Below, one piece after another: positions 1-64,000 of a DNA stretch of 64,000 nucleotides; position 1 is the first letter of the stretch; each line of letters starts with the position of its first letter. The position numbers were made by a program, and so were the translations under genes. The DNA comes from an uncultured Eubacteriales bacterium. Lineage in GTDB: Bacteria > Bacillota > Clostridia > Peptostreptococcales > Anaerovoracaceae. The notes below the pieces were generated by a model. It saw only the letters and a list, made by a program, of their open reading frames with translations. It searched no databases and was not told the DNA's origin. The stretch covers positions 1-64,000 of the forward strand of contig CACYHR010000005.1 in the NCBI GenBank assembly GCA_902774265.1. The letters run 5' to 3'.

Positions 1-110
1 GGACACACGGGGATAGCTCGTTGATACTGGCAGGGTCACCTGCCTTGAGCGAGAAGCCCCCACTTCTAAGCGAAAGCAAAAGTGGTGGGAGTATGTCACT
101 GAAATCTGCT
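1..110 (+). mobile_element. Candidate 3' end of an IS200/IS605-type (TnpB) element
   Basis: The window opens inside a short open frame that stops at 22-24. It is followed by an imperfect hairpin at about 57-92: a CCCCCACTT arm, a GCGAAAGC inner loop, and an AAGTGGTGGG arm with one bulged T. A compact GC-rich hairpin just after a transposase frame is typical of the right end and guide-RNA region of IS200/IS605 elements. Only a few residues of any TnpB-like protein are inside the window, so the assignment rests on the hairpin and its position. It could instead be an ordinary intergenic hairpin. Confidence 0.35.
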
Positions 111-220
111 AAAAAACCGTATTTGAAATGGCTTGAATGCATAGTATAATAAATGTGTATGAAAATGGGTAGATGACTGCCAACGCATGATTTTTGCAGA
201 GAAAAGCAATCGGGGGATTT

Positions 221-3200
221 ATGACTTATTCATCTGCAGGCCTGCTGGCCTTGATTATCAATCTGATAATTAATCATGATGTGATCAGAAAGAGAGAGGA
301 TGAGGGAATCATCCCGGCTCAGAAGTCTTACCGCGCATTTCTGATCTGCGTCTGTCTTTATTACATTTCCGATTTTATCTGGGGTATTCTTTACGATCTT
401 CATCTTTTGACACTGACATATCTGGATACCGTTTTCTACTTTATCGCTATGGGGTTCACCATACTGTACTGGACCCGCTTCGTTGTGGATTATCTTGATA
501 AGAACAGCCGGATCGACAAGATACTTATGATCTCGGGCAACCTGATCTTCCTGTTCCAGCTGCTGTCGATACTTGTCAACTTTGTGCGCCCTGTTATGTT
601 TTCCTTTGATGAGAACGGGGTATATCATGCCGGGATAATGAGATATGTCACACTGGTTGCGCAGGTAGCCATGTATGCCATGACGGCTGTATATGCACTG
701 TCAGTCGCAGCTAAAAGTTCAGGTTCTGTAAAAAAGAGACACCAGACTATTGGACTGTTCAGTATTATCATGACGGTCTTCGATATACTGCAGGTGATGT
801 ATTCGCTTCTTCCTATGTTCTCTATAGGCTGTCTCCTGGGTACCTGTCTGCTCTACAGCTATTTCTTTGAGAATATCAGAGAAGAGTATCACAGCGACAT
901 TGAACTGCAGCTGCGTGACAGCATTGAAAAAGGCAATTATTTCGATCTTCTGACCGGACTTCCAAGCATGACATATTTCTTTGAGCTCAGCGATGACGCA
1001 AAGAATGAAATCATCAGCAGCGGAGGTGTCCCGTACATGATGTACATGGATTTCAACGGAATGAAGTTCTTCAATAATAAATACGGGTTCTCTGAGGGAG
1101 ACAAGCTGCTGCAGGAATTCTCCGGGATACTGATACGTCTGTTCGGAAGCGACAACTGCTGCCGCATGGCCGGCGACCATTTCGCTGTCATCACTCATGA
1201 GGAAGGGATGGAGGACAGGCTGGAGCAGCTGTTCAGCGAATTCAGCAAGGCCAATGACGGTCGGTCACTTCCTGTCCATGTCGGCTTATACTCCGACATC
1301 AAGGGAGATATACCGGTAAGTACTGCCTGCGACAGAGCAAAGCTTGCTTGCAGCGAGCTCGGAGGAACATATGCATCAAGCTTCAGGTATTACAGACGGG
1401 AACTCGGTGATGATGCCGCAAAAAAACAGCATATCATTGAGAGCATCGACAGAGCTGTAAGTGAAGGCTGGATCAAAGCCTATATGCAGCCGATCGTGAG
1501 GACTGTCAATGAGAGAGTCTGCGACGTGGAAGCACTGGCAAGATGGATCGATCCGGAGAGGGGCTTCATGTCTCCGGCAGACTTTATCCCGGCACTTGAA
1601 GAATCCGGGCAAATATATAAGCTCGATCTTTTCATAGTCGACCGTGTCCTCGAACTGATAAAGGAGCGGGAGAAAAAGGGCATCGGCGGCATTCCTCACT
1701 CCATTAATCTTTCCCGCTCAGATTTTGACTCCTGCGACATAGTAGAGGAGATAAGAAGCAGAGTGGATGCGGCGGGAGTCAGAAGGAATCTGATTACCAT
1801 TGAGATAACCGAGAACATAATCGGAAGTGATTTCGAGTTCATGAAAAATCAGATAGAACGATTCCGCAGCCTGGGGTTCCCTGTGTGGATGGATGACTTC
1901 GGAAGCGGTTATTCCTCACTGGACGTCCTTCAGAGCATAAAGTTTGACCTGATCAAGTTCGACATGAGCTTTATGCGCAAACTCGATGAAGGCGAGGAGG
2001 GAAAGATCATTCTTACTGAGCTTATGAGGATGGCTTCTTCCCTTGGGGTGGACACGGTATGCGAAGGCGTTGAGACAAAAGAGCAGGTACGTTTCCTCAG
2101 TGATATAGGCTGTACAAAGCTTCAGGGATACTATTTCAGCAAACCTTTATCGTTTGATGAGTTGCTCGAACTGCGCAGCAGCGGTCAGTTTATAGAGATT
2201 GAAGACCCGGAGGAATCGGAATACTATGAGCGCATAGGCAGGGTGAACCTGTTTGATCTCGGAGTCATTGCCGATGAGGACGATGATTCTCTTCATAATG
2301 CGTTCAATACTATCCCGATCGCTGTTATTGAAGTGAATGACGGAAAGGTCAGATTTATCCGAAGCAACCGTTCATACCGCAACTTTGTAAAACGCTATTT
2401 CGGAGCAGAAATGTTCTACGGCACTATAGACTTCGAGAACCTGTCTATGGTATACGGTCCGGTATTTCCGGCAGTAATAAAGCAGTGCTGCGATAACGGA
2501 AGCCGCTCGTTCTTCGAAGACAAGATGCCTGATGGTTCTGTCATGCACTCATTCGTATACAGGGTATGCGTCAATCCTGTCACGGGAAGCGCGGCGGTCG
2601 GTCTTGCTGTGCTCTCTGTTACGGAGCCTGATGAGGGTACTACTTTCGCGGATATAGCAAGGGCGCTTGCGGCTGACTATTACAATATATACGTGATCGA
2701 TATCGATACAAATGATTACGTTGAATACTCCTCTCGTGTCGGCGGTGAAGAGCTGTCTATAGAGCGGCACGGCAAAGAATTCTTTGAATCGGCAAAAAAG
2801 GATACGATGACACGTATCTATGAAGATGACAGAGAAGATTTCCTGAAAATGTTCAGCAAAGAAAACGTTCTGCACGAACTGGATGCTCAGGGAGTTTTCA
2901 CGGCTACATACCGCCTGATCGATACCGGAACGCCGATGTATGTCAATATGAAGATCACCAGGATGCAGGGAAGAAACCGTCTCATCCTGGGTGTCAGTGT
3001 TATTGACGCACAGATGAAGCAGCTGGAGGAAGAGAAAAAACTGAGAAAGGAGAGATCGTCTCTCGGAAGGATAGCTGCGCTGGCTCCTGACTTTATCGTT
3101 CTTTATACGATCGACCCGGAGACGGGACATTATGTCCAGTACAATCCTTCAATCGAGTTTGCGAGTTTCGGCCTGGCTAAGAAGGGTGATGATTTCTTTA

Positions 3201-3433
3201 GAGATGTGGTGCGTGATGCTCCTAAGGCAATAGACCCGGAGGACATGGAAAGACATTTGCGTGTTATGACAAAGGAAAACATGATGGATGAGATCATGAA
3301 GAACGGCTTCTTTGTCCATAACTACGGTCTGATGATCGATGGAAAATCAGTGCCGGCCAGACTGAGAGCAACACTGGCACATGAAGAAGACGGCGAAAAG
3401 ATCATCCTGGGCGTGTCTTTGGACAATAAATAG
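221..3433 (+). CDS. Membrane GGDEF-EAL protein with C-terminal PAS-like region (probable c-di-GMP phosphodiesterase)
   Basis: About 1070 residues. The first ~220 form a multi-helix (about seven-segment) membrane sensor. A GGDEF domain follows, but its signature at about residue 316 reads AGDHF, so cyclase activity is probably lost. The EAL domain keeps its key motifs: EAL at about residue 437, ITENI, DDFGSGYSS near 558, the lysine of IKFDMSF, and EGVET. Phosphodiesterase activity is therefore likely. Roughly residues 700-1070 look like two or three PAS-like sensory segments placed after the EAL domain, an uncommon order. I chose ATG 221 over the TTG 27 bases upstream because GGGGGA lies just before it. 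It appears to be transcribed alone. The ligand is unknown. Confidence 0.85.
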   Translation: MTYSSAGLLALIINLIINHDVIRKREDEGIIPAQKSYRAFLICVCLYYISDFIWGILYDLHLLTLTYLDTVFYFIAMGFTILYWTRFVVDYLDKNSRIDKILMISGNLIFLFQLLSILVNFVRPVMFSFDENGVYHAGIMRYVTLVAQVAMYAMTAVYALSVAAKSSGSVKKRHQTIGLFSIIMTVFDILQVMYSLLPMFSIGCLLGTCLLYSYFFENIREEYHSDIELQLRDSIEKGNYFDLLTGLPSMTYFFELSDDAKNEIISSGGVPYMMYMDFNGMKFFNNKYGFSEGDKLLQEFSGILIRLFGSDNCCRMAGDHFAVITHEEGMEDRLEQLFSEFSKANDGRSLPVHVGLYSDIKGDIPVSTACDRAKLACSELGGTYASSFRYYRRELGDDAAKKQHIIESIDRAVSEGWIKAYMQPIVRTVNERVCDVEALARWIDPERGFMSPADFIPALEESGQIYKLDLFIVDRVLELIKEREKKGIGGIPHSINLSRSDFDSCDIVEEIRSRVDAAGVRRNLITIEITENIIGSDFEFMKNQIERFRSLGFPVWMDDFGSGYSSLDVLQSIKFDLIKFDMSFMRKLDEGEEGKIILTELMRMASSLGVDTVCEGVETKEQVRFLSDIGCTKLQGYYFSKPLSFDELLELRSSGQFIEIEDPEESEYYERIGRVNLFDLGVIADEDDDSLHNAFNTIPIAVIEVNDGKVRFIRSNRSYRNFVKRYFGAEMFYGTIDFENLSMVYGPVFPAVIKQCCDNGSRSFFEDKMPDGSVMHSFVYRVCVNPVTGSAAVGLAVLSVTEPDEGTTFADIARALAADYYNIYVIDIDTNDYVEYSSRVGGEELSIERHGKEFFESAKKDTMTRIYEDDREDFLKMFSKENVLHELDAQGVFTATYRLIDTGTPMYVNMKITRMQGRNRLILGVSVIDAQMKQLEEEKKLRKERSSLGRIAALAPDFIVLYTIDPETGHYVQYNPSIEFASFGLAKKGDDFFRDVVRDAPKAIDPEDMERHLRVMTKENMMDEIMKNGFFVHNYGLMIDGKSVPARLRATLAHEEDGEKIILGVSLDNK

Positions 3434-3516
3434 CAGACAATCAGTCAAGCCGGTATTTTTATAGATGTTAAGAATCTGATAATATTCGTTCATAAAATAC
3501 TAATTAACAAAAAGGC

Positions 3517-3562
3517 TTGACACGGCATAATATATTTGATACAACATAGTTGCATCAAATAT
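3517..3562 (+). promoter_or_regulatory. Promoter and OhrR-type operator of the peroxide operon
   Basis: TTGACA at 3517-3522 is followed 17 bases later by TACAAC (3540-3545) as a likely -10. A near-perfect inverted repeat overlaps it: ATATTTGATACAAC at 3532-3545 and GTTGCATCAAATAT at 3549-3562, one mismatch, three-base spacer. Its size, position over the -10 and location before an OhrR-like gene fit an autoregulatory MarR-family operator. Confidence 0.75.
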
Positions 3563-3586
3563 ACATTCAGGAGGATATATGGATCT

Positions 3587-4033
3587 ATGGAATACGATTA
3601 TCATGAAACCATGAAGCTGGATAATCAGCTCTGTTTTCCGCTATATGCTGCGGCCCGGAGTATAACGAATCTTTATACCCCGTATCTTAAGCCGCTGGGA
3701 CTGACATACACGCAGTACATCACTTTCCTCGTACTTTGGGAAAAGGACGGGATAACGGTCAGCGAGATAGGCAGCAGGCTGATGCTGGATAACGGTACGA
3801 TTTCACCGATGCTCAAAAAACTGGAGCAGGCGGGATACATCGAGAGAGCGCGAAGCAAGGATGATGATCGTGTTGTGATTATAAGCCTCACAGAGAAAGG
3901 CCGGAATCTGCAGGAGAAAGCAAAAGAGATACCGGAAAAGGTGGGCTGCTGCATAAATCTGCCGATAGAAAAGGCAAAAGAACTGCATGATCTGCTGAAT
4001 GAATTGCTGGAGAACCAAAAGGATATTAAATAA
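3587..4033 (+). CDS. ohrR: OhrR-like MarR-family organic peroxide sensor
   Basis: 148-residue winged-helix repressor. The N-terminus LDNQLCFPLYAAAR closely matches the segment that carries the peroxide-reactive cysteine of Bacillus OhrR, here Cys16. The helix-turn-helix LTVSEIG-type region (ITVSEIGSRLMLDNGTISP) and the wing RARSKDDDRVVIISLT are intact. In the family, oxidation of this cysteine by organic hydroperoxide releases DNA. I chose ATG 3587 because CAGGAGG lies 12 bases upstream; the earlier TTG at 3536 lies inside the operator. The next gene is a glutathione peroxidase 15 bases downstream, not the usual Ohr peroxidase, so the regulon target appears to be different. A second cysteine pair occurs near the C-terminus (GCCINLP). 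Confidence 0.85.
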   Translation: MEYDYHETMKLDNQLCFPLYAAARSITNLYTPYLKPLGLTYTQYITFLVLWEKDGITVSEIGSRLMLDNGTISPMLKKLEQAGYIERARSKDDDRVVIISLTEKGRNLQEKAKEIPEKVGCCINLPIEKAKELHDLLNELLENQKDIK

Positions 4034-4048
4034 GGTAGGAGAAACAAA

Positions 4049-4594
4049 ATGAGCAAAGTTTATGATTTTACTGTAAAGGACAGAATGGGAAATGAAGTAA
4101 GCCTCAAGGATTATGAAGGAAAGGTGCTGCTGATAGTAAACACAGCGACAGGCTGCGGCTTCACTCCGCATTACGAACCGCTCGAAGCTATGTATAAGGA
4201 ATACAGAGACAAGGGATTCGAGATTCTTGACTTCCCGTGCAACCAGTTTGCGGATCAGGCTCCGGGATCGGATGATGAGATCCATGAGTTCTGCACTGTC
4301 AAGTTCGGAACAGAATTCCCTCAGTTTGCAAAAATCGACGTAAACGGTGAAACGGCTGATCCACTGTTCGCTTATCTCGCAGGCGAGAAGCCGTTCGAGG
4401 GATTCGGCAAAGGCCTGAAAAATGCGATGCTCAACAAGTTTGCATCGGCGAACAACAAGAAGTACGGCGATAAGACATACATCGGCTGGAACTTTACGAA
4501 ATTCCTGGTAGACAGGGAAGGAAATGTCATCGCCCGTTTTGAGCCGACCGTCGATATGGAAGAAGTCAAAAATGCAGTAGCAGCTACTCTGTAG
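4049..4594 (+). CDS. Glutathione peroxidase-family thiol peroxidase
   Basis: 181 residues with the complete thioredoxin-fold core of the GPx family: NTATGCGFTP with peroxidatic Cys36, FPCNQF (Cys64), and WNFTKFLVDREG near the C-terminus. Cys82 in FCTVKFGTEFP sits where thioredoxin-dependent plant and yeast members have their resolving cysteine, so thioredoxin rather than glutathione is the likely reductant. It reduces hydrogen and organic peroxides in the cytoplasm. A good ribosome binding site (TAGGAG) precedes the ATG, and the gene is co-transcribed with the peroxide sensor upstream and a flavodoxin-like gene downstream. The family call is secure; the physiological reductant is inferred. 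Confidence 0.93.
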   Translation: MSKVYDFTVKDRMGNEVSLKDYEGKVLLIVNTATGCGFTPHYEPLEAMYKEYRDKGFEILDFPCNQFADQAPGSDDEIHEFCTVKFGTEFPQFAKIDVNGETADPLFAYLAGEKPFEGFGKGLKNAMLNKFASANNKKYGDKTYIGWNFTKFLVDREGNVIARFEPTVDMEEVKNAVAATL

Positions 4595-4627
4595 GTACGG
4601 ATCTGATCTGAAGGAGGTACTGTCAGA

Positions 4628-5038
4628 ATGAAATGCGCAGTCAGATATTACACCAAAACAGGAAACACAAAAAAATTAGCGGAAGCTGTTGCCGGGGCTG
4701 TCGGAGCTGAGGCTCTGCCGATCAGCGTTCCCGTTGATGAACCCGTAGATATACTCTTCCTCGGGAATTCATATTACGCATTCAGCATAGATCCGGAGGT
4801 ACGTGAATTCGTTGCTTCACTTGATAAAAATAAGGTTGGGAAGATCATAAACTTTGGCTCGGCTGCACTATTGAATTCCACATATAAAAAGGTCAAGGCA
4901 GAAGCGGATAAGGCAGGCATCCCGATGGATGAGCGTGAATTCCACTGCAAGGGAGAATTCAAAGGTATCCATAAAGGAAAGCCTGACGAGAATGACATGA
5001 AGGCAGCTGCAGAATTTGCCAGAGGAATAATAAGGTAA
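4628..5038 (+). CDS. Flavodoxin-family protein
   Basis: 136 residues. The N-terminal strand and loop RYYTKTGNTKKLAEA is the FMN-phosphate-binding loop of flavodoxins, and LFLGNSYYAF matches the second FMN-contacting loop. It probably carries FMN and passes electrons in the cytoplasm. Co-transcription with ohrR and the peroxidase (33-base gap, AAGGAGG ribosome site, shared terminator) suggests a role in redox repair or in reducing equivalents for the peroxide response; that role is inference. The acidic C-terminal half of long-chain flavodoxins is absent, so it is a short form. Confidence 0.8.
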   Translation: MKCAVRYYTKTGNTKKLAEAVAGAVGAEALPISVPVDEPVDILFLGNSYYAFSIDPEVREFVASLDKNKVGKIINFGSAALLNSTYKKVKAEADKAGIPMDEREFHCKGEFKGIHKGKPDENDMKAAAEFARGIIR

Positions 5039-5047
5039 TTCAGGGAA

Positions 5048-5086
5048 ATACTCTCTCTCCGGAAATGGTGAGAGGGTATTTTTTTA
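5048..5086 (+). terminator. Rho-independent terminator of the ohrR operon
   Basis: ATACTCTCTC and GAGAGGGTAT form a ten-pair stem with one mismatch around a GGAAATGGT loop, followed by seven T. The loop and right arm recur almost unchanged at 48916-48951. Confidence 0.9.
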
Positions 5087-5122
5087 TCATCAATCTTAAT
5101 CTTCTATACGTGTGCATTCTTT

Positions 5123-5311
5123 ATGACAATGGAGTATAATATCAGGATACTGGCATGCATTATTAACAGCGATCCGGAGTCTCTGGATCTGAGAAAGATC
5201 CTGGAAGATGTATTATGTACAGATCAGATCTTACAGGAGAGTAAAAAGGGTGCGCTATTGTTCCGCGCGGTCAAAAACAAACCGTGTGAAGACAAAATAA
5301 TACCTGGGTGA
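5123..5311 (+). CDS. Small hypothetical ORF, doubtful
   Basis: A 62-residue frame starting ATGACAATGG, with no convincing ribosome binding site. It ends directly against the ATG of the hydrolase gene (no bases between). The translation has a hydrophobic start and a charged tail but no motif I recognise. The close junction is compatible with translational coupling to the downstream gene. It could equally be untranslated leader. No function assigned. Confidence 0.25.
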   Translation: MTMEYNIRILACIINSDPESLDLRKILEDVLCTDQILQESKKGALLFRAVKNKPCEDKIIPG

Positions 5312-5995
5312 ATGGAGGGTATGATGGAGGATATGATGGAGAATACGGTTGTAAACATGATTGAAAACATTGATGTCAATACTCAGAACAGCATACGGAT
5401 TTCTTCCGGGGCAGGAATAATATATATCGATCCTCTTGAAATACAGGATGAGAAGCATGATGCGGATTTTATACTCATAACACATGACCATTATGATCAT
5501 TTTTCACCGGAGGATATCAGAAAGGTCGCTAAGCCTGACAGCATTATGGTCGTACCTGAAAAAATGGCAGCAAAAGCACAGGAGGCGGCAGATGCAGCAG
5601 GCAGGATTGAGACTGTTAAACCGGCGGTCCACCGGGAGATCAACGGACTGGAGTTTGAAACAGTTCCGGCATACAATATGTTCAAACCATTTCATCCAAG
5701 GAGTGCGGAGTGGCTTGGTTATGTTCTTGTGATAGACGGCAAGCGCATCTATATCGCAGGTGATACCGATGCTATCAAAGAGGCGAAAGCAGTAAAATGC
5801 GATATAGCTCTTGTCCCTGTCGGTGGTACATATACCATGAATGCAAAGAAAGCTGCGGAACTTGTAAATGAGATCCGCCCGGACATCGCAATCCCTGTGC
5901 ATTACGGGAGCATAGTGGGTAAACCTTCGGACGGTGATGATTTTGCAAAAAATGTAAAGAGCCCGGTAAAGGTAGTTTTCAAGTTGCATTTTTAG
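5312..5995 (+). CDS. Metallo-beta-lactamase-fold metal-dependent hydrolase (UPF0173-like)
   Basis: 227 residues. The metal-binding motif THDHYDHFSPEDI is complete. It is followed by the PFHPRS segment, the AGDTD motif (bridging aspartate) and a late PVHYGS histidine, all in the order seen in small UlaG/UPF0173-type hydrolases. It should bind one or two divalent metals in the cytoplasm; the substrate cannot be read from sequence. The start is uncertain because ATG codons repeat at 5312, 5321, 5324, 5333 and 5336; a GGAGG precedes the later pair. Neighbours give no clear pathway. Confidence 0.8.
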   Translation: MEGMMEDMMENTVVNMIENIDVNTQNSIRISSGAGIIYIDPLEIQDEKHDADFILITHDHYDHFSPEDIRKVAKPDSIMVVPEKMAAKAQEAADAAGRIETVKPAVHREINGLEFETVPAYNMFKPFHPRSAEWLGYVLVIDGKRIYIAGDTDAIKEAKAVKCDIALVPVGGTYTMNAKKAAELVNEIRPDIAIPVHYGSIVGKPSDGDDFAKNVKSPVKVVFKLHF

Positions 5996-6113
5996 TTTAA
6001 GACAGAACATGGAGGTATTCGAAAAGATTGCAGGTGGTATTTTCAATAAAGAAATTATGACTTTTTGAATCAGGCTGAAGCTTCATGTTCTGATCTGACA
6101 GATAAAAATAAGA

Positions 6114-7217
6114 ATGAGACAGATAGAATTTGATATATATGAAATCAAAGCGGAAATACTGGAAAAATATCCGGAATGGATCGATCTGATGAATGCTGTC
6201 GAGTTCAGAAACACTTCCGATACGGATTCTGCAGGATACAGCGGAAACAGGGTCCTTTACAACAGCTTCAGTATGCGGCAGTTCAGCAGAGAGGCGCAGA
6301 AATTCCTGATCGCCGGACAGCTGATGCACATACAGTTTGATCATCAGCAGAGAGGCGTGAAAAAAGACAGCAGGATCTGGGATGCTGCATGTTCGGCTGT
6401 TATAAATGAGCTTCTGATAAATGACGGATTTGAACCGCCTGCAAATGCCTTTCGCTATAAAGATGCGGCAAACATCAGTGTGGAGGAACTCTACGATATC
6501 CTCTGTGAAGAAGCCGATTGGGATCCCGATGAACCGTCAGAGGAACAGAATGAGTCAGAGGAGCAGAATGAAGAAACTGATGAGGTGACGGAATATGCGG
6601 AACCTGCAGATAAGGATGACAGCCTGAAGAGAGCGGGAGATCTTCAGGGAGCTCAGGTCCGTGAAATTAAAGATCCCGGTCTTGCACAGGCTGTTGCGGG
6701 ATTGTCGGATCTGCTGGAAGTGAGTCTGCAGATGGAATATGACTGGTTTCCGGCAGACAGGATCAGGGACGGAGTGTTAAAAGAGCAGTTCAGACCGTAT
6801 CCCGTGCCGCATGCCGAGATACTCCTTGATACCAGCGCATCTATAGATGCAGACCTTTTGCGTGCTTTTGTCAAAGGAGTCAAGGGAATTCTCAGAGAAG
6901 ATGCTGTCGTAAAAGTCGGCTGCTTTGATACCGAATTCTACGGATTTCAGGAGATTCATTCCGAAAAGGACATAGCAGAATTCGAAATCAGAGGATCCGG
7001 CGGAACGAATTTTGAGACTGCAGTAAGAGCTTTTACCGGCGATGCGGAAACAAAAATAATATTCACGGACGGTTATGCGGATATGCCGGTCACAAGGTGT
7101 GACGCCATCTGGCTTGTGTACAGCGATATACCGGCTGATCCGCCGGGAGGGAAAGTTGTACACGTTAAAAAACCTGAGGAGATAGACAATTATGAAATCG
7201 ATTTTCTTATCACATGA
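6114..7217 (+). CDS. DUF2201-type protein: metallopeptidase-like N-terminus plus VWA domain
   Basis: 367 residues. The N-terminal half has QLMHIQFDHQQR (His72, His77), a degenerate HExxH-like helix, followed by a conserved DxxxWDAACSAVINELL segment, as in putative metallopeptidases of the DUF2201 N-terminal family. An acidic linker (residues ~140-165, rich in Glu and Gln) leads to a von Willebrand A-like domain with the metal-site motif DTSAS at Asp239, GGTNF and FTDGYAD. It overlaps the downstream AAA+ gene by 26 bases, the classic coupled VWA-MoxR arrangement. Such pairs act as chaperones for assembly or metal insertion of partner complexes. No obvious client gene lies next to it, so the target is unknown. 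Confidence 0.8.
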   Translation: MRQIEFDIYEIKAEILEKYPEWIDLMNAVEFRNTSDTDSAGYSGNRVLYNSFSMRQFSREAQKFLIAGQLMHIQFDHQQRGVKKDSRIWDAACSAVINELLINDGFEPPANAFRYKDAANISVEELYDILCEEADWDPDEPSEEQNESEEQNEETDEVTEYAEPADKDDSLKRAGDLQGAQVREIKDPGLAQAVAGLSDLLEVSLQMEYDWFPADRIRDGVLKEQFRPYPVPHAEILLDTSASIDADLLRAFVKGVKGILREDAVVKVGCFDTEFYGFQEIHSEKDIAEFEIRGSGGTNFETAVRAFTGDAETKIIFTDGYADMPVTRCDAIWLVYSDIPADPPGGKVVHVKKPEEIDNYEIDFLIT

Positions 7218-8832
7218 GCATCTGTTCGGGGATCCACTGCCGCTTTTCAGAAGAGTCGGAACTGCCGCACAGGCGGGGGACCTCGTCCTGGTCACTGCAG
7301 AGGATGATGGATTCACCTTCAGTTCCGGATGTGTAAACTATTATCTTTCCGGGGAGGACTGCGTCGACAGATTCGGACGAGACAGCAAGTCCGGCGTCTG
7401 CGCCGTCAGACCGGTGATCATCCTGGAACCCGGAGACGAGAAACTGCTGACTCATGCCCGTGAAATAAACGATATAACGACAGTGGAACTCGGATCATTC
7501 CCATCATCCATACTTGAGTCCTCGATGCGCGACATGGCTGAAGAGCAATACAGAGAAGGTGTACTCAGGAAGAGCGGAACGAGCTATACGATCGCTGGCA
7601 GAAGAAATGAAGTTTTCAGGCTTGGCGCTAAGAGTATCGTGAGGATCTCCGTCAACGAAAACAAGATAAGCGGATATGTGCAGCTTTCCGACGGCACTGC
7701 AGTCAGCGCAGGTGAAGAAATATTTCTCGAAGTAAGACCTGTAAGATGGTATTACGATGAGATCAACAGAATGCTGATATGCGGCAAGGCTTTGTTCGCA
7801 GATCTCTCACATGAGGATGCTGAATCATATCTGGAGGGCGGTTTCTTAGAGGAACTTCTTGCAGACGATGCTGATGAGGCGGCATCCGTCGGTCCCGGAG
7901 CTTCATATCATGTGGGAGAGCATGACGAACTGGATATGATAAAGGCGTTTGTCAGGGCGGATATCCCCGTATTCATACACGGACTCACAGGAGACGGAAA
8001 GAGTGACCGTGTGAAAGAAATAGACCCGCAGGTGCTGGATATAGAGCTGGTGAACGAGACGCCGGAGACAATAAACGGACGTGCCGTATATAATGAGACT
8101 AACGATAAAATCATAGACATAAAGCCGGTATGGCTGGTAAAGCTCGAACGCCTGTGCGAGGACGGTGAGCTGCACATACTGTTTTTCGATGAACTTACGA
8201 ACGCCACGAAGCAGACTCAGGCTGTGATATTTAAAATCGTGCTGGAACGTTTCGTAAACAACCGCTGGCCGCTCCCGGAAAACGCCCGCATCGTCGCTGC
8301 GGGAAACGACCGTGCCGAGTCAAGCGTTTCACATGATCTGGCTGAGCCGCTGTTCGGCAGATTCGCTCATATATATATCCGGACAACAGTAGAAAACTGG
8401 ATGCCGTGGGCCGTGAGAAAAAGGATCAATCCGTATGTCATGGAATTCCTTGCCAATAACGATCTCTATCTGAGGACGGAGTACACAGGGACGGAAGGCT
8501 ATGCCGATCCGCGCCGCTGGGAGATGGTCTCACGCGTACTCGACAATTCGGACAATGATTTTGCGCTGATAGAGCCTATTGTCGGGCGCGATACTTCTGA
8601 TGCCTTCATCAGATTCTTTCGTGCGCAGGAAGAGATGGCCGGCATCGGGAATTACACTGATGAAGATATTGCTCACATGACTGTTTCCAGAAAGTATCAG
8701 ATCGCGCAGCAGTGCCTCTACGCTGCAGCCGCGAAGCCTGAGGAAGCCGCAAGACTGGTTGGGAGGCTCGGAGCTGAATATGCAGCCTGGTTCAGGTATG
8801 TGCTCAGCAGAAAGTCAAATCAGAGAAAGTGA
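7192..8832 (+). CDS. MoxR-family AAA+ ATPase, partner of the VWA protein
   Basis: 546 residues. The AAA+ core starts near residue 250: Walker A GLTGDGKS at about 264, Walker B HILFFDE with the aspartate at about 333, and a sensor segment IVAAGND. A further ~230 residues precede the core and match nothing I recognise; most MoxR proteins are only ~330 residues, so this N-terminal extension is notable. It probably works as a ring ATPase remodelling a client together with the VWA protein, whose reading frame it overlaps. A terminator lies about 100 bases after the stop, so the two genes form a closed unit. The start at 7192 lies within the upstream gene. Confidence 0.85.
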   Translation: MKSIFLSHEHLFGDPLPLFRRVGTAAQAGDLVLVTAEDDGFTFSSGCVNYYLSGEDCVDRFGRDSKSGVCAVRPVIILEPGDEKLLTHAREINDITTVELGSFPSSILESSMRDMAEEQYREGVLRKSGTSYTIAGRRNEVFRLGAKSIVRISVNENKISGYVQLSDGTAVSAGEEIFLEVRPVRWYYDEINRMLICGKALFADLSHEDAESYLEGGFLEELLADDADEAASVGPGASYHVGEHDELDMIKAFVRADIPVFIHGLTGDGKSDRVKEIDPQVLDIELVNETPETINGRAVYNETNDKIIDIKPVWLVKLERLCEDGELHILFFDELTNATKQTQAVIFKIVLERFVNNRWPLPENARIVAAGNDRAESSVSHDLAEPLFGRFAHIYIRTTVENWMPWAVRKRINPYVMEFLANNDLYLRTEYTGTEGYADPRRWEMVSRVLDNSDNDFALIEPIVGRDTSDAFIRFFRAQEEMAGIGNYTDEDIAHMTVSRKYQIAQQCLYAAAAKPEEAARLVGRLGAEYAAWFRYVLSRKSNQRK

Positions 8833-8931
8833 CTGCAAATTTCATGAAGAACGGAGAGGAGTGCGACCTCATGCAGAGGCCGGATCTGCGGAGATCGATC
8901 TGCAGGAAAGATAACATGTCCTGAGATATAG

Positions 8932-8958
8932 CGCTCACACTTTGATGTGGGCGTTTTT
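8932..8958 (+). terminator. Rho-independent terminator of the VWA/MoxR pair
   Basis: CGCTCACA (8932-8939) pairs with TGTGGGCG (8946-8953, one G-T pair) and is followed by TTTTT. The same hairpin, with its upstream AGATATAG, recurs after ilvE at 16831-16857. Confidence 0.85.
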
Positions 8959-9087
8959 CATTTGCGAAAAGTATGATAACGCCGAGAATATAAGTATTTC
9001 ATTTAGAGAAAAATAAGGATTATTTTTAAAGTATATTTTTTGCCGGTCACCGGGGACGGCTAATGGGACAGAGAAAGGGGAACAAAT

Positions 9088-9831
9088 ATGAGTACAGTAT
9101 CTGAATATTTCGGTTCAATGGTTTTTGATGACAAAGTTATGCGTTCTATGCTCTCATCAGATGAATACCGTTCGATGTGCAAGACGATCAATCAGGGAGA
9201 TCCTCTGAATCCTGAAATAGCTAATGCTGTCGCCCAGGCTATGAAGAACTGGGCAGTGTCAAAAGGGGCAACTCATTTTACACACTGGTTCCAGCCGCTA
9301 AACGGTGTCACCGCAGAGAAGCATGACAGCTTTATACAGGCTTCTCCGGACGGAGGCGTGATTATGGATTTCTCGGGCAAAGAACTTATTAAAGGAGAGC
9401 CGGATGCTTCATCGTTTCCATCAGGAGGACTGAGAGCGACATTCGAAGCCCGCGGCTATACAGCCTGGGATCCGACTTCATATGCATTCATCAAGGGCAG
9501 GACTTTGTGCATACCGACAGCTTTCTGCTCATACAGCGGGGAGACCATGGATGAGAAAACATCTCTCCTGAGATCGATGGATGCTCTTAACAGACAGGCG
9601 ATCAGGGTACTGCATATCCTCGGGAACGATAGCGTCAAAAGGGTTCAGGCGGTGGCCGGAGCGGAGCAGGAATACTTCCTGGTACCGCATGATCTGTATG
9701 AGCAGAGACCTGACCTGAGATTCACCGGCAGGACTTTGTTCGGTGTAATGCCTCCTAAGGGACAGGAGCTGGATGACCATTATTTCGGACCGATCAAGCC
9801 GGAGATAACAAGTTTAATATTTTTGCGATAA
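9088..9831 (+). pseudogene. glnN: Truncated type III glutamine synthetase (N-terminal third)
   Basis: 247 residues that match the start of GSIII enzymes, which are normally about 700 residues. Recognisable segments include [44 protein letters not shown] and [10 protein letters not shown]. The match stops abruptly after FGPIKP; the last nine residues (EITSLIFLR) are unrelated and a stop follows. The C-terminal two thirds, including ATP- and ammonia-site residues, are absent, and a terminator follows 20 bases later. This looks like an internal deletion that joined the gene to its own terminator region. The promoter-proximal part has a clean ribosome site and no frameshift, so it may still be translated, but synthetase activity is not expected. 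Confidence 0.85.
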
Positions 9832-9851
9832 TAAGCAATGTTCAACAAAAC

Positions 9852-9880
9852 GCCCCGGACCGTCTTCTGGGGCTATTTAT
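9852..9880 (+). terminator. Terminator-like hairpin after truncated glnN
   Basis: GCCCC (9852-9856) and GGGGC (9869-9873) enclose a 12-base loop; the tail is T-rich but interrupted (TATTTATATATAG). Moderate strength. Confidence 0.55.
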
Positions 9881-10040
9881 ATATAGCGTTACAATTGATA
9901 GACACTCATGGTATGATGTGTATGGTGGATCAATTCAATTGCGGCAGGGGGGATGCCGGTGACGCACATACGATCCAGCCGTAAATAAATCAGGGTATGA
10001 CCGGAGATTAATCGTTACACATAATGAAAGGAAGCCTTTT

Positions 10041-12311
10041 ATGCGATTGAAAAATGATGAAAAGGACACGCGTATAGAAGAGCAGGCCGCAACGATACGT
10101 CTTCTTACCGATCTTACAAAGGCGGGAAGCTGGGTCATCAGCTATGCTCCGGATGGATCTGTGGCATCTGTGCATTGGGGTGATGGCTTCCGCAGGCTGA
10201 TGGGTTATAGTGACCAAAATGATTTTCCGGACGATATAGAATCGTTTGCCAGGGGCGTTTATCCGGAAGACAGAGATGATCTTTTCAGTGATATGAGCGT
10301 CAGTGCTTTTGATGAAACAGTCATGAATACCACGGGTCATGATTTCCGCTTTTGCAGAAAGGACGGATCGGTCTGTTGGTATCGCAGCATGGGCATATTG
10401 TCCCGGGACCCTGAAGGCAGGCCTATGCAGTACAAAGGCGTGACTATAGACATAACTCAACAGAAGGAAAATGATGCTTTGTACCTTGCACTGCAAAACG
10501 AAGCTGCATCTCTCGATACCATTCACGAAATGCTCGGATCAGGCAAATGGACAATGGATTTTGATGAAGAGGGTGTGATGGTTCGGGTCAACTGGAGCGA
10601 TGAATTCCGAAGAATGCTCGGTTACCATAGCACGGATGACTTTCCTGATGTAATGGAATCCTGGTCCGATCTGCTGCATCCCGATGACAAAGAATATGTA
10701 CTGAATGAGTATAACGAAACGATCTCCGATTATACAGGAAAGAAGACATATGATGTAGAATATCGTCTGCTGACAAAAAACAGAGGATATCGCTGGTATC
10801 GGGCTGTCGGCAAACCAACACGTCGTCCTGATGGTACTCCTGTTACCTACGTAGGTGTTTTTATAGACATCACTGAACAAAAAGAGTCCGCACAGAATCT
10901 TTCTGTTGCCAGGAGAATGGCAGATGTCGATGCTCTCACAGGTGTAAAAAGTAAAAACGTATATGTTAAGTGGGAGAAAAGGATAAATACTGCAATTGAT
11001 AACGGAGAACAGGAACCTTTTGCAGTAGTAGTCTGTGATATCAATGATCTGAAAAAAGTCAATGATCTGTATGGCCATAAGGAGGGTGATGCCTGCATCA
11101 GGGAAGCCTCCAAAAAGATCTGTACCGTCTTCGATCACAGCCCGGTTTTTCGTGTCGGAGGAGATGAATTTGTTGTTATACTTTCCGGAGAAGATTACTA
11201 TGTCCGGAATGAGCTGATGAAACAGATCAATGCAATTCCGACAGACCGCGCAAAAATCGGACTGGGAGAAACCATCTCTGCCGGCATAGCGGAATACGAC
11301 AGGGATAAGCATAGTTCATTTATGAATGTTGCCGAAGAAGCCGACAAAGCCATGTACGCGAGAAAACAGTATCTGAAAGAGACACTGCTGAAAAAAGATG
11401 ATAAACCTGACAGCGAAGAGGGTTCAGACTACATACCGGTGATCCACATCCGTAAGCATATTCTGATCGTCGATGATATCGAAATAACCCGTGAGTTTGT
11501 GGGTGATCTTCTCGCGGACGATTATGATGTTTCCTTTGCTTCGGATGGTGTCGAAGCCCTGCAGGCATTGCGGAGTCACAAAGAGGAGATAGATCTCGTT
11601 CTTCTGGATCTGCAGATGCCGAATATGGGAGGACGGGAGGTAATAGCACGGATGCAGATTGATGAGGATCTTATGTCCATTCCGGTAATCATAATGACGG
11701 TTGATCAGGATGCGGAACTGGACTGCCTCAGGATCGGTGCAATGGATTTCATCCGGAAGCCGTTTCCGGATATTGAGATCGTCATGGCGCGTATCTCCAA
11801 ATGCATTGAACTGTCTGAAGACCGTGAACTGATCCGTTACACGGAGCGCGACAAATTTACCGGACTGCTTAATAAGGATTATTTCTTCCGGTATGTAAAC
11901 AGACTTGATCATCTATACAATGAGACTGCTTTAGACGCAGTGATCTGTGATGTGAACAGGTTTCATTCCGTCAACAAGCAATACGGGCGGCAATTTGGTG
12001 ATAGAGTGCTGCGCAGTATAGGCGCGAGCATGAAAAAGTTCGCACGTGAGACCGGAGGTATCAGCTGCAGAGAAAAAGATGATACATTCCTGTTATACTG
12101 CCCGCATCAGAATGACTATGAGCATTTGATCAGCAAATTCCTGACAGATGTGTTTTCGGCGGAAGAGTTTGAAGACAGATTCAGCATCAGATTCGGTATA
12201 TTTACTGATGCACATCAGGCGGAGAATATTGAAGACCGGTTTGAATTTGCTAGGATTGCGGCCGACAGAGTGAGGAATGGTCCGCAAAGAAATTACGCCT
12301 TCTATACATAA
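10041..12311 (+). CDS. PAS-PAS-GGDEF-REC-degenerate GGDEF diguanylate cyclase
   Basis: 756 residues, soluble. Two PAS/PAC units occupy about residues 15-285. The GGDEF domain keeps RVGGDEF at about residue 373 and lacks an upstream RxxD inhibitory site, so it is probably an active, non-product-inhibited cyclase. A receiver domain follows with phosphoacceptor Asp523 (LLDLQMP), then a second GGDEF-like fold whose signature is destroyed (SCREKDDTF). The order cyclase, receiver, dead cyclase is unusual and suggests phosphorylation controls the output. GAAAGGAAG precedes the ATG. It opens a four-gene run ending at 15480 with very short gaps. The paired PAS module is closely similar to that of the hybrid kinase at 31484. 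Confidence 0.88.
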   Translation: MRLKNDEKDTRIEEQAATIRLLTDLTKAGSWVISYAPDGSVASVHWGDGFRRLMGYSDQNDFPDDIESFARGVYPEDRDDLFSDMSVSAFDETVMNTTGHDFRFCRKDGSVCWYRSMGILSRDPEGRPMQYKGVTIDITQQKENDALYLALQNEAASLDTIHEMLGSGKWTMDFDEEGVMVRVNWSDEFRRMLGYHSTDDFPDVMESWSDLLHPDDKEYVLNEYNETISDYTGKKTYDVEYRLLTKNRGYRWYRAVGKPTRRPDGTPVTYVGVFIDITEQKESAQNLSVARRMADVDALTGVKSKNVYVKWEKRINTAIDNGEQEPFAVVVCDINDLKKVNDLYGHKEGDACIREASKKICTVFDHSPVFRVGGDEFVVILSGEDYYVRNELMKQINAIPTDRAKIGLGETISAGIAEYDRDKHSSFMNVAEEADKAMYARKQYLKETLLKKDDKPDSEEGSDYIPVIHIRKHILIVDDIEITREFVGDLLADDYDVSFASDGVEALQALRSHKEEIDLVLLDLQMPNMGGREVIARMQIDEDLMSIPVIIMTVDQDAELDCLRIGAMDFIRKPFPDIEIVMARISKCIELSEDRELIRYTERDKFTGLLNKDYFFRYVNRLDHLYNETALDAVICDVNRFHSVNKQYGRQFGDRVLRSIGASMKKFARETGGISCREKDDTFLLYCPHQNDYEHLISKFLTDVFSAEEFEDRFSIRFGIFTDAHQAENIEDRFEFARIAADRVRNGPQRNYAFYT

Positions 12312-12319
12312 GATGTACA

Positions 12320-13345
12320 ATGACTGCGAGAAAAAAGATGAATGAAAGAATAGTAGTTGTCGATGACGACAGGATGAGCCTGAGAATGGTCAGGCGTGTA
12401 TTTGATAAGGCCGGTATAGAGGGACATTATCTCAGCTGTGAAAAAGAATTTGCTGACTTCATGGACGGAAAAGTTGTTCCGGATATGTTTCTGCTGGACG
12501 TACATATGCCTGATGTGAGCGGATTTGACCTGCTGAAAAGAATAAAGACGGAACCTCTGTATCGGAATGTTCCGGTCATTTTCCTTACAGGTGACGAAGA
12601 TGTGAGGACTGAGACAGAAGGACTTCATGCAGGAGCATCGGATTTCATAAGAAAACCCTTTGCTGCTGATGTGCTGCTGAAGCGCGTCAGAAACACTATC
12701 GAACTCAATCGCCTTCATAACAATATGGCGCATGAGATACGTGTGAAGACTGAGAAGCTTTCACATGCATATATACAGATCGTACAGGCTCTGGCTGCTT
12801 CCGTAGATGCAAAGGACAAGTATACTCACGGACATTCCTCACGGGTTGCAGCTTATTCCCGAGAGATCGCCGGAAGGGCGGGTTTCAGCGAAGAGGAGCA
12901 GGACGGGATATACATGATGGGCTTGCTTCATGATGTGGGAAAGATCGGCATTCAGGACTCGATCATAAATAAGGCCGGACGTCTGACAGATGACGAGTAT
13001 GCTGCGATCAAAACGCATCCGGCAGTAGGTTCTGAGATACTCGGAAACATAAGTGACTATCCGGAGCTTGCAGTAGGTGCAAGATGGCATCACGAAAGGT
13101 TTGACGGGAAAGGCTATCCGGACGGACTGAAGGGTGAGGATATTCCGGAGGTAGCAAGGATAATCGCAGTAGCAGACACATATGATGCTATGACAAGCAA
13201 CAGAAGTTACAGGAATGCGATGGAGCAAAACAAGGTCAGAGCAGAGATCGAGAGATGCAGGGGAAGTCAGTTCGATCCGCGTTTCGCGGATATAATGCTT
13301 CAGATGATCGATGAGGATACGGAATATAGGATGAGAGAGGACTGA
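12320..13345 (+). CDS. Response regulator with HD-GYP domain
   Basis: 341 residues. Receiver domain at the N-terminus with phosphoacceptor Asp60 (LLDVHMPD) and a conserved FIRKPF lysine segment. The HD-GYP domain follows a coiled linker: HDVGKIG with His204-Asp205, HHERFDGKGYPDG with the GYP-type motif near residue 265, and ADTYDAMTSNRSYR. HD-GYP proteins degrade c-di-GMP, so this is the likely phosphodiesterase counterpart of the cyclase eight bases upstream. ATG 12338 is an alternative start (MNERIVVVDDD). Activity would be set by phosphotransfer from the kinase and HPt protein encoded downstream. Confidence 0.9.
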   Translation: MTARKKMNERIVVVDDDRMSLRMVRRVFDKAGIEGHYLSCEKEFADFMDGKVVPDMFLLDVHMPDVSGFDLLKRIKTEPLYRNVPVIFLTGDEDVRTETEGLHAGASDFIRKPFAADVLLKRVRNTIELNRLHNNMAHEIRVKTEKLSHAYIQIVQALAASVDAKDKYTHGHSSRVAAYSREIAGRAGFSEEEQDGIYMMGLLHDVGKIGIQDSIINKAGRLTDDEYAAIKTHPAVGSEILGNISDYPELAVGARWHHERFDGKGYPDGLKGEDIPEVARIIAVADTYDAMTSNRSYRNAMEQNKVRAEIERCRGSQFDPRFADIMLQMIDEDTEYRMRED

Positions 13346-13350
13346 TAAGT

Positions 13351-13719
13351 ATGGAAATGACTGCTTTGAATAAGCTTGGCATAGATACAGAAGAGGGCCT
13401 GGCATACTGTGCCGATGATCCGGAATTCTATGAGGAGATGCTGACGGAATTCATTGCTGAAGGCTGTTCAGCTTATTCAGATCTGAATAAGCACTTCGAA
13501 AAATGTGACTGGAAGCATTACGGAATAACAGCCCATACGATAAAAAGCACTTCGAAGATGATCGGCGCGAAGGCACTGTCGGAGAAGGCACGCGAACTGG
13601 AGACAGCATGCAAAGAGGAGAATGGATCCGCGATTATTGCAGAACATGACAGTTTTACGGCGGAACTTGCAAAATTGCTGAACGGTCTTCGCACCATAAC
13701 GGAAACCGTAACAGAGTAA
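13351..13719 (+). CDS. HPt domain phosphotransfer protein
   Basis: 122-residue, all-helical protein. His62 in AHTIKSTSKMIGA is the phosphorylatable histidine of HPt modules; the following AKALSEKARELE helix also fits. It would shuttle phosphate between receiver domains of the adjacent hybrid kinase, the HD-GYP regulator and perhaps the GGDEF protein. Five bases separate it from the HD-GYP gene and twelve from the kinase, supporting one transcript. Confidence 0.85.
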   Translation: MEMTALNKLGIDTEEGLAYCADDPEFYEEMLTEFIAEGCSAYSDLNKHFEKCDWKHYGITAHTIKSTSKMIGAKALSEKARELETACKEENGSAIIAEHDSFTAELAKLLNGLRTITETVTE

Positions 13720-13731
13720 TGGAGTGGTCTT

Positions 13732-15480
13732 ATGCATAAGATAATGAAACGTATGCTTGATCCCGATATACCGCTCAGAAAGAGACTGTTCCAGCTTCTT
13801 TCTACGATCGCTCTTGCAGAATTCATCATAGTGAATATATATAATCTGATCCAGGGCGCAAGCGGCATGCAGACTGTCATAATGTGTGCAGGCACGATAG
13901 CCTTTGCGTTCACTGTCTCTTATACATTCAGATCGGGAAGGATGCGCGCAGGATCTGCTGTCTCGGGGATATTGTATTTCCTTATTTATCCTCTGACATT
14001 TTTCTCTGCCGGCGGTATGTATGGGGGAGCACCGGTTGTTTCTTCATTCGCTCTGGTGTATGTCTATCTGGTAACGGAAAAATGGGAGAGATGGTTATCG
14101 CTTGCTGTCTGTATTTCAGGAAGCGCAGCGTGCTTTATGCTCTCATATTACCATCCTGAACTGATTAAGAGGCATACTGCGGCGGAGGAGAATATAGAGT
14201 CTTTTCTATCCATTATGCTTGTTACTCTGCTTTTATGTGTACTGTTTGCCTTTGTCACAAAGGTATATCTTGAAGAAAACAGGATCGTTCAGGCTCAGAA
14301 AAGGGAAATAGAGGAGCTGAACCGTAAGCAGAAGCGCTTCTTTTCGAGCATGAGTCATGAAATAAGAACGCCGGTAAATGCTATCATTGGAATGAATGAA
14401 GCTACGATGCGTGAGAGTATTTCCGAAGTGGTGATGGAGAATTCACGCAACATAGAGGTCGCGAGCAAGATACTGCTTCATACGATAAACGAGATTCTGG
14501 ATTTGTCCAGACTGGAATCGGGTTCTGTTGAGATCGTTAAAACTGATTACCGTCCTGCGTCCATGCTGTCTGATATTGTCAGCATGACCTGGCTGCGCGC
14601 TCATGAGAAAGGCCTTGAATTCAGGATTGATGTTGATCCGAATCTGCCTTCGGTATTGCGTGGAGATGAGATGCGTATCAAACAGATCCTTCTGAATGTG
14701 ACGACCAATGCTGTCAAATACACGAAGGAAGGGTTGGTACATCTGCACATCTCCGGTATTACTGATGAAAATGGACTGTATCGTTCGGTCTATGAAGTGT
14801 CGGATACCGGCATCGGGATACGGGAGGAAAACATACCGCTGCTGTTCTCGGAATACCGGCGCATGGATGAACATAAGACGAATGCCATAGAAGGGACCGG
14901 TCTGGGACTTTTCATCGTAAAACAGTATCTGGATATGATGGATGGCACTGTAGAGGTCTCGAGTGAGTATGGGAAGGGCTCTGTATTCCATATTGAGATC
15001 CCGCAGGAAATTGTCGATGCCTCGCCTGTCGGAAGTCAGGATGTGATGAACGATGAGCCGGATGAAGCAGCCGGAGAAACAGCCGGTACTGCAGCATCGG
15101 ATATCAGACTGCTGGTTGTTGACGATACTCCAATGAATCTGATGGTCGTAAAAAAGCTGCTTAAGGACAGCAAAACTTCAGTCGATACTGCTGCAAGCGG
15201 CATGGAGGCACTGCAGAAAACCCTGGATAATGAATATGATATTATACTGATGGATCATCAGATGCCGGAAATGGACGGGATTGAATGCCTGCACAGGATC
15301 AGAGAACAGGATGGCGGCAAGTGCCGGGAAAGCAGGATAGTATGTCTAACCGCAAATGTCGGCGCGGATATGGAGAAGCTCTACAGGAGCGAGGGCTTTG
15401 ACGGCTATCTGACGAAACCGATCAAAAGAAAAGTACTGGAGGATGAGATCTCATTTCTTACGGAACGTATTATGCTCTGA
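13732..15480 (+). CDS. Membrane hybrid histidine kinase
   Basis: 582 residues. About six hydrophobic segments fill residues 15-185, with little extracytoplasmic sequence, so the signal may be membrane-borne. The kinase core has the H-box FFSSMSHEIRTPVNA (His209), the N-box ILLNVTTNAVKY, DTGIGI and GTGLGLF, all intact. A receiver domain at the C-terminus carries Asp508 (LMDHQMPEMDG). With the HPt protein upstream this completes a kinase-receiver-HPt-receiver relay that ends on c-di-GMP turnover enzymes. GGAGTGG precedes the ATG. Confidence 0.9.
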   Translation: MHKIMKRMLDPDIPLRKRLFQLLSTIALAEFIIVNIYNLIQGASGMQTVIMCAGTIAFAFTVSYTFRSGRMRAGSAVSGILYFLIYPLTFFSAGGMYGGAPVVSSFALVYVYLVTEKWERWLSLAVCISGSAACFMLSYYHPELIKRHTAAEENIESFLSIMLVTLLLCVLFAFVTKVYLEENRIVQAQKREIEELNRKQKRFFSSMSHEIRTPVNAIIGMNEATMRESISEVVMENSRNIEVASKILLHTINEILDLSRLESGSVEIVKTDYRPASMLSDIVSMTWLRAHEKGLEFRIDVDPNLPSVLRGDEMRIKQILLNVTTNAVKYTKEGLVHLHISGITDENGLYRSVYEVSDTGIGIREENIPLLFSEYRRMDEHKTNAIEGTGLGLFIVKQYLDMMDGTVEVSSEYGKGSVFHIEIPQEIVDASPVGSQDVMNDEPDEAAGETAGTAASDIRLLVVDDTPMNLMVVKKLLKDSKTSVDTAASGMEALQKTLDNEYDIILMDHQMPEMDGIECLHRIREQDGGKCRESRIVCLTANVGADMEKLYRSEGFDGYLTKPIKRKVLEDEISFLTERIML

Positions 15481-15530
15481 AACCGGGCTTTTAATATTTT
15501 ATACATATGATAAATGGGATGATATATGCA

Positions 15531-15560
15531 TTGTAAAAGATATCCGCTTTAGTGTATTAT
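15531..15560 (+). promoter_or_regulatory. Probable ilvE promoter
   Basis: TTGTAA (15531-15536) and TATTAT (15555-15560) with an 18-base spacer, about 90 bases before the ilvE start. No T-box or other recognisable attenuator is visible in that leader. Confidence 0.45.
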
Positions 15561-15649
15561 TATAAAGTTAAATTGGTTATGGTATTTCCGGTCTGTGTGT
15601 GAAGATGCAGATCGTTATTGTTATATCTTCAGAGTGATGGAGGACTGAA

Positions 15650-16732
15650 ATGAATTATAATTTTCCGGTAACGAGAACAACTACACCTAAATCAAAGCCG
15701 ACTGACTGTAAATCGCTCGGCTTTGGCAAGTATTTTACGGACCACATGTTCATCATGGACTACGATGAGGGACAGGGATGGCATGACGGAAGGATCGTAC
15801 CTTACGGACCGATCAGCTTCGACCCGGGCGCGACCACGCTTCACTATGGACAGATGATGTTCGAGGGCCTCAAGGCATATCGCAACCCTGAAGGCGGTCT
15901 CAATTTGTTCCGCCCTGACATGAATGCAAAGCGTCTGAATAATACCAATGAGCGTATGTGCATTCCGCAGATGGATGAGGAGCTTTTCCTTGCCGCTGTC
16001 AAAGCGATCGTCAAGGTGGATGAGGACTGGACGCCGACTGATCCGGGAACTTCGCTGTACATAAGACCGTTCATTGTATCTCCGGAGGTCAGTTTCTCAG
16101 TTCTCCCGGCCAAAAAATACTGGTTCATAATCATCCTGTGCGCTGTCGGTGCATACTATGAGGGCAATGAGAGCAAGCTCCACGGCAGCCGCATTCTTGT
16201 GGAAGAGCAATATATCCGCGCAGCAATAGGCGGAACAGGATATGCAAAAACAGCAGGTAACTACGCTTGCGGTATGATCGCTTCTACCAAAGCTCATGAA
16301 CATGGCTGCGAGGAAGTACTCTGGCTCGACTCATATGAGCACAAGTATGTAGAGGAAGTCGGTACATCCAACGCCTTCTTCATGATCGGCGATAAGATCG
16401 TCACACCTGAGCTGTCAGGATCTATCCTGCCGGGAGTTACCCGTGACAGCACGATACAGCTCCTGCGCAAGTGGGGATATGAAGTTGAGGAGCGCCGCAT
16501 TGCACTCACAGAGGTCTTCGATGCGATCAGTGACGGCACTCTCAGGGAAGCATGGGCGACCGGAACAGCGTGTGTTATCTCACCGATCGGAGTCCTGAAC
16601 TACAAGGGCGAGGACTACGTCATCAATAATGAAGTTGTAGGCGATGTCAGCCAGCGTCTCTATGACAGCCTTTATGGTATGCAGACAGGCAAACTGCCTG
16701 ACGAGATGGGCAACTGGATCGTAAGGATATAG
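15650..16732 (+). CDS. ilvE: Branched-chain amino acid aminotransferase
   Basis: 360 residues, the usual length of the large BCAT type. The PLP lysine is Lys200 in GYAKTAGNYA. Other family motifs are LHYGQMMFEGLKAYR, RMCIPQ, LYIRPF, EVGTSNAFF, GSILPGVTRDS and EAWATGTACVISPI. It interconverts leucine, isoleucine or valine with their 2-oxo acids using 2-oxoglutarate/glutamate. It stands alone with its own promoter and terminator. A ribosome site (GATGGAGG) precedes the ATG. Confidence 0.95.
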   Translation: MNYNFPVTRTTTPKSKPTDCKSLGFGKYFTDHMFIMDYDEGQGWHDGRIVPYGPISFDPGATTLHYGQMMFEGLKAYRNPEGGLNLFRPDMNAKRLNNTNERMCIPQMDEELFLAAVKAIVKVDEDWTPTDPGTSLYIRPFIVSPEVSFSVLPAKKYWFIIILCAVGAYYEGNESKLHGSRILVEEQYIRAAIGGTGYAKTAGNYACGMIASTKAHEHGCEEVLWLDSYEHKYVEEVGTSNAFFMIGDKIVTPELSGSILPGVTRDSTIQLLRKWGYEVEERRIALTEVFDAISDGTLREAWATGTACVISPIGVLNYKGEDYVINNEVVGDVSQRLYDSLYGMQTGKLPDEMGNWIVRI

Positions 16733-16830
16733 AAGCGGGTCAGGATAGAACGACGCATAACAGGGCTGACAGCTTATTGAACAGAAATATGTTACTATGG
16801 ACGCGGAAGACAGCGTATCCTTAGATATAG

Positions 16831-16857
16831 CGCTCACATTCTGATGTGGGCGTTTTT
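16831..16857 (+). terminator. Rho-independent terminator of ilvE
   Basis: CGCTCACA and TGTGGGCG stem, then TTTTT; nearly identical to the terminator at 8932-8958 including flanking bases. Confidence 0.85.
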
Positions 16858-16911
16858 CATTGGCTTTTGATTTGCAAAAATAGTAATTACCGATTCAAGC
16901 CTGCTTTTTAT

Positions 16912-17787
16912 TTACTGAATGTAATTCTTCTCGCTGCTGAACCCTCTGCCGTAAACACTGCTTGCCTTTGAAAGAACGATAAAGGCTTCCGGATCCTCAT
17001 CTCTTATGATTTTTTCCATCTTATGGAGTTCTCTTGGGGATATGATGCAGTACAGAATATCTGTCTCTATTCCTAGATAACCTGTCTTTGCATGAAGCAT
17101 TGTGACTCCGCGGTCCATCCTGGTAATAATAGACTTGCGGAGAACTTCGGGATCTCTGCTGATTATCTCGACCTTTGTCCTGCCTGAACCCAGAGTGAGA
17201 AGCTTATCCAGAGTTATAGTGTAAACCATCACCAGGAGTATTCCATAAAGACTGGCCTGACGTTCAGAAAATGCCATCTGGCCTGCCAGTATCGTAAAGT
17301 CGAAAACATACATGCTGACACTGACCGGGATACCGAGCTTCTTGTTCAGGATCAGAGGCGGTATATCCATACCTCCTGTGCTTGCTCCCAATCTTATGAT
17401 CAGCGCAAGGCTTGCTCCTATACAGATGCCGCCGAACAGAGCACACAGGAGTTTGTCTTCTGTGAGCACAAAACCGTTTACAGTACGTTCCAGCAGACCC
17501 AGCATAGCAGGATATGCAAGCGTGCTTACCAGTGTGGAAAGAGCAAATGTCTTTCCGAGTACAAACAGGCCCAGCACGAACATAATGATATTAAAAACAG
17601 CAACAAATGCAGATACCGGGATATTACCGAAATGATTTGCAATTAGTGCGATACCGGTAGTTCCTCCTGTGATGAGCCCTGAAGGCAGGATGAAAAATAC
17701 TACTCCTGCTGCATATAGCAGATTTCCTGCGATAATTACAGCAATCTTGCCGACCGAACTGATGAGGATATCGTTGCGCTTATCCAT
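16912..17787 (-). CDS. YitT-family membrane protein (DUF2179 C-terminus)
   Basis: 291 residues. Five to six hydrophobic segments cover residues 10-205 with the family hallmarks PSGLITGGTTGIALI and GASTGGMDIP. The last ~80 residues (TKVEIISRDPEVLRKSIITRMDRGVT, ending in YGRGFSS) are the cytoplasmic DUF2179 domain. Function of the family is not settled; transport or regulation at the membrane is presumed. I chose the ATG at 17787 because GGGGAGG lies just upstream; a longer frame to 17910 would read through a structured leader. Confidence 0.88.
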   Translation of the reverse strand: MDKRNDILISSVGKIAVIIAGNLLYAAGVVFFILPSGLITGGTTGIALIANHFGNIPVSAFVAVFNIIMFVLGLFVLGKTFALSTLVSTLAYPAMLGLLERTVNGFVLTEDKLLCALFGGICIGASLALIIRLGASTGGMDIPPLILNKKLGIPVSVSMYVFDFTILAGQMAFSERQASLYGILLVMVYTITLDKLLTLGSGRTKVEIISRDPEVLRKSIITRMDRGVTMLHAKTGYLGIETDILYCIISPRELHKMEKIIRDEDPEAFIVLSKASSVYGRGFSSEKNYIQ

Positions 17788-17913
17788 GAGTCCTCCCCTT
17801 TTTTGATTGGTTTTAAAAAAGAGACCCACGTGACCGGGAATATTTTCCCTGACAAACGTGGATCGAAGCTTTCGCCTAATACCTTTACCATATTGCGGTG
17901 TCTCAGACACCGC
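17788..17913 (-). ncRNA. Structured leader upstream of the yitT-like gene (class not recognised)
   Basis: The leader contains a nine-pair hairpin GCGGTGTCT / AGACACCGC (17895-17913), a CGAA-AGC-TTCG element, and a CCACGT / ACGTGG stem that encloses an inner GGGA / TCCC stem and ends in TCTCTTTTTT. The last hairpin plus T-run looks like an intrinsic terminator placed before the gene, so the leader may be a riboswitch or attenuator. It does not match a class I know by eye. Confidence 0.5.
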
Positions 17914-17917
17914 ACGA

Positions 17918-17946
17918 ATACTATCTCATTTATAAAATGATGTCAA
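17918..17946 (-). promoter_or_regulatory. Promoter of the yitT-like gene
   Basis: On the minus strand TTGACA (17946-17941), a 17-base spacer, then TAGTAT (17923-17918). Transcription would start just before the first leader hairpin. Confidence 0.7.
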
Positions 17947-18064
17947 GCAATTATTGATACGAATGCCGGTGATAGATATTGCGACGCCGATTTGGTAAAA
18001 TAAAACAAATGCCGAAATCGGCAGAAAAAGATCCGGAAAGTCCGGAAAAGTATCGGGAGGCAAT

Positions 18065-18577
18065 ATGTTATACGTTGTGAGACATGGTGAGACTGAGTGG
18101 AATGCTATAGATAAAGTGCTGGGGCGTACTGACATACCACTCAACGAAAAAGGTATGAAGCAGGCGCAGGAAATGGCAGCTTCATTCATTGGTGTGGAAA
18201 TAGATGAATTTCTTGTATCGCCGCTGCTGCGTGCGAGGCAGACTGCCGATGCGATCGCAGAAGCAACAGGCCGCATTTACAGAATCGATGACAGACTGAT
18301 AGAGCAGGATTTCGGAGTATTTGAAGGCGTCGGTCGATTCGATAAAGACTATCAGAATGCAAAGCGGGAATATTTTGCCAGATATCCCGGCGGAGAATCA
18401 TATTTTGATATGGCAGCGCGTGTATATCCTCTGATCAAAGAAATGGAAGGAAAAACTGCACTGCTTGTAACACACGGCGGTATATGCAGGATCATACGCA
18501 GCTATTACGAAGATATGGAAAATGAGGAATTCGTGCTGTACGCACAGGGAAACTGTGAGATAATGGCGTTTAAATAA
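18065..18577 (+). CDS. Histidine phosphatase-family protein
   Basis: 170 residues. The phosphohistidine motif VVRHGETEWN is at the very N-terminus, with SPLLRARQTADA, EQDFGVFEG and the second histidine in VTHGGICR. These are the hallmarks of the small phosphoglycerate-mutase-like phosphatases. The substrate cannot be told from sequence; small phosphorylated metabolites are typical. CGGGAGG precedes the ATG. The next gene, 52 bases on, encodes a secreted phosphatase of a different family. Confidence 0.88.
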   Translation: MLYVVRHGETEWNAIDKVLGRTDIPLNEKGMKQAQEMAASFIGVEIDEFLVSPLLRARQTADAIAEATGRIYRIDDRLIEQDFGVFEGVGRFDKDYQNAKREYFARYPGGESYFDMAARVYPLIKEMEGKTALLVTHGGICRIIRSYYEDMENEEFVLYAQGNCEIMAFK

Positions 18578-18629
18578 ACTGATCACCGGATAATTACAAT
18601 ATCAACAGAATGCTGAGAAATGGGGAAAT

Positions 18630-20258
18630 ATGAAGAGCGGTGAATTTTTGAATATTAATACTTTAAGGAGATTTGATAAGAGAGTTGGTACGGGAAAACG
18701 TCTGAAGGATTATTTGATGTCTGTGCTTGCATTTGCACTCAGTGTTGCTGTAGTGACATGCGGTATATTGCCGGTCGAAGCAGCGTTCGCAGCAAATGAG
18801 TCATATGCCGAAGACCGCGCTGTGCAGGCAGCGGATACCGGTCAGGAGAGCCGGATCATCGAAGCAAAGGCTCCTGCATCTAAGATTGAAAAGTACGGGA
18901 ATCTCGTCCTTAATTATGCAGGCGGCGATCTGACTATCAATGTTCTGAATGATTATGGATATGAATACGGAGATATAGTCACTGTCACTATCGGAGAACA
19001 GAAGATAGATATGCCGCTTTGCGGAGCATATCAGGATGTCGAACAGGGAGAGGCTGTTCTTTCGGCAAAAGACTCAAGGACTGCCAAGATCGGCATGAAT
19101 ATGAAAAATTTTGCGGAAAAATACGGGATAGCTGAAATGACTGTAGATCAGGACAAAAATTTTTACTGGACTTTCAAAAACGGCTATTCCGATCCGCTTA
19201 CAGTATATATCTCCATGAAGGAAAAGGGCGGATATCTCAATGAATATAAGGCAAGCCAGCTCTTCTATACTGACAAAAGAATGGATTTCAGCGATCTGAC
19301 AGATGAAGAGTTCGCAAACTTCAGAGAGGTCAGGACAACGGGCATCGGAGATGGAATTCTTTACAGGACATCTTCTCCTCTCGACGATTATCATAAACGA
19401 AATGAATATTCTGATAATGCTTTAAGAAAAGCCGGTGTGACCGTAGTCATGAATCTGACTGATTCATATGACGATGCTAAGAAATATGCGGGCTACAAAA
19501 GCAGCTATTTCTCCAAAACAAATTACATAGCACTCAGTATGGGGATGGACTATAATACTGAAGACTTCAGGAACAAGCTGGCTGAGGGTCTGAGATATTT
19601 TGTTTCCAACAAGGGCGTATATGCTGTTCACTGCCGCGAAGGAAAGGACAGGACGGGCATTGTATGCGCATTGATCGAATGCTTAATGGGAGCGACATAT
19701 GAAGAGGTCGCAGATGATTACATGAAGACATATTTTAATTACTACAAGGTCGAAAAGGGCGACGATTTATATGGCATCCTGCTCCGAAGGAACCTGGACA
19801 AAACGCTTCAGAATCTGTTCGGATTAAGTGATCTTACCGGGGCGGATCTTGCATCGGAGGCAGAGCGGTATTTCAAAGAAATAGGACTTACTGATAATGA
19901 GCTTTCCGCGCTCAGAGAGAATCTCAGTCTTTCAAAAAACCCTCTTGCGGTAAAAGCAAAAACTGCAGGACTGAAATACAGCAGTCTGAAGAAACACAGC
20001 CGGACTTTGAAAGTCAATAATGTCATCAAATTCGTAAAGAAGGGCAGGGGCACTGTCAGCTACTCGATAGAATCGGCAAAGAAGGGCAGCAAGAGCTTCG
20101 CGAAGTCGTTCCGGATCAATACGAAAACAGGAAAGCTGACTGTAAAGAATGGCCTTAAGAAAGGAACGTATAAGATCAGGATCAAAGTCAGCGCGTCAGG
20201 CGACTCAAAATATATAGCTGCATCGAAGACTGTGACTTTCAAATTAAAGATCCGCTGA
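18630..20258 (+). CDS. Secreted tyrosine-phosphatase-like protein with C-terminal surface repeat
   Basis: 542 residues. A long signal sequence (hydrophobic stretch at about residues 28-52, AAFAANES cleavage-like region) directs export. The catalytic P-loop HCREGKDRTG has Cys335 and the CX5R arginine, as in the Y_phosphatase3 / dual-specificity group; residues ~190-420 form this domain. The last ~95 residues (RTLKVNNVIKFVKKGRGTVSY, then TGKLTVKNGLKKGTYKIRIKV) match the lysine-rich Ig-like repeat common at the end of Clostridia surface proteins. It probably acts outside the cell or at the wall, possibly on phosphorylated proteins or inositol phosphates; substrate is unknown. Confidence 0.82.
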   Translation: MKSGEFLNINTLRRFDKRVGTGKRLKDYLMSVLAFALSVAVVTCGILPVEAAFAANESYAEDRAVQAADTGQESRIIEAKAPASKIEKYGNLVLNYAGGDLTINVLNDYGYEYGDIVTVTIGEQKIDMPLCGAYQDVEQGEAVLSAKDSRTAKIGMNMKNFAEKYGIAEMTVDQDKNFYWTFKNGYSDPLTVYISMKEKGGYLNEYKASQLFYTDKRMDFSDLTDEEFANFREVRTTGIGDGILYRTSSPLDDYHKRNEYSDNALRKAGVTVVMNLTDSYDDAKKYAGYKSSYFSKTNYIALSMGMDYNTEDFRNKLAEGLRYFVSNKGVYAVHCREGKDRTGIVCALIECLMGATYEEVADDYMKTYFNYYKVEKGDDLYGILLRRNLDKTLQNLFGLSDLTGADLASEAERYFKEIGLTDNELSALRENLSLSKNPLAVKAKTAGLKYSSLKKHSRTLKVNNVIKFVKKGRGTVSYSIESAKKGSKSFAKSFRINTKTGKLTVKNGLKKGTYKIRIKVSASGDSKYIAASKTVTFKLKIR

Positions 20259-20335
20259 TTACGTACTTACGTAATTTCGTACAGTTATTTATCTTCAAAA
20301 ACTATGTTGACGATACAATTATTGTATGATACAGT
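20258..20335 (+). promoter_or_regulatory. Palindrome and promoter upstream of hup
   Basis: ATTACGTA-CT-TACGTAAT (20258-20275) is a perfect inverted repeat overlapping the preceding stop codon. TTGACG (20307-20312), 17 bases, TACAGT (20330-20335) is a plausible promoter 60 bases before hup. The stretch ATTGTATGATACA recurs at 27827-27839. Confidence 0.5.
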
Positions 20336-20396
20336 ACCTTATCATTGAACCGCTTGTGGTGATTAATATTAAAATACAGAAACGGAGATTACAGTT

Positions 20397-20660
20397 ATGA
20401 CAAAAGCAGAATTCATCGTAAGATATGCAGAGAAGACAGGAATGAGCAAAAAGGATGCTGCTAATGCAGTAAACGCATTCTTTGAGGTAACAGCTGAAGC
20501 ACTTAAAGCAGGCGACAAAGTCGTATTCCCTGGCACATTCAAAGCAGAGGTTTCAGAGCGCAAGGCAAGAACAGGCCGCAACCCGCTGACGGGAGCTGAG
20601 ATCGAGATCCCTGCAAAGAAGGTCGTCAAGGCTAAATTATCAGACAAACTGCTCGGATAA
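20397..20660 (+). CDS. hup: HU-family nucleoid protein
   Basis: 87 residues, compact single-domain HU. The helical N-terminus MTKAEFIVRYAEKTGMSKKDA and the arm region ERKARTGRNPLTGAEIEIPAKKV are typical. It binds DNA non-specifically and bends it. Codon use is strongly biased and simple, fitting high expression. Single gene with a strong terminator. Confidence 0.94.
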   Translation: MTKAEFIVRYAEKTGMSKKDAANAVNAFFEVTAEALKAGDKVVFPGTFKAEVSERKARTGRNPLTGAEIEIPAKKVVKAKLSDKLLG

Positions 20661-20736
20661 TATTTCAAATCAACAGACGGAAGTTCTTTTCGAAACAGAA
20701 AAGACTGAATACAAATTATCAGTATCAATAAAAATA

Positions 20737-20790
20737 GTGTGTAAGTTCCGGCGATCGTATCGCTGCCTGTAACTTACACACTTTTATTTA
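20737..20790. terminator. Bidirectional terminator between hup and the ABC operon
   Basis: GTGTGTAAGTT (20737-20747) and AACTTACACAC (20771-20781) form a perfect eleven-pair stem, with TTTTATTTATTT on one side and ATTTTTATT on the other strand. It serves two convergent units. Confidence 0.9.
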
Positions 20791-20839
20791 TTTCCCGCTA
20801 TGACGGCTTTGTACCGTCTGTATTGCTGTCTGCTTTCAA

Positions 20840-21934
20840 TCAGGACTGCCGGATAATGGCTTTGACTATGTTAGGATGCTCAGCATCGGCATCATAATTG
20901 TATGACAAATCTTTGAGAGACCCTTTGAGCAGTTTATATGACAGACTGTTTTCAGAGTCTGCAGGGTCGAACTTCTCACCATCGTATTCAACTGTTATCG
21001 AAGCTTCCTCATTGCTCTCTGAGTATTCTATGGTCATCAGAAGAGGGGTTTTCTTCAGCACGTCACTCAGGATCTGGGTGGCAAGTTCTTCAAAGGTAAG
21101 CCTGATTTGATATTTTGTACGAGGCGGCACATCATTATGCAGACAATAACGGTCTATATCCGTTCCGACGCCCACGAAGTCGAAGTTTTCATCGCCGATC
21201 ATAAGTTCAAGTACCTTCAGCTTATGTATGAAACGTCTCGTCGCCTGTTTCTGAGGGTTATCAAAGACCTGTTCAGGAGGTCCGTCTTCATAGATCCCGC
21301 CCTCATCCATATAAAAGACGCGGTTGCATATAGCTCTGGCGAAATTGAGCTCATGTGTTACGATCATCATGGTCTTGCCTGTGTGTGTCAGATCGCGTAT
21401 TACAGCCTGAACTTCTCCCACCATGGTTGGATCCAGTGCACTGGTAGGCTCATCAAACAGGATGACCTCAGGATCCATGGCAAGAGTTCTGGCGATGGCC
21501 ACTCTCTGCTTTTGTCCTCCTGACAGCTGCTCCGGATACTGCAGCTCTCTGCCTGCAAGGCCGACCTGTTTCAGCAGTTCCAGCCCCGTTTTGTATGCTT
21601 CCGGCTTGGATTTTTTCAATATATCGATCTGCGGCTGCATCAGGTTTTCGATTACGGTCAGATGTCCGAAGAGATTGAAGGACTGGAATACCATTCCCAT
21701 CTTGCGCCTGGCCAGTGTAACATCGTAGTTCTGCGCCGTGATCTCCTCTCCGTCCAGGATTATCTTTCCTCCGGTCGGACGTTCCAGCAGATCGATGCAT
21801 CGTATCAATGTGGATTTGCCCGTACCTGAGGGGCCGATGATAGAAATCACATCGCCATCATTGATCACGACATTCACATCCCTCAGGGGCACAGCGTTTT
21901 CATATTTCTTTTCCAGATGAATCAGTTCAATCAT
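20840..21934 (-). CDS. Amino-acid ABC transporter ATPase (GlnQ-like) with C-terminal GHKL-like domain
   Basis: 364 residues. The first ~240 form a standard polar-amino-acid ATPase: GPSGTGKST, MVFQSFNLFGHLTV, LSGGQKQRVAIARTLAMDP, ILFDEPTSALDP and VTHELNFAR. About 120 extra residues follow. There, LTFEELATQIL, ITVEYDGEKFDP and a LKDLSYNYD...NIVKAII ending resemble the E/N helix, the DxGxxFDP loop and the last strands of RsbW/HATPase_c_2 folds, though the N-box asparagine is missing. Normal GlnQ proteins end near residue 245. The gene overlaps the upstream substrate-binding/permease gene by four bases. A paralogue with the same extension lies at 24843. Confidence 0.88.
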   Translation of the reverse strand: MIELIHLEKKYENAVPLRDVNVVINDGDVISIIGPSGTGKSTLIRCIDLLERPTGGKIILDGEEITAQNYDVTLARRKMGMVFQSFNLFGHLTVIENLMQPQIDILKKSKPEAYKTGLELLKQVGLAGRELQYPEQLSGGQKQRVAIARTLAMDPEVILFDEPTSALDPTMVGEVQAVIRDLTHTGKTMMIVTHELNFARAICNRVFYMDEGGIYEDGPPEQVFDNPQKQATRRFIHKLKVLELMIGDENFDFVGVGTDIDRYCLHNDVPPRTKYQIRLTFEELATQILSDVLKKTPLLMTIEYSESNEEASITVEYDGEKFDPADSENSLSYKLLKGSLKDLSYNYDADAEHPNIVKAIIRQS

Positions 21935-24276
21935 TTGTATTCCGTCCCTTCCAGAATTTCCTCAGGTGTTCTTTGTCTCGGATCCATGCGGATCTCAATC
22001 TTGTTTACTATGCGGGTCAGTATGGCCGCCAGGATATAATATATCACAGCCACAGCTATCAGCGGGAAAAAGGCTTCGTATGTACGGCTGCGGATCAGAT
22101 CGCCAACCTTTGTCAGATCCTGAACGGCAACATATCCTACAATAGCTGTTGCCTTGATAAGTGCAGTGATCTGTGCCTTGTATGCCGGCATGAAGTGCGG
22201 CATTGCCTGAGGCAGGATGATGCGGAAGAAAGCGCTTCTGTCTGCATATCCGAGAGCATAGGCAGCCTCGAGCTGTCCTCCGTCGATCGCGTTGACTCCC
22301 GCCTTGAGCATGCCGTATACCGAAGCGGCAAATATCAGGGTGAAGCCTACGATGGATACGGCTGTTCCCGAGATTCCCGATCGTGCGAATACGATATAGT
22401 AGAGAATCATGAGCAGGACGACAACCGGCATTCCCTGTATGAGCCATACATAGAAACGAGTGATACTCAGGGAAATCGGATTATTCTTCCTGCAGAGCAT
22501 GAATATGATGAATCCCAGTATGCTTCCGAAGAGTATCGAAAGGAAGGTGATGATCAGAGTCGTTGCGATGCCCGCAAGGAAGAGTTTCCAGCGTCCTTCC
22601 GTTATAAAAGTCTTCCTGAAGCTGTCCTTGATCGAAGCTATAAATGAGACTGACTCATCATCATTTTCCGGTTTGAGATATCCGATCACGGAATTCCACT
22701 CATAGATCGGATCTGAGAAGTTGACACTCTCCTGTCTTTCAGGGGTAATGGCTATCGCGCCTATTGCAAGATCGCATTTTTTCGAAGTGACGGCATCAAC
22801 GATCCCTCCGACATTTGTATCAATGACTTCGAGACCGTATCCATTCGCTTCACAGAAGCGTACGACGATATCATAATCCATACCGGCTGTACGATTGTCA
22901 AGGATATACACTGCCGGCGGTGTACCTCTGTCAGCTGCCAGACGCAGTGTTCCTTTTGTTGCAGGAAGATCCGATGGCTGCTTCACAGTTTTTTTGCTTT
23001 CGTCCTTTCCATACCAGATACTGTCCAGCTCTTCCATGGTACCATCGGATTTGATCTGCTTAAGGAATGCGTTGAATTCCTCGCGCAGGGCATCACCTTT
23101 TTCACTTTTCGGGAACAAGGCCCCCGTCTCAAACGGATCTGCAAGCGGTTCATCCTTGAGATATGTCAGATCGTCATTCTCGATCATCATATACCGGATG
23201 ATCATATCCGGATTCACCATGGCATCTTCCTTGCCCTGTCTCATAGCCACCAGCATGTCAGAGTGGGTATTATAGTAACTGACTTTTGCCGTAGGTATCG
23301 CTGCTTCTGCCAGCTGGCCCTGTATTGCTCCGCTTAATGCTGCGATGCGTTTGTTTTTGAGATCGTCAAGAGATTTGTATTCTGTTCTCTGTGCGGTATT
23401 GACGGAGCCTGTGCCTGCCGGCTGCTTTGCCCTTACGATAAGCTCAAAGGCAGCAGGATAGTATTCCAGAAAATCAGCAGCTTTCTTTCGCTCATCACTG
23501 ACTATGATTGAGCCGGCTCCTATGTCTGCCTTCTCCGATTCAATTGAAGCCATGACTGCCGAGAACTCCATGCCGGTGAATTCCACGTGCACATCGAGCT
23601 TCTTTGCTATGAGCAGTATCATCTCAATGTCAAAGCCTTTGAGTTCTCCGTCTTTACCTACATAACTCATTGGCTCCAGCGAGTCACATACAGCTGCCCT
23701 AACGGTACCGCCCTTGCCCGGCCAGTCCTGTTTCGGCATGGTCTTGGCCGCTTCATCGGAGCCTGTCCATTTTTTCCACAACGCATTCTTGGTCTTTTCC
23801 GGAATGCTTTCGTAGGCATCCTGCCATTCATCCCTGATCGTGCTTCCCTTGGAAAAGGCAAAACCAAACACTCCGTCCTGAAGGTCTTTCGGGAACAAAG
23901 CCATATCCTCATTCCGGTTGAGGGCGAGGGTAACGACTGCATTGTTCATCAGGATCGCATCGGTCATATCGTTTCTCAGGGCCAGTATCATATCCGCCAT
24001 GCTGTTGTAGTATGAGAACTCGCCTACGTCCGGCACCTTGCTGCGTACGAGATCCTCAAAGGGTGCTCCCGTAAGCATGGATACTCTCTTTCCGGAAAGA
24101 TCGGGATAATCCTTAAACTCCGGAACAGGATCATCTGCGGCAAAGGCACTGAAGCCGACCGCAAAGACTGCCGAAACAAGCAAAGCGACCAGCATAAACC
24201 GGCAAATGCCTCTTCTGATTCTTTTGCTTCTTTTGTTTCCGCACATAGTATTATTCTTCATCAATTTCGCTGACAC
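21931..24276 (-). CDS. Fused amino-acid ABC protein: two permuted substrate-binding domains plus permease
   Basis: About 781 residues. A membrane anchor/signal (FMLVALLVSAVFAVGFSAFA) is followed by four half-domains in the order lobe 2, lobe 1, lobe 2, lobe 1 of the SBP_bac_3 fold. Lobe 1 starts are TVRAAVCDSLEPMSYV and LRLAADRGTPPAVYI; lobe 2 starts are GKRVSMLTG and NKRIAALSG. The normal order is lobe 1 then lobe 2. A His/Glu/Gln-type permease follows from about residue 570, with the coupling segment EAAYALGYADRSAFFRIILPQA. GTG 24276 is chosen because AAGGAG lies 11 bases before it; ATG 24261 is possible. Likely imports a polar amino acid with the ATPase it overlaps. Confidence 0.85.
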   Translation of the reverse strand: MSAKLMKNNTMCGNKRSKRIRRGICRFMLVALLVSAVFAVGFSAFAADDPVPEFKDYPDLSGKRVSMLTGAPFEDLVRSKVPDVGEFSYYNSMADMILALRNDMTDAILMNNAVVTLALNRNEDMALFPKDLQDGVFGFAFSKGSTIRDEWQDAYESIPEKTKNALWKKWTGSDEAAKTMPKQDWPGKGGTVRAAVCDSLEPMSYVGKDGELKGFDIEMILLIAKKLDVHVEFTGMEFSAVMASIESEKADIGAGSIIVSDERKKAADFLEYYPAAFELIVRAKQPAGTGSVNTAQRTEYKSLDDLKNKRIAALSGAIQGQLAEAAIPTAKVSYYNTHSDMLVAMRQGKEDAMVNPDMIIRYMMIENDDLTYLKDEPLADPFETGALFPKSEKGDALREEFNAFLKQIKSDGTMEELDSIWYGKDESKKTVKQPSDLPATKGTLRLAADRGTPPAVYILDNRTAGMDYDIVVRFCEANGYGLEVIDTNVGGIVDAVTSKKCDLAIGAIAITPERQESVNFSDPIYEWNSVIGYLKPENDDESVSFIASIKDSFRKTFITEGRWKLFLAGIATTLIITFLSILFGSILGFIIFMLCRKNNPISLSITRFYVWLIQGMPVVVLLMILYYIVFARSGISGTAVSIVGFTLIFAASVYGMLKAGVNAIDGGQLEAAYALGYADRSAFFRIILPQAMPHFMPAYKAQITALIKATAIVGYVAVQDLTKVGDLIRSRTYEAFFPLIAVAVIYYILAAILTRIVNKIEIRMDPRQRTPEEILEGTEYK

Positions 24277-24429
24277 TTTTGTGATTTCTCCTTTGCAATT
24301 ATCAGATTTCACAAAAAACAGAATTAAATTCAGTCTCAATTATACAACAAGTGTCAAATGAAACACTATTGTCGATTATTCGGATAAATATATATTTTTG
24401 CTATGTCATGTAGTATTATAGGATTTGAT

Positions 24430-24711
24430 ATGAAGATACGTCAGCATATAGTTTTTTATGGATGGGTGCAGGGTGTCGGCTTCAGATACAGGGCAAGACA
24501 GGCTGCGGAAATGTATGGTGCAACCGGCTGGGTCAGGAATGATCCGGGTGGTTCTGTTACGATGGAGATACAGGGAACCGAAGAACAGATCAGCAAAGTG
24601 ATAATTGCTATCGAAAGAGGCACATATGTAAAGATAGATAATATGGACGTCAGATCGATCCCTGTTGATGAAAACGAACGAAGCTTTAAGACCTTATTCT
24701 CTTTTTTTTGA
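24430..24711 (+). CDS. acyP: Acylphosphatase
   Basis: 93 residues, normal length. FYGWVQGVGFRYRARQAAEMYGATGWVRN contains the phosphate-binding loop with its arginine and the catalytic asparagine. It hydrolyses acyl phosphates. The gene lies on the plus strand between two minus-strand ABC operons. The 27 bases to an earlier ATG at 24403 lack a ribosome site. Confidence 0.92.
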   Translation: MKIRQHIVFYGWVQGVGFRYRARQAAEMYGATGWVRNDPGGSVTMEIQGTEEQISKVIIAIERGTYVKIDNMDVRSIPVDENERSFKTLFSFF

Positions 24712-24728
24712 CAGGGAGGAGACGCAGA

Positions 24729-24775
24729 CTTCCGTCCTCAAGGCTCTTACAGCATAAAGGACGGAAGCTTTATTT
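24729..24775 (+). terminator. Rho-independent terminator of acyP
   Basis: CTTCCGTCCT (24729-24738) and AGGACGGAAG (24758-24767) form a perfect ten-pair stem followed by CTTTATTT. Confidence 0.85.
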
Positions 24776-24842
24776 GATATGTAGTGAGAGAGAGGTGTTT
24801 GTCAGCCTCTGCACGATACCTTTCAGTGCAAGCCGCATTTTT

Positions 24843-25931
24843 TTATTTAGTGAATATCTTGATTTTGACAGTGCTCATCCCTGTTTTTTCATCATAGTCG
24901 TAGCTTTGATAGCTGCTGAATACATCGATCAGCTGAAGAGCCAGCCGGTCGTCTGTGTTGCCCGGTCTGTAACTGCCCGGATAGCTGACTGTTATGTATG
25001 CTGACTGATGCTTCTCCGAATACTCCGTTACTATATTTATTTTCGGCTCCGGAATCACAGGCAGCAGTATAGCAATGCAGAGTTCTTCGATGACAGACCG
25101 AATGCCGTAACAGAGCTTATCAGGTATCCTGTTTTTGAAGCAGTACTGCTCGATATCGGTTATAGCACCGACAAAGTCATAATCCCTGCTGTCAACAAAG
25201 AGTTCAAGCACTTTGAGTCTTCTTACGAATCTGCGGGTCTTATCTTTGACCGGATTATCAAAGACCTGTTCGGTGCTTCCGTCCTCGTAGATGATCCCCT
25301 CATCCATATAGAACACGCGATTTGAAACTTTTTTGGCCAGACGCATTTCGTGAGTTACTATCATCATGGTCTTGCCGCTTTTGGCGAGGTCTTCGATTAC
25401 CGCTTCGACTTCACCTACCATCGTCGGATCGAGTGCGCTTGTAGGTTCGTCGAAAAGTATTATCTCAGGATCCATTGCGAGCGTACGCGCGATGGCGACA
25501 CGCTGTTTCTGACCTCCGGAGAGGGAGGAAGGATATTTCAGTGCTCTCTCAGCAAGTCCGACCTGACGAAGCAGGGCGATACCTCTGTCATAGGCCTCCT
25601 GCCTGCTGAGTCCCAGCAGCTTGACAGGGGCATACATTATATTCTCTATAACGGTCATATGGTTGAAGAGATTGTATGACTGGAACACCATGCCCATCTT
25701 CTGACGCATCTTGTTTATGTTGCAGCCCGGAGCGGTGATTTCCTCTCCGTCAACGAATATCTGTCCGCCTGTAGGAGGATCGAGAAAGTTCAGACACCTC
25801 ATCAGAGTGGATTTGCCCGTGCCTGACGGTCCGATGATAGCGATTGAGTCACCTTCATTTACCGTAGCGTTTATATCCTTAAGGACCGTTGATGTTCCGA
25901 ATGTCTTTTGCATATGTCTGAATTCAATCAT
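24843..25931 (-). CDS. Amino-acid ABC transporter ATPase with C-terminal GHKL-like domain (paralogue)
   Basis: 362 residues. The ATPase core matches its neighbour at 20840: GPSGTGKST, LSGGQKQRVAIARTLAMDP, LFDEPTSALDP. The C-terminal ~120 residues (from RLKVLELFVDSRDYDFVG) align with the extension of the first ATPase but are more divergent: IRSVIEELCIAIL, AYITVSYPGSYRPG and QSYDYDEKTGMSTVKIKI. The FDP motif is replaced by RPG, so nucleotide binding by this domain is unlikely. It overlaps the upstream gene by eight bases and presumably energises the 25924 permease. The two operons are a tandem duplication. Confidence 0.88.
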   Translation of the reverse strand: MIEFRHMQKTFGTSTVLKDINATVNEGDSIAIIGPSGTGKSTLMRCLNFLDPPTGGQIFVDGEEITAPGCNINKMRQKMGMVFQSYNLFNHMTVIENIMYAPVKLLGLSRQEAYDRGIALLRQVGLAERALKYPSSLSGGQKQRVAIARTLAMDPEIILFDEPTSALDPTMVGEVEAVIEDLAKSGKTMMIVTHEMRLAKKVSNRVFYMDEGIIYEDGSTEQVFDNPVKDKTRRFVRRLKVLELFVDSRDYDFVGAITDIEQYCFKNRIPDKLCYGIRSVIEELCIAILLPVIPEPKINIVTEYSEKHQSAYITVSYPGSYRPGNTDDRLALQLIDVFSSYQSYDYDEKTGMSTVKIKIFTK

Positions 25932-27495
25932 CTGTTTTCACCCCTTTCAGGACTTTTGCTTCACTTCTCTTTTCAGGATCGACAGAGAGCGTTATCCTGC
26001 TTACTATCGCGGTAAGTATCGCAGAAATAACAAAGTATATCACTGCCACCGCGACAAGAGGGAAGAATGCTTCGTATGTGCGGCTCCTGACTATGTCGCC
26101 CATCTTGGTGAGATCCTGAACCGCTATATAACCGACAACAGCCGTTGCTTTGATAAGGCTGACGATCTCTGATTTATACATCGGCATGAAATGCTGAGCC
26201 GCCTGTGGCAGTATGATGCCGAAGAAGGTCTCTCTGTCTGTAAAGCCCAGCGCGTACGATGCCTCGGTCTGACCGTCATCCACAGCTCTGACACCGGCAA
26301 GTATCATGCTGTATACGGCAGCCGCGAACACGAGAGTGAATCCTATTACCGATACCCACATACCGCTGATCGACACTTTGCCCAGTACTACATAGTAAAG
26401 AAGCATCAGCAGTACGATTACAGGGAGGCCCTGAACGAGCCAGACGCAGAATGCCGTTACTTTGTTTGCGATAAATCCGCCTCTTCTGCACCAGAGATAC
26501 AGCAGGAATCCAAGCAAAGTACCCAATATGACCGAACACACAGTGATCAGTATCGTGGTAAGTATTCCCTGAATGAAGAGCTTGTATCTGCTCTCCTGTA
26601 TGAAAGTCTTATTGAAGCTGCTTTTGATCGAAGCTATTATTCCGCCTTTGGATGAAGATTCATTGAGATAGGCGATCTTTATCTGTTCGTAATAATCAGG
26701 TACTGAGAAATAGGCGTTCTCTTTGCGCTCTTCAGTAGCTGCGATTCCGGACGCTCCGAAGTCGCACTTTCCCGACTGTATGGCAGGCATCAGGGCGTCG
26801 AAGTTCATATCAATAAGATCGATGCCGTAGCCGTATTCCTTGCAGAATCTGACTGCCAGATCCACCTCATAACCCACGAGCTCGTTATCCGCAAAATAAT
26901 CATATGGCGGGAATGTACCCTCGGTAACAAATTTCAGTGTGCCGTTATCAGCAGGAAATGAGCTGTAATCATCGATGACTTTCAGTGATTCGTCTTTTCC
27001 GGTCCAGACTTCGTGCAGATGTGCGAGTTCTCCGCTTTCCTCGAGTCCGGTAATAAACGCATCCATCTGTCCGACAAGAACTTCACCTTTTTCGTTCTTC
27101 GGGAAAAGGAAGCAGGTACCAAACTCGCCCATAGAATCTTTCGTCAGGGATATGTCCCCGTTCTGCTTCATGAGTTCCCTTATAGTTGATTCCGTACCGC
27201 ATATCCCGTCGATCTTCTTAGCCTTGAGGGCATTGATCTCATCTGTGAAAGTACTGAAATATGCTATTTTTGCATCAGGCATCACCTCAGCGATCATTTT
27301 GTCAAAAATACTTCCTGTCTGCACACCTATTGTTTTGTCGCTGAAATCTTCGATACTCATATCCGCAGCGGCTTCGCCTTCATCTGCGCTGCCGCCGGCA
27401 AACACGAAAGAGCACGAAAGCATCAGAACTGCCGCCAGAGCAAGACATACTCCGATCGATCTCATCCTTGCATAGAACTGTCGATTCTTTATCAC
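25924..27495 (-). CDS. Fused amino-acid ABC protein: permuted substrate-binding domain plus permease
   Basis: About 523 residues. After a signal anchor (SIGVCLALAAVLMLSCSFVFAGG) comes a single substrate-binding domain in permuted order: lobe 2 (DKTIGVQTGSIFDKMI to VWTGKDESL) and then lobe 1 (TLKFVTEGTFPPYDYF to ENAYFSVPDYYE). The permease starts near residue 300 and carries EASYALGFTDRETFFGIILPQA. It is the one-domain relative of the two-domain protein at 21931. GTG 27495 is chosen for its GGGAGG ten bases upstream, the same arrangement as in the paralogue. Confidence 0.85.
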   Translation of the reverse strand: MIKNRQFYARMRSIGVCLALAAVLMLSCSFVFAGGSADEGEAAADMSIEDFSDKTIGVQTGSIFDKMIAEVMPDAKIAYFSTFTDEINALKAKKIDGICGTESTIRELMKQNGDISLTKDSMGEFGTCFLFPKNEKGEVLVGQMDAFITGLEESGELAHLHEVWTGKDESLKVIDDYSSFPADNGTLKFVTEGTFPPYDYFADNELVGYEVDLAVRFCKEYGYGIDLIDMNFDALMPAIQSGKCDFGASGIAATEERKENAYFSVPDYYEQIKIAYLNESSSKGGIIASIKSSFNKTFIQESRYKLFIQGILTTILITVCSVILGTLLGFLLYLWCRRGGFIANKVTAFCVWLVQGLPVIVLLMLLYYVVLGKVSISGMWVSVIGFTLVFAAAVYSMILAGVRAVDDGQTEASYALGFTDRETFFGIILPQAAQHFMPMYKSEIVSLIKATAVVGYIAVQDLTKMGDIVRSRTYEAFFPLVAVAVIYFVISAILTAIVSRITLSVDPEKRSEAKVLKGVKTDD

Positions 27496-27621
27496 CTTTG
27501 TTAAAACCTCCCTGATTTTGTGAGAAAAACTAAGCTGCAAAAAGCATTAAGGCTATTCTATCATAAATCAAGTGATAAAATACAAGGTCTTTGTAACTAT
27601 ATTTATACGCAGATATGAGGT

Positions 27622-27808
27622 GATTCAACCAGGAGCAAAGCTCCAACAAGCTCGCTTGATTGGAGCGAGCGACGCCGTCAACAGACACCGGGAGCTTCAG
27701 CTCCTGAGAGCATCAGTGGCATCAGTGGGGGATTGTTACCCACCACTGATGGTCGAAAATGGAACCCGCCGCCTGAGAGGCGGGGGACATCCGGTGTCTG
27801 TTATTTTT
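27622..27808. repeat. Palindromic repeat element, longest copy
   Basis: Runs from TGATTCAACCAGGAG to CCGGTGTCTGTTATT. It contains several hairpins: GCTCCAA/TTGGAGC, GGAGCT/AGCTCC, CAGTGG.GGG with CCC.CCACTG, and CCCGCCGCCT/AGGCGGGGG. Compared with the copy at 39959 it has 69 extra bases (27632-27700) and a nine-base tandem duplication (CATCAGTGG at 27711-27728). No coding capacity. It lies in the 447-base gap between the divergent ABC operon and the next gene, and accounts for most of that gap. Confidence 0.85.
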
Positions 27809-27942
27809 TTTTATGTTAAGAGCTGCATTGTATGATACAATTAATAAAACAAATGCCGCTTTATAAATTATTTTTTGTATAATTAATGAGACGGCATTAT
27901 TTATACTGCATAATGTCTGCAGAGAGAGGAGAACTCCTTCGG

Positions 27943-30186
27943 GTGAATTCATTTCGTACAAAAATCACATCACTGACTGTCAGCATCGGTATTATTATAT
28001 GCATTGCTGCAGTTGTTTTTGCATTTTCTATCAGTACTTTGCCTGCTTTGGCTGCTTCAGGAGAGGAAGCCGGTGACTCTTTGATTGTAGGAGTTCCGAC
28101 AGATCGTTGTCCTGTTTTTTATTTGAATGCGGACACAAAAGAGATCACAGGCATAGGTACGGATCTGATGCGTCTTGCGGCGGAGAATGCAGGTTACAGT
28201 GTTTCTTTTAAGGCTGTAGAGGAGGAAACTCTCAAAGATGCACTTGACAATCCCTCGTACGATCTGATAATGCCTTTCGGAAGTGCTATCCCAAGCAGCT
28301 CGGGGAAGGCGAGTATCGTTTCGGATAATATTATGCGGACTCCGTTTACACTTGTGACTGCCGACAGCAGGTCGATACGGAAGTTTAACGATCTGCATGT
28401 AGGAATGCTGAGCTCGCTTGCGGCCGGTGCAGAGACTGTACGACAGATGTATCCGGGGATGGAGATAAGTCTTTACGAGACCATGCCTGAATGTGTAAAG
28501 GCGCTTCGCTCCGGTGAGGTGGACGCACTGCTGCACAACTCATATGTATGGAGTTATGTACTGCAGAAACCTTCCTACAGTGATCTTACAGTGCAGCCGA
28601 CAGCAATGTTCTCTATGGATTTCCGCGCCGGTACGCCGGATACTCCGGAGGGACAGGCGATAATTGCCCGCCTGAACAAAGGTATCGCTTCGCTGAGTGA
28701 CACACAGAGACAGGCTGTTATTCTGGACCACACCTCCAGAAAGCTGTATCAGTATGACCTTTCCGATTATATTTACCAATACGGTCTGGCAATCATTATG
28801 AGCATTATTCTGGTTATTCTGCTGGCTGTAATCACGGTGCAGAGGATACGTGCCGTAAAGAAATCACATGAGGAAAAAATGCGTCAGCTGATGGATTACG
28901 ATCCTATGACCGGTCTCTACAACATGAACGGATTCCGCAAACGGGTGGAGGAACTGCTTCGTACGCATCCGGATGCACCTTATTTCCTGTCTTATAACAA
29001 TATAAGGGATTTCAAGTTTATAAATGACAGTCTCGGGCGGGAGGCCGGGGATGAACTCCTTAAGTTCTGGGCAGAGCGTTCTGCCGAAAATCTGTCTGAG
29101 GAGGACGAGGCAATCGGAAGGATAGATGCAGATCATTTTGCCGTTCTCCGCCATATAGTAGAAGAGGAACGGATGCGCGAAGACGAAATAAATGTACTTA
29201 CGCCTGTTCATGATTTCTTTATAGATCAGGGAAAAGAGTACAGAGTCCAGATATGCAGCGGCATTTATGTTCTGACACCGAAGGACTTCAGGAATATCGA
29301 TGTTGATCATATGCTTGATCTTGCCCGCGTTGCAGAGAAAAGGGTCAGAGACAGCCGCAAGGGCGCCTTTGAGTTTTATAACCCTGAGCAATGGGATAAA
29401 GGTAAGAGGATAGCTGAGATCATCAATTATCTTCCTGCTGCGATCAGGGCCGGAGATATACAGGTCTGGTATCAGCCGCAGGTCAATTATGAGACAAAAA
29501 TGATCACAGGAGCGGAAGCCCTGTGCAGATGGGATCATACAAAACTGGGATGGCTGTATCCGTTTGACTTCATTTCTACGCTGGAGGAAGCAGGACTGAT
29601 ATTTGATCTGGATACTTTCGTATGGGAAAGCGTTTGCAGGGATCTGCACAGATGGAATGAGCAGGGAGAACACAGATCGGTTTCCGTAAATGTATCCCGT
29701 GATGATATCCGGGATGACAGGGATATAAGCGATCATTTCCTTAATCTGGTCAGGACTTACGATCTGACTCCTGATCAGCTCCATATTGAGATCACCGAAA
29801 CTGCCTATGTTGAAAATCCGGAAATACTGATAAGCACAACAGAAAAATTGAGAACACTGGGATTTCAGGTGGAAATGGATGATTTCGGGAGCGGATACTC
29901 TTCGCTGCACATGCTTAAGGAGGTGCCGGTGGACAGGATCAAGCTGGATCTGCACTTCCTGACTGCATCGGGAGATCGGGAGAAATCCCGCATAATTGTA
30001 CGGAATATAACACGTATGATAAACGAGCTGGGCATGAATATGATAGCAGAGGGTGTTGAGACTGAAGCTCAGGCCGATTTCCTGAAGAATATCGGCTGTG
30101 ATGAGATGCAGGGCTATTATTTCTACAAACCTATGCCGGTAAATGAATATGAGAAGCTGAGTGGCCAAATACAGGAGAATCGATAA
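27943..30186 (+). CDS. Substrate-binding-domain/GGDEF/EAL membrane protein (c-di-GMP phosphodiesterase)
   Basis: About 747 residues. A signal anchor is followed by an extracytoplasmic SBP_bac_3 domain in normal lobe order (LIVGVPTDRCPVFYL onward), then a transmembrane helix (IIMSIILVILLAVITV). The GGDEF domain has lost its signature (RIDADHF), while the EAL domain is complete: GAEALCRW, IEITETAYVE, DDFGSGYSSL, DRIKLD, AEGVETEAQ. It probably hydrolyses c-di-GMP under control of an extracellular small ligand, perhaps an amino acid. GTG 27943 follows GAGAGGAG by 11 bases and sits directly before the signal sequence; ATG 27886 and 27913 lack ribosome sites. The neighbouring ABC genes carry related binding domains. 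Confidence 0.85.
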   Translation: MNSFRTKITSLTVSIGIIICIAAVVFAFSISTLPALAASGEEAGDSLIVGVPTDRCPVFYLNADTKEITGIGTDLMRLAAENAGYSVSFKAVEEETLKDALDNPSYDLIMPFGSAIPSSSGKASIVSDNIMRTPFTLVTADSRSIRKFNDLHVGMLSSLAAGAETVRQMYPGMEISLYETMPECVKALRSGEVDALLHNSYVWSYVLQKPSYSDLTVQPTAMFSMDFRAGTPDTPEGQAIIARLNKGIASLSDTQRQAVILDHTSRKLYQYDLSDYIYQYGLAIIMSIILVILLAVITVQRIRAVKKSHEEKMRQLMDYDPMTGLYNMNGFRKRVEELLRTHPDAPYFLSYNNIRDFKFINDSLGREAGDELLKFWAERSAENLSEEDEAIGRIDADHFAVLRHIVEEERMREDEINVLTPVHDFFIDQGKEYRVQICSGIYVLTPKDFRNIDVDHMLDLARVAEKRVRDSRKGAFEFYNPEQWDKGKRIAEIINYLPAAIRAGDIQVWYQPQVNYETKMITGAEALCRWDHTKLGWLYPFDFISTLEEAGLIFDLDTFVWESVCRDLHRWNEQGEHRSVSVNVSRDDIRDDRDISDHFLNLVRTYDLTPDQLHIEITETAYVENPEILISTTEKLRTLGFQVEMDDFGSGYSSLHMLKEVPVDRIKLDLHFLTASGDREKSRIIVRNITRMINELGMNMIAEGVETEAQADFLKNIGCDEMQGYYFYKPMPVNEYEKLSGQIQENR

Positions 30187-30226
30187 TTGAACGCAAAAGG
30201 TAATAGTTGCGGCACAGATTATAATA

Positions 30227-31414
30227 ATGAAAATCCTAATTACTACTGATTTATATACTGTAAAAACTAACGGTGTAGTAACATCGGTCATAAATTTGAC
30301 AGAAGAGCTCCGTAAGAAGGGACACGATGTAAGAATCCTGACTTTGTCCGATGATTCCTCGAGCTACATACAGGAAAATGTGTACTACATTGGCTCTTTT
30401 TCGTTAAATAAAGTTTATCCGGGAGTTCGCGGAGCTTTTTCGCATAAGAATCGTATTCTGAATGAACTGATACAATGGTGTCCGGATATCATACACAGTC
30501 AGTGTGAGTTCTTTTCCTTTATGTATGCAAAACTGATTTCAGGGCAATGCGATGCACCGATCGTACATACTTACCACACTTTATATGAACGCTATGTCGG
30601 TTATCTGGGAATACCGGCGGCTGCTAATAAAAAGATTGTAAAGCTGCTGTCAAAAAAACGTCTGAAAGAGGTCAGAACCATAATTGCACCATCGCAGAAG
30701 CTGTTTTCGATACTCAAAGGCTATGGAATGGATCAGGAAATACGGATCATTCCTTCGGGAATTGATATCGACAAGCATCTTGAAACTTTTTCCGCAGAAA
30801 AGAAAAGTGAGCTGCGCAGAGCTATGGGTATCAGTGAGCATGCATTTGTACTCATCAGTATCGGAAGACTCGGAAAAGAGAAAAATATCGATGAGCTGCT
30901 GATAGGCATTTCTATGGTAATAGATGAAAATCCGGACACGATTCTGCTGATTGTCGGAGACGGGCCGGACAGGAAAGATCTGGAAAGATGGGTCAGTCAT
31001 CTCAGTCTTGAAAAGAACGTGATCTTTACAGGAGCGGTCGATCCGAAGGATGTTCATGCATATTACCAGATCTCAGATGTTTTTGTCAGCGCATCTACAA
31101 GTGAAACCCAGGGGCTGGTGTATATTGAAGCAGCTGCAAACGGTCTGCCTTTGATCTGTCACAGGGATGCCTGTCTGCGGGGAGTAATAGATGAGAACGA
31201 AAACGGATTCTGCTATGAAACGATGGAAGGATTTGAAAAGGCATTTGAACAGTGCGTAAAAGGCGATGAATTTCGTGAGAAAGCGTCTGAGATAAGCAGA
31301 AGAAATGCGTTAAAGTACAGCAAGCAGCAATTTGCGAACCGGGTTGAAGATGTTTATTATTCTCTCCTGCCGCATGAGTGCAAAGCTGTAATTCCGGGTG
31401 ATATCATACGGTGA
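30227..31414 (+). CDS. Glycosyltransferase family 4 (GT-B), glycolipid type
   Basis: 395 residues. N-terminal Rossmann half with the TNGVVTSV acceptor loop and HTYHTLYERYVGY, and C-terminal half with SIGRLGKEKNIDELL, GDGPDRKDLE and the donor-binding SETQGLVYIEAAANGLPL. This pattern is closest to 1,2-diacylglycerol 3-glucosyltransferases and related lipoteichoic-acid anchor enzymes. It likely transfers a sugar from a nucleotide donor to a membrane lipid. It begins 40 bases after the previous gene and may share its transcript. Confidence 0.85.
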   Translation: MKILITTDLYTVKTNGVVTSVINLTEELRKKGHDVRILTLSDDSSSYIQENVYYIGSFSLNKVYPGVRGAFSHKNRILNELIQWCPDIIHSQCEFFSFMYAKLISGQCDAPIVHTYHTLYERYVGYLGIPAAANKKIVKLLSKKRLKEVRTIIAPSQKLFSILKGYGMDQEIRIIPSGIDIDKHLETFSAEKKSELRRAMGISEHAFVLISIGRLGKEKNIDELLIGISMVIDENPDTILLIVGDGPDRKDLERWVSHLSLEKNVIFTGAVDPKDVHAYYQISDVFVSASTSETQGLVYIEAAANGLPLICHRDACLRGVIDENENGFCYETMEGFEKAFEQCVKGDEFREKASEISRRNALKYSKQQFANRVEDVYYSLLPHECKAVIPGDIIR

Positions 31415-31483
31415 GGCATTTAACTGTTTATCGGAGATCAGCTGAAAGAATAAATAATAGATTTGCATTTGCGGGAGTTTATT

Positions 31484-33952
31484 ATGGACCGGATAGATGA
31501 TGAAAAGGACAGAAATATAACAGAAGAACAGGCCGCTACAATACGTCTTTTTACCGATCTGACTGAGGCCGGGAGCTGGGATATAAGATTTGCACCGGAT
31601 GGCTCTCCGGTATCCGTACAATGGGGCGATGGATTCCGCAGACTGATGGGTTACAGTGACAAAAATGATTTCCCGAACGAACTGAATCCATTCATTCTGG
31701 GTATTTATCCGGAAGACAGGGATGCAGTTATTGATAACATGACGGCCGGTGTTTTTGATAAAAATGTCATGTACACATCGGGCTATGATTTCCGCTTTTG
31801 CAGAAAGGACGGTTCGGTCCGGTGGTTACGAAGCAAGGGCATACTGACACGTGATCCTGAAGGCAGGCCGATGCAGTACAGAGGCGTGACCATAGACATT
31901 ACAAAGGAGAAGGAACATGATGCTCTGTACCTTGAACTGCAAAATGAAGCTGAATCTCTGAACACCATTCATGAAATGCTCGGATCCGGCAAATGGACAA
32001 TGAATTTTGATGAATCGGGCGCGATTGTACGTGTCAACTGGAGCGACGAATTCCGCAGAATGCTCGGTTATCGTAATACTGATGACTTTCCTGATGTACT
32101 GGAGTCCTGGTCCGATCTGCTGCATCCTGATGACCGGGAGCATGTAATGAAGGAATTTAATGATACCATACGAGACTACACAGGACGGAAGACATATGAT
32201 GTAGAGTATCGTCTGCTTACCGCTAACAGAGGGTATCGCTGGTATCGGGCTGTCGGTAAACCTACACGCCGTGCTGATGGTTCGCCTGTCACTTATATAG
32301 GTGTGTTCTTAGACATCAGCAAACAAAAGGAAATGATGCAGGAACTGGCTCAGCAGAGGGAATCGCTGAGTATTGCGCTGGAAGAGGCTAATCAGGCCAA
32401 CAAGGCAAAGACGGCTTTTCTGTCTAATATGAGCCATGAGATACGCACCCCGATGAATGCGATCATCGGACTTGACAGAATAGCACTGAATGATCCCGGC
32501 ATATCTGATACGACACGGGAGTATATTGAGAAGATAGGACTGTCAGCTCAGCATCTGCTCAGCATAATTAACGACATTCTTGATATGAGCCGCATCGAAT
32601 CCGGCCGAATGAACATAAAGAATGAGGAATTTTCTTTTGCAAAGACACTGGCACAGGTCAATACGATCATAGGCGGCCAGTGCAGGGATAAGGGAATTAA
32701 GTACGAATGCCGTGTGAAAGGCGCGGTCGACGATTATTATATCGGCGATGATATGAAGCTGCGGCAGGTTATGATCAATATCCTGGGAAATGCGGTCAAG
32801 TTTACGCCGCCGGGCGGTAATGTAACACTTGTTGTGGAGGCGATCGCACGATTCAATGGAAAATCCACGATCCGTTTTACCATCAGCGATACAGGTATCG
32901 GGATGAGTCAGGATTATCTGCCTAAGCTGTTTGATGCATTCAGTCAGGAGGATTCATCCAGCACAAGCCGTTATGGAAGCACAGGTCTGGGTATGGCCAT
33001 AACCAGGAACATCATTGATCTGATGAACGGAACGATCTCGGTCGAGAGTGAAAAGAACAAAGGAACGACTTTTACTGTCACGATAACGCTGATCGACTGC
33101 GAACGCAATGACATCGAAGAAGAGGATAGTGTTCCGGATCCGGGTGAACTGTGCGTGCTGGTTATCGATGATGATCCGATCGACTGTGAACATGCGCAGC
33201 TTGTACTTGGACAGGTCGGTGTGAACTGCGAAAAAGCTTTGTCCGGTGCAGAAGGTCTGCAGATGGTGAAGGTTCGTCAGGCCAGGCGTGAACCTTATAA
33301 TCTGATACTGGTTGACTGGCGTATGCCTGACATGGACGGTATGGAAACGACCCGGCAGATCCGTGATGCTGTAGGCATCGAAACTCCGGTGATCATACTT
33401 ACATCATATAATTGGGATGAAATTGAAGATGAAGCTAAGACGGCAGGTGTGGATACATTTGTTGCAAAACCTCTCTTCGCCGGGACCGTACTTGATGAGT
33501 TCAGAAAGGCATTCAAAAAGAAGAATCCGAAGCTCGTACGCGAAAAGGCGGATCTCAAATGTCGCAGAATACTGCTTGCGGAAGATGTAGCGGTAAATGT
33601 CGAAATTATGATCCTGATCCTCTCAATGCGAGAGATACAGGTGGATCACGCAGAAAACGGACGTATCGCTGTAGAGATGTTTGAAGAACATGAGGAAGGC
33701 TATTATGATGCTATTCTGATGGATATGCGTATGCCTGAAATGGATGGACTTGAGGCGACCCGCAGAATCAGGGCCGCTGACAGATCTGACGCAAAGAGTA
33801 TTCCTATTATAGCATTAACGGCAAACGCCTTTGATGAGGATGTTCAGCAGAGTATGCAGGCGGGACTGAATGCTCATCTGAGCAAACCTGTAGAACCGGA
33901 TGTATTGTTTGAAACACTTGAAGGCCTTTTGAATCAGCCGGATATCAGGTAA
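31484..33952 (+). CDS. PAS-PAS hybrid histidine kinase with two receiver domains
   Basis: About 822 residues, soluble. Two PAS/PAC units (to ~residue 280) closely resemble those of the GGDEF protein at 10041. A coiled linker leads to the kinase: FLSNMSHEIRTPMNAIIG (His318), ILGNAVKFT, DTGIGMS, GSTGLGMAI. Receiver 1 has LVDWRMPDMDG, receiver 2 LMDMRMPEMDG, both with their aspartate. No HPt domain is fused, so an external one such as the 13351 protein may be used. GGGAG sits before ATG 31484; TTG 31463 is an unlikely start. Confidence 0.9.
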   Translation: MDRIDDEKDRNITEEQAATIRLFTDLTEAGSWDIRFAPDGSPVSVQWGDGFRRLMGYSDKNDFPNELNPFILGIYPEDRDAVIDNMTAGVFDKNVMYTSGYDFRFCRKDGSVRWLRSKGILTRDPEGRPMQYRGVTIDITKEKEHDALYLELQNEAESLNTIHEMLGSGKWTMNFDESGAIVRVNWSDEFRRMLGYRNTDDFPDVLESWSDLLHPDDREHVMKEFNDTIRDYTGRKTYDVEYRLLTANRGYRWYRAVGKPTRRADGSPVTYIGVFLDISKQKEMMQELAQQRESLSIALEEANQANKAKTAFLSNMSHEIRTPMNAIIGLDRIALNDPGISDTTREYIEKIGLSAQHLLSIINDILDMSRIESGRMNIKNEEFSFAKTLAQVNTIIGGQCRDKGIKYECRVKGAVDDYYIGDDMKLRQVMINILGNAVKFTPPGGNVTLVVEAIARFNGKSTIRFTISDTGIGMSQDYLPKLFDAFSQEDSSSTSRYGSTGLGMAITRNIIDLMNGTISVESEKNKGTTFTVTITLIDCERNDIEEEDSVPDPGELCVLVIDDDPIDCEHAQLVLGQVGVNCEKALSGAEGLQMVKVRQARREPYNLILVDWRMPDMDGMETTRQIRDAVGIETPVIILTSYNWDEIEDEAKTAGVDTFVAKPLFAGTVLDEFRKAFKKKNPKLVREKADLKCRRILLAEDVAVNVEIMILILSMREIQVDHAENGRIAVEMFEEHEEGYYDAILMDMRMPEMDGLEATRRIRAADRSDAKSIPIIALTANAFDEDVQQSMQAGLNAHLSKPVEPDVLFETLEGLLNQPDIR

Positions 33953-34038
33953 AAATCTAAAAGAATATTGAAAAAAGGGGAATGAGACTGAGAGATGAGT
34001 AGACCGGATAATATAAACTGCGTAGTTGATGTGACAAA

Positions 34039-34067
34039 TTGAAATAAGTATGCCTTTTTGGTATGAT
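34039..34067 (+). promoter_or_regulatory. Promoter of the ATP-grasp/MATE/GGDEF operon
   Basis: TTGAAA (34039-34044), 17-base spacer, TATGAT (34062-34067). The start codon is 60 bases downstream. The rest of the 33953-34127 gap is AT-rich and shows nothing else. Confidence 0.65.
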
Positions 34068-34127
34068 TTTTTTAAAACAGTGCTAATGGTTTCGGTTTCA
34101 CAATTTTTTATCAGTAATAAATAGATT

Positions 34128-35831
34128 ATGAGTAAAAAGATTATTATCTGTGAATATATGTCCACCGGCATCAATTATATTGATGATGTTCTGGTGCGTG
34201 GTTATGAGCCGGTTCTGCTGGAAGCTTCGTACTCCGAATTTCCGTATGCGAAAGAGCTCAGGGAAGATCGAATTCCTGTCTCCCGCCGGCTGAGCAAGAG
34301 ATTCCGGATCATTCCGGAGAATGATGATTACGAGGAAGTGCTGAGGCAGGTCAGGGAATATGATCCGGTGGCAGTAATACCCGGCAGTGATTACGGCGTC
34401 ACTCTGGCGACCCGTCTGGCAGCAGATCTTGGACTGCCCGGCAATCCAAAGGAACGTATTGCCGCTATGACCAGAAAACAGGCAATGCAAGAGGCTCTCA
34501 GAGACTACGGTATCCGCTATGTTCGAGGAAAAGCTGTATATTCGGAAGAAGAGGCAATACGCTTTTACAGAGAACTCGGCAAGGACAGTGTTGTCGTAAA
34601 ACCGATACGCGGAGCCGGATCGACAGGTGTATATCTGTGCTGCGGAGAGGAAGAAATGCTCGATGCGGTTCATCATCACTTTACTGAAGCATTGAACAAC
34701 GGTTTCAGTAAACCCTGTGTTCTTGTGCAGGAACGCATCTACGGTACTGAATATGTCGTTAATACGGTATCATGCGAGGGAATGCACCGCATCTCTTCTG
34801 TTGGTATGTATGAAAAGCACAGACTCAGCAACGGATCAAATGCATACAGTTATTTCAGATATATTTCAAAGCTCGGAGTAGGTCATTCAAGGCTGCTGAA
34901 TTATGCATGCGAGGTGGCTGATGCGATAGGCATAAAGTACGGTCCGGTGCATGGCGAATATATGGTCGACGAGAACGGTCCTGTTCTGATCGAGGTGAAC
35001 TGCCGTCCGATGGGCGGAGGACTCGACCGGAAATACTCAGAGCTGGTAGTCGGGCATCATGAGACCGATGTCGCTCTCGATGCTTATCTTGACCGTGAAA
35101 AATTCCTCAGGGATTCAAGGAAACCGTATCGTCTGCATCGCTGCGGTATCAGCAAGGATATGGTGCTTTTCAGTGATACGGAAGTGAAGACAGCGCCGAT
35201 ACTGCAGATCTGCAGAAGGCTGAAAAGCTTCTACTCCGCATCGTATGGCATGATAGGAAAGACCGACTTCCTTCCTCAAACGAGGGATATGGAGACGGAG
35301 GCCGGCCTGGTATATCTGGTCCATGATGATGAATTGCAGGTCAGGGAGGATTGTGATCTGCTGCGCCTGCTCGAGACTAAATATCCCCGCATACTGTATC
35401 AGGACTGGTCGTATGGAGAAGTGACAGACAGCGGACAGGATGATGCAGTCCACGCAGCGAGTGTAAGGGAATACATTGATACCGAAGGAATCCACGGAGC
35501 AACACTGATATTAAGTGATACTCTGGATAAAGTTGAAAACGCAACAGTAGTCACGACGTCCACTCTTTCAGGGGCGTATGACAGCTTTGAATATGGAATA
35601 CTTGATCTTTCGAGACCGAAATCATTTGCGGATCTTGAAAGCGTTATTCAGCTGATATTTGTTTTCATGGATAAGATCCGGGTTGGAGGCCACATACTTG
35701 TACCTGAATCGACATACCGTAATCTGCCGTACGGCATTGAAGGCATGGAAATACTGTTCAAGGTATCCGGAATGATTATAGAACTGCCGTCTGCATCCGA
35801 AGCGGGAATGCTGGTTGCGACGGTATCATAA
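34128..35831 (+). CDS. ATP-grasp ligase with C-terminal methyltransferase-like domain
   Basis: 567 residues. Residues 1-330 form an ATP-grasp enzyme of the amino-acid-ligase type: PGSDYGVTLATRLAADLGLPGN, SVVVKPIRGAGSTGVYLC, VLVQERIYGTEYVVNTVS and the metal-binding HGEYMVDENGPVLIEVNCRPMGG. Such enzymes join amino acids or other carboxylates to amines, as in dipeptide antibiotics. The last ~120 residues (YGILDLSRPKSFADLESVI, GGHILVPESTYRNLPYG) resemble the second half of a class I methyltransferase fold without a visible SAM-binding glycine loop. The MATE exporter starts 11 bases downstream, suggesting synthesis and export of a small product. Substrates are unknown. Confidence 0.8.
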   Translation: MSKKIIICEYMSTGINYIDDVLVRGYEPVLLEASYSEFPYAKELREDRIPVSRRLSKRFRIIPENDDYEEVLRQVREYDPVAVIPGSDYGVTLATRLAADLGLPGNPKERIAAMTRKQAMQEALRDYGIRYVRGKAVYSEEEAIRFYRELGKDSVVVKPIRGAGSTGVYLCCGEEEMLDAVHHHFTEALNNGFSKPCVLVQERIYGTEYVVNTVSCEGMHRISSVGMYEKHRLSNGSNAYSYFRYISKLGVGHSRLLNYACEVADAIGIKYGPVHGEYMVDENGPVLIEVNCRPMGGGLDRKYSELVVGHHETDVALDAYLDREKFLRDSRKPYRLHRCGISKDMVLFSDTEVKTAPILQICRRLKSFYSASYGMIGKTDFLPQTRDMETEAGLVYLVHDDELQVREDCDLLRLLETKYPRILYQDWSYGEVTDSGQDDAVHAASVREYIDTEGIHGATLILSDTLDKVENATVVTTSTLSGAYDSFEYGILDLSRPKSFADLESVIQLIFVFMDKIRVGGHILVPESTYRNLPYGIEGMEILFKVSGMIIELPSASEAGMLVATVS

Positions 35832-35842
35832 AAAAGCATGAA

Positions 35843-37576
35843 ATGGAAAGGTCAAACCGTCTTCTAAAGCGTAAATTTATACAATATCTGATACCGACTA
35901 TGATCACAACGGCCGCTGTCTCACTGAATGAGTTCGTGGACAGCATGCTTGTCTCAAATCTTCTCGGAAGTGAAGCACTTGCAATTATCAATATTGGAGT
36001 GCCGGTTATGCTGACTATGTCTGCTGTCAGCGTTCTGTTTGGTGACGGAGGAGCGACAGCATATGCTATCGCTGAAGGCAATCGTGATCATGACACTGCC
36101 GGAAAGAGCTTTACCGGTTCAATGGTCGCGGCATTAGCTGCCGGACTGTTGCTGTTTTTATGTGTTGCTATCACCGGACCGATCGCCGGAGCGCTGTGCA
36201 GTGATCCGGATCTGATTATTCCTTTCACGAAATATCTGACTATCCTGTTTATTTCCTCGCCTTTTATCGTTGTGACGCTCACAGCTGCCTGCTTTCTCCC
36301 TTCAGCCGGATATCCGAAATTAGCAATGATATTAAATGTGATTGCTAATGTTATCAATATTATCATGGACTATGCATATATCCGCTTCTTTCACATGGGA
36401 GTGGAAGGTGCTGCTTATGCAACCATGACCGGATATATATGTGCTGCTTTAGTCATGCTGATCGCTTTGCTGCGCCGCAGGGTGAAGCTTTATGTCTGTC
36501 GGGATATAGCCGGATCCTTAAAAGTGATGAATGATGTGTTCCGTTTCGGCATGTCTGAAGCACTGAACCAGCTCGGACTGGGAATACAGTTTGCTGTTAT
36601 CAACAGTCTTGCTATGTCGATCGCCGGTTCTGCAGGCGTTGTGGCATTCTCTCTTTGTATGCAGGCTAACTCTATTATCTCTGTTTTCGTTGGAGCCGTA
36701 ATAGGAGCTTCGGTTCCTTTGCTGGCTGTACTGCACGGACAGCGTGATTACAAGGGTGAAGCGGGGATACTGAAAACATCGCTGATCTGGACCTTTGCGA
36801 TTTCCGTTGCAGGTACCGCCTTTTTCATATTATTTGCATCACAGACAGCCGCACTTTATAATATTACCAAAACTGCAGAGCTTGCGTTATCCATTACTGC
36901 ACTTCGTATCTATTCGCTGTCCCTTATTCCGAGATGTGTAGTAGTCGTATATTACCGCTATCTGAAAGTGATCGGACTGACAGTCTATGCAAGTGTATTG
37001 AGCGCTCTGGACAGCTTTGTGCTTATCATCCTGCTTGCATATACAATGAGCATTTTCATGGGAATCACCGGACTCTGGTTCGCTTTCCCGCTGTCTGCAG
37101 CTGTGCTTTTGCTCGTGACGCTGGTCTGCAATCTGTATTTTGCCCCGCGTTCAGGCGGCAGGCTCAACGGGCCGCTGCTGATCGAGCATGACGAAGATGT
37201 GAAACCTGTAATGGATGTTACTATTTCCGGGGAATCGGAGGATATATCCGCTATAAGCGGTAAACTGCAGGAGATTTGCCTGGATCTGGGCATGGATACA
37301 AAAGATGCAGTTCTTGCATCGCTGGCGGTGGAGGAGATTGCTGTCAATGCATCCGCACGGCTGAACAGCAGCAGTTATTCGGATGTGCTGGTCCGTATAA
37401 ACCATGGCTGTGTGGAAATCGATTTCAGGACACTTGGCAAAAGCTTTGATCCGATGGAGGAAAATGATGAACGACTGCATGAGAATATGCTCATTCTTAA
37501 AAATATATCATCAAAAATTGAACATGATTATATACTGGGGATGAATTCCACGAGGATAACTCTGGAAGGAAGATAA
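35843..37576 (+). CDS. MATE-family exporter fused to a GHKL (RsbW-like) domain
   Basis: 577 residues. Residues 1-440 are a twelve-helix MATE transporter (FVDSMLVSNLLGSEALAIINIGVP at the start, GVEGAAYATMTGY in the middle). About 120 cytoplasmic residues follow. LASLAVEEIAVNA keeps the glutamate and asparagine of the GHKL N-box, LGKSFDP matches the G1 loop of RsbW-type kinases, and the ending ILKNISSKIEHDYILGMNSTRITL fits the last strands. Plain MATE proteins end near 450 residues. The domain could bind ATP or an anti-sigma-factor antagonist and gate transport. It shares an operon with the ATP-grasp ligase and the GGDEF protein. Confidence 0.85.
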   Translation: MERSNRLLKRKFIQYLIPTMITTAAVSLNEFVDSMLVSNLLGSEALAIINIGVPVMLTMSAVSVLFGDGGATAYAIAEGNRDHDTAGKSFTGSMVAALAAGLLLFLCVAITGPIAGALCSDPDLIIPFTKYLTILFISSPFIVVTLTAACFLPSAGYPKLAMILNVIANVINIIMDYAYIRFFHMGVEGAAYATMTGYICAALVMLIALLRRRVKLYVCRDIAGSLKVMNDVFRFGMSEALNQLGLGIQFAVINSLAMSIAGSAGVVAFSLCMQANSIISVFVGAVIGASVPLLAVLHGQRDYKGEAGILKTSLIWTFAISVAGTAFFILFASQTAALYNITKTAELALSITALRIYSLSLIPRCVVVVYYRYLKVIGLTVYASVLSALDSFVLIILLAYTMSIFMGITGLWFAFPLSAAVLLLVTLVCNLYFAPRSGGRLNGPLLIEHDEDVKPVMDVTISGESEDISAISGKLQEICLDLGMDTKDAVLASLAVEEIAVNASARLNSSSYSDVLVRINHGCVEIDFRTLGKSFDPMEENDERLHENMLILKNISSKIEHDYILGMNSTRITLEGR

Positions 37577-39099
37577 TGTTTTCTGAAAAAGGTGTAGAGG
37601 GATTTGCTATGGGTACGAAGAAAAGATACTTTTCGATAAGGAAGAAAATGAATATATTCATTGTCGTTACTATGCTGGCGGTGGCTATGGGAACATCTGC
37701 GATCGCATTCAGGACAGAAGCGGCGGATCAGATCGACCGGTATTATAAAAGCAACACGGCTGACAACGCACGCAATTTTGCTACCATGGTCGACGGCGAC
37801 TTTCTGAAGGAACTTCGCAAAGTTGCTGAATCAGACGAATTCCAGGCTCTCCGTGAAAAAGCCGAAGCCGAAGACAATGAAGCTCTGATCGAGGATTATC
37901 TGCGGGATAAAGGCCTTTGGGAAAAATACAGCATGACACGCGACAGGATCAGCACGTATCTTGATAACATGAAAGGAATCAAGTATCTGTATATCGTTGC
38001 TCACGGTGATGCGAATGCTGAGTATGATATGTACCTTGTAGATGATGAGACTACTCCTCTTTATGAGACCGGTTACTATGAGGAGCGGGAAGCTGAGCTG
38101 CGCGGGATGGATATTTCCGACCTTCCTGAGCCGACGATCTCCAACGGGGACTGGGGATGGCTCTGTTCCGATTTCAAACCGGTCTATTCATCGGATGGTG
38201 AATGCGTATGCATAGTGGGATGCGATATAGGCATGGATGATGTCATGTCAGAACGTCAGAAACTGCTGATCGTCCTGATAGTCGGTGCGCTGGTTTTCAC
38301 TTCTCTGGTGCTTGCAGCTGCGATCATGTTTGTCAGCAGAATCATTGTAAAGCCGCTGAACAGTATGACAAGAGCAATGAAGGAGTTCACTCCTTCCGAA
38401 ACACTCAGCTATGAGGAAGCCGGAGTGATCGATATCGATATAAAAAACAACGATGAGATAGGCGAGATATATAATGGCATACGGGATATGCAGATCCATA
38501 TCATCGATTATCTGAGGAACATGTTCGCACTTCAGGAAGACAAAAAGAAGGCTGAGGATGATCTGAGACACAAGGATGAGCAGATCGATATGCTGAGTAT
38601 AGAATCCAACACGGATGCACTGACCGGTGTCGGCAACAAGACTGCATATATAAAGAAGATGGATGAGCTGAACCGGAAGATGAGAGAATCCGATATATAT
38701 TTCGCCATCGTAATGGTCGATATAAACAGGCTCAAACATATCAATGACGACTACGGACACAGATCCGGTGATGTCTACATAAAGGGCTGCTGCCACATGG
38801 TATGCGAAACATTCAAGCATTCGCCTGTTTTCAGGGTAGGAGGAGATGAGTTTGTGGCTGTTCTGATGGGAACGGATTATGAAAACCGAATGGCACTGGT
38901 CAGTCAGCTCAGGTCGGATTTTAAAAAAACATATGAACAGGAAGGCGTCTCTCCGTGGCTCAGATATTCTGCTGCTGTCGGCATGGCGGAAAACGCATCT
39001 GTAGACAGTACGGCTGAATTCGTTTTCAGACGCGCAGATGAGGAGATGTACAAGGATAAGGACCGCTTTAAGAACAGGTATGGCACGGACAGCAGATAG
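37576..39099 (+). CDS. Membrane diguanylate cyclase with extracytoplasmic sensor and HAMP
   Basis: 507 residues. Two membrane helices (about 25-47 and 230-255) flank a ~180-residue outside domain of Cache type. HAMP and a coiled coil precede a GGDEF domain with intact RVGGDEF at about residue 422 and no RxxD site, so cyclase activity is expected. The start overlaps the MATE stop codon by one base (TAATG), indicating coupling. ATG 37609 is a possible internal start. The extracellular part may sense a ligand linked to the upstream exporter; that is inference. Confidence 0.88.
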   Translation: MFSEKGVEGFAMGTKKRYFSIRKKMNIFIVVTMLAVAMGTSAIAFRTEAADQIDRYYKSNTADNARNFATMVDGDFLKELRKVAESDEFQALREKAEAEDNEALIEDYLRDKGLWEKYSMTRDRISTYLDNMKGIKYLYIVAHGDANAEYDMYLVDDETTPLYETGYYEEREAELRGMDISDLPEPTISNGDWGWLCSDFKPVYSSDGECVCIVGCDIGMDDVMSERQKLLIVLIVGALVFTSLVLAAAIMFVSRIIVKPLNSMTRAMKEFTPSETLSYEEAGVIDIDIKNNDEIGEIYNGIRDMQIHIIDYLRNMFALQEDKKKAEDDLRHKDEQIDMLSIESNTDALTGVGNKTAYIKKMDELNRKMRESDIYFAIVMVDINRLKHINDDYGHRSGDVYIKGCCHMVCETFKHSPVFRVGGDEFVAVLMGTDYENRMALVSQLRSDFKKTYEQEGVSPWLRYSAAVGMAENASVDSTAEFVFRRADEEMYKDKDRFKNRYGTDSR

Positions 39100-39146
39100 T
39101 TAAGCTGCTTTTAAGCTATTTTGATGAAATTAATTGATTGCTGTGT

Positions 39147-39180
39147 TATAATATCTGCAGTTGTCCGGAAATTGTCCGGA
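39147..39180 (+). promoter_or_regulatory. Promoter with direct repeats before the DUF1269 gene
   Basis: TATAAT at 39147-39152 with an upstream TG (extended -10). Directly after the expected start of transcription, TTGTCCGGA occurs twice (39161-39169 and 39172-39180), eleven bases apart, i.e. on the same DNA face. This suggests an operator. Confidence 0.55.
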
Positions 39181-39213
39181 TGAGTATAGTTTATTTAAAA
39201 GGGGAAATTTATC

Positions 39214-39798
39214 ATGGACAAAAAGAACGTTGACAAGAATGTAGTAGTAGCAGTATTTAATGTTGAGAGCGAAGCATATAAGGCTCTTACCGAATTGAGA
39301 CAGACAGCATCAGGAGCAACATATCTTGTTTCTGCGGCAGCTTTGGTCAAGAAAGAAAACGGCGCCTGCCGTCTCCTTGACGGATTTGATACCGGCGCTG
39401 ATACCTCAAAGGGTACAGCTGTAGGAGGAATTGTAGGAATGGTTGTCGGTGCACTTGCCGGCCCTATAGGAATGCTTCTCGGATTAAGCACCGGTTCGCT
39501 GATCGGAATGAGTTCTGATGCAAGCAATGCTGCATACGGAGCATCTATGCTTGAGCAGATCGCAGATAAGCTTGATGATGATACGGTTGCTATCATAGCT
39601 ATCACAGACGAAGAGACAGAAGAGGCTCTTGACGGCAGACTGTCAGCTTACGATACTGTTATCGCACGTTTCGACGCAAAGGCAGTAGCTGCAGAAGTTG
39701 ATGAAGCTTATAAGATGCAGGATGAGATGGCAAGACAGGCAAGAGAAAAACTCCGCGAGGAGAATGCCGAGACTCTCAGACAGAATTTCACAAAGTAA
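39214..39798 (+). CDS. DUF1269-family protein
   Basis: 194 residues. The N-terminal strand VVVAVFNVESEAYKALTEL and the central glycine-rich hairpin (GTAVGGIVGMVVGALAGPIGMLLGLSTGSLIG) match DUF1269 proteins, which resemble general stress proteins with a membrane-inserting glycine segment. The C-terminal ~40 residues are a charged helix. A strong ribosome site (AAGGGG), its own regulated promoter and a strong terminator indicate a single, well-expressed gene. Function of the family is not established. Confidence 0.8.
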   Translation: MDKKNVDKNVVVAVFNVESEAYKALTELRQTASGATYLVSAAALVKKENGACRLLDGFDTGADTSKGTAVGGIVGMVVGALAGPIGMLLGLSTGSLIGMSSDASNAAYGASMLEQIADKLDDDTVAIIAITDEETEEALDGRLSAYDTVIARFDAKAVAAEVDEAYKMQDEMARQAREKLREENAETLRQNFTK

Positions 39799-39824
39799 TA
39801 AAGAATTATTACTGCAGACATAGA

Positions 39825-39853
39825 GCGCCAGCATTGCTGGCGCCCTTTTTTGT
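39825..39853 (+). terminator. Rho-independent terminator of the DUF1269 gene
   Basis: GCGCCAGCA and TGCTGGCGC form a near-continuous stem, followed by CCTTTTTTG. Confidence 0.9.
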
Positions 39854-39958
39854 TATTTGCCTGAAATGTGATACAATACTTTACAGAATCTGCAATTGAA
39901 GAGATAAATGAGTATATATAGGATGTGTGTGCATTATGACTGCTTTTTTAAGCTGTAA

Positions 39959-40064
39959 AAATAACAGACACCGGATGTCCCCCGCCTCTTAGGCGGCGGG
40001 TTCCATTTTCGACCATCAGTGGTGGGTAACAATCCCCCACTGATGCTCTCAGGAGTGGTTGAAT
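39959..40064. repeat. Palindromic repeat element, intermediate copy (inverted relative to 27622)
   Basis: Starts AATAACAGACACCGGATGTC and ends GGTTGAAT. It carries the CCGCC/GGCGG and CAGTGG/CCACTG hairpins with the same bulge pattern as the copy at 27622-27808, but lacks 69 internal bases. It ends nine to twelve bases before the start of the symporter gene, so it may supply or replace the leader of that mRNA. Confidence 0.88.
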
Positions 40065-40075
40065 ACATGTAGTTG

Positions 40076-41773
40076 ATGCGGGAGCGTGCTTTGAACAAAA
40101 GGAAAAAGAGAATCTACAATAATAGGACTGCATTTAATGTTAAGGATGCTGATTGCATTACAAAGTGCATGACATTTATTGAATCTGAACTTGAAACTAT
40201 CGGAATCGAAGCAAATTATGCGTTCAGGGCTGAACTTCTCTCCGAAGAGATGACAGCTTTTCTGATAGAGAATTCAACGGGTGATGGTGAGATCAGAATT
40301 CAGGTCAAAAAGATGATCGGCGATACCATTATCACAATCAGCGCCAAGGGAAATGAGTTTGATCTGTTCGGGGATGAAAGCAGATTATCTGATGATCTGG
40401 ATGATGATGAGGCTGAGTATATTATAAGATCCATAATCCTGAGGTCTCATGGAGAAAACCTCAAATACAGCTGCAATAAAGGGATAAACAGAGTACGGAT
40501 CAGCCTCGGAGATTCAGAGGTTACTTCTACGAAGCTTACAATTGCCGCCCTGGTCCTCGGGATACTGTTCGGACTCGTGGTCAAATTTTGTATGCCTGAA
40601 GCAGCTGCTGCAGGGGTATGTGAGTATCTTCTTTCACCGGTCAGTACAATGTTTATGAATGCTCTCAGGATAGTAATTGCTCCGGTAGTATTCTTCTCGA
40701 TAGTCACATGTATATCCGGATTCGGGAATCTGGCAGAGCTCGGCAGAATAGGCATTAGGATCATGTCTCTGTATCTGCTGACGACTGTGTTAGCTGTCGT
40801 AATGGCATACGGTGTTACCACTCTCTGCAGCCCGGGGAAATTCGGAGCAGGACTTGCAATGACAGGCGTGCAGTCTGTTGAAGTAAATACGGATATAGAC
40901 ACTTCACTGCTGAATACCATAATAAATATTGTGCCTTCAAATATTGTCCGGCCTTTTCTTGAGGCGAATACACTGCAGCTGATATTCCTTGCAGTGATGA
41001 TAGGTATCGCGCTTGGGAAGATAGGAAAGTACACGCCGGTGCTAAATCAGTTTTTTGAGGCCTGCAACTCGCTCTTCCTGACAATAACAACGATGATCGC
41101 AAAGTTTATTCCGATTGCGGTATTCTGCTCTGTATCTATGATGCTTATCAAACTGGGCGGATCATCGTTCCTGTCGCTGCTCGGATATGCTGCGACTAAT
41201 TTGCTTGAAATATTTATCATGCTCATGATCTACGGCGTGCTTGTATTGGTTCTGGGCAGGGTAAATCCTCTGACATTTTACAGGAAGAACAAAGAGGGAA
41301 TGCTGACAAGCTTTACACTCAGTTCAAGCTCTGCTGCCATGCCTGTCAATTTAAGTACATGTACGGAAAAGCTGGGGATATCACCCAAGGTCTGTAATTT
41401 CTCCATACCTCTTGGAGCAACCATAAATATGGACGGAACCTGCATCAGCCTTATTCTGCAGGGATTGTATCTGGCCAAAATGTACGGGGTAACTGTAACG
41501 CCTTCTATGGTTCCGACTCTCATGATAACGATAATACTGCTGTCTCTCGGATGCCCCGGCGTTCCAGGCGCAGGACTTGTCTGTCTCGGTATTGTACTTA
41601 CACAGCTTGGCGTGCCTGTAGGTTCAATAGGACTGATTCTGGCTATAGATCCTGTCCTGGATATGTTTGACGCAATGTCGAATACTACGGGAGATGTAGC
41701 CTGCGCCCTGATTACTGCAAGCAGGGAAGGCCTTCTCGACAGAAAAATATTAAACGATATGAGCAGAGTGTGA
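40076..41773 (+). CDS. Dicarboxylate/amino-acid:cation symporter with N-terminal GHKL-like domain
   Basis: 565 residues. Residues ~155-560 are a DAACS (GltP/SstT-type) symporter: serine-rich TSFTLSSSSAAMPVNL re-entrant loop, PLGATINMDGTC, and the C-terminal DPVLDMFDAMSNTTGD substrate/sodium site. It imports glutamate, aspartate, serine or a dicarboxylate. The first ~145 residues are extra: LLSEEMTAFLIEN, ITISAKGNEFDLF and YIIRSIILRSHGENLKYSCNKGINRVRISL follow the helix, G1 loop and closing strands of RsbW-like folds, with most catalytic residues lost. Start is ATG 40076 or TTG 40073; no clear ribosome site, because a repeat abuts it. An RsbU-like phosphatase gene follows. Confidence 0.85.
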   Translation: MRERALNKRKKRIYNNRTAFNVKDADCITKCMTFIESELETIGIEANYAFRAELLSEEMTAFLIENSTGDGEIRIQVKKMIGDTIITISAKGNEFDLFGDESRLSDDLDDDEAEYIIRSIILRSHGENLKYSCNKGINRVRISLGDSEVTSTKLTIAALVLGILFGLVVKFCMPEAAAAGVCEYLLSPVSTMFMNALRIVIAPVVFFSIVTCISGFGNLAELGRIGIRIMSLYLLTTVLAVVMAYGVTTLCSPGKFGAGLAMTGVQSVEVNTDIDTSLLNTIINIVPSNIVRPFLEANTLQLIFLAVMIGIALGKIGKYTPVLNQFFEACNSLFLTITTMIAKFIPIAVFCSVSMMLIKLGGSSFLSLLGYAATNLLEIFIMLMIYGVLVLVLGRVNPLTFYRKNKEGMLTSFTLSSSSAAMPVNLSTCTEKLGISPKVCNFSIPLGATINMDGTCISLILQGLYLAKMYGVTVTPSMVPTLMITIILLSLGCPGVPGAGLVCLGIVLTQLGVPVGSIGLILAIDPVLDMFDAMSNTTGDVACALITASREGLLDRKILNDMSRV

Positions 41774-41862
41774 CCTGAATATGTTACAATGAATTCGTGT
41801 AAAGGCGAATAAGATTCAAATTAATGGTGCTTTAGGTCAAATTAAGGATAAGGAACCGGAAT

Positions 41863-43605
41863 ATGAAAAAGACTGTCAGGGAGATGAGCCTTCTTCAGAA
41901 AACAAGACATGGTCTCACCTTCAAAACAATGATAAATGTCGTGCTTATCACAACTTTTATAGGCATTGTTTTGCTGTTAGCAGGTGCTGTGATGCATGTT
42001 TCTTCTGCAGTTATGAGCTACAGCAATTCTTTGTGTCAGAATGCAGCGGCTGAAGCCGGTGTACTTGATATGCGTGAAGTGAAGCAAACGGTCGGTAATA
42101 TCCTCGGCATTTATGACAGTATTCCTGACAGAGTTAAGAAGGACGGCAACAACAGATCCTATCATAAAGCCTTTAGCAATACGATGGATGCTTACTTCCG
42201 TGATATCCAGTTTGAGATGCGCAGAATGCGGGACAGGATCGGTCTGAGAAATGCTCTTATTGTGGCTATAGATGACAGAACCAACCGCATGATATATCTT
42301 ATTGATTCAGATGAAAACCCGGAGTCATTCTGCTGGCCGGGAACCTGGGATGATTATTCCGAACGTGATATACAGATCTTCCTGAACGGAACCGGAGATG
42401 ACAAATTGTATAGGATGCTGGGTATCAGAGGTGATTATCAGGCAACGGTCACAAAATTAGGACAGTATGGCTGGAGAGTAACCGGTGCTCATACATTGTA
42501 TAAAGATGGTGACTATACGATTATGATCATTCTTGACGAGACACTGGAAGCACTTCGGGAAATGAGCATGATATTCCTGTTCAGATATTTAAATCTTCTG
42601 GTTGTTGCTATCGGAATAGGATCGCTGGTCGCAGTTTACAGGATAAAGAAGAATGTAGTAACACCTATTGAGGAGATGGCCAGTGCCGCAAGCGGATATG
42701 CGAACGACAAAATGTCCGGAATATCAAGCACAGATCATTTCAGCAAGCTTAATATAAAAACAGGTGATGAGATAGAAGAGCTCAGCATGGCTATGACAGA
42801 TATGGAAAACAGCCTTGCAGAGTATGAGATCAATCTTACCCGCGTAACAGCAGAAAAAGAAAGGATCAATACAGAGCTGAATCTTGCTGCAAGGATACAG
42901 GAATCGGCTCTTCCGGGATCATTCCCTCTTTATCCGGATCATAAGGATTTTGATATCTATGCATCGATGACCCCGGCCAGAGAAGTAGGAGGAGATTTCT
43001 TTGATATATTAATGCTGGATGACGATCATCTTGCAGTGGTGATAGCCGATGTTTCAGGAAAGGGAATACCTGCTGCGCTGTTCATGATGGTATCGCAGAT
43101 GCTTCTGAGGCACCAGATCAGAGCTGTGATGGATCCGGCTAAGGCGCTTGAAACTGTTAATAATCAGGCCTGCTACAATAACACTCTGGAAATGTTTGTG
43201 ACTGTATGGATCGGTATACTGGATCTGAGGACCGGAGTGATGACAGCTTCAAATGCCGGTCATGAGTATCCTGTCATCATGCATGAGGGCGGTGATTTTG
43301 AAGTTATCAGGGATAGACACGGATTTGTCGTAGGCGGTATGGAGGATGTGCCATATTCGAATTATGATATACAGATGAAACCGGGATCCAAACTCTTCGT
43401 ATATACAGATGGTCTTGCAGAAGCTCAGAGCGAAGACGAGGAATTCTTCGGACTGGAAAGAGCTGTGGAAACACTGAATGAGGTCAAAGACGGTACACCG
43501 GAACAGATCCTCACGAGTGTGAAAGAGGCCGTGTTAGAGTTCCAGGGGAATGCGCCTCAGTTCGATGATCTGACCATGATGTGTATTCAGTATAACGGCC
43601 GTTAA
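41863..43605 (+). CDS. Membrane PP2C phosphatase of SpoIIE/RsbU type
   Basis: 580 residues. Two membrane helices enclose a ~190-residue extracytoplasmic sensor (Cache-like). HAMP follows, then a coiled coil, the ELNLAARIQESALP entry helix, and the PP2C core: REVGGDFFDI, ADVSGKGIPAAL, NAGHEYP, FVYTDGLAEAQ and FDDLTMM with the metal-binding aspartates. Such phosphatases dephosphorylate anti-anti-sigma (STAS) proteins that RsbW-like kinases phosphorylate. No STAS gene is visible in this window. It begins 89 bases after the symporter that carries an RsbW-like domain. Confidence 0.9.
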   Translation: MKKTVREMSLLQKTRHGLTFKTMINVVLITTFIGIVLLLAGAVMHVSSAVMSYSNSLCQNAAAEAGVLDMREVKQTVGNILGIYDSIPDRVKKDGNNRSYHKAFSNTMDAYFRDIQFEMRRMRDRIGLRNALIVAIDDRTNRMIYLIDSDENPESFCWPGTWDDYSERDIQIFLNGTGDDKLYRMLGIRGDYQATVTKLGQYGWRVTGAHTLYKDGDYTIMIILDETLEALREMSMIFLFRYLNLLVVAIGIGSLVAVYRIKKNVVTPIEEMASAASGYANDKMSGISSTDHFSKLNIKTGDEIEELSMAMTDMENSLAEYEINLTRVTAEKERINTELNLAARIQESALPGSFPLYPDHKDFDIYASMTPAREVGGDFFDILMLDDDHLAVVIADVSGKGIPAALFMMVSQMLLRHQIRAVMDPAKALETVNNQACYNNTLEMFVTVWIGILDLRTGVMTASNAGHEYPVIMHEGGDFEVIRDRHGFVVGGMEDVPYSNYDIQMKPGSKLFVYTDGLAEAQSEDEEFFGLERAVETLNEVKDGTPEQILTSVKEAVLEFQGNAPQFDDLTMMCIQYNGR

Positions 43606-43668
43606 TAAACATTTCGATATTGTTTAATACAGAGATGATAGGAATAAAAGGAAGAGAGGAAAGAAGCA

Positions 43669-44223
43669 ATGAAAAAATATCTGAGTATCTTATTTGCGAT
43701 CGTGCTGGCTGTTTCATGCATAGGTCTTACTGCATGCGGAGGAGGCAGTTCTGAGGAGGCAGCTCCTGAAGATACTGCAGCTGAAACAACAGAAGAAACT
43801 GCAGAAACATCGGATTCAGGCATCGATCTGAGCGCAAACATTACACGCAGTGATGACAGTGAGACAGGCGAGGGAACAGTTGAAAGTGATTTATTCACTC
43901 TGACTCTTCCTGACGGAGCGAGCTGGGACTATGAAGTAGTAAGTCCTGAAGAGATCGTATTCTATAATAAGGCAGCAAAAGATGCAGATCTGGGCGGTAC
44001 GCTCTTTACTCTCAAGGTGCTGCCGAAAGATGATCAGACTCTGGAAATAATGCCGGGCGCTGTTGTAGGTGAGAAAGACGGAAAGAATATCACGGCTGTA
44101 TTCACATCTGATGTTCAGTATGATGCTTCCAATGAAGATGCCAGCAAGGAATACATGAATGTATATGAGGTCGTTCAGAAAATAAGCGATGATGCATCAT
44201 CCAGTCCTCTGAAACTGAAATAA
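43669..44223 (+). CDS. Lipoprotein of unknown function
   Basis: 184 residues. Signal peptide with lipobox IGLTACGG, so the mature protein is membrane-anchored outside the cell. A Glu/Ala/Thr-rich linker (residues ~28-50) leads to a ~120-residue beta-rich domain (SDLFTLTLPDGASWDYEVV, GTLFTLKVLP). I do not recognise the family. It lies 63 bases after the phosphatase and is followed by a terminator-like hairpin. Confidence 0.8.
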   Translation: MKKYLSILFAIVLAVSCIGLTACGGGSSEEAAPEDTAAETTEETAETSDSGIDLSANITRSDDSETGEGTVESDLFTLTLPDGASWDYEVVSPEEIVFYNKAAKDADLGGTLFTLKVLPKDDQTLEIMPGAVVGEKDGKNITAVFTSDVQYDASNEDASKEYMNVYEVVQKISDDASSSPLKLK

Positions 44224-44256
44224 CTGACTCTGAGAAGGACGATATATGCAAGCCGG

Positions 44257-44288
44257 GACTCCGGGACCATGGCGTTCCGGAGTCTTTT
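44257..44288 (+). terminator. Terminator-like hairpin after the lipoprotein gene
   Basis: GACTCCGG and CCGGAGTC form a perfect eight-pair stem followed by TTTT only. Confidence 0.7.
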
Positions 44289-44294
44289 ACTGAA

Positions 44295-44456
44295 ATGGTG
44301 CTGTCGGAGAATACAGGCGGTGTGACAGCTGCAATTTATCGTAAGGAATCCTTCCTTACGGACAATTCCTGCGACAGGTGCAGGAATACTCCGCAGTTCA
44401 AATATACGGAGCAGGAAGGCGGCTTCCTCTGTAAAGAAAGACAAAAGGAAGGATAA
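44295..44456 (+). CDS. Possible 53-residue cysteine-containing peptide upstream of cls
   Basis: An uninterrupted frame from ATG 44295 to TAA 44454-44456, ending one base before the cls ATG. The product would contain CDRCRN plus one further cysteine (FLCKERQ), a possible metal-binding pattern. No good ribosome site precedes it, and the same stretch forms two strong hairpins (44340-44387), so it may instead be an untranslated regulatory leader. Confidence 0.25.
   Translation: MVLSENTGGVTAAIYRKESFLTDNSCDRCRNTPQFKYTEQEGGFLCKERQKEG
44340..44387 (+). other. Tandem hairpins in the cls leader
   Basis: CGTAAGGAA-TCC-TTCCTTACG (44340-44360) and ATTCCTGC / GCAGGAAT (44365-44387), both perfect. They lie between a terminator and cls, 70 bases before its ATG, and lack T-runs. 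Possible processing or regulatory structure. Confidence 0.6.
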
Positions 44457-44457
44457 C

Positions 44458-46083
44458 ATGGATAATATATGTAATATGGATAATGATAATCCGGAAATGA
44501 TGGAAAACAATGTAGTAAGACTCGGAGGACCTATCAGAAAAGGCATTGCGAAGCTGTTGTTCAGCCGTTTTTTTCTGATCGTTTTTCTGATCATTTTTCA
44601 GGTCATCGCCATTACAGCAGTTTATGTCTATTATATGGAGAAGGTCCCGATGCTGTTCTCTTTGCGATGGGTCTTCATTCTTATAATGGTTATCTATCTG
44701 TTTAATAATAAAATGGACGCATCAGCCAAGCTCACATGGATGCTGATCATATCTATTCTTCCTTTGCTGGGAACATTTTTCTTGCTGTTCACACAGTCAA
44801 ATATCGGACATCGGGTAGAGAGCAGAAGGATCAGACAGCAGATAGATGAGACCCGGGATGTTATAAAGCAGGACGAACAGGTAAATAAAGAAATCAGACA
44901 TGACGGATCGGGCACGGACGATCTGAGTACGTTTCTATGTAAAACCGGATGCTATCCTCTGTACAACGGTACAGAAGTCACATATTTTCCAATTGGGGAA
45001 GATATGTTTGAAGCTATGATCAGAGAACTTGAAAAAGCTGAGAAATTCATCTTTCTGGAGTTTTTTATCGTCGAAGAAGGGTATATGTGGGGACGTATGC
45101 TGGACATACTGCTTCGAAAAGCCAGACAGGGTGTTGAAGTAAGATTCATGTACGACGGTATGTGCGAAATATCCACATTGCCTGATGATTACTGGAAACT
45201 GCTTGAAAACAAAAGGATACAGGCGAAGACTTTTTCGCCTCTCACACCGCTGGTATCATCACATTATAATTACCGTGATCACCGTAAGATACTCGTGATA
45301 GACGGAAAAACAGCCTTCAATGGCGGCGTGAATCTTGCAGATGAATATATAAACCGCGTTGAACGCTTCGGCCACTGGAAGGATACAGCTGTTATGCTTA
45401 AGGGCAGCGCTGTCAAGAGCTTTACGCTTATGTTCCTGCAGATGTGGAATATTGGTATCAAACAGGCTGAGTATAATGCCTGGCTGGATGAAACTGATAA
45501 TGTTTCCGATGATGAACAAAGCTTTGAGGATGCTAATGGATATGTAATGCCGTATGCAGACTGCCCGCTTGATGACTATAAGGCGGGAGAAACTGTCTAT
45601 ATGGATATTCTTAACAGGGCAACTGAATATGTTCACATAATGACTCCATATCTGATACTTGACGGAGAACTCGAATTATCTCTCAAATATGCGGCTCAGA
45701 GAGGCGTGGATGTAAAGATCATACTGCCGGGCATACCTGATAAGAAGGTTGCATATGCGTTGGCTAAAACACATTACAAATCGCTTACGGAGTCCGGGGT
45801 TAAGGTTTACGAGTATATCCCGGGGTTTGTGCATGCCAAGGTATTCGTAAGTGACGATATTAAAGCTGTTGTCGGGACTATCAATCTCGACTACCGCAGT
45901 CTGTATCATCATTTCGAATGCGCGACATATATGTATAAAACAGACTGTATAGCAGATATCGAAAGAGACTTTGAGGAAACCCTTGTGAAATGCAGGGAGG
46001 TCACAGCTGAGACTATAAAAAATGAAAAATTATCATATAAGATTCTCGGAGGCATCGCAAAACTGATATCACCGCTTATGTGA
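44458..46083 (+). CDS. cls: Cardiolipin synthase (phospholipase D family)
   Basis: 541 residues, slightly longer than usual. Two or three N-terminal membrane helices, then two HKD motifs: NYRDHRKILVIDGKTAFNGGVN and FVHAKVFVSDDIKAVVGTINLDYRS. These are the paired catalytic centres that join two phosphatidylglycerol molecules into cardiolipin. AAAGGAAGG precedes the ATG. Its place beside wall and lipid genes (penicillin-binding protein, glycolipid glycosyltransferase further left) fits envelope biogenesis. Confidence 0.92.
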   Translation: MDNICNMDNDNPEMMENNVVRLGGPIRKGIAKLLFSRFFLIVFLIIFQVIAITAVYVYYMEKVPMLFSLRWVFILIMVIYLFNNKMDASAKLTWMLIISILPLLGTFFLLFTQSNIGHRVESRRIRQQIDETRDVIKQDEQVNKEIRHDGSGTDDLSTFLCKTGCYPLYNGTEVTYFPIGEDMFEAMIRELEKAEKFIFLEFFIVEEGYMWGRMLDILLRKARQGVEVRFMYDGMCEISTLPDDYWKLLENKRIQAKTFSPLTPLVSSHYNYRDHRKILVIDGKTAFNGGVNLADEYINRVERFGHWKDTAVMLKGSAVKSFTLMFLQMWNIGIKQAEYNAWLDETDNVSDDEQSFEDANGYVMPYADCPLDDYKAGETVYMDILNRATEYVHIMTPYLILDGELELSLKYAAQRGVDVKIILPGIPDKKVAYALAKTHYKSLTESGVKVYEYIPGFVHAKVFVSDDIKAVVGTINLDYRSLYHHFECATYMYKTDCIADIERDFEETLVKCREVTAETIKNEKLSYKILGGIAKLISPLM

Positions 46084-46114
46084 AGATTTTTTTCATATTG
46101 TTATATTATAACTG

Positions 46115-46123
46115 TGCTATAAT
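46115..46123 (+). promoter_or_regulatory. Extended -10 promoter of the penicillin-binding protein gene
   Basis: TGCTATAAT (46115-46123) with a TG extension. The only -35-like hexamer (TTGTTA, 46098) is 14 bases away, too close, so the extended -10 probably carries the promoter. Confidence 0.5.
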
Positions 46124-46175
46124 ATAAAGCGCTTTTATTATAATCGTAGATAGTTAACAGGAAAGAATAACGCCA

Positions 46176-48806
46176 ATGAAAAAGCATTTATCAAAAAAAC
46201 CAAAAGTCAAAGGGACTAAACTAACAAAGAAACAGATAATAATCAGAGTAATAGCCGGGCTGATTGCTGCAGGTATACTCTCAGTCGTTGTGATGGTGGG
46301 CATCACTGCTTTTCGTATCGGCAAGATCAATATGGACAGCCTTTACAGTAATATCGAGCAGTCATCAGTTTTGTATGACATCAATGGTGAGCAGATAGAT
46401 ACACTGCATTATAACGAAAACCGTAAGGTGGTAAAGATTAAAGATATGCCTGATGATCTGAAGAACGCCTTCATTGCTATCGAGGACAAGACTTTCTATC
46501 AGCACCACGGATTCAATTTCAGGAGAATGTTCGGAGCTGTGCTCAACTCGCTGACCGGAGGTTCGAGAATCAGCGGTACATCGACTATTACTCAGCAGCT
46601 TGCGCGAAATGCATATCTGTCGGAGATCAAGAGCCAGCGAAGCATACGCAGAAAGCTTTCTGAGATGTATATTGCATGGCGCCTTGAAAAGACTTTAACC
46701 AAGGATGAGATACTTGAAGCATATCTCAATACAATTTATCTGGGATACGGCAGCTACGGAGTAAATGCGGCAGCCAGAACATATTTCTCAAAGGATGTTA
46801 AAGATCTTGACCTGGCAGAGTGTGCTGCACTGGCGGCCCTGCCGCAGGCTCCTGACAGCTATGCCCTGATAACTACGGAAGAGGGGGATGGACGTGAGCC
46901 TGTTACCAATGTAACTTACTATACGCTGAATTCACTGGGAGATGCAGAAGAAACTTCAGCTGAGTCTGAGTCGGAAACCGAATCATATGATGAAAATGCA
47001 TACGACACGGATGATTCTGAGGACGATACCGAGGAATCCGAAGAAAGCGGATATTATGCGAACGATTCCTCGAAAGAACGCCGTAACTTAGTTCTCAGCC
47101 TCATGGCCGATCAGGGTTATATTTCAGAGGATGAGGCTGAGGATGCTGACGTCGATATTATAGATATACTGGCTCCGAGCTTCGAAAGAAGCGAGTCCGC
47201 ATATACATATTTCACCGATTATGTTGCAGGAATCGTTATTCAGGATCTTGTCGAAAAATACGGCATAAGCGAAGAGGAAGCCCAGCGAGAGGTATACACC
47301 GGCGGACTCAGAATAGATACTACACTTAACAGTGAGATACAGAATGCGATCTATGATGAATTTCAGGATGACAGTAATTTCCCGCAGGCTCTTGACGGCA
47401 GTGAAGTCCAGGCGAGTATGGTTGTAACCGAAGTCGGTACAGGACATATCAGCGGCATGGTCGGAGGCAGAAATGCCAGCGGATCACAGCTTTTCAACAG
47501 AGCAGTCAGTCCGAGACAGCCGGGATCATCGATCAAACCGCTTTCCGTTTACGGTGCTGCTCTGCAGAGAAGTAAGGATTATGCTGATAAGAATACCAAA
47601 TTCCCTTATGTGGATTACGGCTTTGACAATCAGGGCGACAAATACTGGGGTGAATATATAACCGCAAGTTCTACAGTTATAGATGAGCCGCTGACGATCG
47701 ACGGTGAGGAATGGCCGCAGAACTTTACAAGGACATTCACCGGAAAGAATACCTTAAGAACTGCTCTGCAGCAGTCTATCAATACCTGCGCTGTCAAGAT
47801 CCTCTGGCAGGTCGGGCTCGATTATTCATATGAAATGCTTGAAAAATTCGGCCTTACTACTCTGGTCAGCGATGTAAAGGAGCAGAAAAACGATGTAAAT
47901 CCGGCAGCTCTTGCTCTCGGTGCACTTACGTACGGTGTGACTCCGCTCGAAATGTCGCTTGCATATGCAGCCTTCCCTAACGATGGAGTGCGCAATACTG
48001 CTGTGTGCTATACAAAGGTATCTGATTCACATGACAAGGTGCTGCTTACCGGAGAATCTGAAACTGAAGAAGTTCTGGATCCGGGTGTTGCATGGATCAT
48101 GACAGATCTTCTTAAATCTGTAGTATCAAGAGGTATAGCCGGAAATGCTGCAATATCCGGAGTCGAGGTTGGAGGAAAGACCGGAACGACGAATGATCTC
48201 TTTGATATCTGGTTCGATGGATTTACACCTGATTATTCGGCTGCGCTGTGGATAGGAACCGATCTTAATGTTGAAATGGACGGAGGATCATATCAGGCAG
48301 CAAGGCTGTGGAGCAAAATAATGGGTCAGATCTCAGGTGTAAGAGACGGTCAGTACAGTGAGATGCCTGATAATGTCGTTAAGAAGGGAGGCGAGTACTA
48401 TACAGAAGGTACTGAAAACAACCTCAGCACATACGGCGGCAGCTCTAAGAAAAATTCAAATAACAATAATAACGACGATAAAGATAAGAAAGATGACGAC
48501 TCTTCGAAAAAACAGGATTCAAATGATAACACTGATACCGGAGATGATCAGGGCGGCGGAGGCGGCTCAGATCAGGGTGGCGGAGGCGGCTCAGATCAGG
48601 GCGGCGGAGGCGGCTCAGATCAGGGCGGCGGAGGCGGCTCGGATCAGGGCGGCGGAGGCGGCTCAGACCAGGGCGGCGGAGGCGGCTCGGATCAGGGCGG
48701 CGGAGGCGGCTCGGATCAGGGCGGCGGAGGCGGCTCAGATCAGGGCGGCGGAGGCGGCTCAGACCAGGGCGGCGGAGGCGGCTCAGATCAGGGCGACGGA
48801 GAATAG
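46176..48806 (+). CDS. Class A penicillin-binding protein (PBP1a-type) with glycine-rich repeat tail
   Basis: 876 residues. One N-terminal membrane helix (~25-50). Glycosyltransferase domain with IEDKTFYQHHGF (Glu103), TSTITQQLARNAYLS and RKLSEMYIAWRLEK. An acidic insert (residues ~260-300, Glu/Ser/Asp-rich) separates it from the transpeptidase: SxxK at Ser451 (PGSSIKP), SINTCA, and KTGTTND. It polymerises and crosslinks peptidoglycan. The tail from ~residue 770 is Asn/Asp/Lys-rich and then ten exact-length copies of DQGGGGGS, ending DQGDGE. The tail is presumably a disordered wall spacer. Single gene with its own promoter and terminator. Confidence 0.93.
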   Translation: MKKHLSKKPKVKGTKLTKKQIIIRVIAGLIAAGILSVVVMVGITAFRIGKINMDSLYSNIEQSSVLYDINGEQIDTLHYNENRKVVKIKDMPDDLKNAFIAIEDKTFYQHHGFNFRRMFGAVLNSLTGGSRISGTSTITQQLARNAYLSEIKSQRSIRRKLSEMYIAWRLEKTLTKDEILEAYLNTIYLGYGSYGVNAAARTYFSKDVKDLDLAECAALAALPQAPDSYALITTEEGDGREPVTNVTYYTLNSLGDAEETSAESESETESYDENAYDTDDSEDDTEESEESGYYANDSSKERRNLVLSLMADQGYISEDEAEDADVDIIDILAPSFERSESAYTYFTDYVAGIVIQDLVEKYGISEEEAQREVYTGGLRIDTTLNSEIQNAIYDEFQDDSNFPQALDGSEVQASMVVTEVGTGHISGMVGGRNASGSQLFNRAVSPRQPGSSIKPLSVYGAALQRSKDYADKNTKFPYVDYGFDNQGDKYWGEYITASSTVIDEPLTIDGEEWPQNFTRTFTGKNTLRTALQQSINTCAVKILWQVGLDYSYEMLEKFGLTTLVSDVKEQKNDVNPAALALGALTYGVTPLEMSLAYAAFPNDGVRNTAVCYTKVSDSHDKVLLTGESETEEVLDPGVAWIMTDLLKSVVSRGIAGNAAISGVEVGGKTGTTNDLFDIWFDGFTPDYSAALWIGTDLNVEMDGGSYQAARLWSKIMGQISGVRDGQYSEMPDNVVKKGGEYYTEGTENNLSTYGGSSKKNSNNNNNDDKDKKDDDSSKKQDSNDNTDTGDDQGGGGGSDQGGGGGSDQGGGGGSDQGGGGGSDQGGGGGSDQGGGGGSDQGGGGGSDQGGGGGSDQGGGGGSDQGGGGGSDQGDGE
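48546..48785 (+). repeat. Ten tandem 24-bp repeats in the PBP tail
   Basis: Unit GATCAGGGCGGCGGAGGCGG plus four bases, ten copies without indels, differing at a few third positions (GAT/GAC, TCA/TCG, GGC/GGT). Because the unit is a multiple of three, copy-number changes keep the frame and alter only tail length. Confidence 0.95.
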
Positions 48807-48915
48807 AATCATCAATAATGCTGTTTCAACGCTGCTCAATATAGCCTGATGCTCCTTCAAAAGCTTCGAAAGACCGGTCAGACTGACCTATGACGTTGAG
48901 TTAATTTACGAAGAG

Positions 48916-48951
48916 ATACTCTCTCATCAGAAATGGTGAGGGGGTATTTTT
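48916..48951 (+). terminator. Rho-independent terminator of the penicillin-binding protein gene
   Basis: ATACTCTCTC and GAGGGGGTAT stem with G-T pairs, then TTTTTC. Shares loop and arms with the terminator at 5048-5086. Confidence 0.8.
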
Positions 48952-49700
48952 CTTGAACAAATTGTGCTTTAGACTGCCACCGACAGGGCGCGGCAAAAGG
49001 AAAAGGCAAAACAAAAGAGCTGACCTGCAGCTCTGTATATATTCCCATATTCAGTTGTAACCGGATTTCATTAACTTATTTTTTTAATTCATCAATGAAT
49101 GTAGGTTATCCTGATATGTAATTCTCTATATTTTTATCAGCTCTCCTGATCAGCTGATTGCCTGTAAGCAGGCCGGACTTGAAGAGTTATTATACCAGGA
49201 TAACCTTTCTCTCAAATGTTCCCATTGGTCTGTCCCTCCGTTTCTGCGCCGTTTGCGCTTATAATAGTTTGCCGACTCCTCTGATTGCAGATGCTCTTTT
49301 CTTTCCTCTGATAACCGCCCTTGGATCAGTAATCGAATACTTTTTCCTCTCACCTGTATTATCAGCCTTGTACTTTTTCGCCCCGGTACTTTCACTGTGT
49401 TTCCGGTCTGATCATAACCGGAACTGTACCGCTACTATTCCCTCTGCTACTTCTTCCCCGGCTTTATCTGCTGGGCTGAGTACTTATTCTGCGATGTGAT
49501 CTGCTGCGGGGCTGTTCAAAAGAGGTGTCTTCTGATCTGCCGGTCACTCTCCGTTCTTTACCACTGATGCTGTAATGATATTATACAGTCACCTTTATCA
49601 ATGAGTGCCTAACTTTGTCGGCTTTTTTATATCCTTTAGCTTGTCTAGATTGTACATCCTGAGATACAATTCTGTCAATATGTTTCTTTGCACTAAAAAT
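48952..49700. other. Gene-poor region, possible decayed coding sequence
   Basis: About 750 bases with no gene I can support. The middle (49150-49500) is open on both strands for 80-110 codons and pyrimidine-rich on the plus strand. Minus-strand reading gives Lys/Arg-rich peptide pieces in two alternating frames, e.g. ANYYKRKRRRNGGTDQWEHL, with no ribosome site. This would fit a decayed gene but does not prove it. Confidence 0.35.
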
Positions 49701-49729
49701 AAACAAAATTATTTGTTCCGGGAAACAAA
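49701..49729 (-). terminator. Probable terminator of hom
   Basis: TTTGTT (49712-49717) and AACAAA (49724-49729) around CCGGGA, with a run of T (TAATTTTGTTT) on the minus strand beyond it. Confidence 0.6.
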
Positions 49730-49743
49730 AATGAAGAAAAATA

Positions 49744-51042
49744 TCAATCCTCAATACGCATGATGTTATCAACAGACAGGATAATGTTTTCTTTATGGAG
49801 CTTGTTGAGAACATAATAGAGCAGCGGACGCTCGACCTCGAATATGCGGAAAAACAGTGATGCGATCCTTTCTCCGTCTGATTCATAAGGTGCGTTCTGC
49901 TTTACTGCTTCAACGCTCACGCCGAATTGCCCGAACGTAGTAGTGATCCTGCCGAGCACGCCGGGTTTATCAGTAACTGTCATCCTGACATAGTACTTAC
50001 TTATACCTTCACCAATGAATCTGAGTCCGGAATCATATCTGATCTGAGGTACTACATCATACGCAGCGCCTTTTGCGAGCTTGCGGGCTATCCCTATCAC
50101 ATCACCAAGTACTGCGCTGCCTGTAGGAAGCGAACCTGCACCGCGGCCGTAGAACATCAGACTGTCAACGGCATTTCCTTTTACAAATACCGCGTTGAAT
50201 TCATTGTAAACAGATGCAAGAGGATGACTGGCCGGGATCAGCACCGGTTCAACATTGGTATAGATACCTTTTTTGCTTTTTTTTGCACTGGCCAGGAGTT
50301 TAATGCGGTATCCGGATTCAAACCCGTAGTCTATATCCTCACGCGCTATAGTGGTTATGCCACGTGTAGGTATCATTTCAGGCGGTATCTCAGTACCGAA
50401 AATAATCGACATCAGAATAGACAGTTTATTTGCAGAGTCATGACCTTCGACATCAGCAGTAGGGTCGGATTCAGCGAACCCTTTTTCCTGAGCAGTTCTT
50501 AGCATTTCAGCATAGTCTTTGCCGTATTCGGTCATCTGCGAAAGTATATAATTCGTAGTGCCGTTCAGTATACCGTGCACTTCGCTGAACTCGTTGGAAA
50601 GAAGCGCTGTGGTAAGAGAGGTAAGGATAGGGATCCCGCCTGCAACCGCAGCCTCGAATCTCAGCAGCACGTGATTCTCCTGAGCCAGTTCCACAAGACG
50701 TTTACCGTTAGCTGCAATCGCTGCTTTGTTTGCTGTGACAACGCTTTTGCCTTTTTCGAGAGCGCTTGCCATATAAGCGGTAGCCGGTTCGATACCGCCC
50801 ATGAGTTCAACTACTATATCTATTTCCGGATCATCAAGGATATCATTGATATCAGTCGTATACTTTTCCTTAGGGAGATCGATGCCGCGGTCTTTGTCAG
50901 GATGACGATTGAGTATTTTTACTATCTCAATATCCAAACCGGTCGTTTCCAGTATCTGCTGATGATTCATTTCGAGTGCAGTATAAGTTCCTCTGCCAAT
51001 ATTTCCAATGCCGAGCATGCCGACTTTAATGTGCTGTTTCAT
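49744..51042 (-). CDS. hom: Homoserine dehydrogenase with ACT domain
   Basis: 432 residues, the standard Gram-positive form. NAD(P)-binding loop VGMLGIGNIGRGTY, ELMGGIEPA, NKAA, the catalytic-region GTTNYILSQM and GYAESDPTADVEGHDSANKL-type segment, then a C-terminal ACT domain (RMTVTDKPGVLGRITTTFGQFGVSVEAV). It reduces aspartate semialdehyde to homoserine; the ACT domain suggests threonine feedback. ATG 51042 follows AAAGGA by ten bases, better than the GTG at 51060. It is not next to other threonine genes. Confidence 0.95.
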   Translation of the reverse strand: MKQHIKVGMLGIGNIGRGTYTALEMNHQQILETTGLDIEIVKILNRHPDKDRGIDLPKEKYTTDINDILDDPEIDIVVELMGGIEPATAYMASALEKGKSVVTANKAAIAANGKRLVELAQENHVLLRFEAAVAGGIPILTSLTTALLSNEFSEVHGILNGTTNYILSQMTEYGKDYAEMLRTAQEKGFAESDPTADVEGHDSANKLSILMSIIFGTEIPPEMIPTRGITTIAREDIDYGFESGYRIKLLASAKKSKKGIYTNVEPVLIPASHPLASVYNEFNAVFVKGNAVDSLMFYGRGAGSLPTGSAVLGDVIGIARKLAKGAAYDVVPQIRYDSGLRFIGEGISKYYVRMTVTDKPGVLGRITTTFGQFGVSVEAVKQNAPYESDGERIASLFFRIFEVERPLLYYVLNKLHKENIILSVDNIMRIED

Positions 51043-51060
51043 GATTCTATATCCTTTCAC

Positions 51061-51083
51061 GATTCAACCAGGAGTCTGTTATT
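51061..51083. repeat. Palindromic repeat element, ends-only remnant
   Basis: GATTCAACCAGGAG is joined directly to TCTGTTATT. These are the two outer ends of the 27622-27808 element with everything between them gone. It sits just upstream of the hom ribosome site. The rest of the 51084-51330 gap has no gene; about 51255-51300 can form a CGTCCCGG/CCGGACG hairpin of unknown meaning. Confidence 0.8.
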
Positions 51084-51331
51084 AGCTGCAGTTTTACAGA
51101 TATTATACAGAAATTCGGGCAGTTTTGACAGCTCGGTATCAAAATGGATATCAGATGGGTTACTATTCGGATTGCAATTCAACCCTCGGCCAGTTCCATG
51201 GTGCATTAGAGCGCGAAATACTCTGCGCATCATTATGACTGACTTGGAGGCTTCCGTCCCGGAGGCGTGTTTTCGGCATTCCGGACGAAAGAGTTCGTAT
51301 AGTGTACACTGAACTGCCGCAGATGAAAGTA

Positions 51332-51437
51332 TTGATTATTTTGATAAAGAGTGTATAATTATTGCAAGCGAATTATTTTAAAAAAGTAATCGCTTTAAAG
51401 CACTAATCAGGAACTAGTCATTCTTTAGCACTAATCA
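51332..51437 (+). promoter_or_regulatory. Promoter and direct repeats upstream of the molybdenum genes
   Basis: TTGATT (51332-51337), 16 bases, TATAAT (51354-51359). Downstream, AGCACTAATCA occurs twice (51399-51409 and 51427-51437), the second 31 bases before the start codon. The repeats could be a regulator site; I do not recognise the motif. Confidence 0.5.
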
Positions 51438-51468
51438 ATTATCGAATAAGGAAAAAGGTCTTAATCAT

Positions 51469-52497
51469 ATGAAATCAGTAAGAACAGAGGATGCTGTCGG
51501 GCAGGTGCTCTGCCACGATATTACACAGATTATAAGAGGAGTTACTAAGGATGCCCGTTTCCGCAAGGGGCATATCATAACCGAAGAGGATATCCCTGTG
51601 CTGCTTTCCCTGGGTAAGGATCATATTTTCATCTGGGAGAATGATGAGAATATGATGCACGAGAACGAAGCAGCAGAGGTGCTGTGCAGAATATGCAAGG
51701 GCGCCAATATGGACAGGGGCGATGTCAAAGAGGGAAAGATAGATCTGAGAGCCGTGTGTGACGGAGTCTTCAAGATAAACAGGGGTAAGCTCAGGGCTGT
51801 CAATTCTCTGGGACAGATGATGATAGCCTGCAGACATGGCGATTTTCCGGTCAAGGCCGGGGATAAGCTGGCCGGTACCAGGATAATACCGCTTGTGATC
51901 GAAAAGAAAAAGATGGAGGAGGCTGAATCGGCAGCAGGAAGTGAGCCGATTATGCAGGTCGTTCCGTATAAGGAAATGAAAGCAGGACTTGTGACTACCG
52001 GTAATGAGGTATATCACGGCCGTATTAAGGATACTTTTTCCGATGTGGTGAGGAGTAAGCTCAGAGAATACGGAACAGAGGTCATAAAACATACTTTAAC
52101 AGATGATAACAATGAGAATATAGAGTCCGCTATTCGCGAAATGATCGATGCCGGCTGCGATATGATCATATGCACAGGCGGCATGAGCGTCGATCCTGAC
52201 GACAGGACGCCTCTTGCTATCAGGAATGTTTGCGGCAGTGTAGTCACATACGGAGCACCTGTATTGCCGGGCGCGATGTTTCTGCTGGCATATTACGGAG
52301 AAGGCAAAATACCGGTGATGGGACTGCCGGGATGTGTAATGTACGCGAAGAGGACTGTGTTCGATCTGGTACTGCCGCGTATCATGACAGGCGAGATTCT
52401 TGAGAAATCCGAGCTGGATGTTCTGGGTGAAGGCGGCCTGTGCCTGAACTGCGATATATGCACATTCCCTGCATGCGGATTCGGCAAGGGCAGATAG
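51469..52497 (+). CDS. MoeA-like molybdopterin-binding protein with cysteine-rich tail
   Basis: 342 residues. The C-terminal half has the molybdopterin-binding fold: AGLVTTGNEVYHGRIKDTFSDVV, ICTGGMSVDPDDRTP and PVMGLPGCVMYAKRTVFDLVLPRIM. The N-terminal half corresponds to the MoeA linker domains but is short. The last ~20 residues, CLNCDICTFPACGFGKG, hold four cysteines in a CxxCxxC...C pattern, which suggests a metal or cluster site. It may insert molybdenum into the cofactor or sense it. It leads a molybdate transport block with about 90 bases before modA. Confidence 0.85.
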   Translation: MKSVRTEDAVGQVLCHDITQIIRGVTKDARFRKGHIITEEDIPVLLSLGKDHIFIWENDENMMHENEAAEVLCRICKGANMDRGDVKEGKIDLRAVCDGVFKINRGKLRAVNSLGQMMIACRHGDFPVKAGDKLAGTRIIPLVIEKKKMEEAESAAGSEPIMQVVPYKEMKAGLVTTGNEVYHGRIKDTFSDVVRSKLREYGTEVIKHTLTDDNNENIESAIREMIDAGCDMIICTGGMSVDPDDRTPLAIRNVCGSVVTYGAPVLPGAMFLLAYYGEGKIPVMGLPGCVMYAKRTVFDLVLPRIMTGEILEKSELDVLGEGGLCLNCDICTFPACGFGKGR

Positions 52498-52586
52498 ATC
52501 AGACTGCAGGCATCCGCCGGCATGTGAAATAACAATTTTTTCATTCATGATATTAACTGTTTCAAAATCAGGAGGTAAGTATTGCT

Positions 52587-53483
52587 ATGGAAAAGAAAAT
52601 CCTGGAAAAATTCGCCAAAAGAGTATTTATCATGGCGCTGACTGCAGCGATGGTATTTGTCTTTGCTGCATGCGGCGGCAGTGACAGTTCTGACAGTTCT
52701 GAGGATTCCGGATCGGCCGATGCAGGCGCAAAAACGACGGTAAACGTATTTGCCGCTGCTTCGCTCGGGAATGTAATGGCGGAATTTGAAAAGACATATG
52801 AAGAGGCTCATCCGGATGTCGACATCGTTATAAATGCTGACAGTTCGGGAGCTTTGCAGACACAGATCATGGAAGGCGCGCCGTGCGATGTATTTTTCAG
52901 TGCAGCACAAAAGCAGATGGATGAGCTGCAGGATGAGGGGCTTGTTGTCGAAGAGACCAGGAAAAACGTTGTCAACAATCAGCTGGTTGTGATCACACAG
53001 CCTGACAGCGAAACGGCAGTCACAGGACTTGCCGACATTGCAAAGGCAAAGAGCATCGCACTGGCTGACGGCAGCGTACCTGTAGGTAAATATACGAGAG
53101 TTGCTATGATCAATCTTGGACTGCTTAAGGCTGCAGATGATCCGGCGACGATCACAACCGAGGATGTTTCTGAGCAGCTCGGAGGTGTTGAGATAAGCGA
53201 ACAGGGCAATGTAAGCAAGGTTCTTACTGCTGTCGAAGAGGCATCGAGCGAAGTCGGTACGACATATCTCTCAGATACCGTAGGGCATGAAGACGGAGTA
53301 AAGATCCTTGAAACCGTAGGTTATGATGTTACGGGTGATATTATCTATCCTGTTGCACAGATGGTAAATCAGGATGCAGATGATGCGGAATCAGCTGCAG
53401 CAGCAGAGTTCATCGATTATATAACAAACGATGATGCAAAGGCGTTATATCAGCAGTACGGATTCGATACTGATGTTGAGTGA
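52587..53483 (+). CDS. modA: Molybdate ABC transporter substrate-binding lipoprotein
   Basis: 298 residues. Signal peptide with lipobox VFAACGG, a Ser/Asp linker, then the ModA fold: VNVFAAASLGNVM, NADSSGALQTQI, GAPCDVFFSAA and a PVGKYTR-type segment. It captures molybdate (or tungstate) outside the membrane. AGGAGG precedes the ATG. Next gene is the permease 13 bases on. Confidence 0.93.
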   Translation: MEKKILEKFAKRVFIMALTAAMVFVFAACGGSDSSDSSEDSGSADAGAKTTVNVFAAASLGNVMAEFEKTYEEAHPDVDIVINADSSGALQTQIMEGAPCDVFFSAAQKQMDELQDEGLVVEETRKNVVNNQLVVITQPDSETAVTGLADIAKAKSIALADGSVPVGKYTRVAMINLGLLKAADDPATITTEDVSEQLGGVEISEQGNVSKVLTAVEEASSEVGTTYLSDTVGHEDGVKILETVGYDVTGDIIYPVAQMVNQDADDAESAAAAEFIDYITNDDAKALYQQYGFDTDVE

Positions 53484-53496
53484 TGAGTGATAAGTA

Positions 53497-54201
53497 ATGA
53501 GCACATTAGCTGAGGTAGTCCGCAGTCTGGACTGGAGCCCGCTCTGGATATCTCTCAAGACAGGAGCGGTCGCGACGATCATATCGTTTTTCCTGGGATT
53601 ATGGGCTGCGCGCAAGGTTATAAAAAGGGATTACAGAGCTAAATCTGTCATAGACGGCATACTGACACTTCCGATGGTACTGCCGCCAACAGTTGCAGGC
53701 TTCCTTTTGCTGCTGATATTCAGCAGGAGGAGGCCTCTTGGCATTTTTCTGAATGACAGATTCGATATAAGCGTCGTGCACACCTGGCTCGGATGCATTA
53801 TCGCGGCAACGGTGATTTCTTTTCCGCTTATGTACAGGAATGCCAGATCTGCATTTGAACAGATCGATCCGAATCTGGTTTATGCAGGAAGGACGCTCGG
53901 AATGTCGGAGACTGCTATATTCTGGAAGGTTGTTGTACCGGCGGCGGGACCGGGAATAGCCGGCGGAACTATACTGACTTTTGCGCGGGCAATGGGCGAG
54001 TACGGAGCTACATCCATGCTGGCCGGAAATATACCCGGAAAGACGGGAACTGTCTCGCAGAAGATAGCCATGGTTATTCAGGACGGTGATTATATCACCG
54101 CCGGAATATGGGTGATAATAGTGCTGCTGATCGCTTTTGCAGCCGTGTTCCTGATCAATATGGTAACGGGCAGGCGGTTCAGGAATACAAAAAGGTGGTG
54201 A
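53497..54201 (+). CDS. modB: Molybdate ABC transporter permease
   Basis: 234 residues, five to six helices. LTLPMVLPPTVAGFLLLL and the coupling loop EQIDPNLVYAGRTLGMSETAIFWKVVVPAAGPGIAGG followed by ARAMGEYGATSMLAGN are ModB hallmarks. Works with ModA and ModC. It overlaps nothing; the ATPase gene follows after six bases. Confidence 0.94.
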   Translation: MSTLAEVVRSLDWSPLWISLKTGAVATIISFFLGLWAARKVIKRDYRAKSVIDGILTLPMVLPPTVAGFLLLLIFSRRRPLGIFLNDRFDISVVHTWLGCIIAATVISFPLMYRNARSAFEQIDPNLVYAGRTLGMSETAIFWKVVVPAAGPGIAGGTILTFARAMGEYGATSMLAGNIPGKTGTVSQKIAMVIQDGDYITAGIWVIIVLLIAFAAVFLINMVTGRRFRNTKRW

Positions 54202-54207
54202 CGCGTT

Positions 54208-55266
54208 TTGAAGAGATTATATGCTGACATACACCTTAAAAGAGGAGATTTTGCGCTGGACATCCTTATCGAGAGCGGTGCGGAAAGGATAGGTATACTG
54301 GGTTCTTCGGGGAGCGGCAAGAGCATGACGCTTCGCAGCATAGCAGGAATAGAGGAAATCGCTTCAGGCAGTGTCGTTATAAACGGAAAGACCCTGTTTG
54401 ATTCATCAAAGAGGATAAACCTGCCACCGCAGAAGAGAAATACGGGATACATGTTTCAGAATTATGCCCTCTTTCCGACTATGAGCGTTATCAGAAATGT
54501 AATGGCAGGCCTTAAGGGCGGCAAAGCGGAAAAGATCGATAAAGCATCGGATATGCTGACGAGACTGGATATATATGATCTGAGAGACAGACTGCCGGGG
54601 GAACTTTCCGGGGGACAGCAGCAGAGGGCAGCGCTTGCAAGGATACTGGTAACGGAACCTGAGCTGATACTTCTCGATGAACCATTCTCGGCGCTTGACG
54701 GATATCTCAGAGACCGGCTTCAGATGGAGATGATGGAGATCCTTGAAGATTATAAAGGGCAGCTCATTATGGTATCGCACAGCAGAGACGAGCTGTACAG
54801 ATTCAGCGATGAGCTGTTCGTGATCAGGGACGGCAGAGTCCTGAGATCCGGAGAAACCCGATCGGTATTCAGAGACCCCGGCAGTGTGGATGCTGCCAGG
54901 CTGACAGGCTGCAAAAATTTCTCTGAAGTTCAGGTCGAAGACAGACATACCATGCGGGCGCTTGACTGGGGCATTGACCTGAAGCTTGAGCGTGAGATAC
55001 CGGAGGGAACGCGTTTCATAGGATACAGAGCGCATTATTTCGAGCCGGTATGGGGCATGCGGAAACAGAACTGTATTCCGCTTGATCTGATCAGGATCGA
55101 TGAACTGCCATTTGAGAAGTATTATTATTTACGCCCTGCAGGGAAGTCATCCCGCGATGATGTGATCTGCTGGTTTGTACAGGAAGATCAGCAGAATAAG
55201 ATAGAGGAGAGAGGTCTGCCGGACTATCTCAGGCTGAAAGAGGATAATATCCTGATGCTGAAATAA
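54208..55266 (+). CDS. modC: Molybdate ABC transporter ATPase
   Basis: 352 residues. GSSGSGKS, MFQNYALFPTMSV, LSGGQQQRAALARIL, LILLDEPFSALD and the switch histidine in MVSHSRDE are intact. The ~120 C-terminal residues form a regulatory region that may be a reduced MOP-like domain. TTG start at 54208 with GGTGGTG upstream. The stop codon TAA (55264-55266) is formed by the first bases of a repeat fragment. Confidence 0.9.
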   Translation: MKRLYADIHLKRGDFALDILIESGAERIGILGSSGSGKSMTLRSIAGIEEIASGSVVINGKTLFDSSKRINLPPQKRNTGYMFQNYALFPTMSVIRNVMAGLKGGKAEKIDKASDMLTRLDIYDLRDRLPGELSGGQQQRAALARILVTEPELILLDEPFSALDGYLRDRLQMEMMEILEDYKGQLIMVSHSRDELYRFSDELFVIRDGRVLRSGETRSVFRDPGSVDAARLTGCKNFSEVQVEDRHTMRALDWGIDLKLEREIPEGTRFIGYRAHYFEPVWGMRKQNCIPLDLIRIDELPFEKYYYLRPAGKSSRDDVICWFVQEDQQNKIEERGLPDYLRLKEDNILMLK

Positions 55267-55304
55267 CAGACACCGGATGTCAAAAAAACGATGTCAAAAA
55301 AAGC
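55262..55304. repeat. Palindromic repeat element, one-end fragment
   Basis: AATAACAGACACCGGATGTC is identical to one end of the elements at 39959 and 27808 and overlaps the modC stop codon. It then diverges into GATGTCAAAAAAA repeated twice, 14 bases apart. Confidence 0.75.
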
Positions 55305-55464
55305 GACAATCAGCGCAACAAGTAAATACTTGTATTATTACAAATAATTTACTGTTTTACATTAGGTGTGAGTGTGGATAAAATACCATTGTCTTGTGAA
55401 GACATTTGCAAGATCAATAGTACGCACACTCCTTATAGACATTCACAATATACAGGCAGCAGGA

Positions 55465-55499
55465 CCTTGCGTGAGAAACGCAGGTTTTGTTGTTTTTTG
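55465..55499 (+). terminator. Terminator after the molybdate block
   Basis: CCTTGCGT and ACGCAGG (one bulged T) around GAGAA, followed by TTTTGTTGTTTTTTG. Oriented for the plus-strand mod genes, 200 bases after modC. Confidence 0.75.
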
Positions 55500-55502
55500 T
55501 GA

Positions 55503-56423
55503 TTATTTTATATGATTCTCATAGAACTGAAGCAGGGAATCTCTCGATATATCTATAAATTCCCGGACGCATCTTGTATAAACTCTCGGTGCGGAGGTTA
55601 TGAGACATATTGTGACTGAGTGATGCAGACCTTTTATACCGAGTATCCTGAGCCCCTTTCTCATGATCTCTCCGCCCTCAAAGAAGGCGAAGGATTTGGA
55701 ACAGAACATGGCGCCGCCGAGACGCATGCACAGTGCAGCCTGCTCATTGTAGTCATTTATCGAGACGACATTATTGAGGCAGATGTTCTCACGCGCGAGA
55801 AACGAATCTATGATGCTTGCCGAAGCGCTCTGATGCAGGTCGCGTATAAAAGGTACATCCTGATACTTGTGAAGATCAACTCTTTCTTCGTCGCCTGTCC
55901 GCTCTTTAGCTATCTGTTCGGGAACCGCTACATATAAGGGGTCCTCAAAGAGCGGTTCGATCACAAGATCCTTTCCTGCCTGAGGATTGACTCCTATGAC
56001 GAGATCGAGATCCCCTGTTTCGAGCATCGAAAGAAGGACTCTGGTCAGATCGCAGACTATGCTGACGTGTACGCGAGTATGTTTATTATGAAAGCGCTGT
56101 ACTATATCGCTTGAGAATACACGGGCTCTGGCCGATGATATACCGACTCTGACTTCACCGACATCGCCGTGATCTATATCGGCTATCATGCGCCGCACAT
56201 CACTTTCCATAGACTGCTTGGCCAATAGCATATTGTAAAGCTCCCGACCCGAATCCGTCAGTGCTACTTCGGGCTTTCGCGTGACCAGCACGGTATCGTA
56301 GTCCTTCTCCAGTCTCTTGATATGGTCGCTCAGTCCCTGCTGGGACATGTAGATACGCTCCGCTGCACGGGTAAAATTCAGTTCTTCCGCAAGTGCCATA
56401 AAGGCGAGTTCTCCATTAGTCAT
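55503..56423 (-). CDS. LysR-family transcriptional regulator
   Basis: 306 residues. N-terminal winged helix AFMALAEELNFTRAAERIYMSQQGLSDHIKRLEKDY, then a linker helix and a co-inducer-binding domain (GEVRVGISSARARVFSSDIV, DLDLVIGVNPQA, VAVPEQI). It faces the mod operon tail to tail, so a role in molybdate or in the region to its right (a promoter region reads away from it at 56.5 kb) is possible but unproven. Ribosome site AAGGAGC precedes the ATG. Confidence 0.9.
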   Translation of the reverse strand: MTNGELAFMALAEELNFTRAAERIYMSQQGLSDHIKRLEKDYDTVLVTRKPEVALTDSGRELYNMLLAKQSMESDVRRMIADIDHGDVGEVRVGISSARARVFSSDIVQRFHNKHTRVHVSIVCDLTRVLLSMLETGDLDLVIGVNPQAGKDLVIEPLFEDPLYVAVPEQIAKERTGDEERVDLHKYQDVPFIRDLHQSASASIIDSFLARENICLNNVVSINDYNEQAALCMRLGGAMFCSKSFAFFEGGEIMRKGLRILGIKGLHHSVTICLITSAPRVYTRCVREFIDISRDSLLQFYENHIK

Positions 56424-56513
56424 AGTTGCTCCTTGTATACTGTCGCAGTTTGTTACAGCAAATCAGACCTGACATTCACACTGTTCATATTATACTGTAA
56501 GTGAGTGAAGCTT

Positions 56514-56700
56514 AACAAGTGTTTGCTTGTTGACATACAAAATAAATACTGTTTCACCTTTTTCTTCATTAGCTATATACTACAGCTGTCCTGAAGAGGG
56601 ACAGCCGGGATCAGCCCGGCGCAATAAGACCTTCCTATTACAAAACCTATAACTATACAGAGACGATCCTGCATAAGAGATTATGCAGGATTTTCTCGTA
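56514..56700 (+). ncRNA. Candidate structured RNA with intrinsic terminator upstream of argG
   Basis: Three consecutive hairpins: GCTGTCC/GGACAGC (56585-56605), CCGGG/CCCGG (56605-56619), and ATCCTGCATAA-GAGA-TTATGCAGGAT (56666-56691) followed by TTTCTCG. Just upstream, AACAAG...CTTGTT (56514-56531) overlaps a TTGACA, and TATACT lies at 56576-56581, so transcription of a ~110-base RNA is plausible. Class not recognised. The rest of the 56424-56995 gap has no gene I can support. Confidence 0.5.
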
Positions 56701-56995
56701 TATGCGTAAATTCGCAACTGCAGTTATTTACATTGTTCTGATCCGGCCCGGTGATGAAATAAAAGGATCGTGTATTGTGTACAGACAGAATGCAGAAGGA
56801 GAATTGTATAAATATTTATGCATGAATTATACACGAATGTGGGATTGGATATCAGGACATCTACGGACGGGGCTGCTCGGTGCGGCGTATCCGTGAGTAA
56901 TGTCCGACTGGCTGAAGACTGTGTGATATTACTGTTTGATATTAAGTGAAGGATTGTTCTAAATGCGGTACCTGAAGGATTTTGGGGAAAGAGTG

Positions 56996-57071
56996 TTGAC
57001 ATAAGCCGCGTGAATATTTATAATATCGACATTATAAATATTCAGAATAAATATTCACAAAAATGAATATT
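56996..57071 (+). promoter_or_regulatory. argG promoter with ArgR-type operators
   Basis: TTGACA (56996-57001), 17 bases, TATAAT (57019-57024). The -10 lies inside a perfect inverted repeat, TGAATATTTATAAT (57011-57024) and ATTATAAATATTCA (57031-57044). Two more half-sites follow: AATATTCA (57050-57057) and TGAATATT (57064-57071). The half-site closely resembles ARG boxes bound by ArgR/AhrC, so arginine repression is expected. Confidence 0.85.
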
Positions 57072-57157
57072 ATTACTGAAACGTCTCCGGACAAAAGCTG
57101 CCGGAGCAGTTTAAGGGATTGAAGCTTACGGATTGAAGAAACAAGGGGAACAAGGAA

Positions 57158-58381
57158 ATGGAAAAGAAGGAAATCAAAAAAGTAGTTCTTGCATATTCGG
57201 GAGGTCTTGATACCTCTATCATAATTCCATGGCTCAAGGAGAATTACAACGATCCGGAGATCATCGCAGTCAGCGGCAATGTCGGGCAGGCGGATGAGCT
57301 TGAAGGTCTTGAGGAAAAGGCTATAAAGACGGGAGCCAGCAAGTTGATCGTTGCTGATCTTACGGATGAGATGGTTGATGAAGTTATTATACCGTCTCTC
57401 AAGATGGGCGCTGTATATGAGAAATATCTGCTCGGTACGGCGTTTGCAAGACCTGTGATCGGCAAGAAGCTCGCTGAGATCGCGCTTGAAGAGGGAGCAG
57501 ATGCTATATGCCACGGATGCACAGGCAAGGGCAATGACCAGGTAAGGTTTGAGCTTGCGATCAAGAGATGGGCACCGGGAATGAAGATCATCGCTCCATG
57601 GAGAGAATGGGACATCAAGTCAAGGGATGAAGAGATCGATTATGCCGAGGCTCACAACATTCCTCTTAAGATATCGAGAGAGACCAATTATTCGAAGGAC
57701 AAGAATCTCTGGCATCTGAGTCATGAGGGTCTGGATCTTGAGGATCCTGCAAACGAGCCGCAGTATGAAAAGGAAGGATTTCTGGAGATGGGAGTCAGCC
57801 CGATGCAGGCGCCGGATGAGCCGACCTATATAAGCATAGGATTTGAAGCCGGCGCTCCGGTATCGCTGAACGGCGAAAAGATGAAGGCTTCAAAGATAAT
57901 AGAAAAGCTCAACGAGTTCGGCGGTGCAAACGGTATAGGAATCATCGATATAGTCGAAAACAGGCTGATCGGAATGAAGGACCGCGGCGTATACGAGACT
58001 CCGGGCGGAACCATATTATATTTCGCGCACGAACAACTCGAAATGCTGACAGTCGATAAGGATACACTGCATCTCAAACAGAAACTCGCTATAGACTATG
58101 CTGATATGATCTACAACGGAAAGTGGTATTCACCGATGCAGGAAGCTCTGACAGCTTTCGCGAACGAGGCCGATAAAAATGTGACCGGAGAGGTCAAGCT
58201 CAAACTCTACAAAGGCAACATCATACCTGCCGGAACGACATCGCCGTTCTCTCTCTATTCAGAGGAACTCGCATCGTTCGGTGAAACCGATTACGATCAG
58301 GCACAGGCAGAGGGATTCATCAATATATGGGGACTTCCTACACAGGTACAGGCTCTCCTCGAAAAGGGCAATCTCAAGTAG
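57158..58381 (+). CDS. argG: Argininosuccinate synthase
   Basis: 407 residues, full length. ATP-binding AYSGGLDTS at the N-terminus, then [29 protein letters not shown], and [26 protein letters not shown]. It joins citrulline and aspartate with ATP. GGGGAACAAGG precedes the ATG. Transcribed with argH (75 bases further) under the ArgR-type operators. Citrulline may come from the DDAH-like enzyme downstream. Confidence 0.96.
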
Positions 58382-58455
58382 AGAGAAAGCGATAATTGAC
58401 AACAGATCATCAGCCTCAGATTCAGACAGGAATAAAGATTAGACGGGAAGAAATT

Positions 58456-59847
58456 ATGGATAAAATGTGGGCAGGAAGGACTGCCGGAACAACAGCGAAC
58501 CTGGTAGACGAGATCAATTCATCGATCGCAGTCGACAGGAGACTGTATAAAAGAGATATAGCGGGAAGCATAGCGCATGCTAAGATGCTTGCAAAGCAGG
58601 GCATAATCCCTCAGCAGGATGCAGATGCGATAGTCGAAGGGCTGACAGGGATAGAGAAGGATATAACATCCGGTGCTCTCAGCATCGATCCGACCGCAGA
58701 GGATATCCACATGTTTGTGGAATCGATACTGACTCAGCGTATAGGCGACACAGGCAAGATGCTGCATACAGCAAGGAGCCGTAACGATCAGGTCGCCCTC
58801 GATACCAAGATGTACTGCATCGAGGAAATAGACAATATAGATTATCTCCTTTGCAAACTGATGGAAGTGCTTGCGGACAAGGCGGAGAAAAACACGGATG
58901 TTATACTGCCGGGATATACACATATGCAGCATGCCCAGCCGGTATCGTTCGGACAGCATATGATGGCGTATGCGATGATGTTCGATAGGGACCGCAGCAG
59001 ACTCGCTGACTGCAAGAAGAGGATGTTCGAGGCTTCGCCTATCGGAGCATGCGCACTTGCAGGAACGACTTTTGACATAGACAGACAGTACGAAGCCGAA
59101 TTGCTGGGATTCAACGGTATCGCGATGAACAGCATGGATGCGGTATCAGACAGAGACCATTTCGTCGAACTGATGTCTGCAGCAGCGATTATCATGATGC
59201 ACACATCGAGGCTGTCCGAAGAAATAGTTATGTGGGCGACCACAGAATTCGGATTTATACAGCTGCCTGACGAATACACGACAGGATCATCGATTATGCC
59301 TCAAAAGAAGAATCCGGATGTTGCCGAACTCTGCAGAGGAAAGACCGGAAGGGTATACGGCAATCTCATGTCGCTGCTGACAGTGCTCAAGGGACTGCCG
59401 CTCGCGTACAACAAGGATATACAGGAGGATAAGGAACCGCTGTTCGACTCTGTAGAAACAGTCAAGCTGTGCATCGAAGCCTTTATAGAAATGGTCGAAG
59501 TCATGGAAGTCAACAGCGAAAACATGTACGAGTCGGCAAAACAGGGCTATGTCAATGCAACGGACCTCGCGGATTATCTGGTAGTAAAAGGGCTTCCTTT
59601 CCGCGATGCCTACAATATTTCGGGCCGGGTAGTATCTTACTGCCTGGGAAGAGGTGTTATTCTGGAGGAGCTTCCTCTTGAAGAATACAAGCAGTTCTCG
59701 CCTCTTATTGAGGAGGACGTTCATCAGAGACTGCAGCTCAGGACATGTGTGGAAAGGAGAAATTCGGCCGGCGGTACAAGTCCGGCCTCAGTAAGAGCAC
59801 AGATCGAGTTCATCAGAGCTAAACTTGCTGATCAGAAGCAGGACTGA
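58456..59847 (+). CDS. argH: Argininosuccinate lyase
   Basis: 463 residues, normal length. Starts DKMWAGRTAG; HTARSRNDQVALD, GYTHMQHAQPVSFG and the catalytic signature GSSIMPQKKNPD are intact. It splits argininosuccinate into arginine and fumarate. ATG 58456 follows GGGAAG; an upstream in-frame TTG at 58396 has no ribosome site. Confidence 0.96.
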   Translation: MDKMWAGRTAGTTANLVDEINSSIAVDRRLYKRDIAGSIAHAKMLAKQGIIPQQDADAIVEGLTGIEKDITSGALSIDPTAEDIHMFVESILTQRIGDTGKMLHTARSRNDQVALDTKMYCIEEIDNIDYLLCKLMEVLADKAEKNTDVILPGYTHMQHAQPVSFGQHMMAYAMMFDRDRSRLADCKKRMFEASPIGACALAGTTFDIDRQYEAELLGFNGIAMNSMDAVSDRDHFVELMSAAAIIMMHTSRLSEEIVMWATTEFGFIQLPDEYTTGSSIMPQKKNPDVAELCRGKTGRVYGNLMSLLTVLKGLPLAYNKDIQEDKEPLFDSVETVKLCIEAFIEMVEVMEVNSENMYESAKQGYVNATDLADYLVVKGLPFRDAYNISGRVVSYCLGRGVILEELPLEEYKQFSPLIEEDVHQRLQLRTCVERRNSAGGTSPASVRAQIEFIRAKLADQKQD

Positions 59848-59999
59848 CCGATCAGTAATATGCATGACTGATGAAGCGCATAGCCTGAAAGGGTGAACAT
59901 ACAAGGGAATTAACGTGTGAAATACGGGATGAAGCGGCGGCTGATATGACGGCTCTGATCATCCCTGAGAGATAAAAAAAGGACCGGAGGTAAAAGGAT

Positions 60000-60869
60000 A
60001 TGAAGAATAATACGATAGCAAAGAATACGACATTCAAAAAACTGTTCGTAACAATACTTTCACTTGCAATGGTGCTGGCGCTGACAGCATGCGGCGGCGG
60101 AAGCAGTGATTCAGAAGAAGGCGCAGGCAAGCTGGCTGAGATACAGGAAAAAGGCAAGTTAGTTGTATGTACAGATGCTGCATGGGCTCCGTTCGAGTAT
60201 ATCGGAGCTGACGGTGAGGTTACCGGAGTAGACATAGAGATCGCAAAAAAGATAGCTGAGGAACTCGGAGTTGAGCTTGAGATCTCCAACATCGCATTCG
60301 ATTCTATCTCTACATATCTCTCAAACGATGAGGCTGATCTGGCTCTCGCCTGCATCACAATCACAGACGAGCGTAAGGAGCAGATGGATTTCACTGATCC
60401 TTACACAACCGTTCTCCAGTACATGGTAGTTATGGCTGACAGCGATATCAAGACTATGGATGATTTTGCAGGCAAGGGAATCGGAACACATCTCGGAACT
60501 ACAGGAGACTTCCTGGTAAGTGATGAGATCACAAGCGGAGTCCTCGCCGATACAGGCGCTGAGAACAAACAGTACAAGGCTCTTCCGGATGCTGCACTGG
60601 CAATGAAGAGCGGAGAACTCGCAGGTATAGTATGTGACTCAGTTCTGGCCGAAAACCTCGTAACTGCAAACGGCGACGCATTCAAATGCTTCCCTGTAGC
60701 ATACAAGGATGCTTCAAAGAATCCTGAGACAGAGAATATCGGAGCTGCTATGAAGAAGGGCGACGAGGAATTCGTAGCTAAGATCAATGAGATCATAGCA
60801 CCGCTTGCAGAGGACGGCACAATCGATAAGTGGATCGTTCAGCACAGCGAGGAAGCTTCTAAGCTGTAG
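60000..60869 (+). CDS. Amino-acid ABC transporter substrate-binding lipoprotein
   Basis: 289 residues. Lipobox ALTACGGG, then an SBP_bac_3 domain in normal lobe order: KLVVCTDAAWAPFEYIG, GFDIEIAKKIAEELG-type helix, LACITITDERKEQMDFTDPY. Likely binds arginine or another cationic amino acid, judged only from the neighbouring arginine genes. ACCGGAGG precedes the ATG. The permease gene follows after a stable hairpin. No ATPase gene is present in this block. Confidence 0.9.
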   Translation: MKNNTIAKNTTFKKLFVTILSLAMVLALTACGGGSSDSEEGAGKLAEIQEKGKLVVCTDAAWAPFEYIGADGEVTGVDIEIAKKIAEELGVELEISNIAFDSISTYLSNDEADLALACITITDERKEQMDFTDPYTTVLQYMVVMADSDIKTMDDFAGKGIGTHLGTTGDFLVSDEITSGVLADTGAENKQYKALPDAALAMKSGELAGIVCDSVLAENLVTANGDAFKCFPVAYKDASKNPETENIGAAMKKGDEEFVAKINEIIAPLAEDGTIDKWIVQHSEEASKL

Positions 60870-60910
60870 TAAAGATGCAGTAGTGAAAAAACTAATACTG
60901 AATTCTTCAA

Positions 60911-60966
60911 TCCCGGCGGGGCGTCCAGGGCGAACAGCCTTTACACCGGACAGCTCTGCCGGGATA
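60911..60966 (+). other. Stable intercistronic hairpin between binding protein and permease
   Basis: ATCCCGGC (60911-60918) pairs with GCCGGGAT (60959-60966), with inner GTCC/GGAC and GGC/GCC pairings. No T-run. Such structures after a binding-protein gene often protect the upstream mRNA and give it higher expression than the permease. Confidence 0.6.
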
Positions 60967-61039
60967 GTTGCAAGTTGGATATCAGACTTGTAAACAGATA
61001 TTGGGATCGCTAATAATATCAGGATTGAGGAGTTGCAAA

Positions 61040-61762
61040 TTGTTTGAATTATTGAAAGAAGGATTTATAAAGACCTTCATCAGGGATAACCGTTACAAGG
61101 TTTTCGTCGAAGGTTTCAAAAATACGATGATCATCACGATAGTAGCGGCGATCATCGGAATAATGATAGGTGTATTCGTATCATTCGTTCATACGCTTGC
61201 TGACAATGAGCGCGACAAACACAGCAGGACATTCGGCTCGAAAGTTCTTATAGCGCTCGATAAGATCTGCAATGCTTATGTTGCCGTGATGAGAGGAACG
61301 CCGCTCGCTATACAGCTGATGATCATGACGTTTATCATAATGGGAGGTTTTCCAAACAAGGTCATAGTCTGCTGCATCGCATTCGGAGTCAATTCGGGGG
61401 CGTATGTTTCGGAGGTCATCAGAGGCGGTATCGCTTCAGTCGACAAGGGACAGACCGAGGCAGGCCGTGCGCTTGGACTGACACAGATCGGCACACTTCG
61501 TCTGATCGTGCTGCCGCAGGCGATCAAAAACATTCTGCCTGCTCTCTGCAACGAAGCTATAGCGGTGCTCAAGGAGACATCGATCGTAGGACTGGTTTCG
61601 GTAGTAGACCTGACGCGTGCCGGCGACCTGATAAGAAGCAGAACTATGTCGCCGTATTTCACGCTTATCTCGGTAGCCATAGTTTACTTTATACTCGTCT
61701 TCGGATTGTCCAAGGCTGTCAAGAGACTTGAGCTGAGGATGGCACAGAGCGACAGGTACTGA
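61040..61762 (+). CDS. Amino-acid ABC transporter permease
   Basis: 240 residues, five helices, polar-amino-acid (HisM/GlnP) type. YVAVMRGTPLAIQLM and the coupling loop KGQTEAGRALGLTQIGTLRLIVLPQAIKNILPAL are clear. TTG 61040 is the likely start because GAGGAG lies seven bases upstream; an earlier ATG at 60968 lacks a site and its extra residues are not membrane-like. It must borrow an ATPase from elsewhere. Confidence 0.88.
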   Translation: MFELLKEGFIKTFIRDNRYKVFVEGFKNTMIITIVAAIIGIMIGVFVSFVHTLADNERDKHSRTFGSKVLIALDKICNAYVAVMRGTPLAIQLMIMTFIIMGGFPNKVIVCCIAFGVNSGAYVSEVIRGGIASVDKGQTEAGRALGLTQIGTLRLIVLPQAIKNILPALCNEAIAVLKETSIVGLVSVVDLTRAGDLIRSRTMSPYFTLISVAIVYFILVFGLSKAVKRLELRMAQSDRY

Positions 61763-61872
61763 TGCGGCTGTTTTTCCGGAATTATGTAAAAGCCGCTGTC
61801 GCGATGCGAATCATCGCTCGGTTGATGTTTACATAATGAACAATTTGGTAATAAAAGGAGATTTTACGAAAA

Positions 61873-62643
61873 ATGTTTAAGCATACTATAGTAAGGACAC
61901 CATGTTCAAAGATTTGTGACGGTATCACTTCGGCACCTGAGCTGGGACAGCCGATCTATGAAAAGGCTCTCGAGCAGCACGCAGCCTATATCGAGGCTCT
62001 CAAATCTACGGGAGTGGATGTGCTGGTTCTGCCGGCTCTCGAGGAATATCCTGACTCGTGTTTCGTTGAGGATGTGGCTGTGATGGCAGAGAAATGCGCC
62101 ATAATCACTAATCCCGGCGCAGGGAGCAGGAATGGCGAGACTGAATACATTATCGACGCAGTAAAGAAGTTCTACAGTGATGATCAGATAGGATATATCA
62201 AGGCTCCGGGGACTCTCGAGGGCGGAGATGTTATGAAGGTCGGCGATACATTCTATGTTGGAGTATCTGCAAGGACAAATGAAGAGGGGATAAAGCAGTT
62301 TGCTGACTTTTTCGGATCCTTCGGATATACGGTCAAGGCAGTGCCTCTGACGGAAGTGCTGCATCTCAAGACAGGTGTCAATTACATTGAAAACAACAAA
62401 ATGCTGGTATCTGGTGAGTTTATCGATAAGCCTGATTTCGCTGATTATGAAAAGATCATCGTGCCAGAGGAAGAGGCGTATGGTGCAAACTGCATCTGGA
62501 TGAACGGGACGATTATTGTTCCTCTCGGCTATGATGCAGTTCAGAAGGCAGTAGAGGACGCGGGTTATCCTGTCATCACTGTCGACACATCCGAATTCCG
62601 CAAGATCGACGGTGGTCTCAGCTGCCTTTCACTGAGGTTCTAG
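61873..62643 (+). CDS. Dimethylarginine dimethylaminohydrolase (DDAH)-type amidinohydrolase
   Basis: 256 residues, the length of small citrulline-forming amidinohydrolases. PDSCFVEDVAV, LEGGDVMKVG, the histidine of LHLKTGVNYI and the nucleophile Cys251 near the C-terminus (GGLSCLSLRF) are in DDAH order and not that of the ~400-residue arginine deiminases. It would release citrulline from methylated arginine (or arginine). The position directly after argG, argH and an amino-acid importer suggests that imported methylarginine is turned into citrulline and then arginine. AAAGGAG precedes the ATG. Confidence 0.87.
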   Translation: MFKHTIVRTPCSKICDGITSAPELGQPIYEKALEQHAAYIEALKSTGVDVLVLPALEEYPDSCFVEDVAVMAEKCAIITNPGAGSRNGETEYIIDAVKKFYSDDQIGYIKAPGTLEGGDVMKVGDTFYVGVSARTNEEGIKQFADFFGSFGYTVKAVPLTEVLHLKTGVNYIENNKMLVSGEFIDKPDFADYEKIIVPEEEAYGANCIWMNGTIIVPLGYDAVQKAVEDAGYPVITVDTSEFRKIDGGLSCLSLRF

Positions 62644-62666
62644 GCTCGGATGTAAGTGAGATGTAA

Positions 62667-62772
62667 AGAGCCCTGGAATATCAAATTGATGTGCCGGGGC
62701 TCTTTTCAGAGAAAAGTACTGCAGTGAACTTGTATCTCTGCTATTGCGGCTGCGCAGAGCAGCCGTATTTTT
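62667..62772 (+). terminator. Two successive terminators after the arginine block
   Basis: First: AGAGCCCTGG and CCGGGGCTCT followed by TTTT (62667-62706). Second: CGGCTGC and GCAGCCG followed by TATTTTT (62747-62772). Confidence 0.8.
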
Positions 62773-62803
62773 GCAGGTTTATGTCAGGCAGACCTGATCG
62801 TTA

Positions 62804-64000
62804 TTATTTGCGGCCTGTTATGCCGAATGCGCTGAGGTCATACCATGCCGGAATGATCTTTGGCATTACCTCATCTGGATCTGCCTCTTCGCAGAGTATG
62901 CTCGATCCGAGATAGAGGTTGTTGTTTGAGTATCCTGCGCCTATGATGGTCTCGACAGGGAGCTCAGCCCACGGATCATCAACGCTTGATTTGAGCTTGA
63001 AGTCCTCTACGAATGCAGGGATCCATCCTTCATACTCGTATTTGCAAAGCACCTTGGTAAGAGCTGTGTTGAACTTTGATCCGCCGTTCTCATCAGGCAT
63101 CTGATCAAAGTGGAAATAGTATCCGAAGCCCTGAGTCTCTTTGCCGGCAGAAGGTGCCTGGAAGATCAGGTGAGTCATCGGATGGTTATACTCACCGAGT
63201 CTCAGTTTCATGTCGATCATCTGTGTGCCTCTTCTGGATACGTTTACGCAGACTTTGCCATTCTCGTCATCCTTTCTGATAACGAATTCGGCATCGACCT
63301 TTTTAGGAATCGAGAGCACATCGCGACCGAGAGCTGTAGCCATTTCGGCACCCTGTCCTCCGAGAACGAGACTGATGCAATAGAGTCCGAGCTGTCCCTT
63401 ATATGTAGCATATACGCCGAGTATCGATTCGTAGTAATTATCAGCAAATGTAGGCTCGTTGATATGATTTGCCGAAACATAAACGAGCGGCAGTGCGTAT
63501 GGCTCGAGCGGAGCAGGCAGTATCCTTCTGATCGCCTCAGGAGTAGTAGCATAGAGCATGTACACGCCTTCCTGCTTCTTCATGGCGCAGTCCTTTGCGA
63601 ATGCAGCCATCTTTTCAGGGGAGGTTACGAAGCTCGGCTTTGGAGCCTTGAAGAGCTCGGCGCCTACATCATAGCCTGTCCTTGTAGCAGGTCCCATCGT
63701 TCCGTCCTGTATAGCGGATCCGACCAGTTTTACGCAGATGCCTTTTTCTTCGAGTGCAGCCTTGAGGCTCTGATCAGGTTTGTATCCGAGCGACATTACT
63801 ACAGCATCGCATGCAACTTTCTTCTGCTCGCCTGTCTCTACATTCTCTATGCAGACGCCGTCAGCCTCGACAGCCTTTAGAGCGTTTTTGAACTCAAAAG
63901 AGATATCCATTTGCTTTACTCTGCTCATTACGTCCAGGACGTTTGCGATGTATGCAGTAGGAGCAGGGCGGTCAACCATGTCGACTACGGTTACCTTGAT
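62804..64000 (-). CDS. Oxidoreductase FAD/NAD C-terminus fused to an acetoacetate decarboxylase domain (partial)
   Basis: The frame is open through the window edge, so the N-terminus is missing. The visible first ~95 residues (VTVVDMVDRPAPTAYIANVL, ACDAVVMSLGYKPDQSL) are the tail of a Rossmann domain as in old-yellow-enzyme/2,4-dienoyl-CoA reductase-type proteins. The remaining ~270 residues are an acetoacetate decarboxylase-fold domain. GRDVLSIPKK aligns with the ADC motif that carries the Schiff-base lysine, and EPYALPLVYVS and LGGQGAEMATALGR also fit. A single protein with both parts is unusual. The substrate is probably a 2-enoate or beta-keto acid; not determinable here. Confidence 0.82.
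   Translation of the reverse strand: MKVTVVDMVDRPAPTAYIANVLDVMSRVKQMDISFEFKNALKAVEADGVCIENVETGEQKKVACDAVVMSLGYKPDQSLKAALEEKGICVKLVGSAIQDGTMGPATRTGYDVGAELFKAPKPSFVTSPEKMAAFAKDCAMKKQEGVYMLYATTPEAIRRILPAPLEPYALPLVYVSANHINEPTFADNYYESILGVYATYKGQLGLYCISLVLGGQGAEMATALGRDVLSIPKKVDAEFVIRKDDENGKVCVNVSRRGTQMIDMKLRLGEYNHPMTHLIFQAPSAGKETQGFGYYFHFDQMPDENGGSKFNTALTKVLCKYEYEGWIPAFVEDFKLKSSVDDPWAELPVETIIGAGYSNNNLYLGSSILCEEADPDEVMPKIIPAWYDLSAFGITGRK

Follow-up and report, generated by a model that had tools for sequence, protein, structure and literature searches.

A mostly inactive RsbW-like kinase domain fused to three transporter families probably acts as a switch adjusting uptake and export

Introduction

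Partner switching is best known for the freeing of sigma factors. The anti-sigma kinases RsbW, SpoIIAB and UsfX (PF13581) at its centre resemble the transporter extensions described here in fold, in the order of secondary structure elements and in the glutamate of the N-box helix. Unlike these kinases, the extensions are fused to transporters, have lost the Mg/ATP motifs in their ABC and SDF forms and lack the lid loop in the ABC form; a sigma factor partner is known for the classical kinases only. The component types of the RsbU/RsbV/RsbW, SpoIIE/SpoIIAA/SpoIIAB and SypE/SypA systems recur here, with genes for STAS proteins, RsbW-like kinases and PP2C phosphatases clustering with the transporters, but the proposed output is a transporter instead of a sigma factor.

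Regulatory domains on transporters are also familiar. The importer ATPases MalK, MetN and OpuA (CBS) carry C-terminal regulatory domains of other folds, and the ABC extension occupies the same position after the nucleotide-binding domain. SLC26/SulP transporters are likewise fused to a domain of the partner-switching kind, a STAS domain at the C-terminus (PMC8256260). They hold the STAS half, whereas the RsbW half is found here, on three unrelated families. Among the papers that literature searches listed, which may not include every relevant one, no description of such a domain or of a network built on it was found.

Results and Discussion

Four transporters of the window carry an extra domain

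The window is the whole stretch of 64,000 nucleotides that was analysed. The four open reading frames for which the first-pass annotation had proposed extra domains all lie where it had placed them, and Pfam and NCBIfam assigned their cores to ABC, MatE and SDF models; the extensions were assigned no Pfam or NCBIfam model. First, ABC ATPase 1 (20840..21934, minus strand; 364 aa), of the GlnQ type of amino-acid transporters, matched PF00005 with residues 17–165 (E 1.5e-34) and carries a C-terminal pseudo-RsbW domain (residues 237–364; 20843..21226, minus strand). A solute-binding/permease fusion encoded upstream (21931..24339, minus strand; SBP_bac_3 and BPD_transp_1) is its likely partner. Second, the GlnQ-type ABC ATPase 2 (24843..25931, minus strand; 362 aa; PF00005, E 5.4e-36) carries its C-terminal pseudo-RsbW domain at 24846..25223 (minus strand), which was matched with E 2e-40 by an ABC-extension profile that includes this protein. 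Its likely partner is a further fusion with SBP_bac_3 and BPD_transp_1 domains encoded upstream (25924..27540, minus strand). Third, the MATE-family exporter (35843..37576, plus strand; 577 aa; PF01554, E 1.2e-23) bears a C-terminal RsbW-like domain (residues 436–577; 37148..37573, plus strand). Fourth, the SDF (DAACS) dicarboxylate/amino-acid symporter (40073..41773, plus strand; 566 aa) matched PF00375 with residues 155–549 (E 2.8e-93) and bears an N-terminal pseudo-RsbW domain (residues 1–152; 40073..40528, plus strand). A SpoIIE-type PP2C phosphatase gene follows 89 bp downstream on the same strand (41863..43605, plus strand; PF07228, E 5.9e-48) and could be an input to the proposed switch. 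As ABC ATPases 1 and 2 are paralogues, with extensions 37% identical and ABC ATPase 2 the more divergent copy, the 'four unrelated transporters' noted at first sight are better described as three unrelated families.

The extensions are homologous and have the RsbW/SpoIIAB fold

All four extensions, whether on a GlnQ-type ATPase, the MATE exporter or the SDF symporter, represent a single homologous domain. In hhalign comparisons, the MATE and SDF extensions were aligned with E 2.4e-11, the ABC and MATE extensions with E 4.3e-11 and the ABC and SDF extensions with E 1.1e-6. Real profile-comparison scores were 43–71, as compared to at most 20 for column shuffles (60 each in seven comparisons) and 11–20 for reversed profiles. 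A MATE-only profile recovered the window's ABC1 (2.3e-7) and SDF (1.6e-6) extensions, and in other genomes an SDF-only profile recovered ABC extensions, MATE extensions and free RsbW-like proteins (two loci, L113 and L126, were left unclassified). Chance resemblance was ruled out by these shuffled and reversed profiles and by the recovery of the domain on other families with single-family profiles. In a midpoint-rooted tree with long branches, 22 of the 85 ABC rows and a bootstrap that had not settled, the SDF extensions lay on one side of a branch (99/95), as did the ABC extensions (100/100), while the MATE extensions accounted for two changes.

None of the four window proteins reached the gathering cut-off of Pfam HATPase_c_2 (PF13581). 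From the same genome, the SDF paralogue C13, to which the window SDF extension is homologous (E 4.1e-7), and the MATE paralogues C4 and C28, homologous to the window MATE extension, exceeded it, as did the MATE extension of locus L029. HATPase_c_2 touched 18 of 62 members of the ABC-extension family, the best with an E of only 0.001. When searched against the PDB, the MATE-extension profile matched RsbW (6m36) with E 3.2e-4, the SDF-extension profile alone gave no RsbW match, and the ABC-extension profile found RsbW only at E 1.8, ranked below a chance match to latexin (0.035).

The fold was modelled for ABC1 and SDF. The AF2 model of the ABC1 extension, built from an alignment of ABC sequences only, reached a pLDDT of 94.2, and its top nine Foldseek matches in the PDB were UsfX, RsbW and SpoIIAB (TM 0.61–0.76, E 2.8e-6 to 6.6e-4). 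The SDF model (pLDDT 86.7) had only UsfX, SpoIIAB and RsbW among its top 13 (E 9e-8), although it is the less independent of the two because true RsbW-like sequences were present in its folding alignment. Both models show the E-H-H-E-E-H-E-E order of a Bergerat-type fold. The MATE extension is linked to this fold by sequence only, through C4 and C28, 6m36 and L029. Separate folds were thereby ruled out for ABC and SDF by the models, with MATE joined to them by sequence; neither unrelated folds nor absence of GHKL topology, named beforehand as refuting outcomes, appeared in the two structure predictions, and the RsbW/GHKL-like identity read from the letters holds.

Of the motifs proposed as common to the extensions, the E-E pair is invariant within each alignment of this genome's copies, and in a larger alignment its second glutamate is present in 85/85 ABC, 16/17 MATE and 22/23 SDF extensions. 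The G-x-x-F-D loop is found in ABC1 (DGEKFDP), MATE (LGKSFDP) and SDF (KGNEFDL), and ABC2 departs from it (PGSYRP). MATE (GMNSTRITL) and SDF (GINRVRISL) both show a plain closing G-x-N strand pair, which is not clear in either window ABC protein; ABC1 retains only the asparagine.

A proposed transporter switch and its distribution

Fold and fusion rest on computation, and we infer that the domain controls transport. On balance, we regard the extensions as docking domains that place the transporters under partner-switching control. An RsbW/SpoIIAB-type GHKL domain would lie at the cytosolic side, C-terminal on the ABC ATPases and MATE and N-terminal on SDF; in the ABC and SDF lines, in which the nucleotide motifs are gone, it would act as a pseudokinase docking domain. 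Sensor PP2C phosphatases would determine how far STAS proteins are phosphorylated, and separate, motif-intact RsbW-like kinases would reverse this. Either the STAS protein or the kinase would then bind the transporter-borne domain and change transport activity, with the transporter standing in for the target that is freed or sequestered in classical partner switching. A wider reading, which we put forward tentatively, is a post-translational network across gut Clostridia, in which sensor PP2Cs, STAS switches and RsbW-like kinases might control how amino acids, dicarboxylates and other solutes are taken up and exported, acting on pseudo-RsbW docking domains that ABC, SDF and MATE transporters had each recruited separately; partner switching would then be a direct controller of transport. 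If transport is controlled in this way, one small module can put very different transporters under one signal, and orphan STAS, RsbW and PP2C genes in Clostridia of the gut and rumen gain a function.

In the window's genome, that of a gut-type member of the Clostridia, 22 transporters carry the domain (nine MATE, seven of the eight SDF and six ABC proteins), and many Clostridia from the rumen and gut have relatives; an ABC carrier is encoded by the cultured Butyrivibrio sp. AC2005 (L034), and the same-genus genome G082 gave no match to the SDF profile. The expectation of a general module in this lineage is thus borne out by number, while its role as a regulator is suggested by the gene neighbourhoods. 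The genome encodes all three component types, with 12 near-complete PP2C domains (15 rows), five STAS proteins and two free RsbW-like proteins. No SigB/F/G-type sigma factor was found above cut-off in this genome (90.8% complete), the best TIGR02980 match scoring 142.8 bits versus a cut-off of 234.35. Among 45 carrier genomes tested, 31 had no clear sigma factor of this type, 11 had one above cut-off and three (G107, G111 and G115) came close; the STAS and RsbW genes of the latter two groups may therefore serve transcription.

Switch genes cluster with the carriers

The kinase domain of partner switching sits on three unrelated transporter superfamilies, sometimes beside other switch genes. 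A STAS, RsbW or PP2C gene was nearby at 9/31 SDF or MATE loci with the extension and at 1/40 controls (Fisher p 0.0018), all 40 being counted although the phmmer query did not re-find the focal MATE gene in nine and one of these (L241) has an extended SDF gene at its edge. With the first 20 controls alone, in 17 of which the focal gene was recovered, the differences were not significant (p 0.059 for SDF and MATE, 0.14 for ABC); 20 controls were added after this result, and the SDF and MATE test was repeated with all 40. Of 16 candidate MATE regions (L187–L202), ten proved to be MATE with extension and were counted; excluded were L194, whose extended SDF gene already lies within L156, L198–L201, which encode PP2C-RsbW or STAS-APH-RsbW proteins, and L202, in which no extension was found. 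Since the ABC genomes differ from the MATE/SDF control genomes, the ABC loci were compared with the genome-wide STAS density: 13 STAS open reading frames were found versus 1.15 expected, about 11-fold above genome density (50 of 80 loci in 49 genomes; flanks searched by phmmer, genomes by PF01740). At least one STAS protein (L229, recovered by PF01740), lying about 0.5 kb from the extended SDF gene of L206, escaped the phmmer queries, so that the marker counts are low estimates. Many regions end early at contig ends, and the loci are partly non-independent (L035, L036 and L037 are near-identical).

Individual loci illustrate the clustering. The operon at L142 has the gene order STAS, STAS-APH-RsbW and extended SDF, and that at L143 the order STAS, RsbW and extended SDF. 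At L029, L053, L072 and L043, extended ABC genes are clustered with PP2C, STAS, RsbW and extended MATE genes, and at L196 an extended MATE gene occurs together with STAS, PP2C and RsbW.

Within 8 kb, no partner gene was found at 22/31 SDF/MATE loci, at 62/78 ABC loci and at any of the five ABC loci (six genes) of the window's genome. This speaks against partner-switching control and, together with the loss of nucleotide motifs from the ABC and SDF forms, would suit a domain for oligomerisation or stability, in which the RsbW fold, a dimer, merely holds or protects transporter subunits without a signalling partner. This explanation is rather unlikely: it leaves the clustering with STAS and PP2C genes unexplained, and a single assembly role fits poorly because the hosts differ in oligomeric state, ABC being a dimer, SDF a trimer and MATE a monomer.

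Free RsbW-like proteins adjoin carriers at L143, L189, L196 and L029, and seven of eight such proteins retain the full set of four residues, Glu and Asn in the N-box with Asp and Gly at G1. They could form mixed dimers with the pseudo-RsbW domain, which would bring the kinase to the membrane or transporter, with STAS having no direct role in transport. By sequence, this is inseparable from the docking-domain explanation, but STAS open reading frames outnumber RsbW ones near carriers (20 versus 13, fusions being in both counts), and we consider it unlikely.

The nucleotide motifs are lost from ABC and SDF and altered in MATE

The full set of N-box and G1 residues was present in 1/17 MATE, 0/23 SDF and 0/85 ABC extensions. 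In the ABC form, tyrosine replaces the G1 aspartate in 83/85, and 84/85 have a gap at the first glycine of the GGLG lid motif; without this loop, the canonical contact between STAS protein and kinase cannot be assumed. In the SDF form, the six commonest residues at this position do not include aspartate. The Mg/ATP motifs are thus lost from both forms. The MATE site is altered and partly kept: the N-box asparagine is present in 10/17 and the G1 aspartate in 14/17, the first GGLG glycine is mostly gone, and cysteine replaces the G1 glycine in 10/17. The window MATE extension itself retains the N-box asparagine and has lost the DxG aspartate in the alignment. The GHKL fold and the residues kept in MATE might allow the domain to bind ATP or ADP and tune transport to the energy charge. 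Such a sensor is quite unlikely, given the state of the G1 position in SDF and ABC, the missing ABC lid loop and the glycines lost from MATE.

The ABC form is conserved under purifying selection

By motif counts, the MATE extension is the best preserved, as first ranked, and ABC ATPase 2 at 24843 is the more divergent ABC copy. The reading of these differences as degrees of decay does not hold for the ABC form, which is pseudokinase-like and not decaying because its motif loss is family-wide, conserved and under purifying selection. That the domains are inert remnants of old fusions is hardly credible: catalytic motifs are lost and some of the SDF and MATE forms have diverged strongly, but 22 carriers occur in one genome, and for the ABC form decay was ruled out by a dN/dS of 0.055–0.252 in 38 of 39 pairs (one pair being undefined) and by family-specific invariant residues, five columns being invariant across 62 diverse ABC extensions.

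Extended Transporters in the Window and Its Genome

The first-pass annotation had placed four transporter ORFs with additional residues in the window, and all were confirmed at these positions: two GlnQ-type ATPases (ABC1, 20840–21934, and ABC2, 24843–25931, both minus strand), a MATE exporter (35843–37576, plus strand) and an SDF symporter (40073–41773, plus strand). When these proteins were scanned with Pfam and NCBIfam, the transporter cores matched ABC, MatE and SDF models, and the 126–152 extra residues gave no match to either library. In the genome of the window (3.26 Mb, 110 contigs, 90.8% complete), HATPase_c_2 (PF13581) exceeded the Pfam cut-off C-terminally in the MATE paralogues C4 (E 5e-16) and C28 (E 5e-15), and N-terminally in the SDF paralogue C13 (E 4.4e-6), which was also matched by the window SDF extension (E 4.1e-7). 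The window MATE extension matched seven further MATE extensions of this genome (E 3e-8 to 0.09). The ABC1 extension matched five further ABC ATPases, one of them part of a 919-aa binding-protein/permease/ATPase/extension chain (L205:5551–8307). Altogether, 22 carriers (6 ABC, 9 MATE and 7 SDF proteins) were counted, the SDF carriers being seven of the eight SDF proteins present.

An 802-aa protein of the window (21931–24339) is likewise a multidomain chain: besides a permease domain, it has two stretches scored as SBP_bac_3 and one more that is ligand-binding-like. A HAMP-GGDEF protein (37576–39099) lies immediately 3' of the MATE gene, and a protein of GGDEF/EAL type, as judged by eye (27886–30186), lies among the extended transporters.

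Relationship and Fold of the Extensions

The extension families were compared by hhalign, with E-values of 2.4e-11 for MATE vs. SDF, 4.3e-11 for ABC vs. MATE and 1.1e-6 for ABC vs. SDF; with 62 ABC extensions, the latter two were 4.2e-10 and 1.3e-7. Profile comparison with seven RsbW-like sequences gave 7.8e-8 (ABC), 1.4e-13 (MATE) and 7.8e-8 (SDF). Real scores were 43–71, the maximum of 60 column shuffles was 20 in any of seven comparisons, and reversed profiles scored 11–20 in the control comparison. The MATE-extension profile matched the ABC1 and SDF extensions of the window. A profile built from SDF extensions only found matches in 21 of 99 genomes of the family to which the window's genome belongs; the 30 loci examined (two from the window's genome) comprised 17 SDF, 4 MATE, 2 ABC, 1 PP2C, 4 free or STAS-fused RsbW-like and 2 unclassified proteins. 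Judged by these profiles, the extensions represent one domain common to three transporter families.

The AlphaFold2 model of the ABC1 extension (pLDDT 94.2, pTM 0.88) was based on 62 rows of ABC extensions only. Its top nine Foldseek matches among PDB chains were UsfX, RsbW and SpoIIAB (E 2.8e-6 to 6.6e-4, TM 0.61–0.76), the tenth being already at E 0.047. The SDF-extension model (pLDDT 86.7, pTM 0.79), based on 21 rows including RsbW-like, MATE and ABC sequences, had the same order of elements, and all of its top 13 matches were UsfX, SpoIIAB or RsbW. In PDB sequence searches, the MATE-extension profile matched RsbW (6m36, E 3.2e-4), and the SDF or ABC profile alone gave negative or weak results.

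Active Site, Selection and Phylogeny

In a common alignment, whose counts include near-copies, the N-box Glu and Asn and the G1 Asp and Gly were all present in 7/8 free RsbW-like, 3/4 STAS-APH-RsbW and 4/5 PP2C-RsbW sequences, and in 1/17 MATE, 0/23 SDF and 0/85 ABC extensions. All 85 ABC extensions have Glu-Glu; Gln replaces Asn in 75, Tyr replaces Asp in 83, and the first Gly of GGLG is a gap in 84. The lid loop was shortened in every ABC row of a further alignment. MATE extensions retained Asn in 10/17 and Asp in 14/17 cases. The ABC extension is under purifying selection, with dN/dS of 0.055–0.252 compared to 0.026–0.146 for the adjoining ATPase domain (each from 38 of 39 non-independent pairs, one being undefined for the extension). 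The alignment of 62 ABC extensions has 22 columns that are invariant or nearly so, and 14 of these fall within residues 16–53, the two N-terminal helices; this suggests a retained binding face rather than a retained nucleotide site.

In the tree, ABC extensions formed one group (100/100), SDF extensions one (99/95) and MATE extensions two; free RsbW-like, STAS-APH-RsbW and 4/5 PP2C-RsbW rows grouped together (100/99). This grouping suggests that a small number of ancient fusions later expanded.

Distribution

The distribution of the extension is patchy. When 84,980 species were scanned, each represented by a single genome, 108 loci were found to encode sequences related to the ABC extension. 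Among the 80 kept, rumen and gut members labelled Lachnospiraceae, Ruminococcaceae/Oscillospiraceae or Clostridia predominated, with one Coriobacteriaceae (L049) and one Erysipelotrichaceae (L063) label; the 80 include Butyrivibrio sp. AC2005, Lachnospiraceae bacterium JC7 and Oribacterium sp. C9. By phmmer, ATPase and extension shared a single frame in 78/80 loci (exceptions L054 and L065); Walker A and LSGG motifs were in frame with the extension in 65/80. The SDF profile had no match in the sole same-genus genome examined. In 11 family genomes picked for an SDF-profile match, 28 of 35 PF00375 rows lay in frames of 456–623 aa, six in frames of 400–449 aa and one in a fragment, frame length being used here rather than frame-by-frame confirmation of the domain.

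Gene Neighbourhood and Switch Proteins

A SpoIIE-type PP2C gene lies 89 bp downstream of the window SDF gene on the same strand. Elsewhere, the orders STAS > STAS-APH-RsbW > extended SDF (L142) and STAS > RsbW > extended SDF (L143) were found. With intervening genes possible, L053 reads extended ABC > PP2C > STAS-APH-RsbW > STAS > extended MATE; L029, extended MATE > PP2C > RsbW, then extended ABC; L072, extended ABC > two extended MATE > STAS; and L043, extended ABC > STAS > PP2C-RsbW > STAS. An extended MATE occurs together with STAS, PP2C and RsbW at L196 and follows PP2C at L195. At L145, two same-strand SDF genes (6722–8275 and 8271–9860), each with its pseudo-RsbW domain, share a few bases, and STAS > PP2C-RsbW follows farther downstream; they are perhaps a two-subunit or a diverging pair. 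A Pfam scan supported the assignments for ten proteins (including those of L157 and L231, neither beside carriers), and two of three scanned PP2C proteins had dCache sensors.

A STAS, RsbW-like or PP2C gene lay within 8 kb of 5/21 extended SDF, 4/10 extended MATE and 16/78 extended ABC loci (28/30 of the latter markers on the same strand; 0/5 ABC loci in the window's genome). Two control sets of transporters without extension gave 1/20 and 0/20. Pooled SDF and MATE carriers (9/31) differed from the controls (1/40) with p 0.0018, or p 0.059 with the first set alone. The flanks of 50 of the 80 ABC loci contained 13 STAS ORFs, in nine loci, compared with 1.15 expected from 219 STAS matches in the 130.6 Mb of the 49 genomes of those loci; the binomial p of 2.4e-10 is overstated because STAS genes cluster.

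The window's genome encodes 12 near-complete PP2C domains (15 rows), five STAS and two free RsbW-like proteins, and its best SigB/F/G (TIGR02980) match, at 142.8 bits, was below the cut-off of 234.35. This cut-off was passed by 11/45 carrier genomes (among the 11 family genomes, by G029 alone). Matches of 197–231 bits in G107, G111 and G115 were below it and may be genuine; the remaining 31 reached about 150 bits or less. Thus, by these scores, most carrier genomes tested have switch proteins without an obvious SigB/F/G-type target.

All three domain positions face the cytosol, as is established for these transporter families. From the parts, fold, motif loss, selection and clustering observed, we infer a circuit in which a signal would act on the PP2C phosphatase, which would dephosphorylate STAS; STAS, or the RsbW kinase, would then bind the pseudo-RsbW domain and thereby alter transport, and a free RsbW-like kinase would reset STAS.

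Among the papers listed by searches of the open-access literature, none dealt with RsbW or HATPase_c_2 fused to transporters, subscription papers and preprints being mostly outside the search; such fusions may already stand, uncommented, in public domain-architecture tables. PMC11418112 treats STAS proteins controlled by PP2C for transcription, without the word "transporter". STAS domains fused to SLC26 transporters, treated in PMC8256260, are the mirror image of the fusions described here.

A protein that joins STAS, an APH-type phosphotransferase and HATPase_c_2 in this order recurs across several genomes (L142:6423–8093, L157:6531–8126 and L053:10540–12111; PF01740, PF01636 and PF13581 above cut-off) and adjoins extended transporters at L142 and L053. 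A STAS-APH protein lacking HATPase_c_2 (L231) is present in the window's genome, which also encodes a 430-aa protein (L229:439–1728) whose N-terminal part, methyltransferase-like by eye, had no Pfam match; its C-terminal part is a STAS domain, and its gene lies about 0.5 kb from the extended SDF gene C25 (L206) on the opposite strand.
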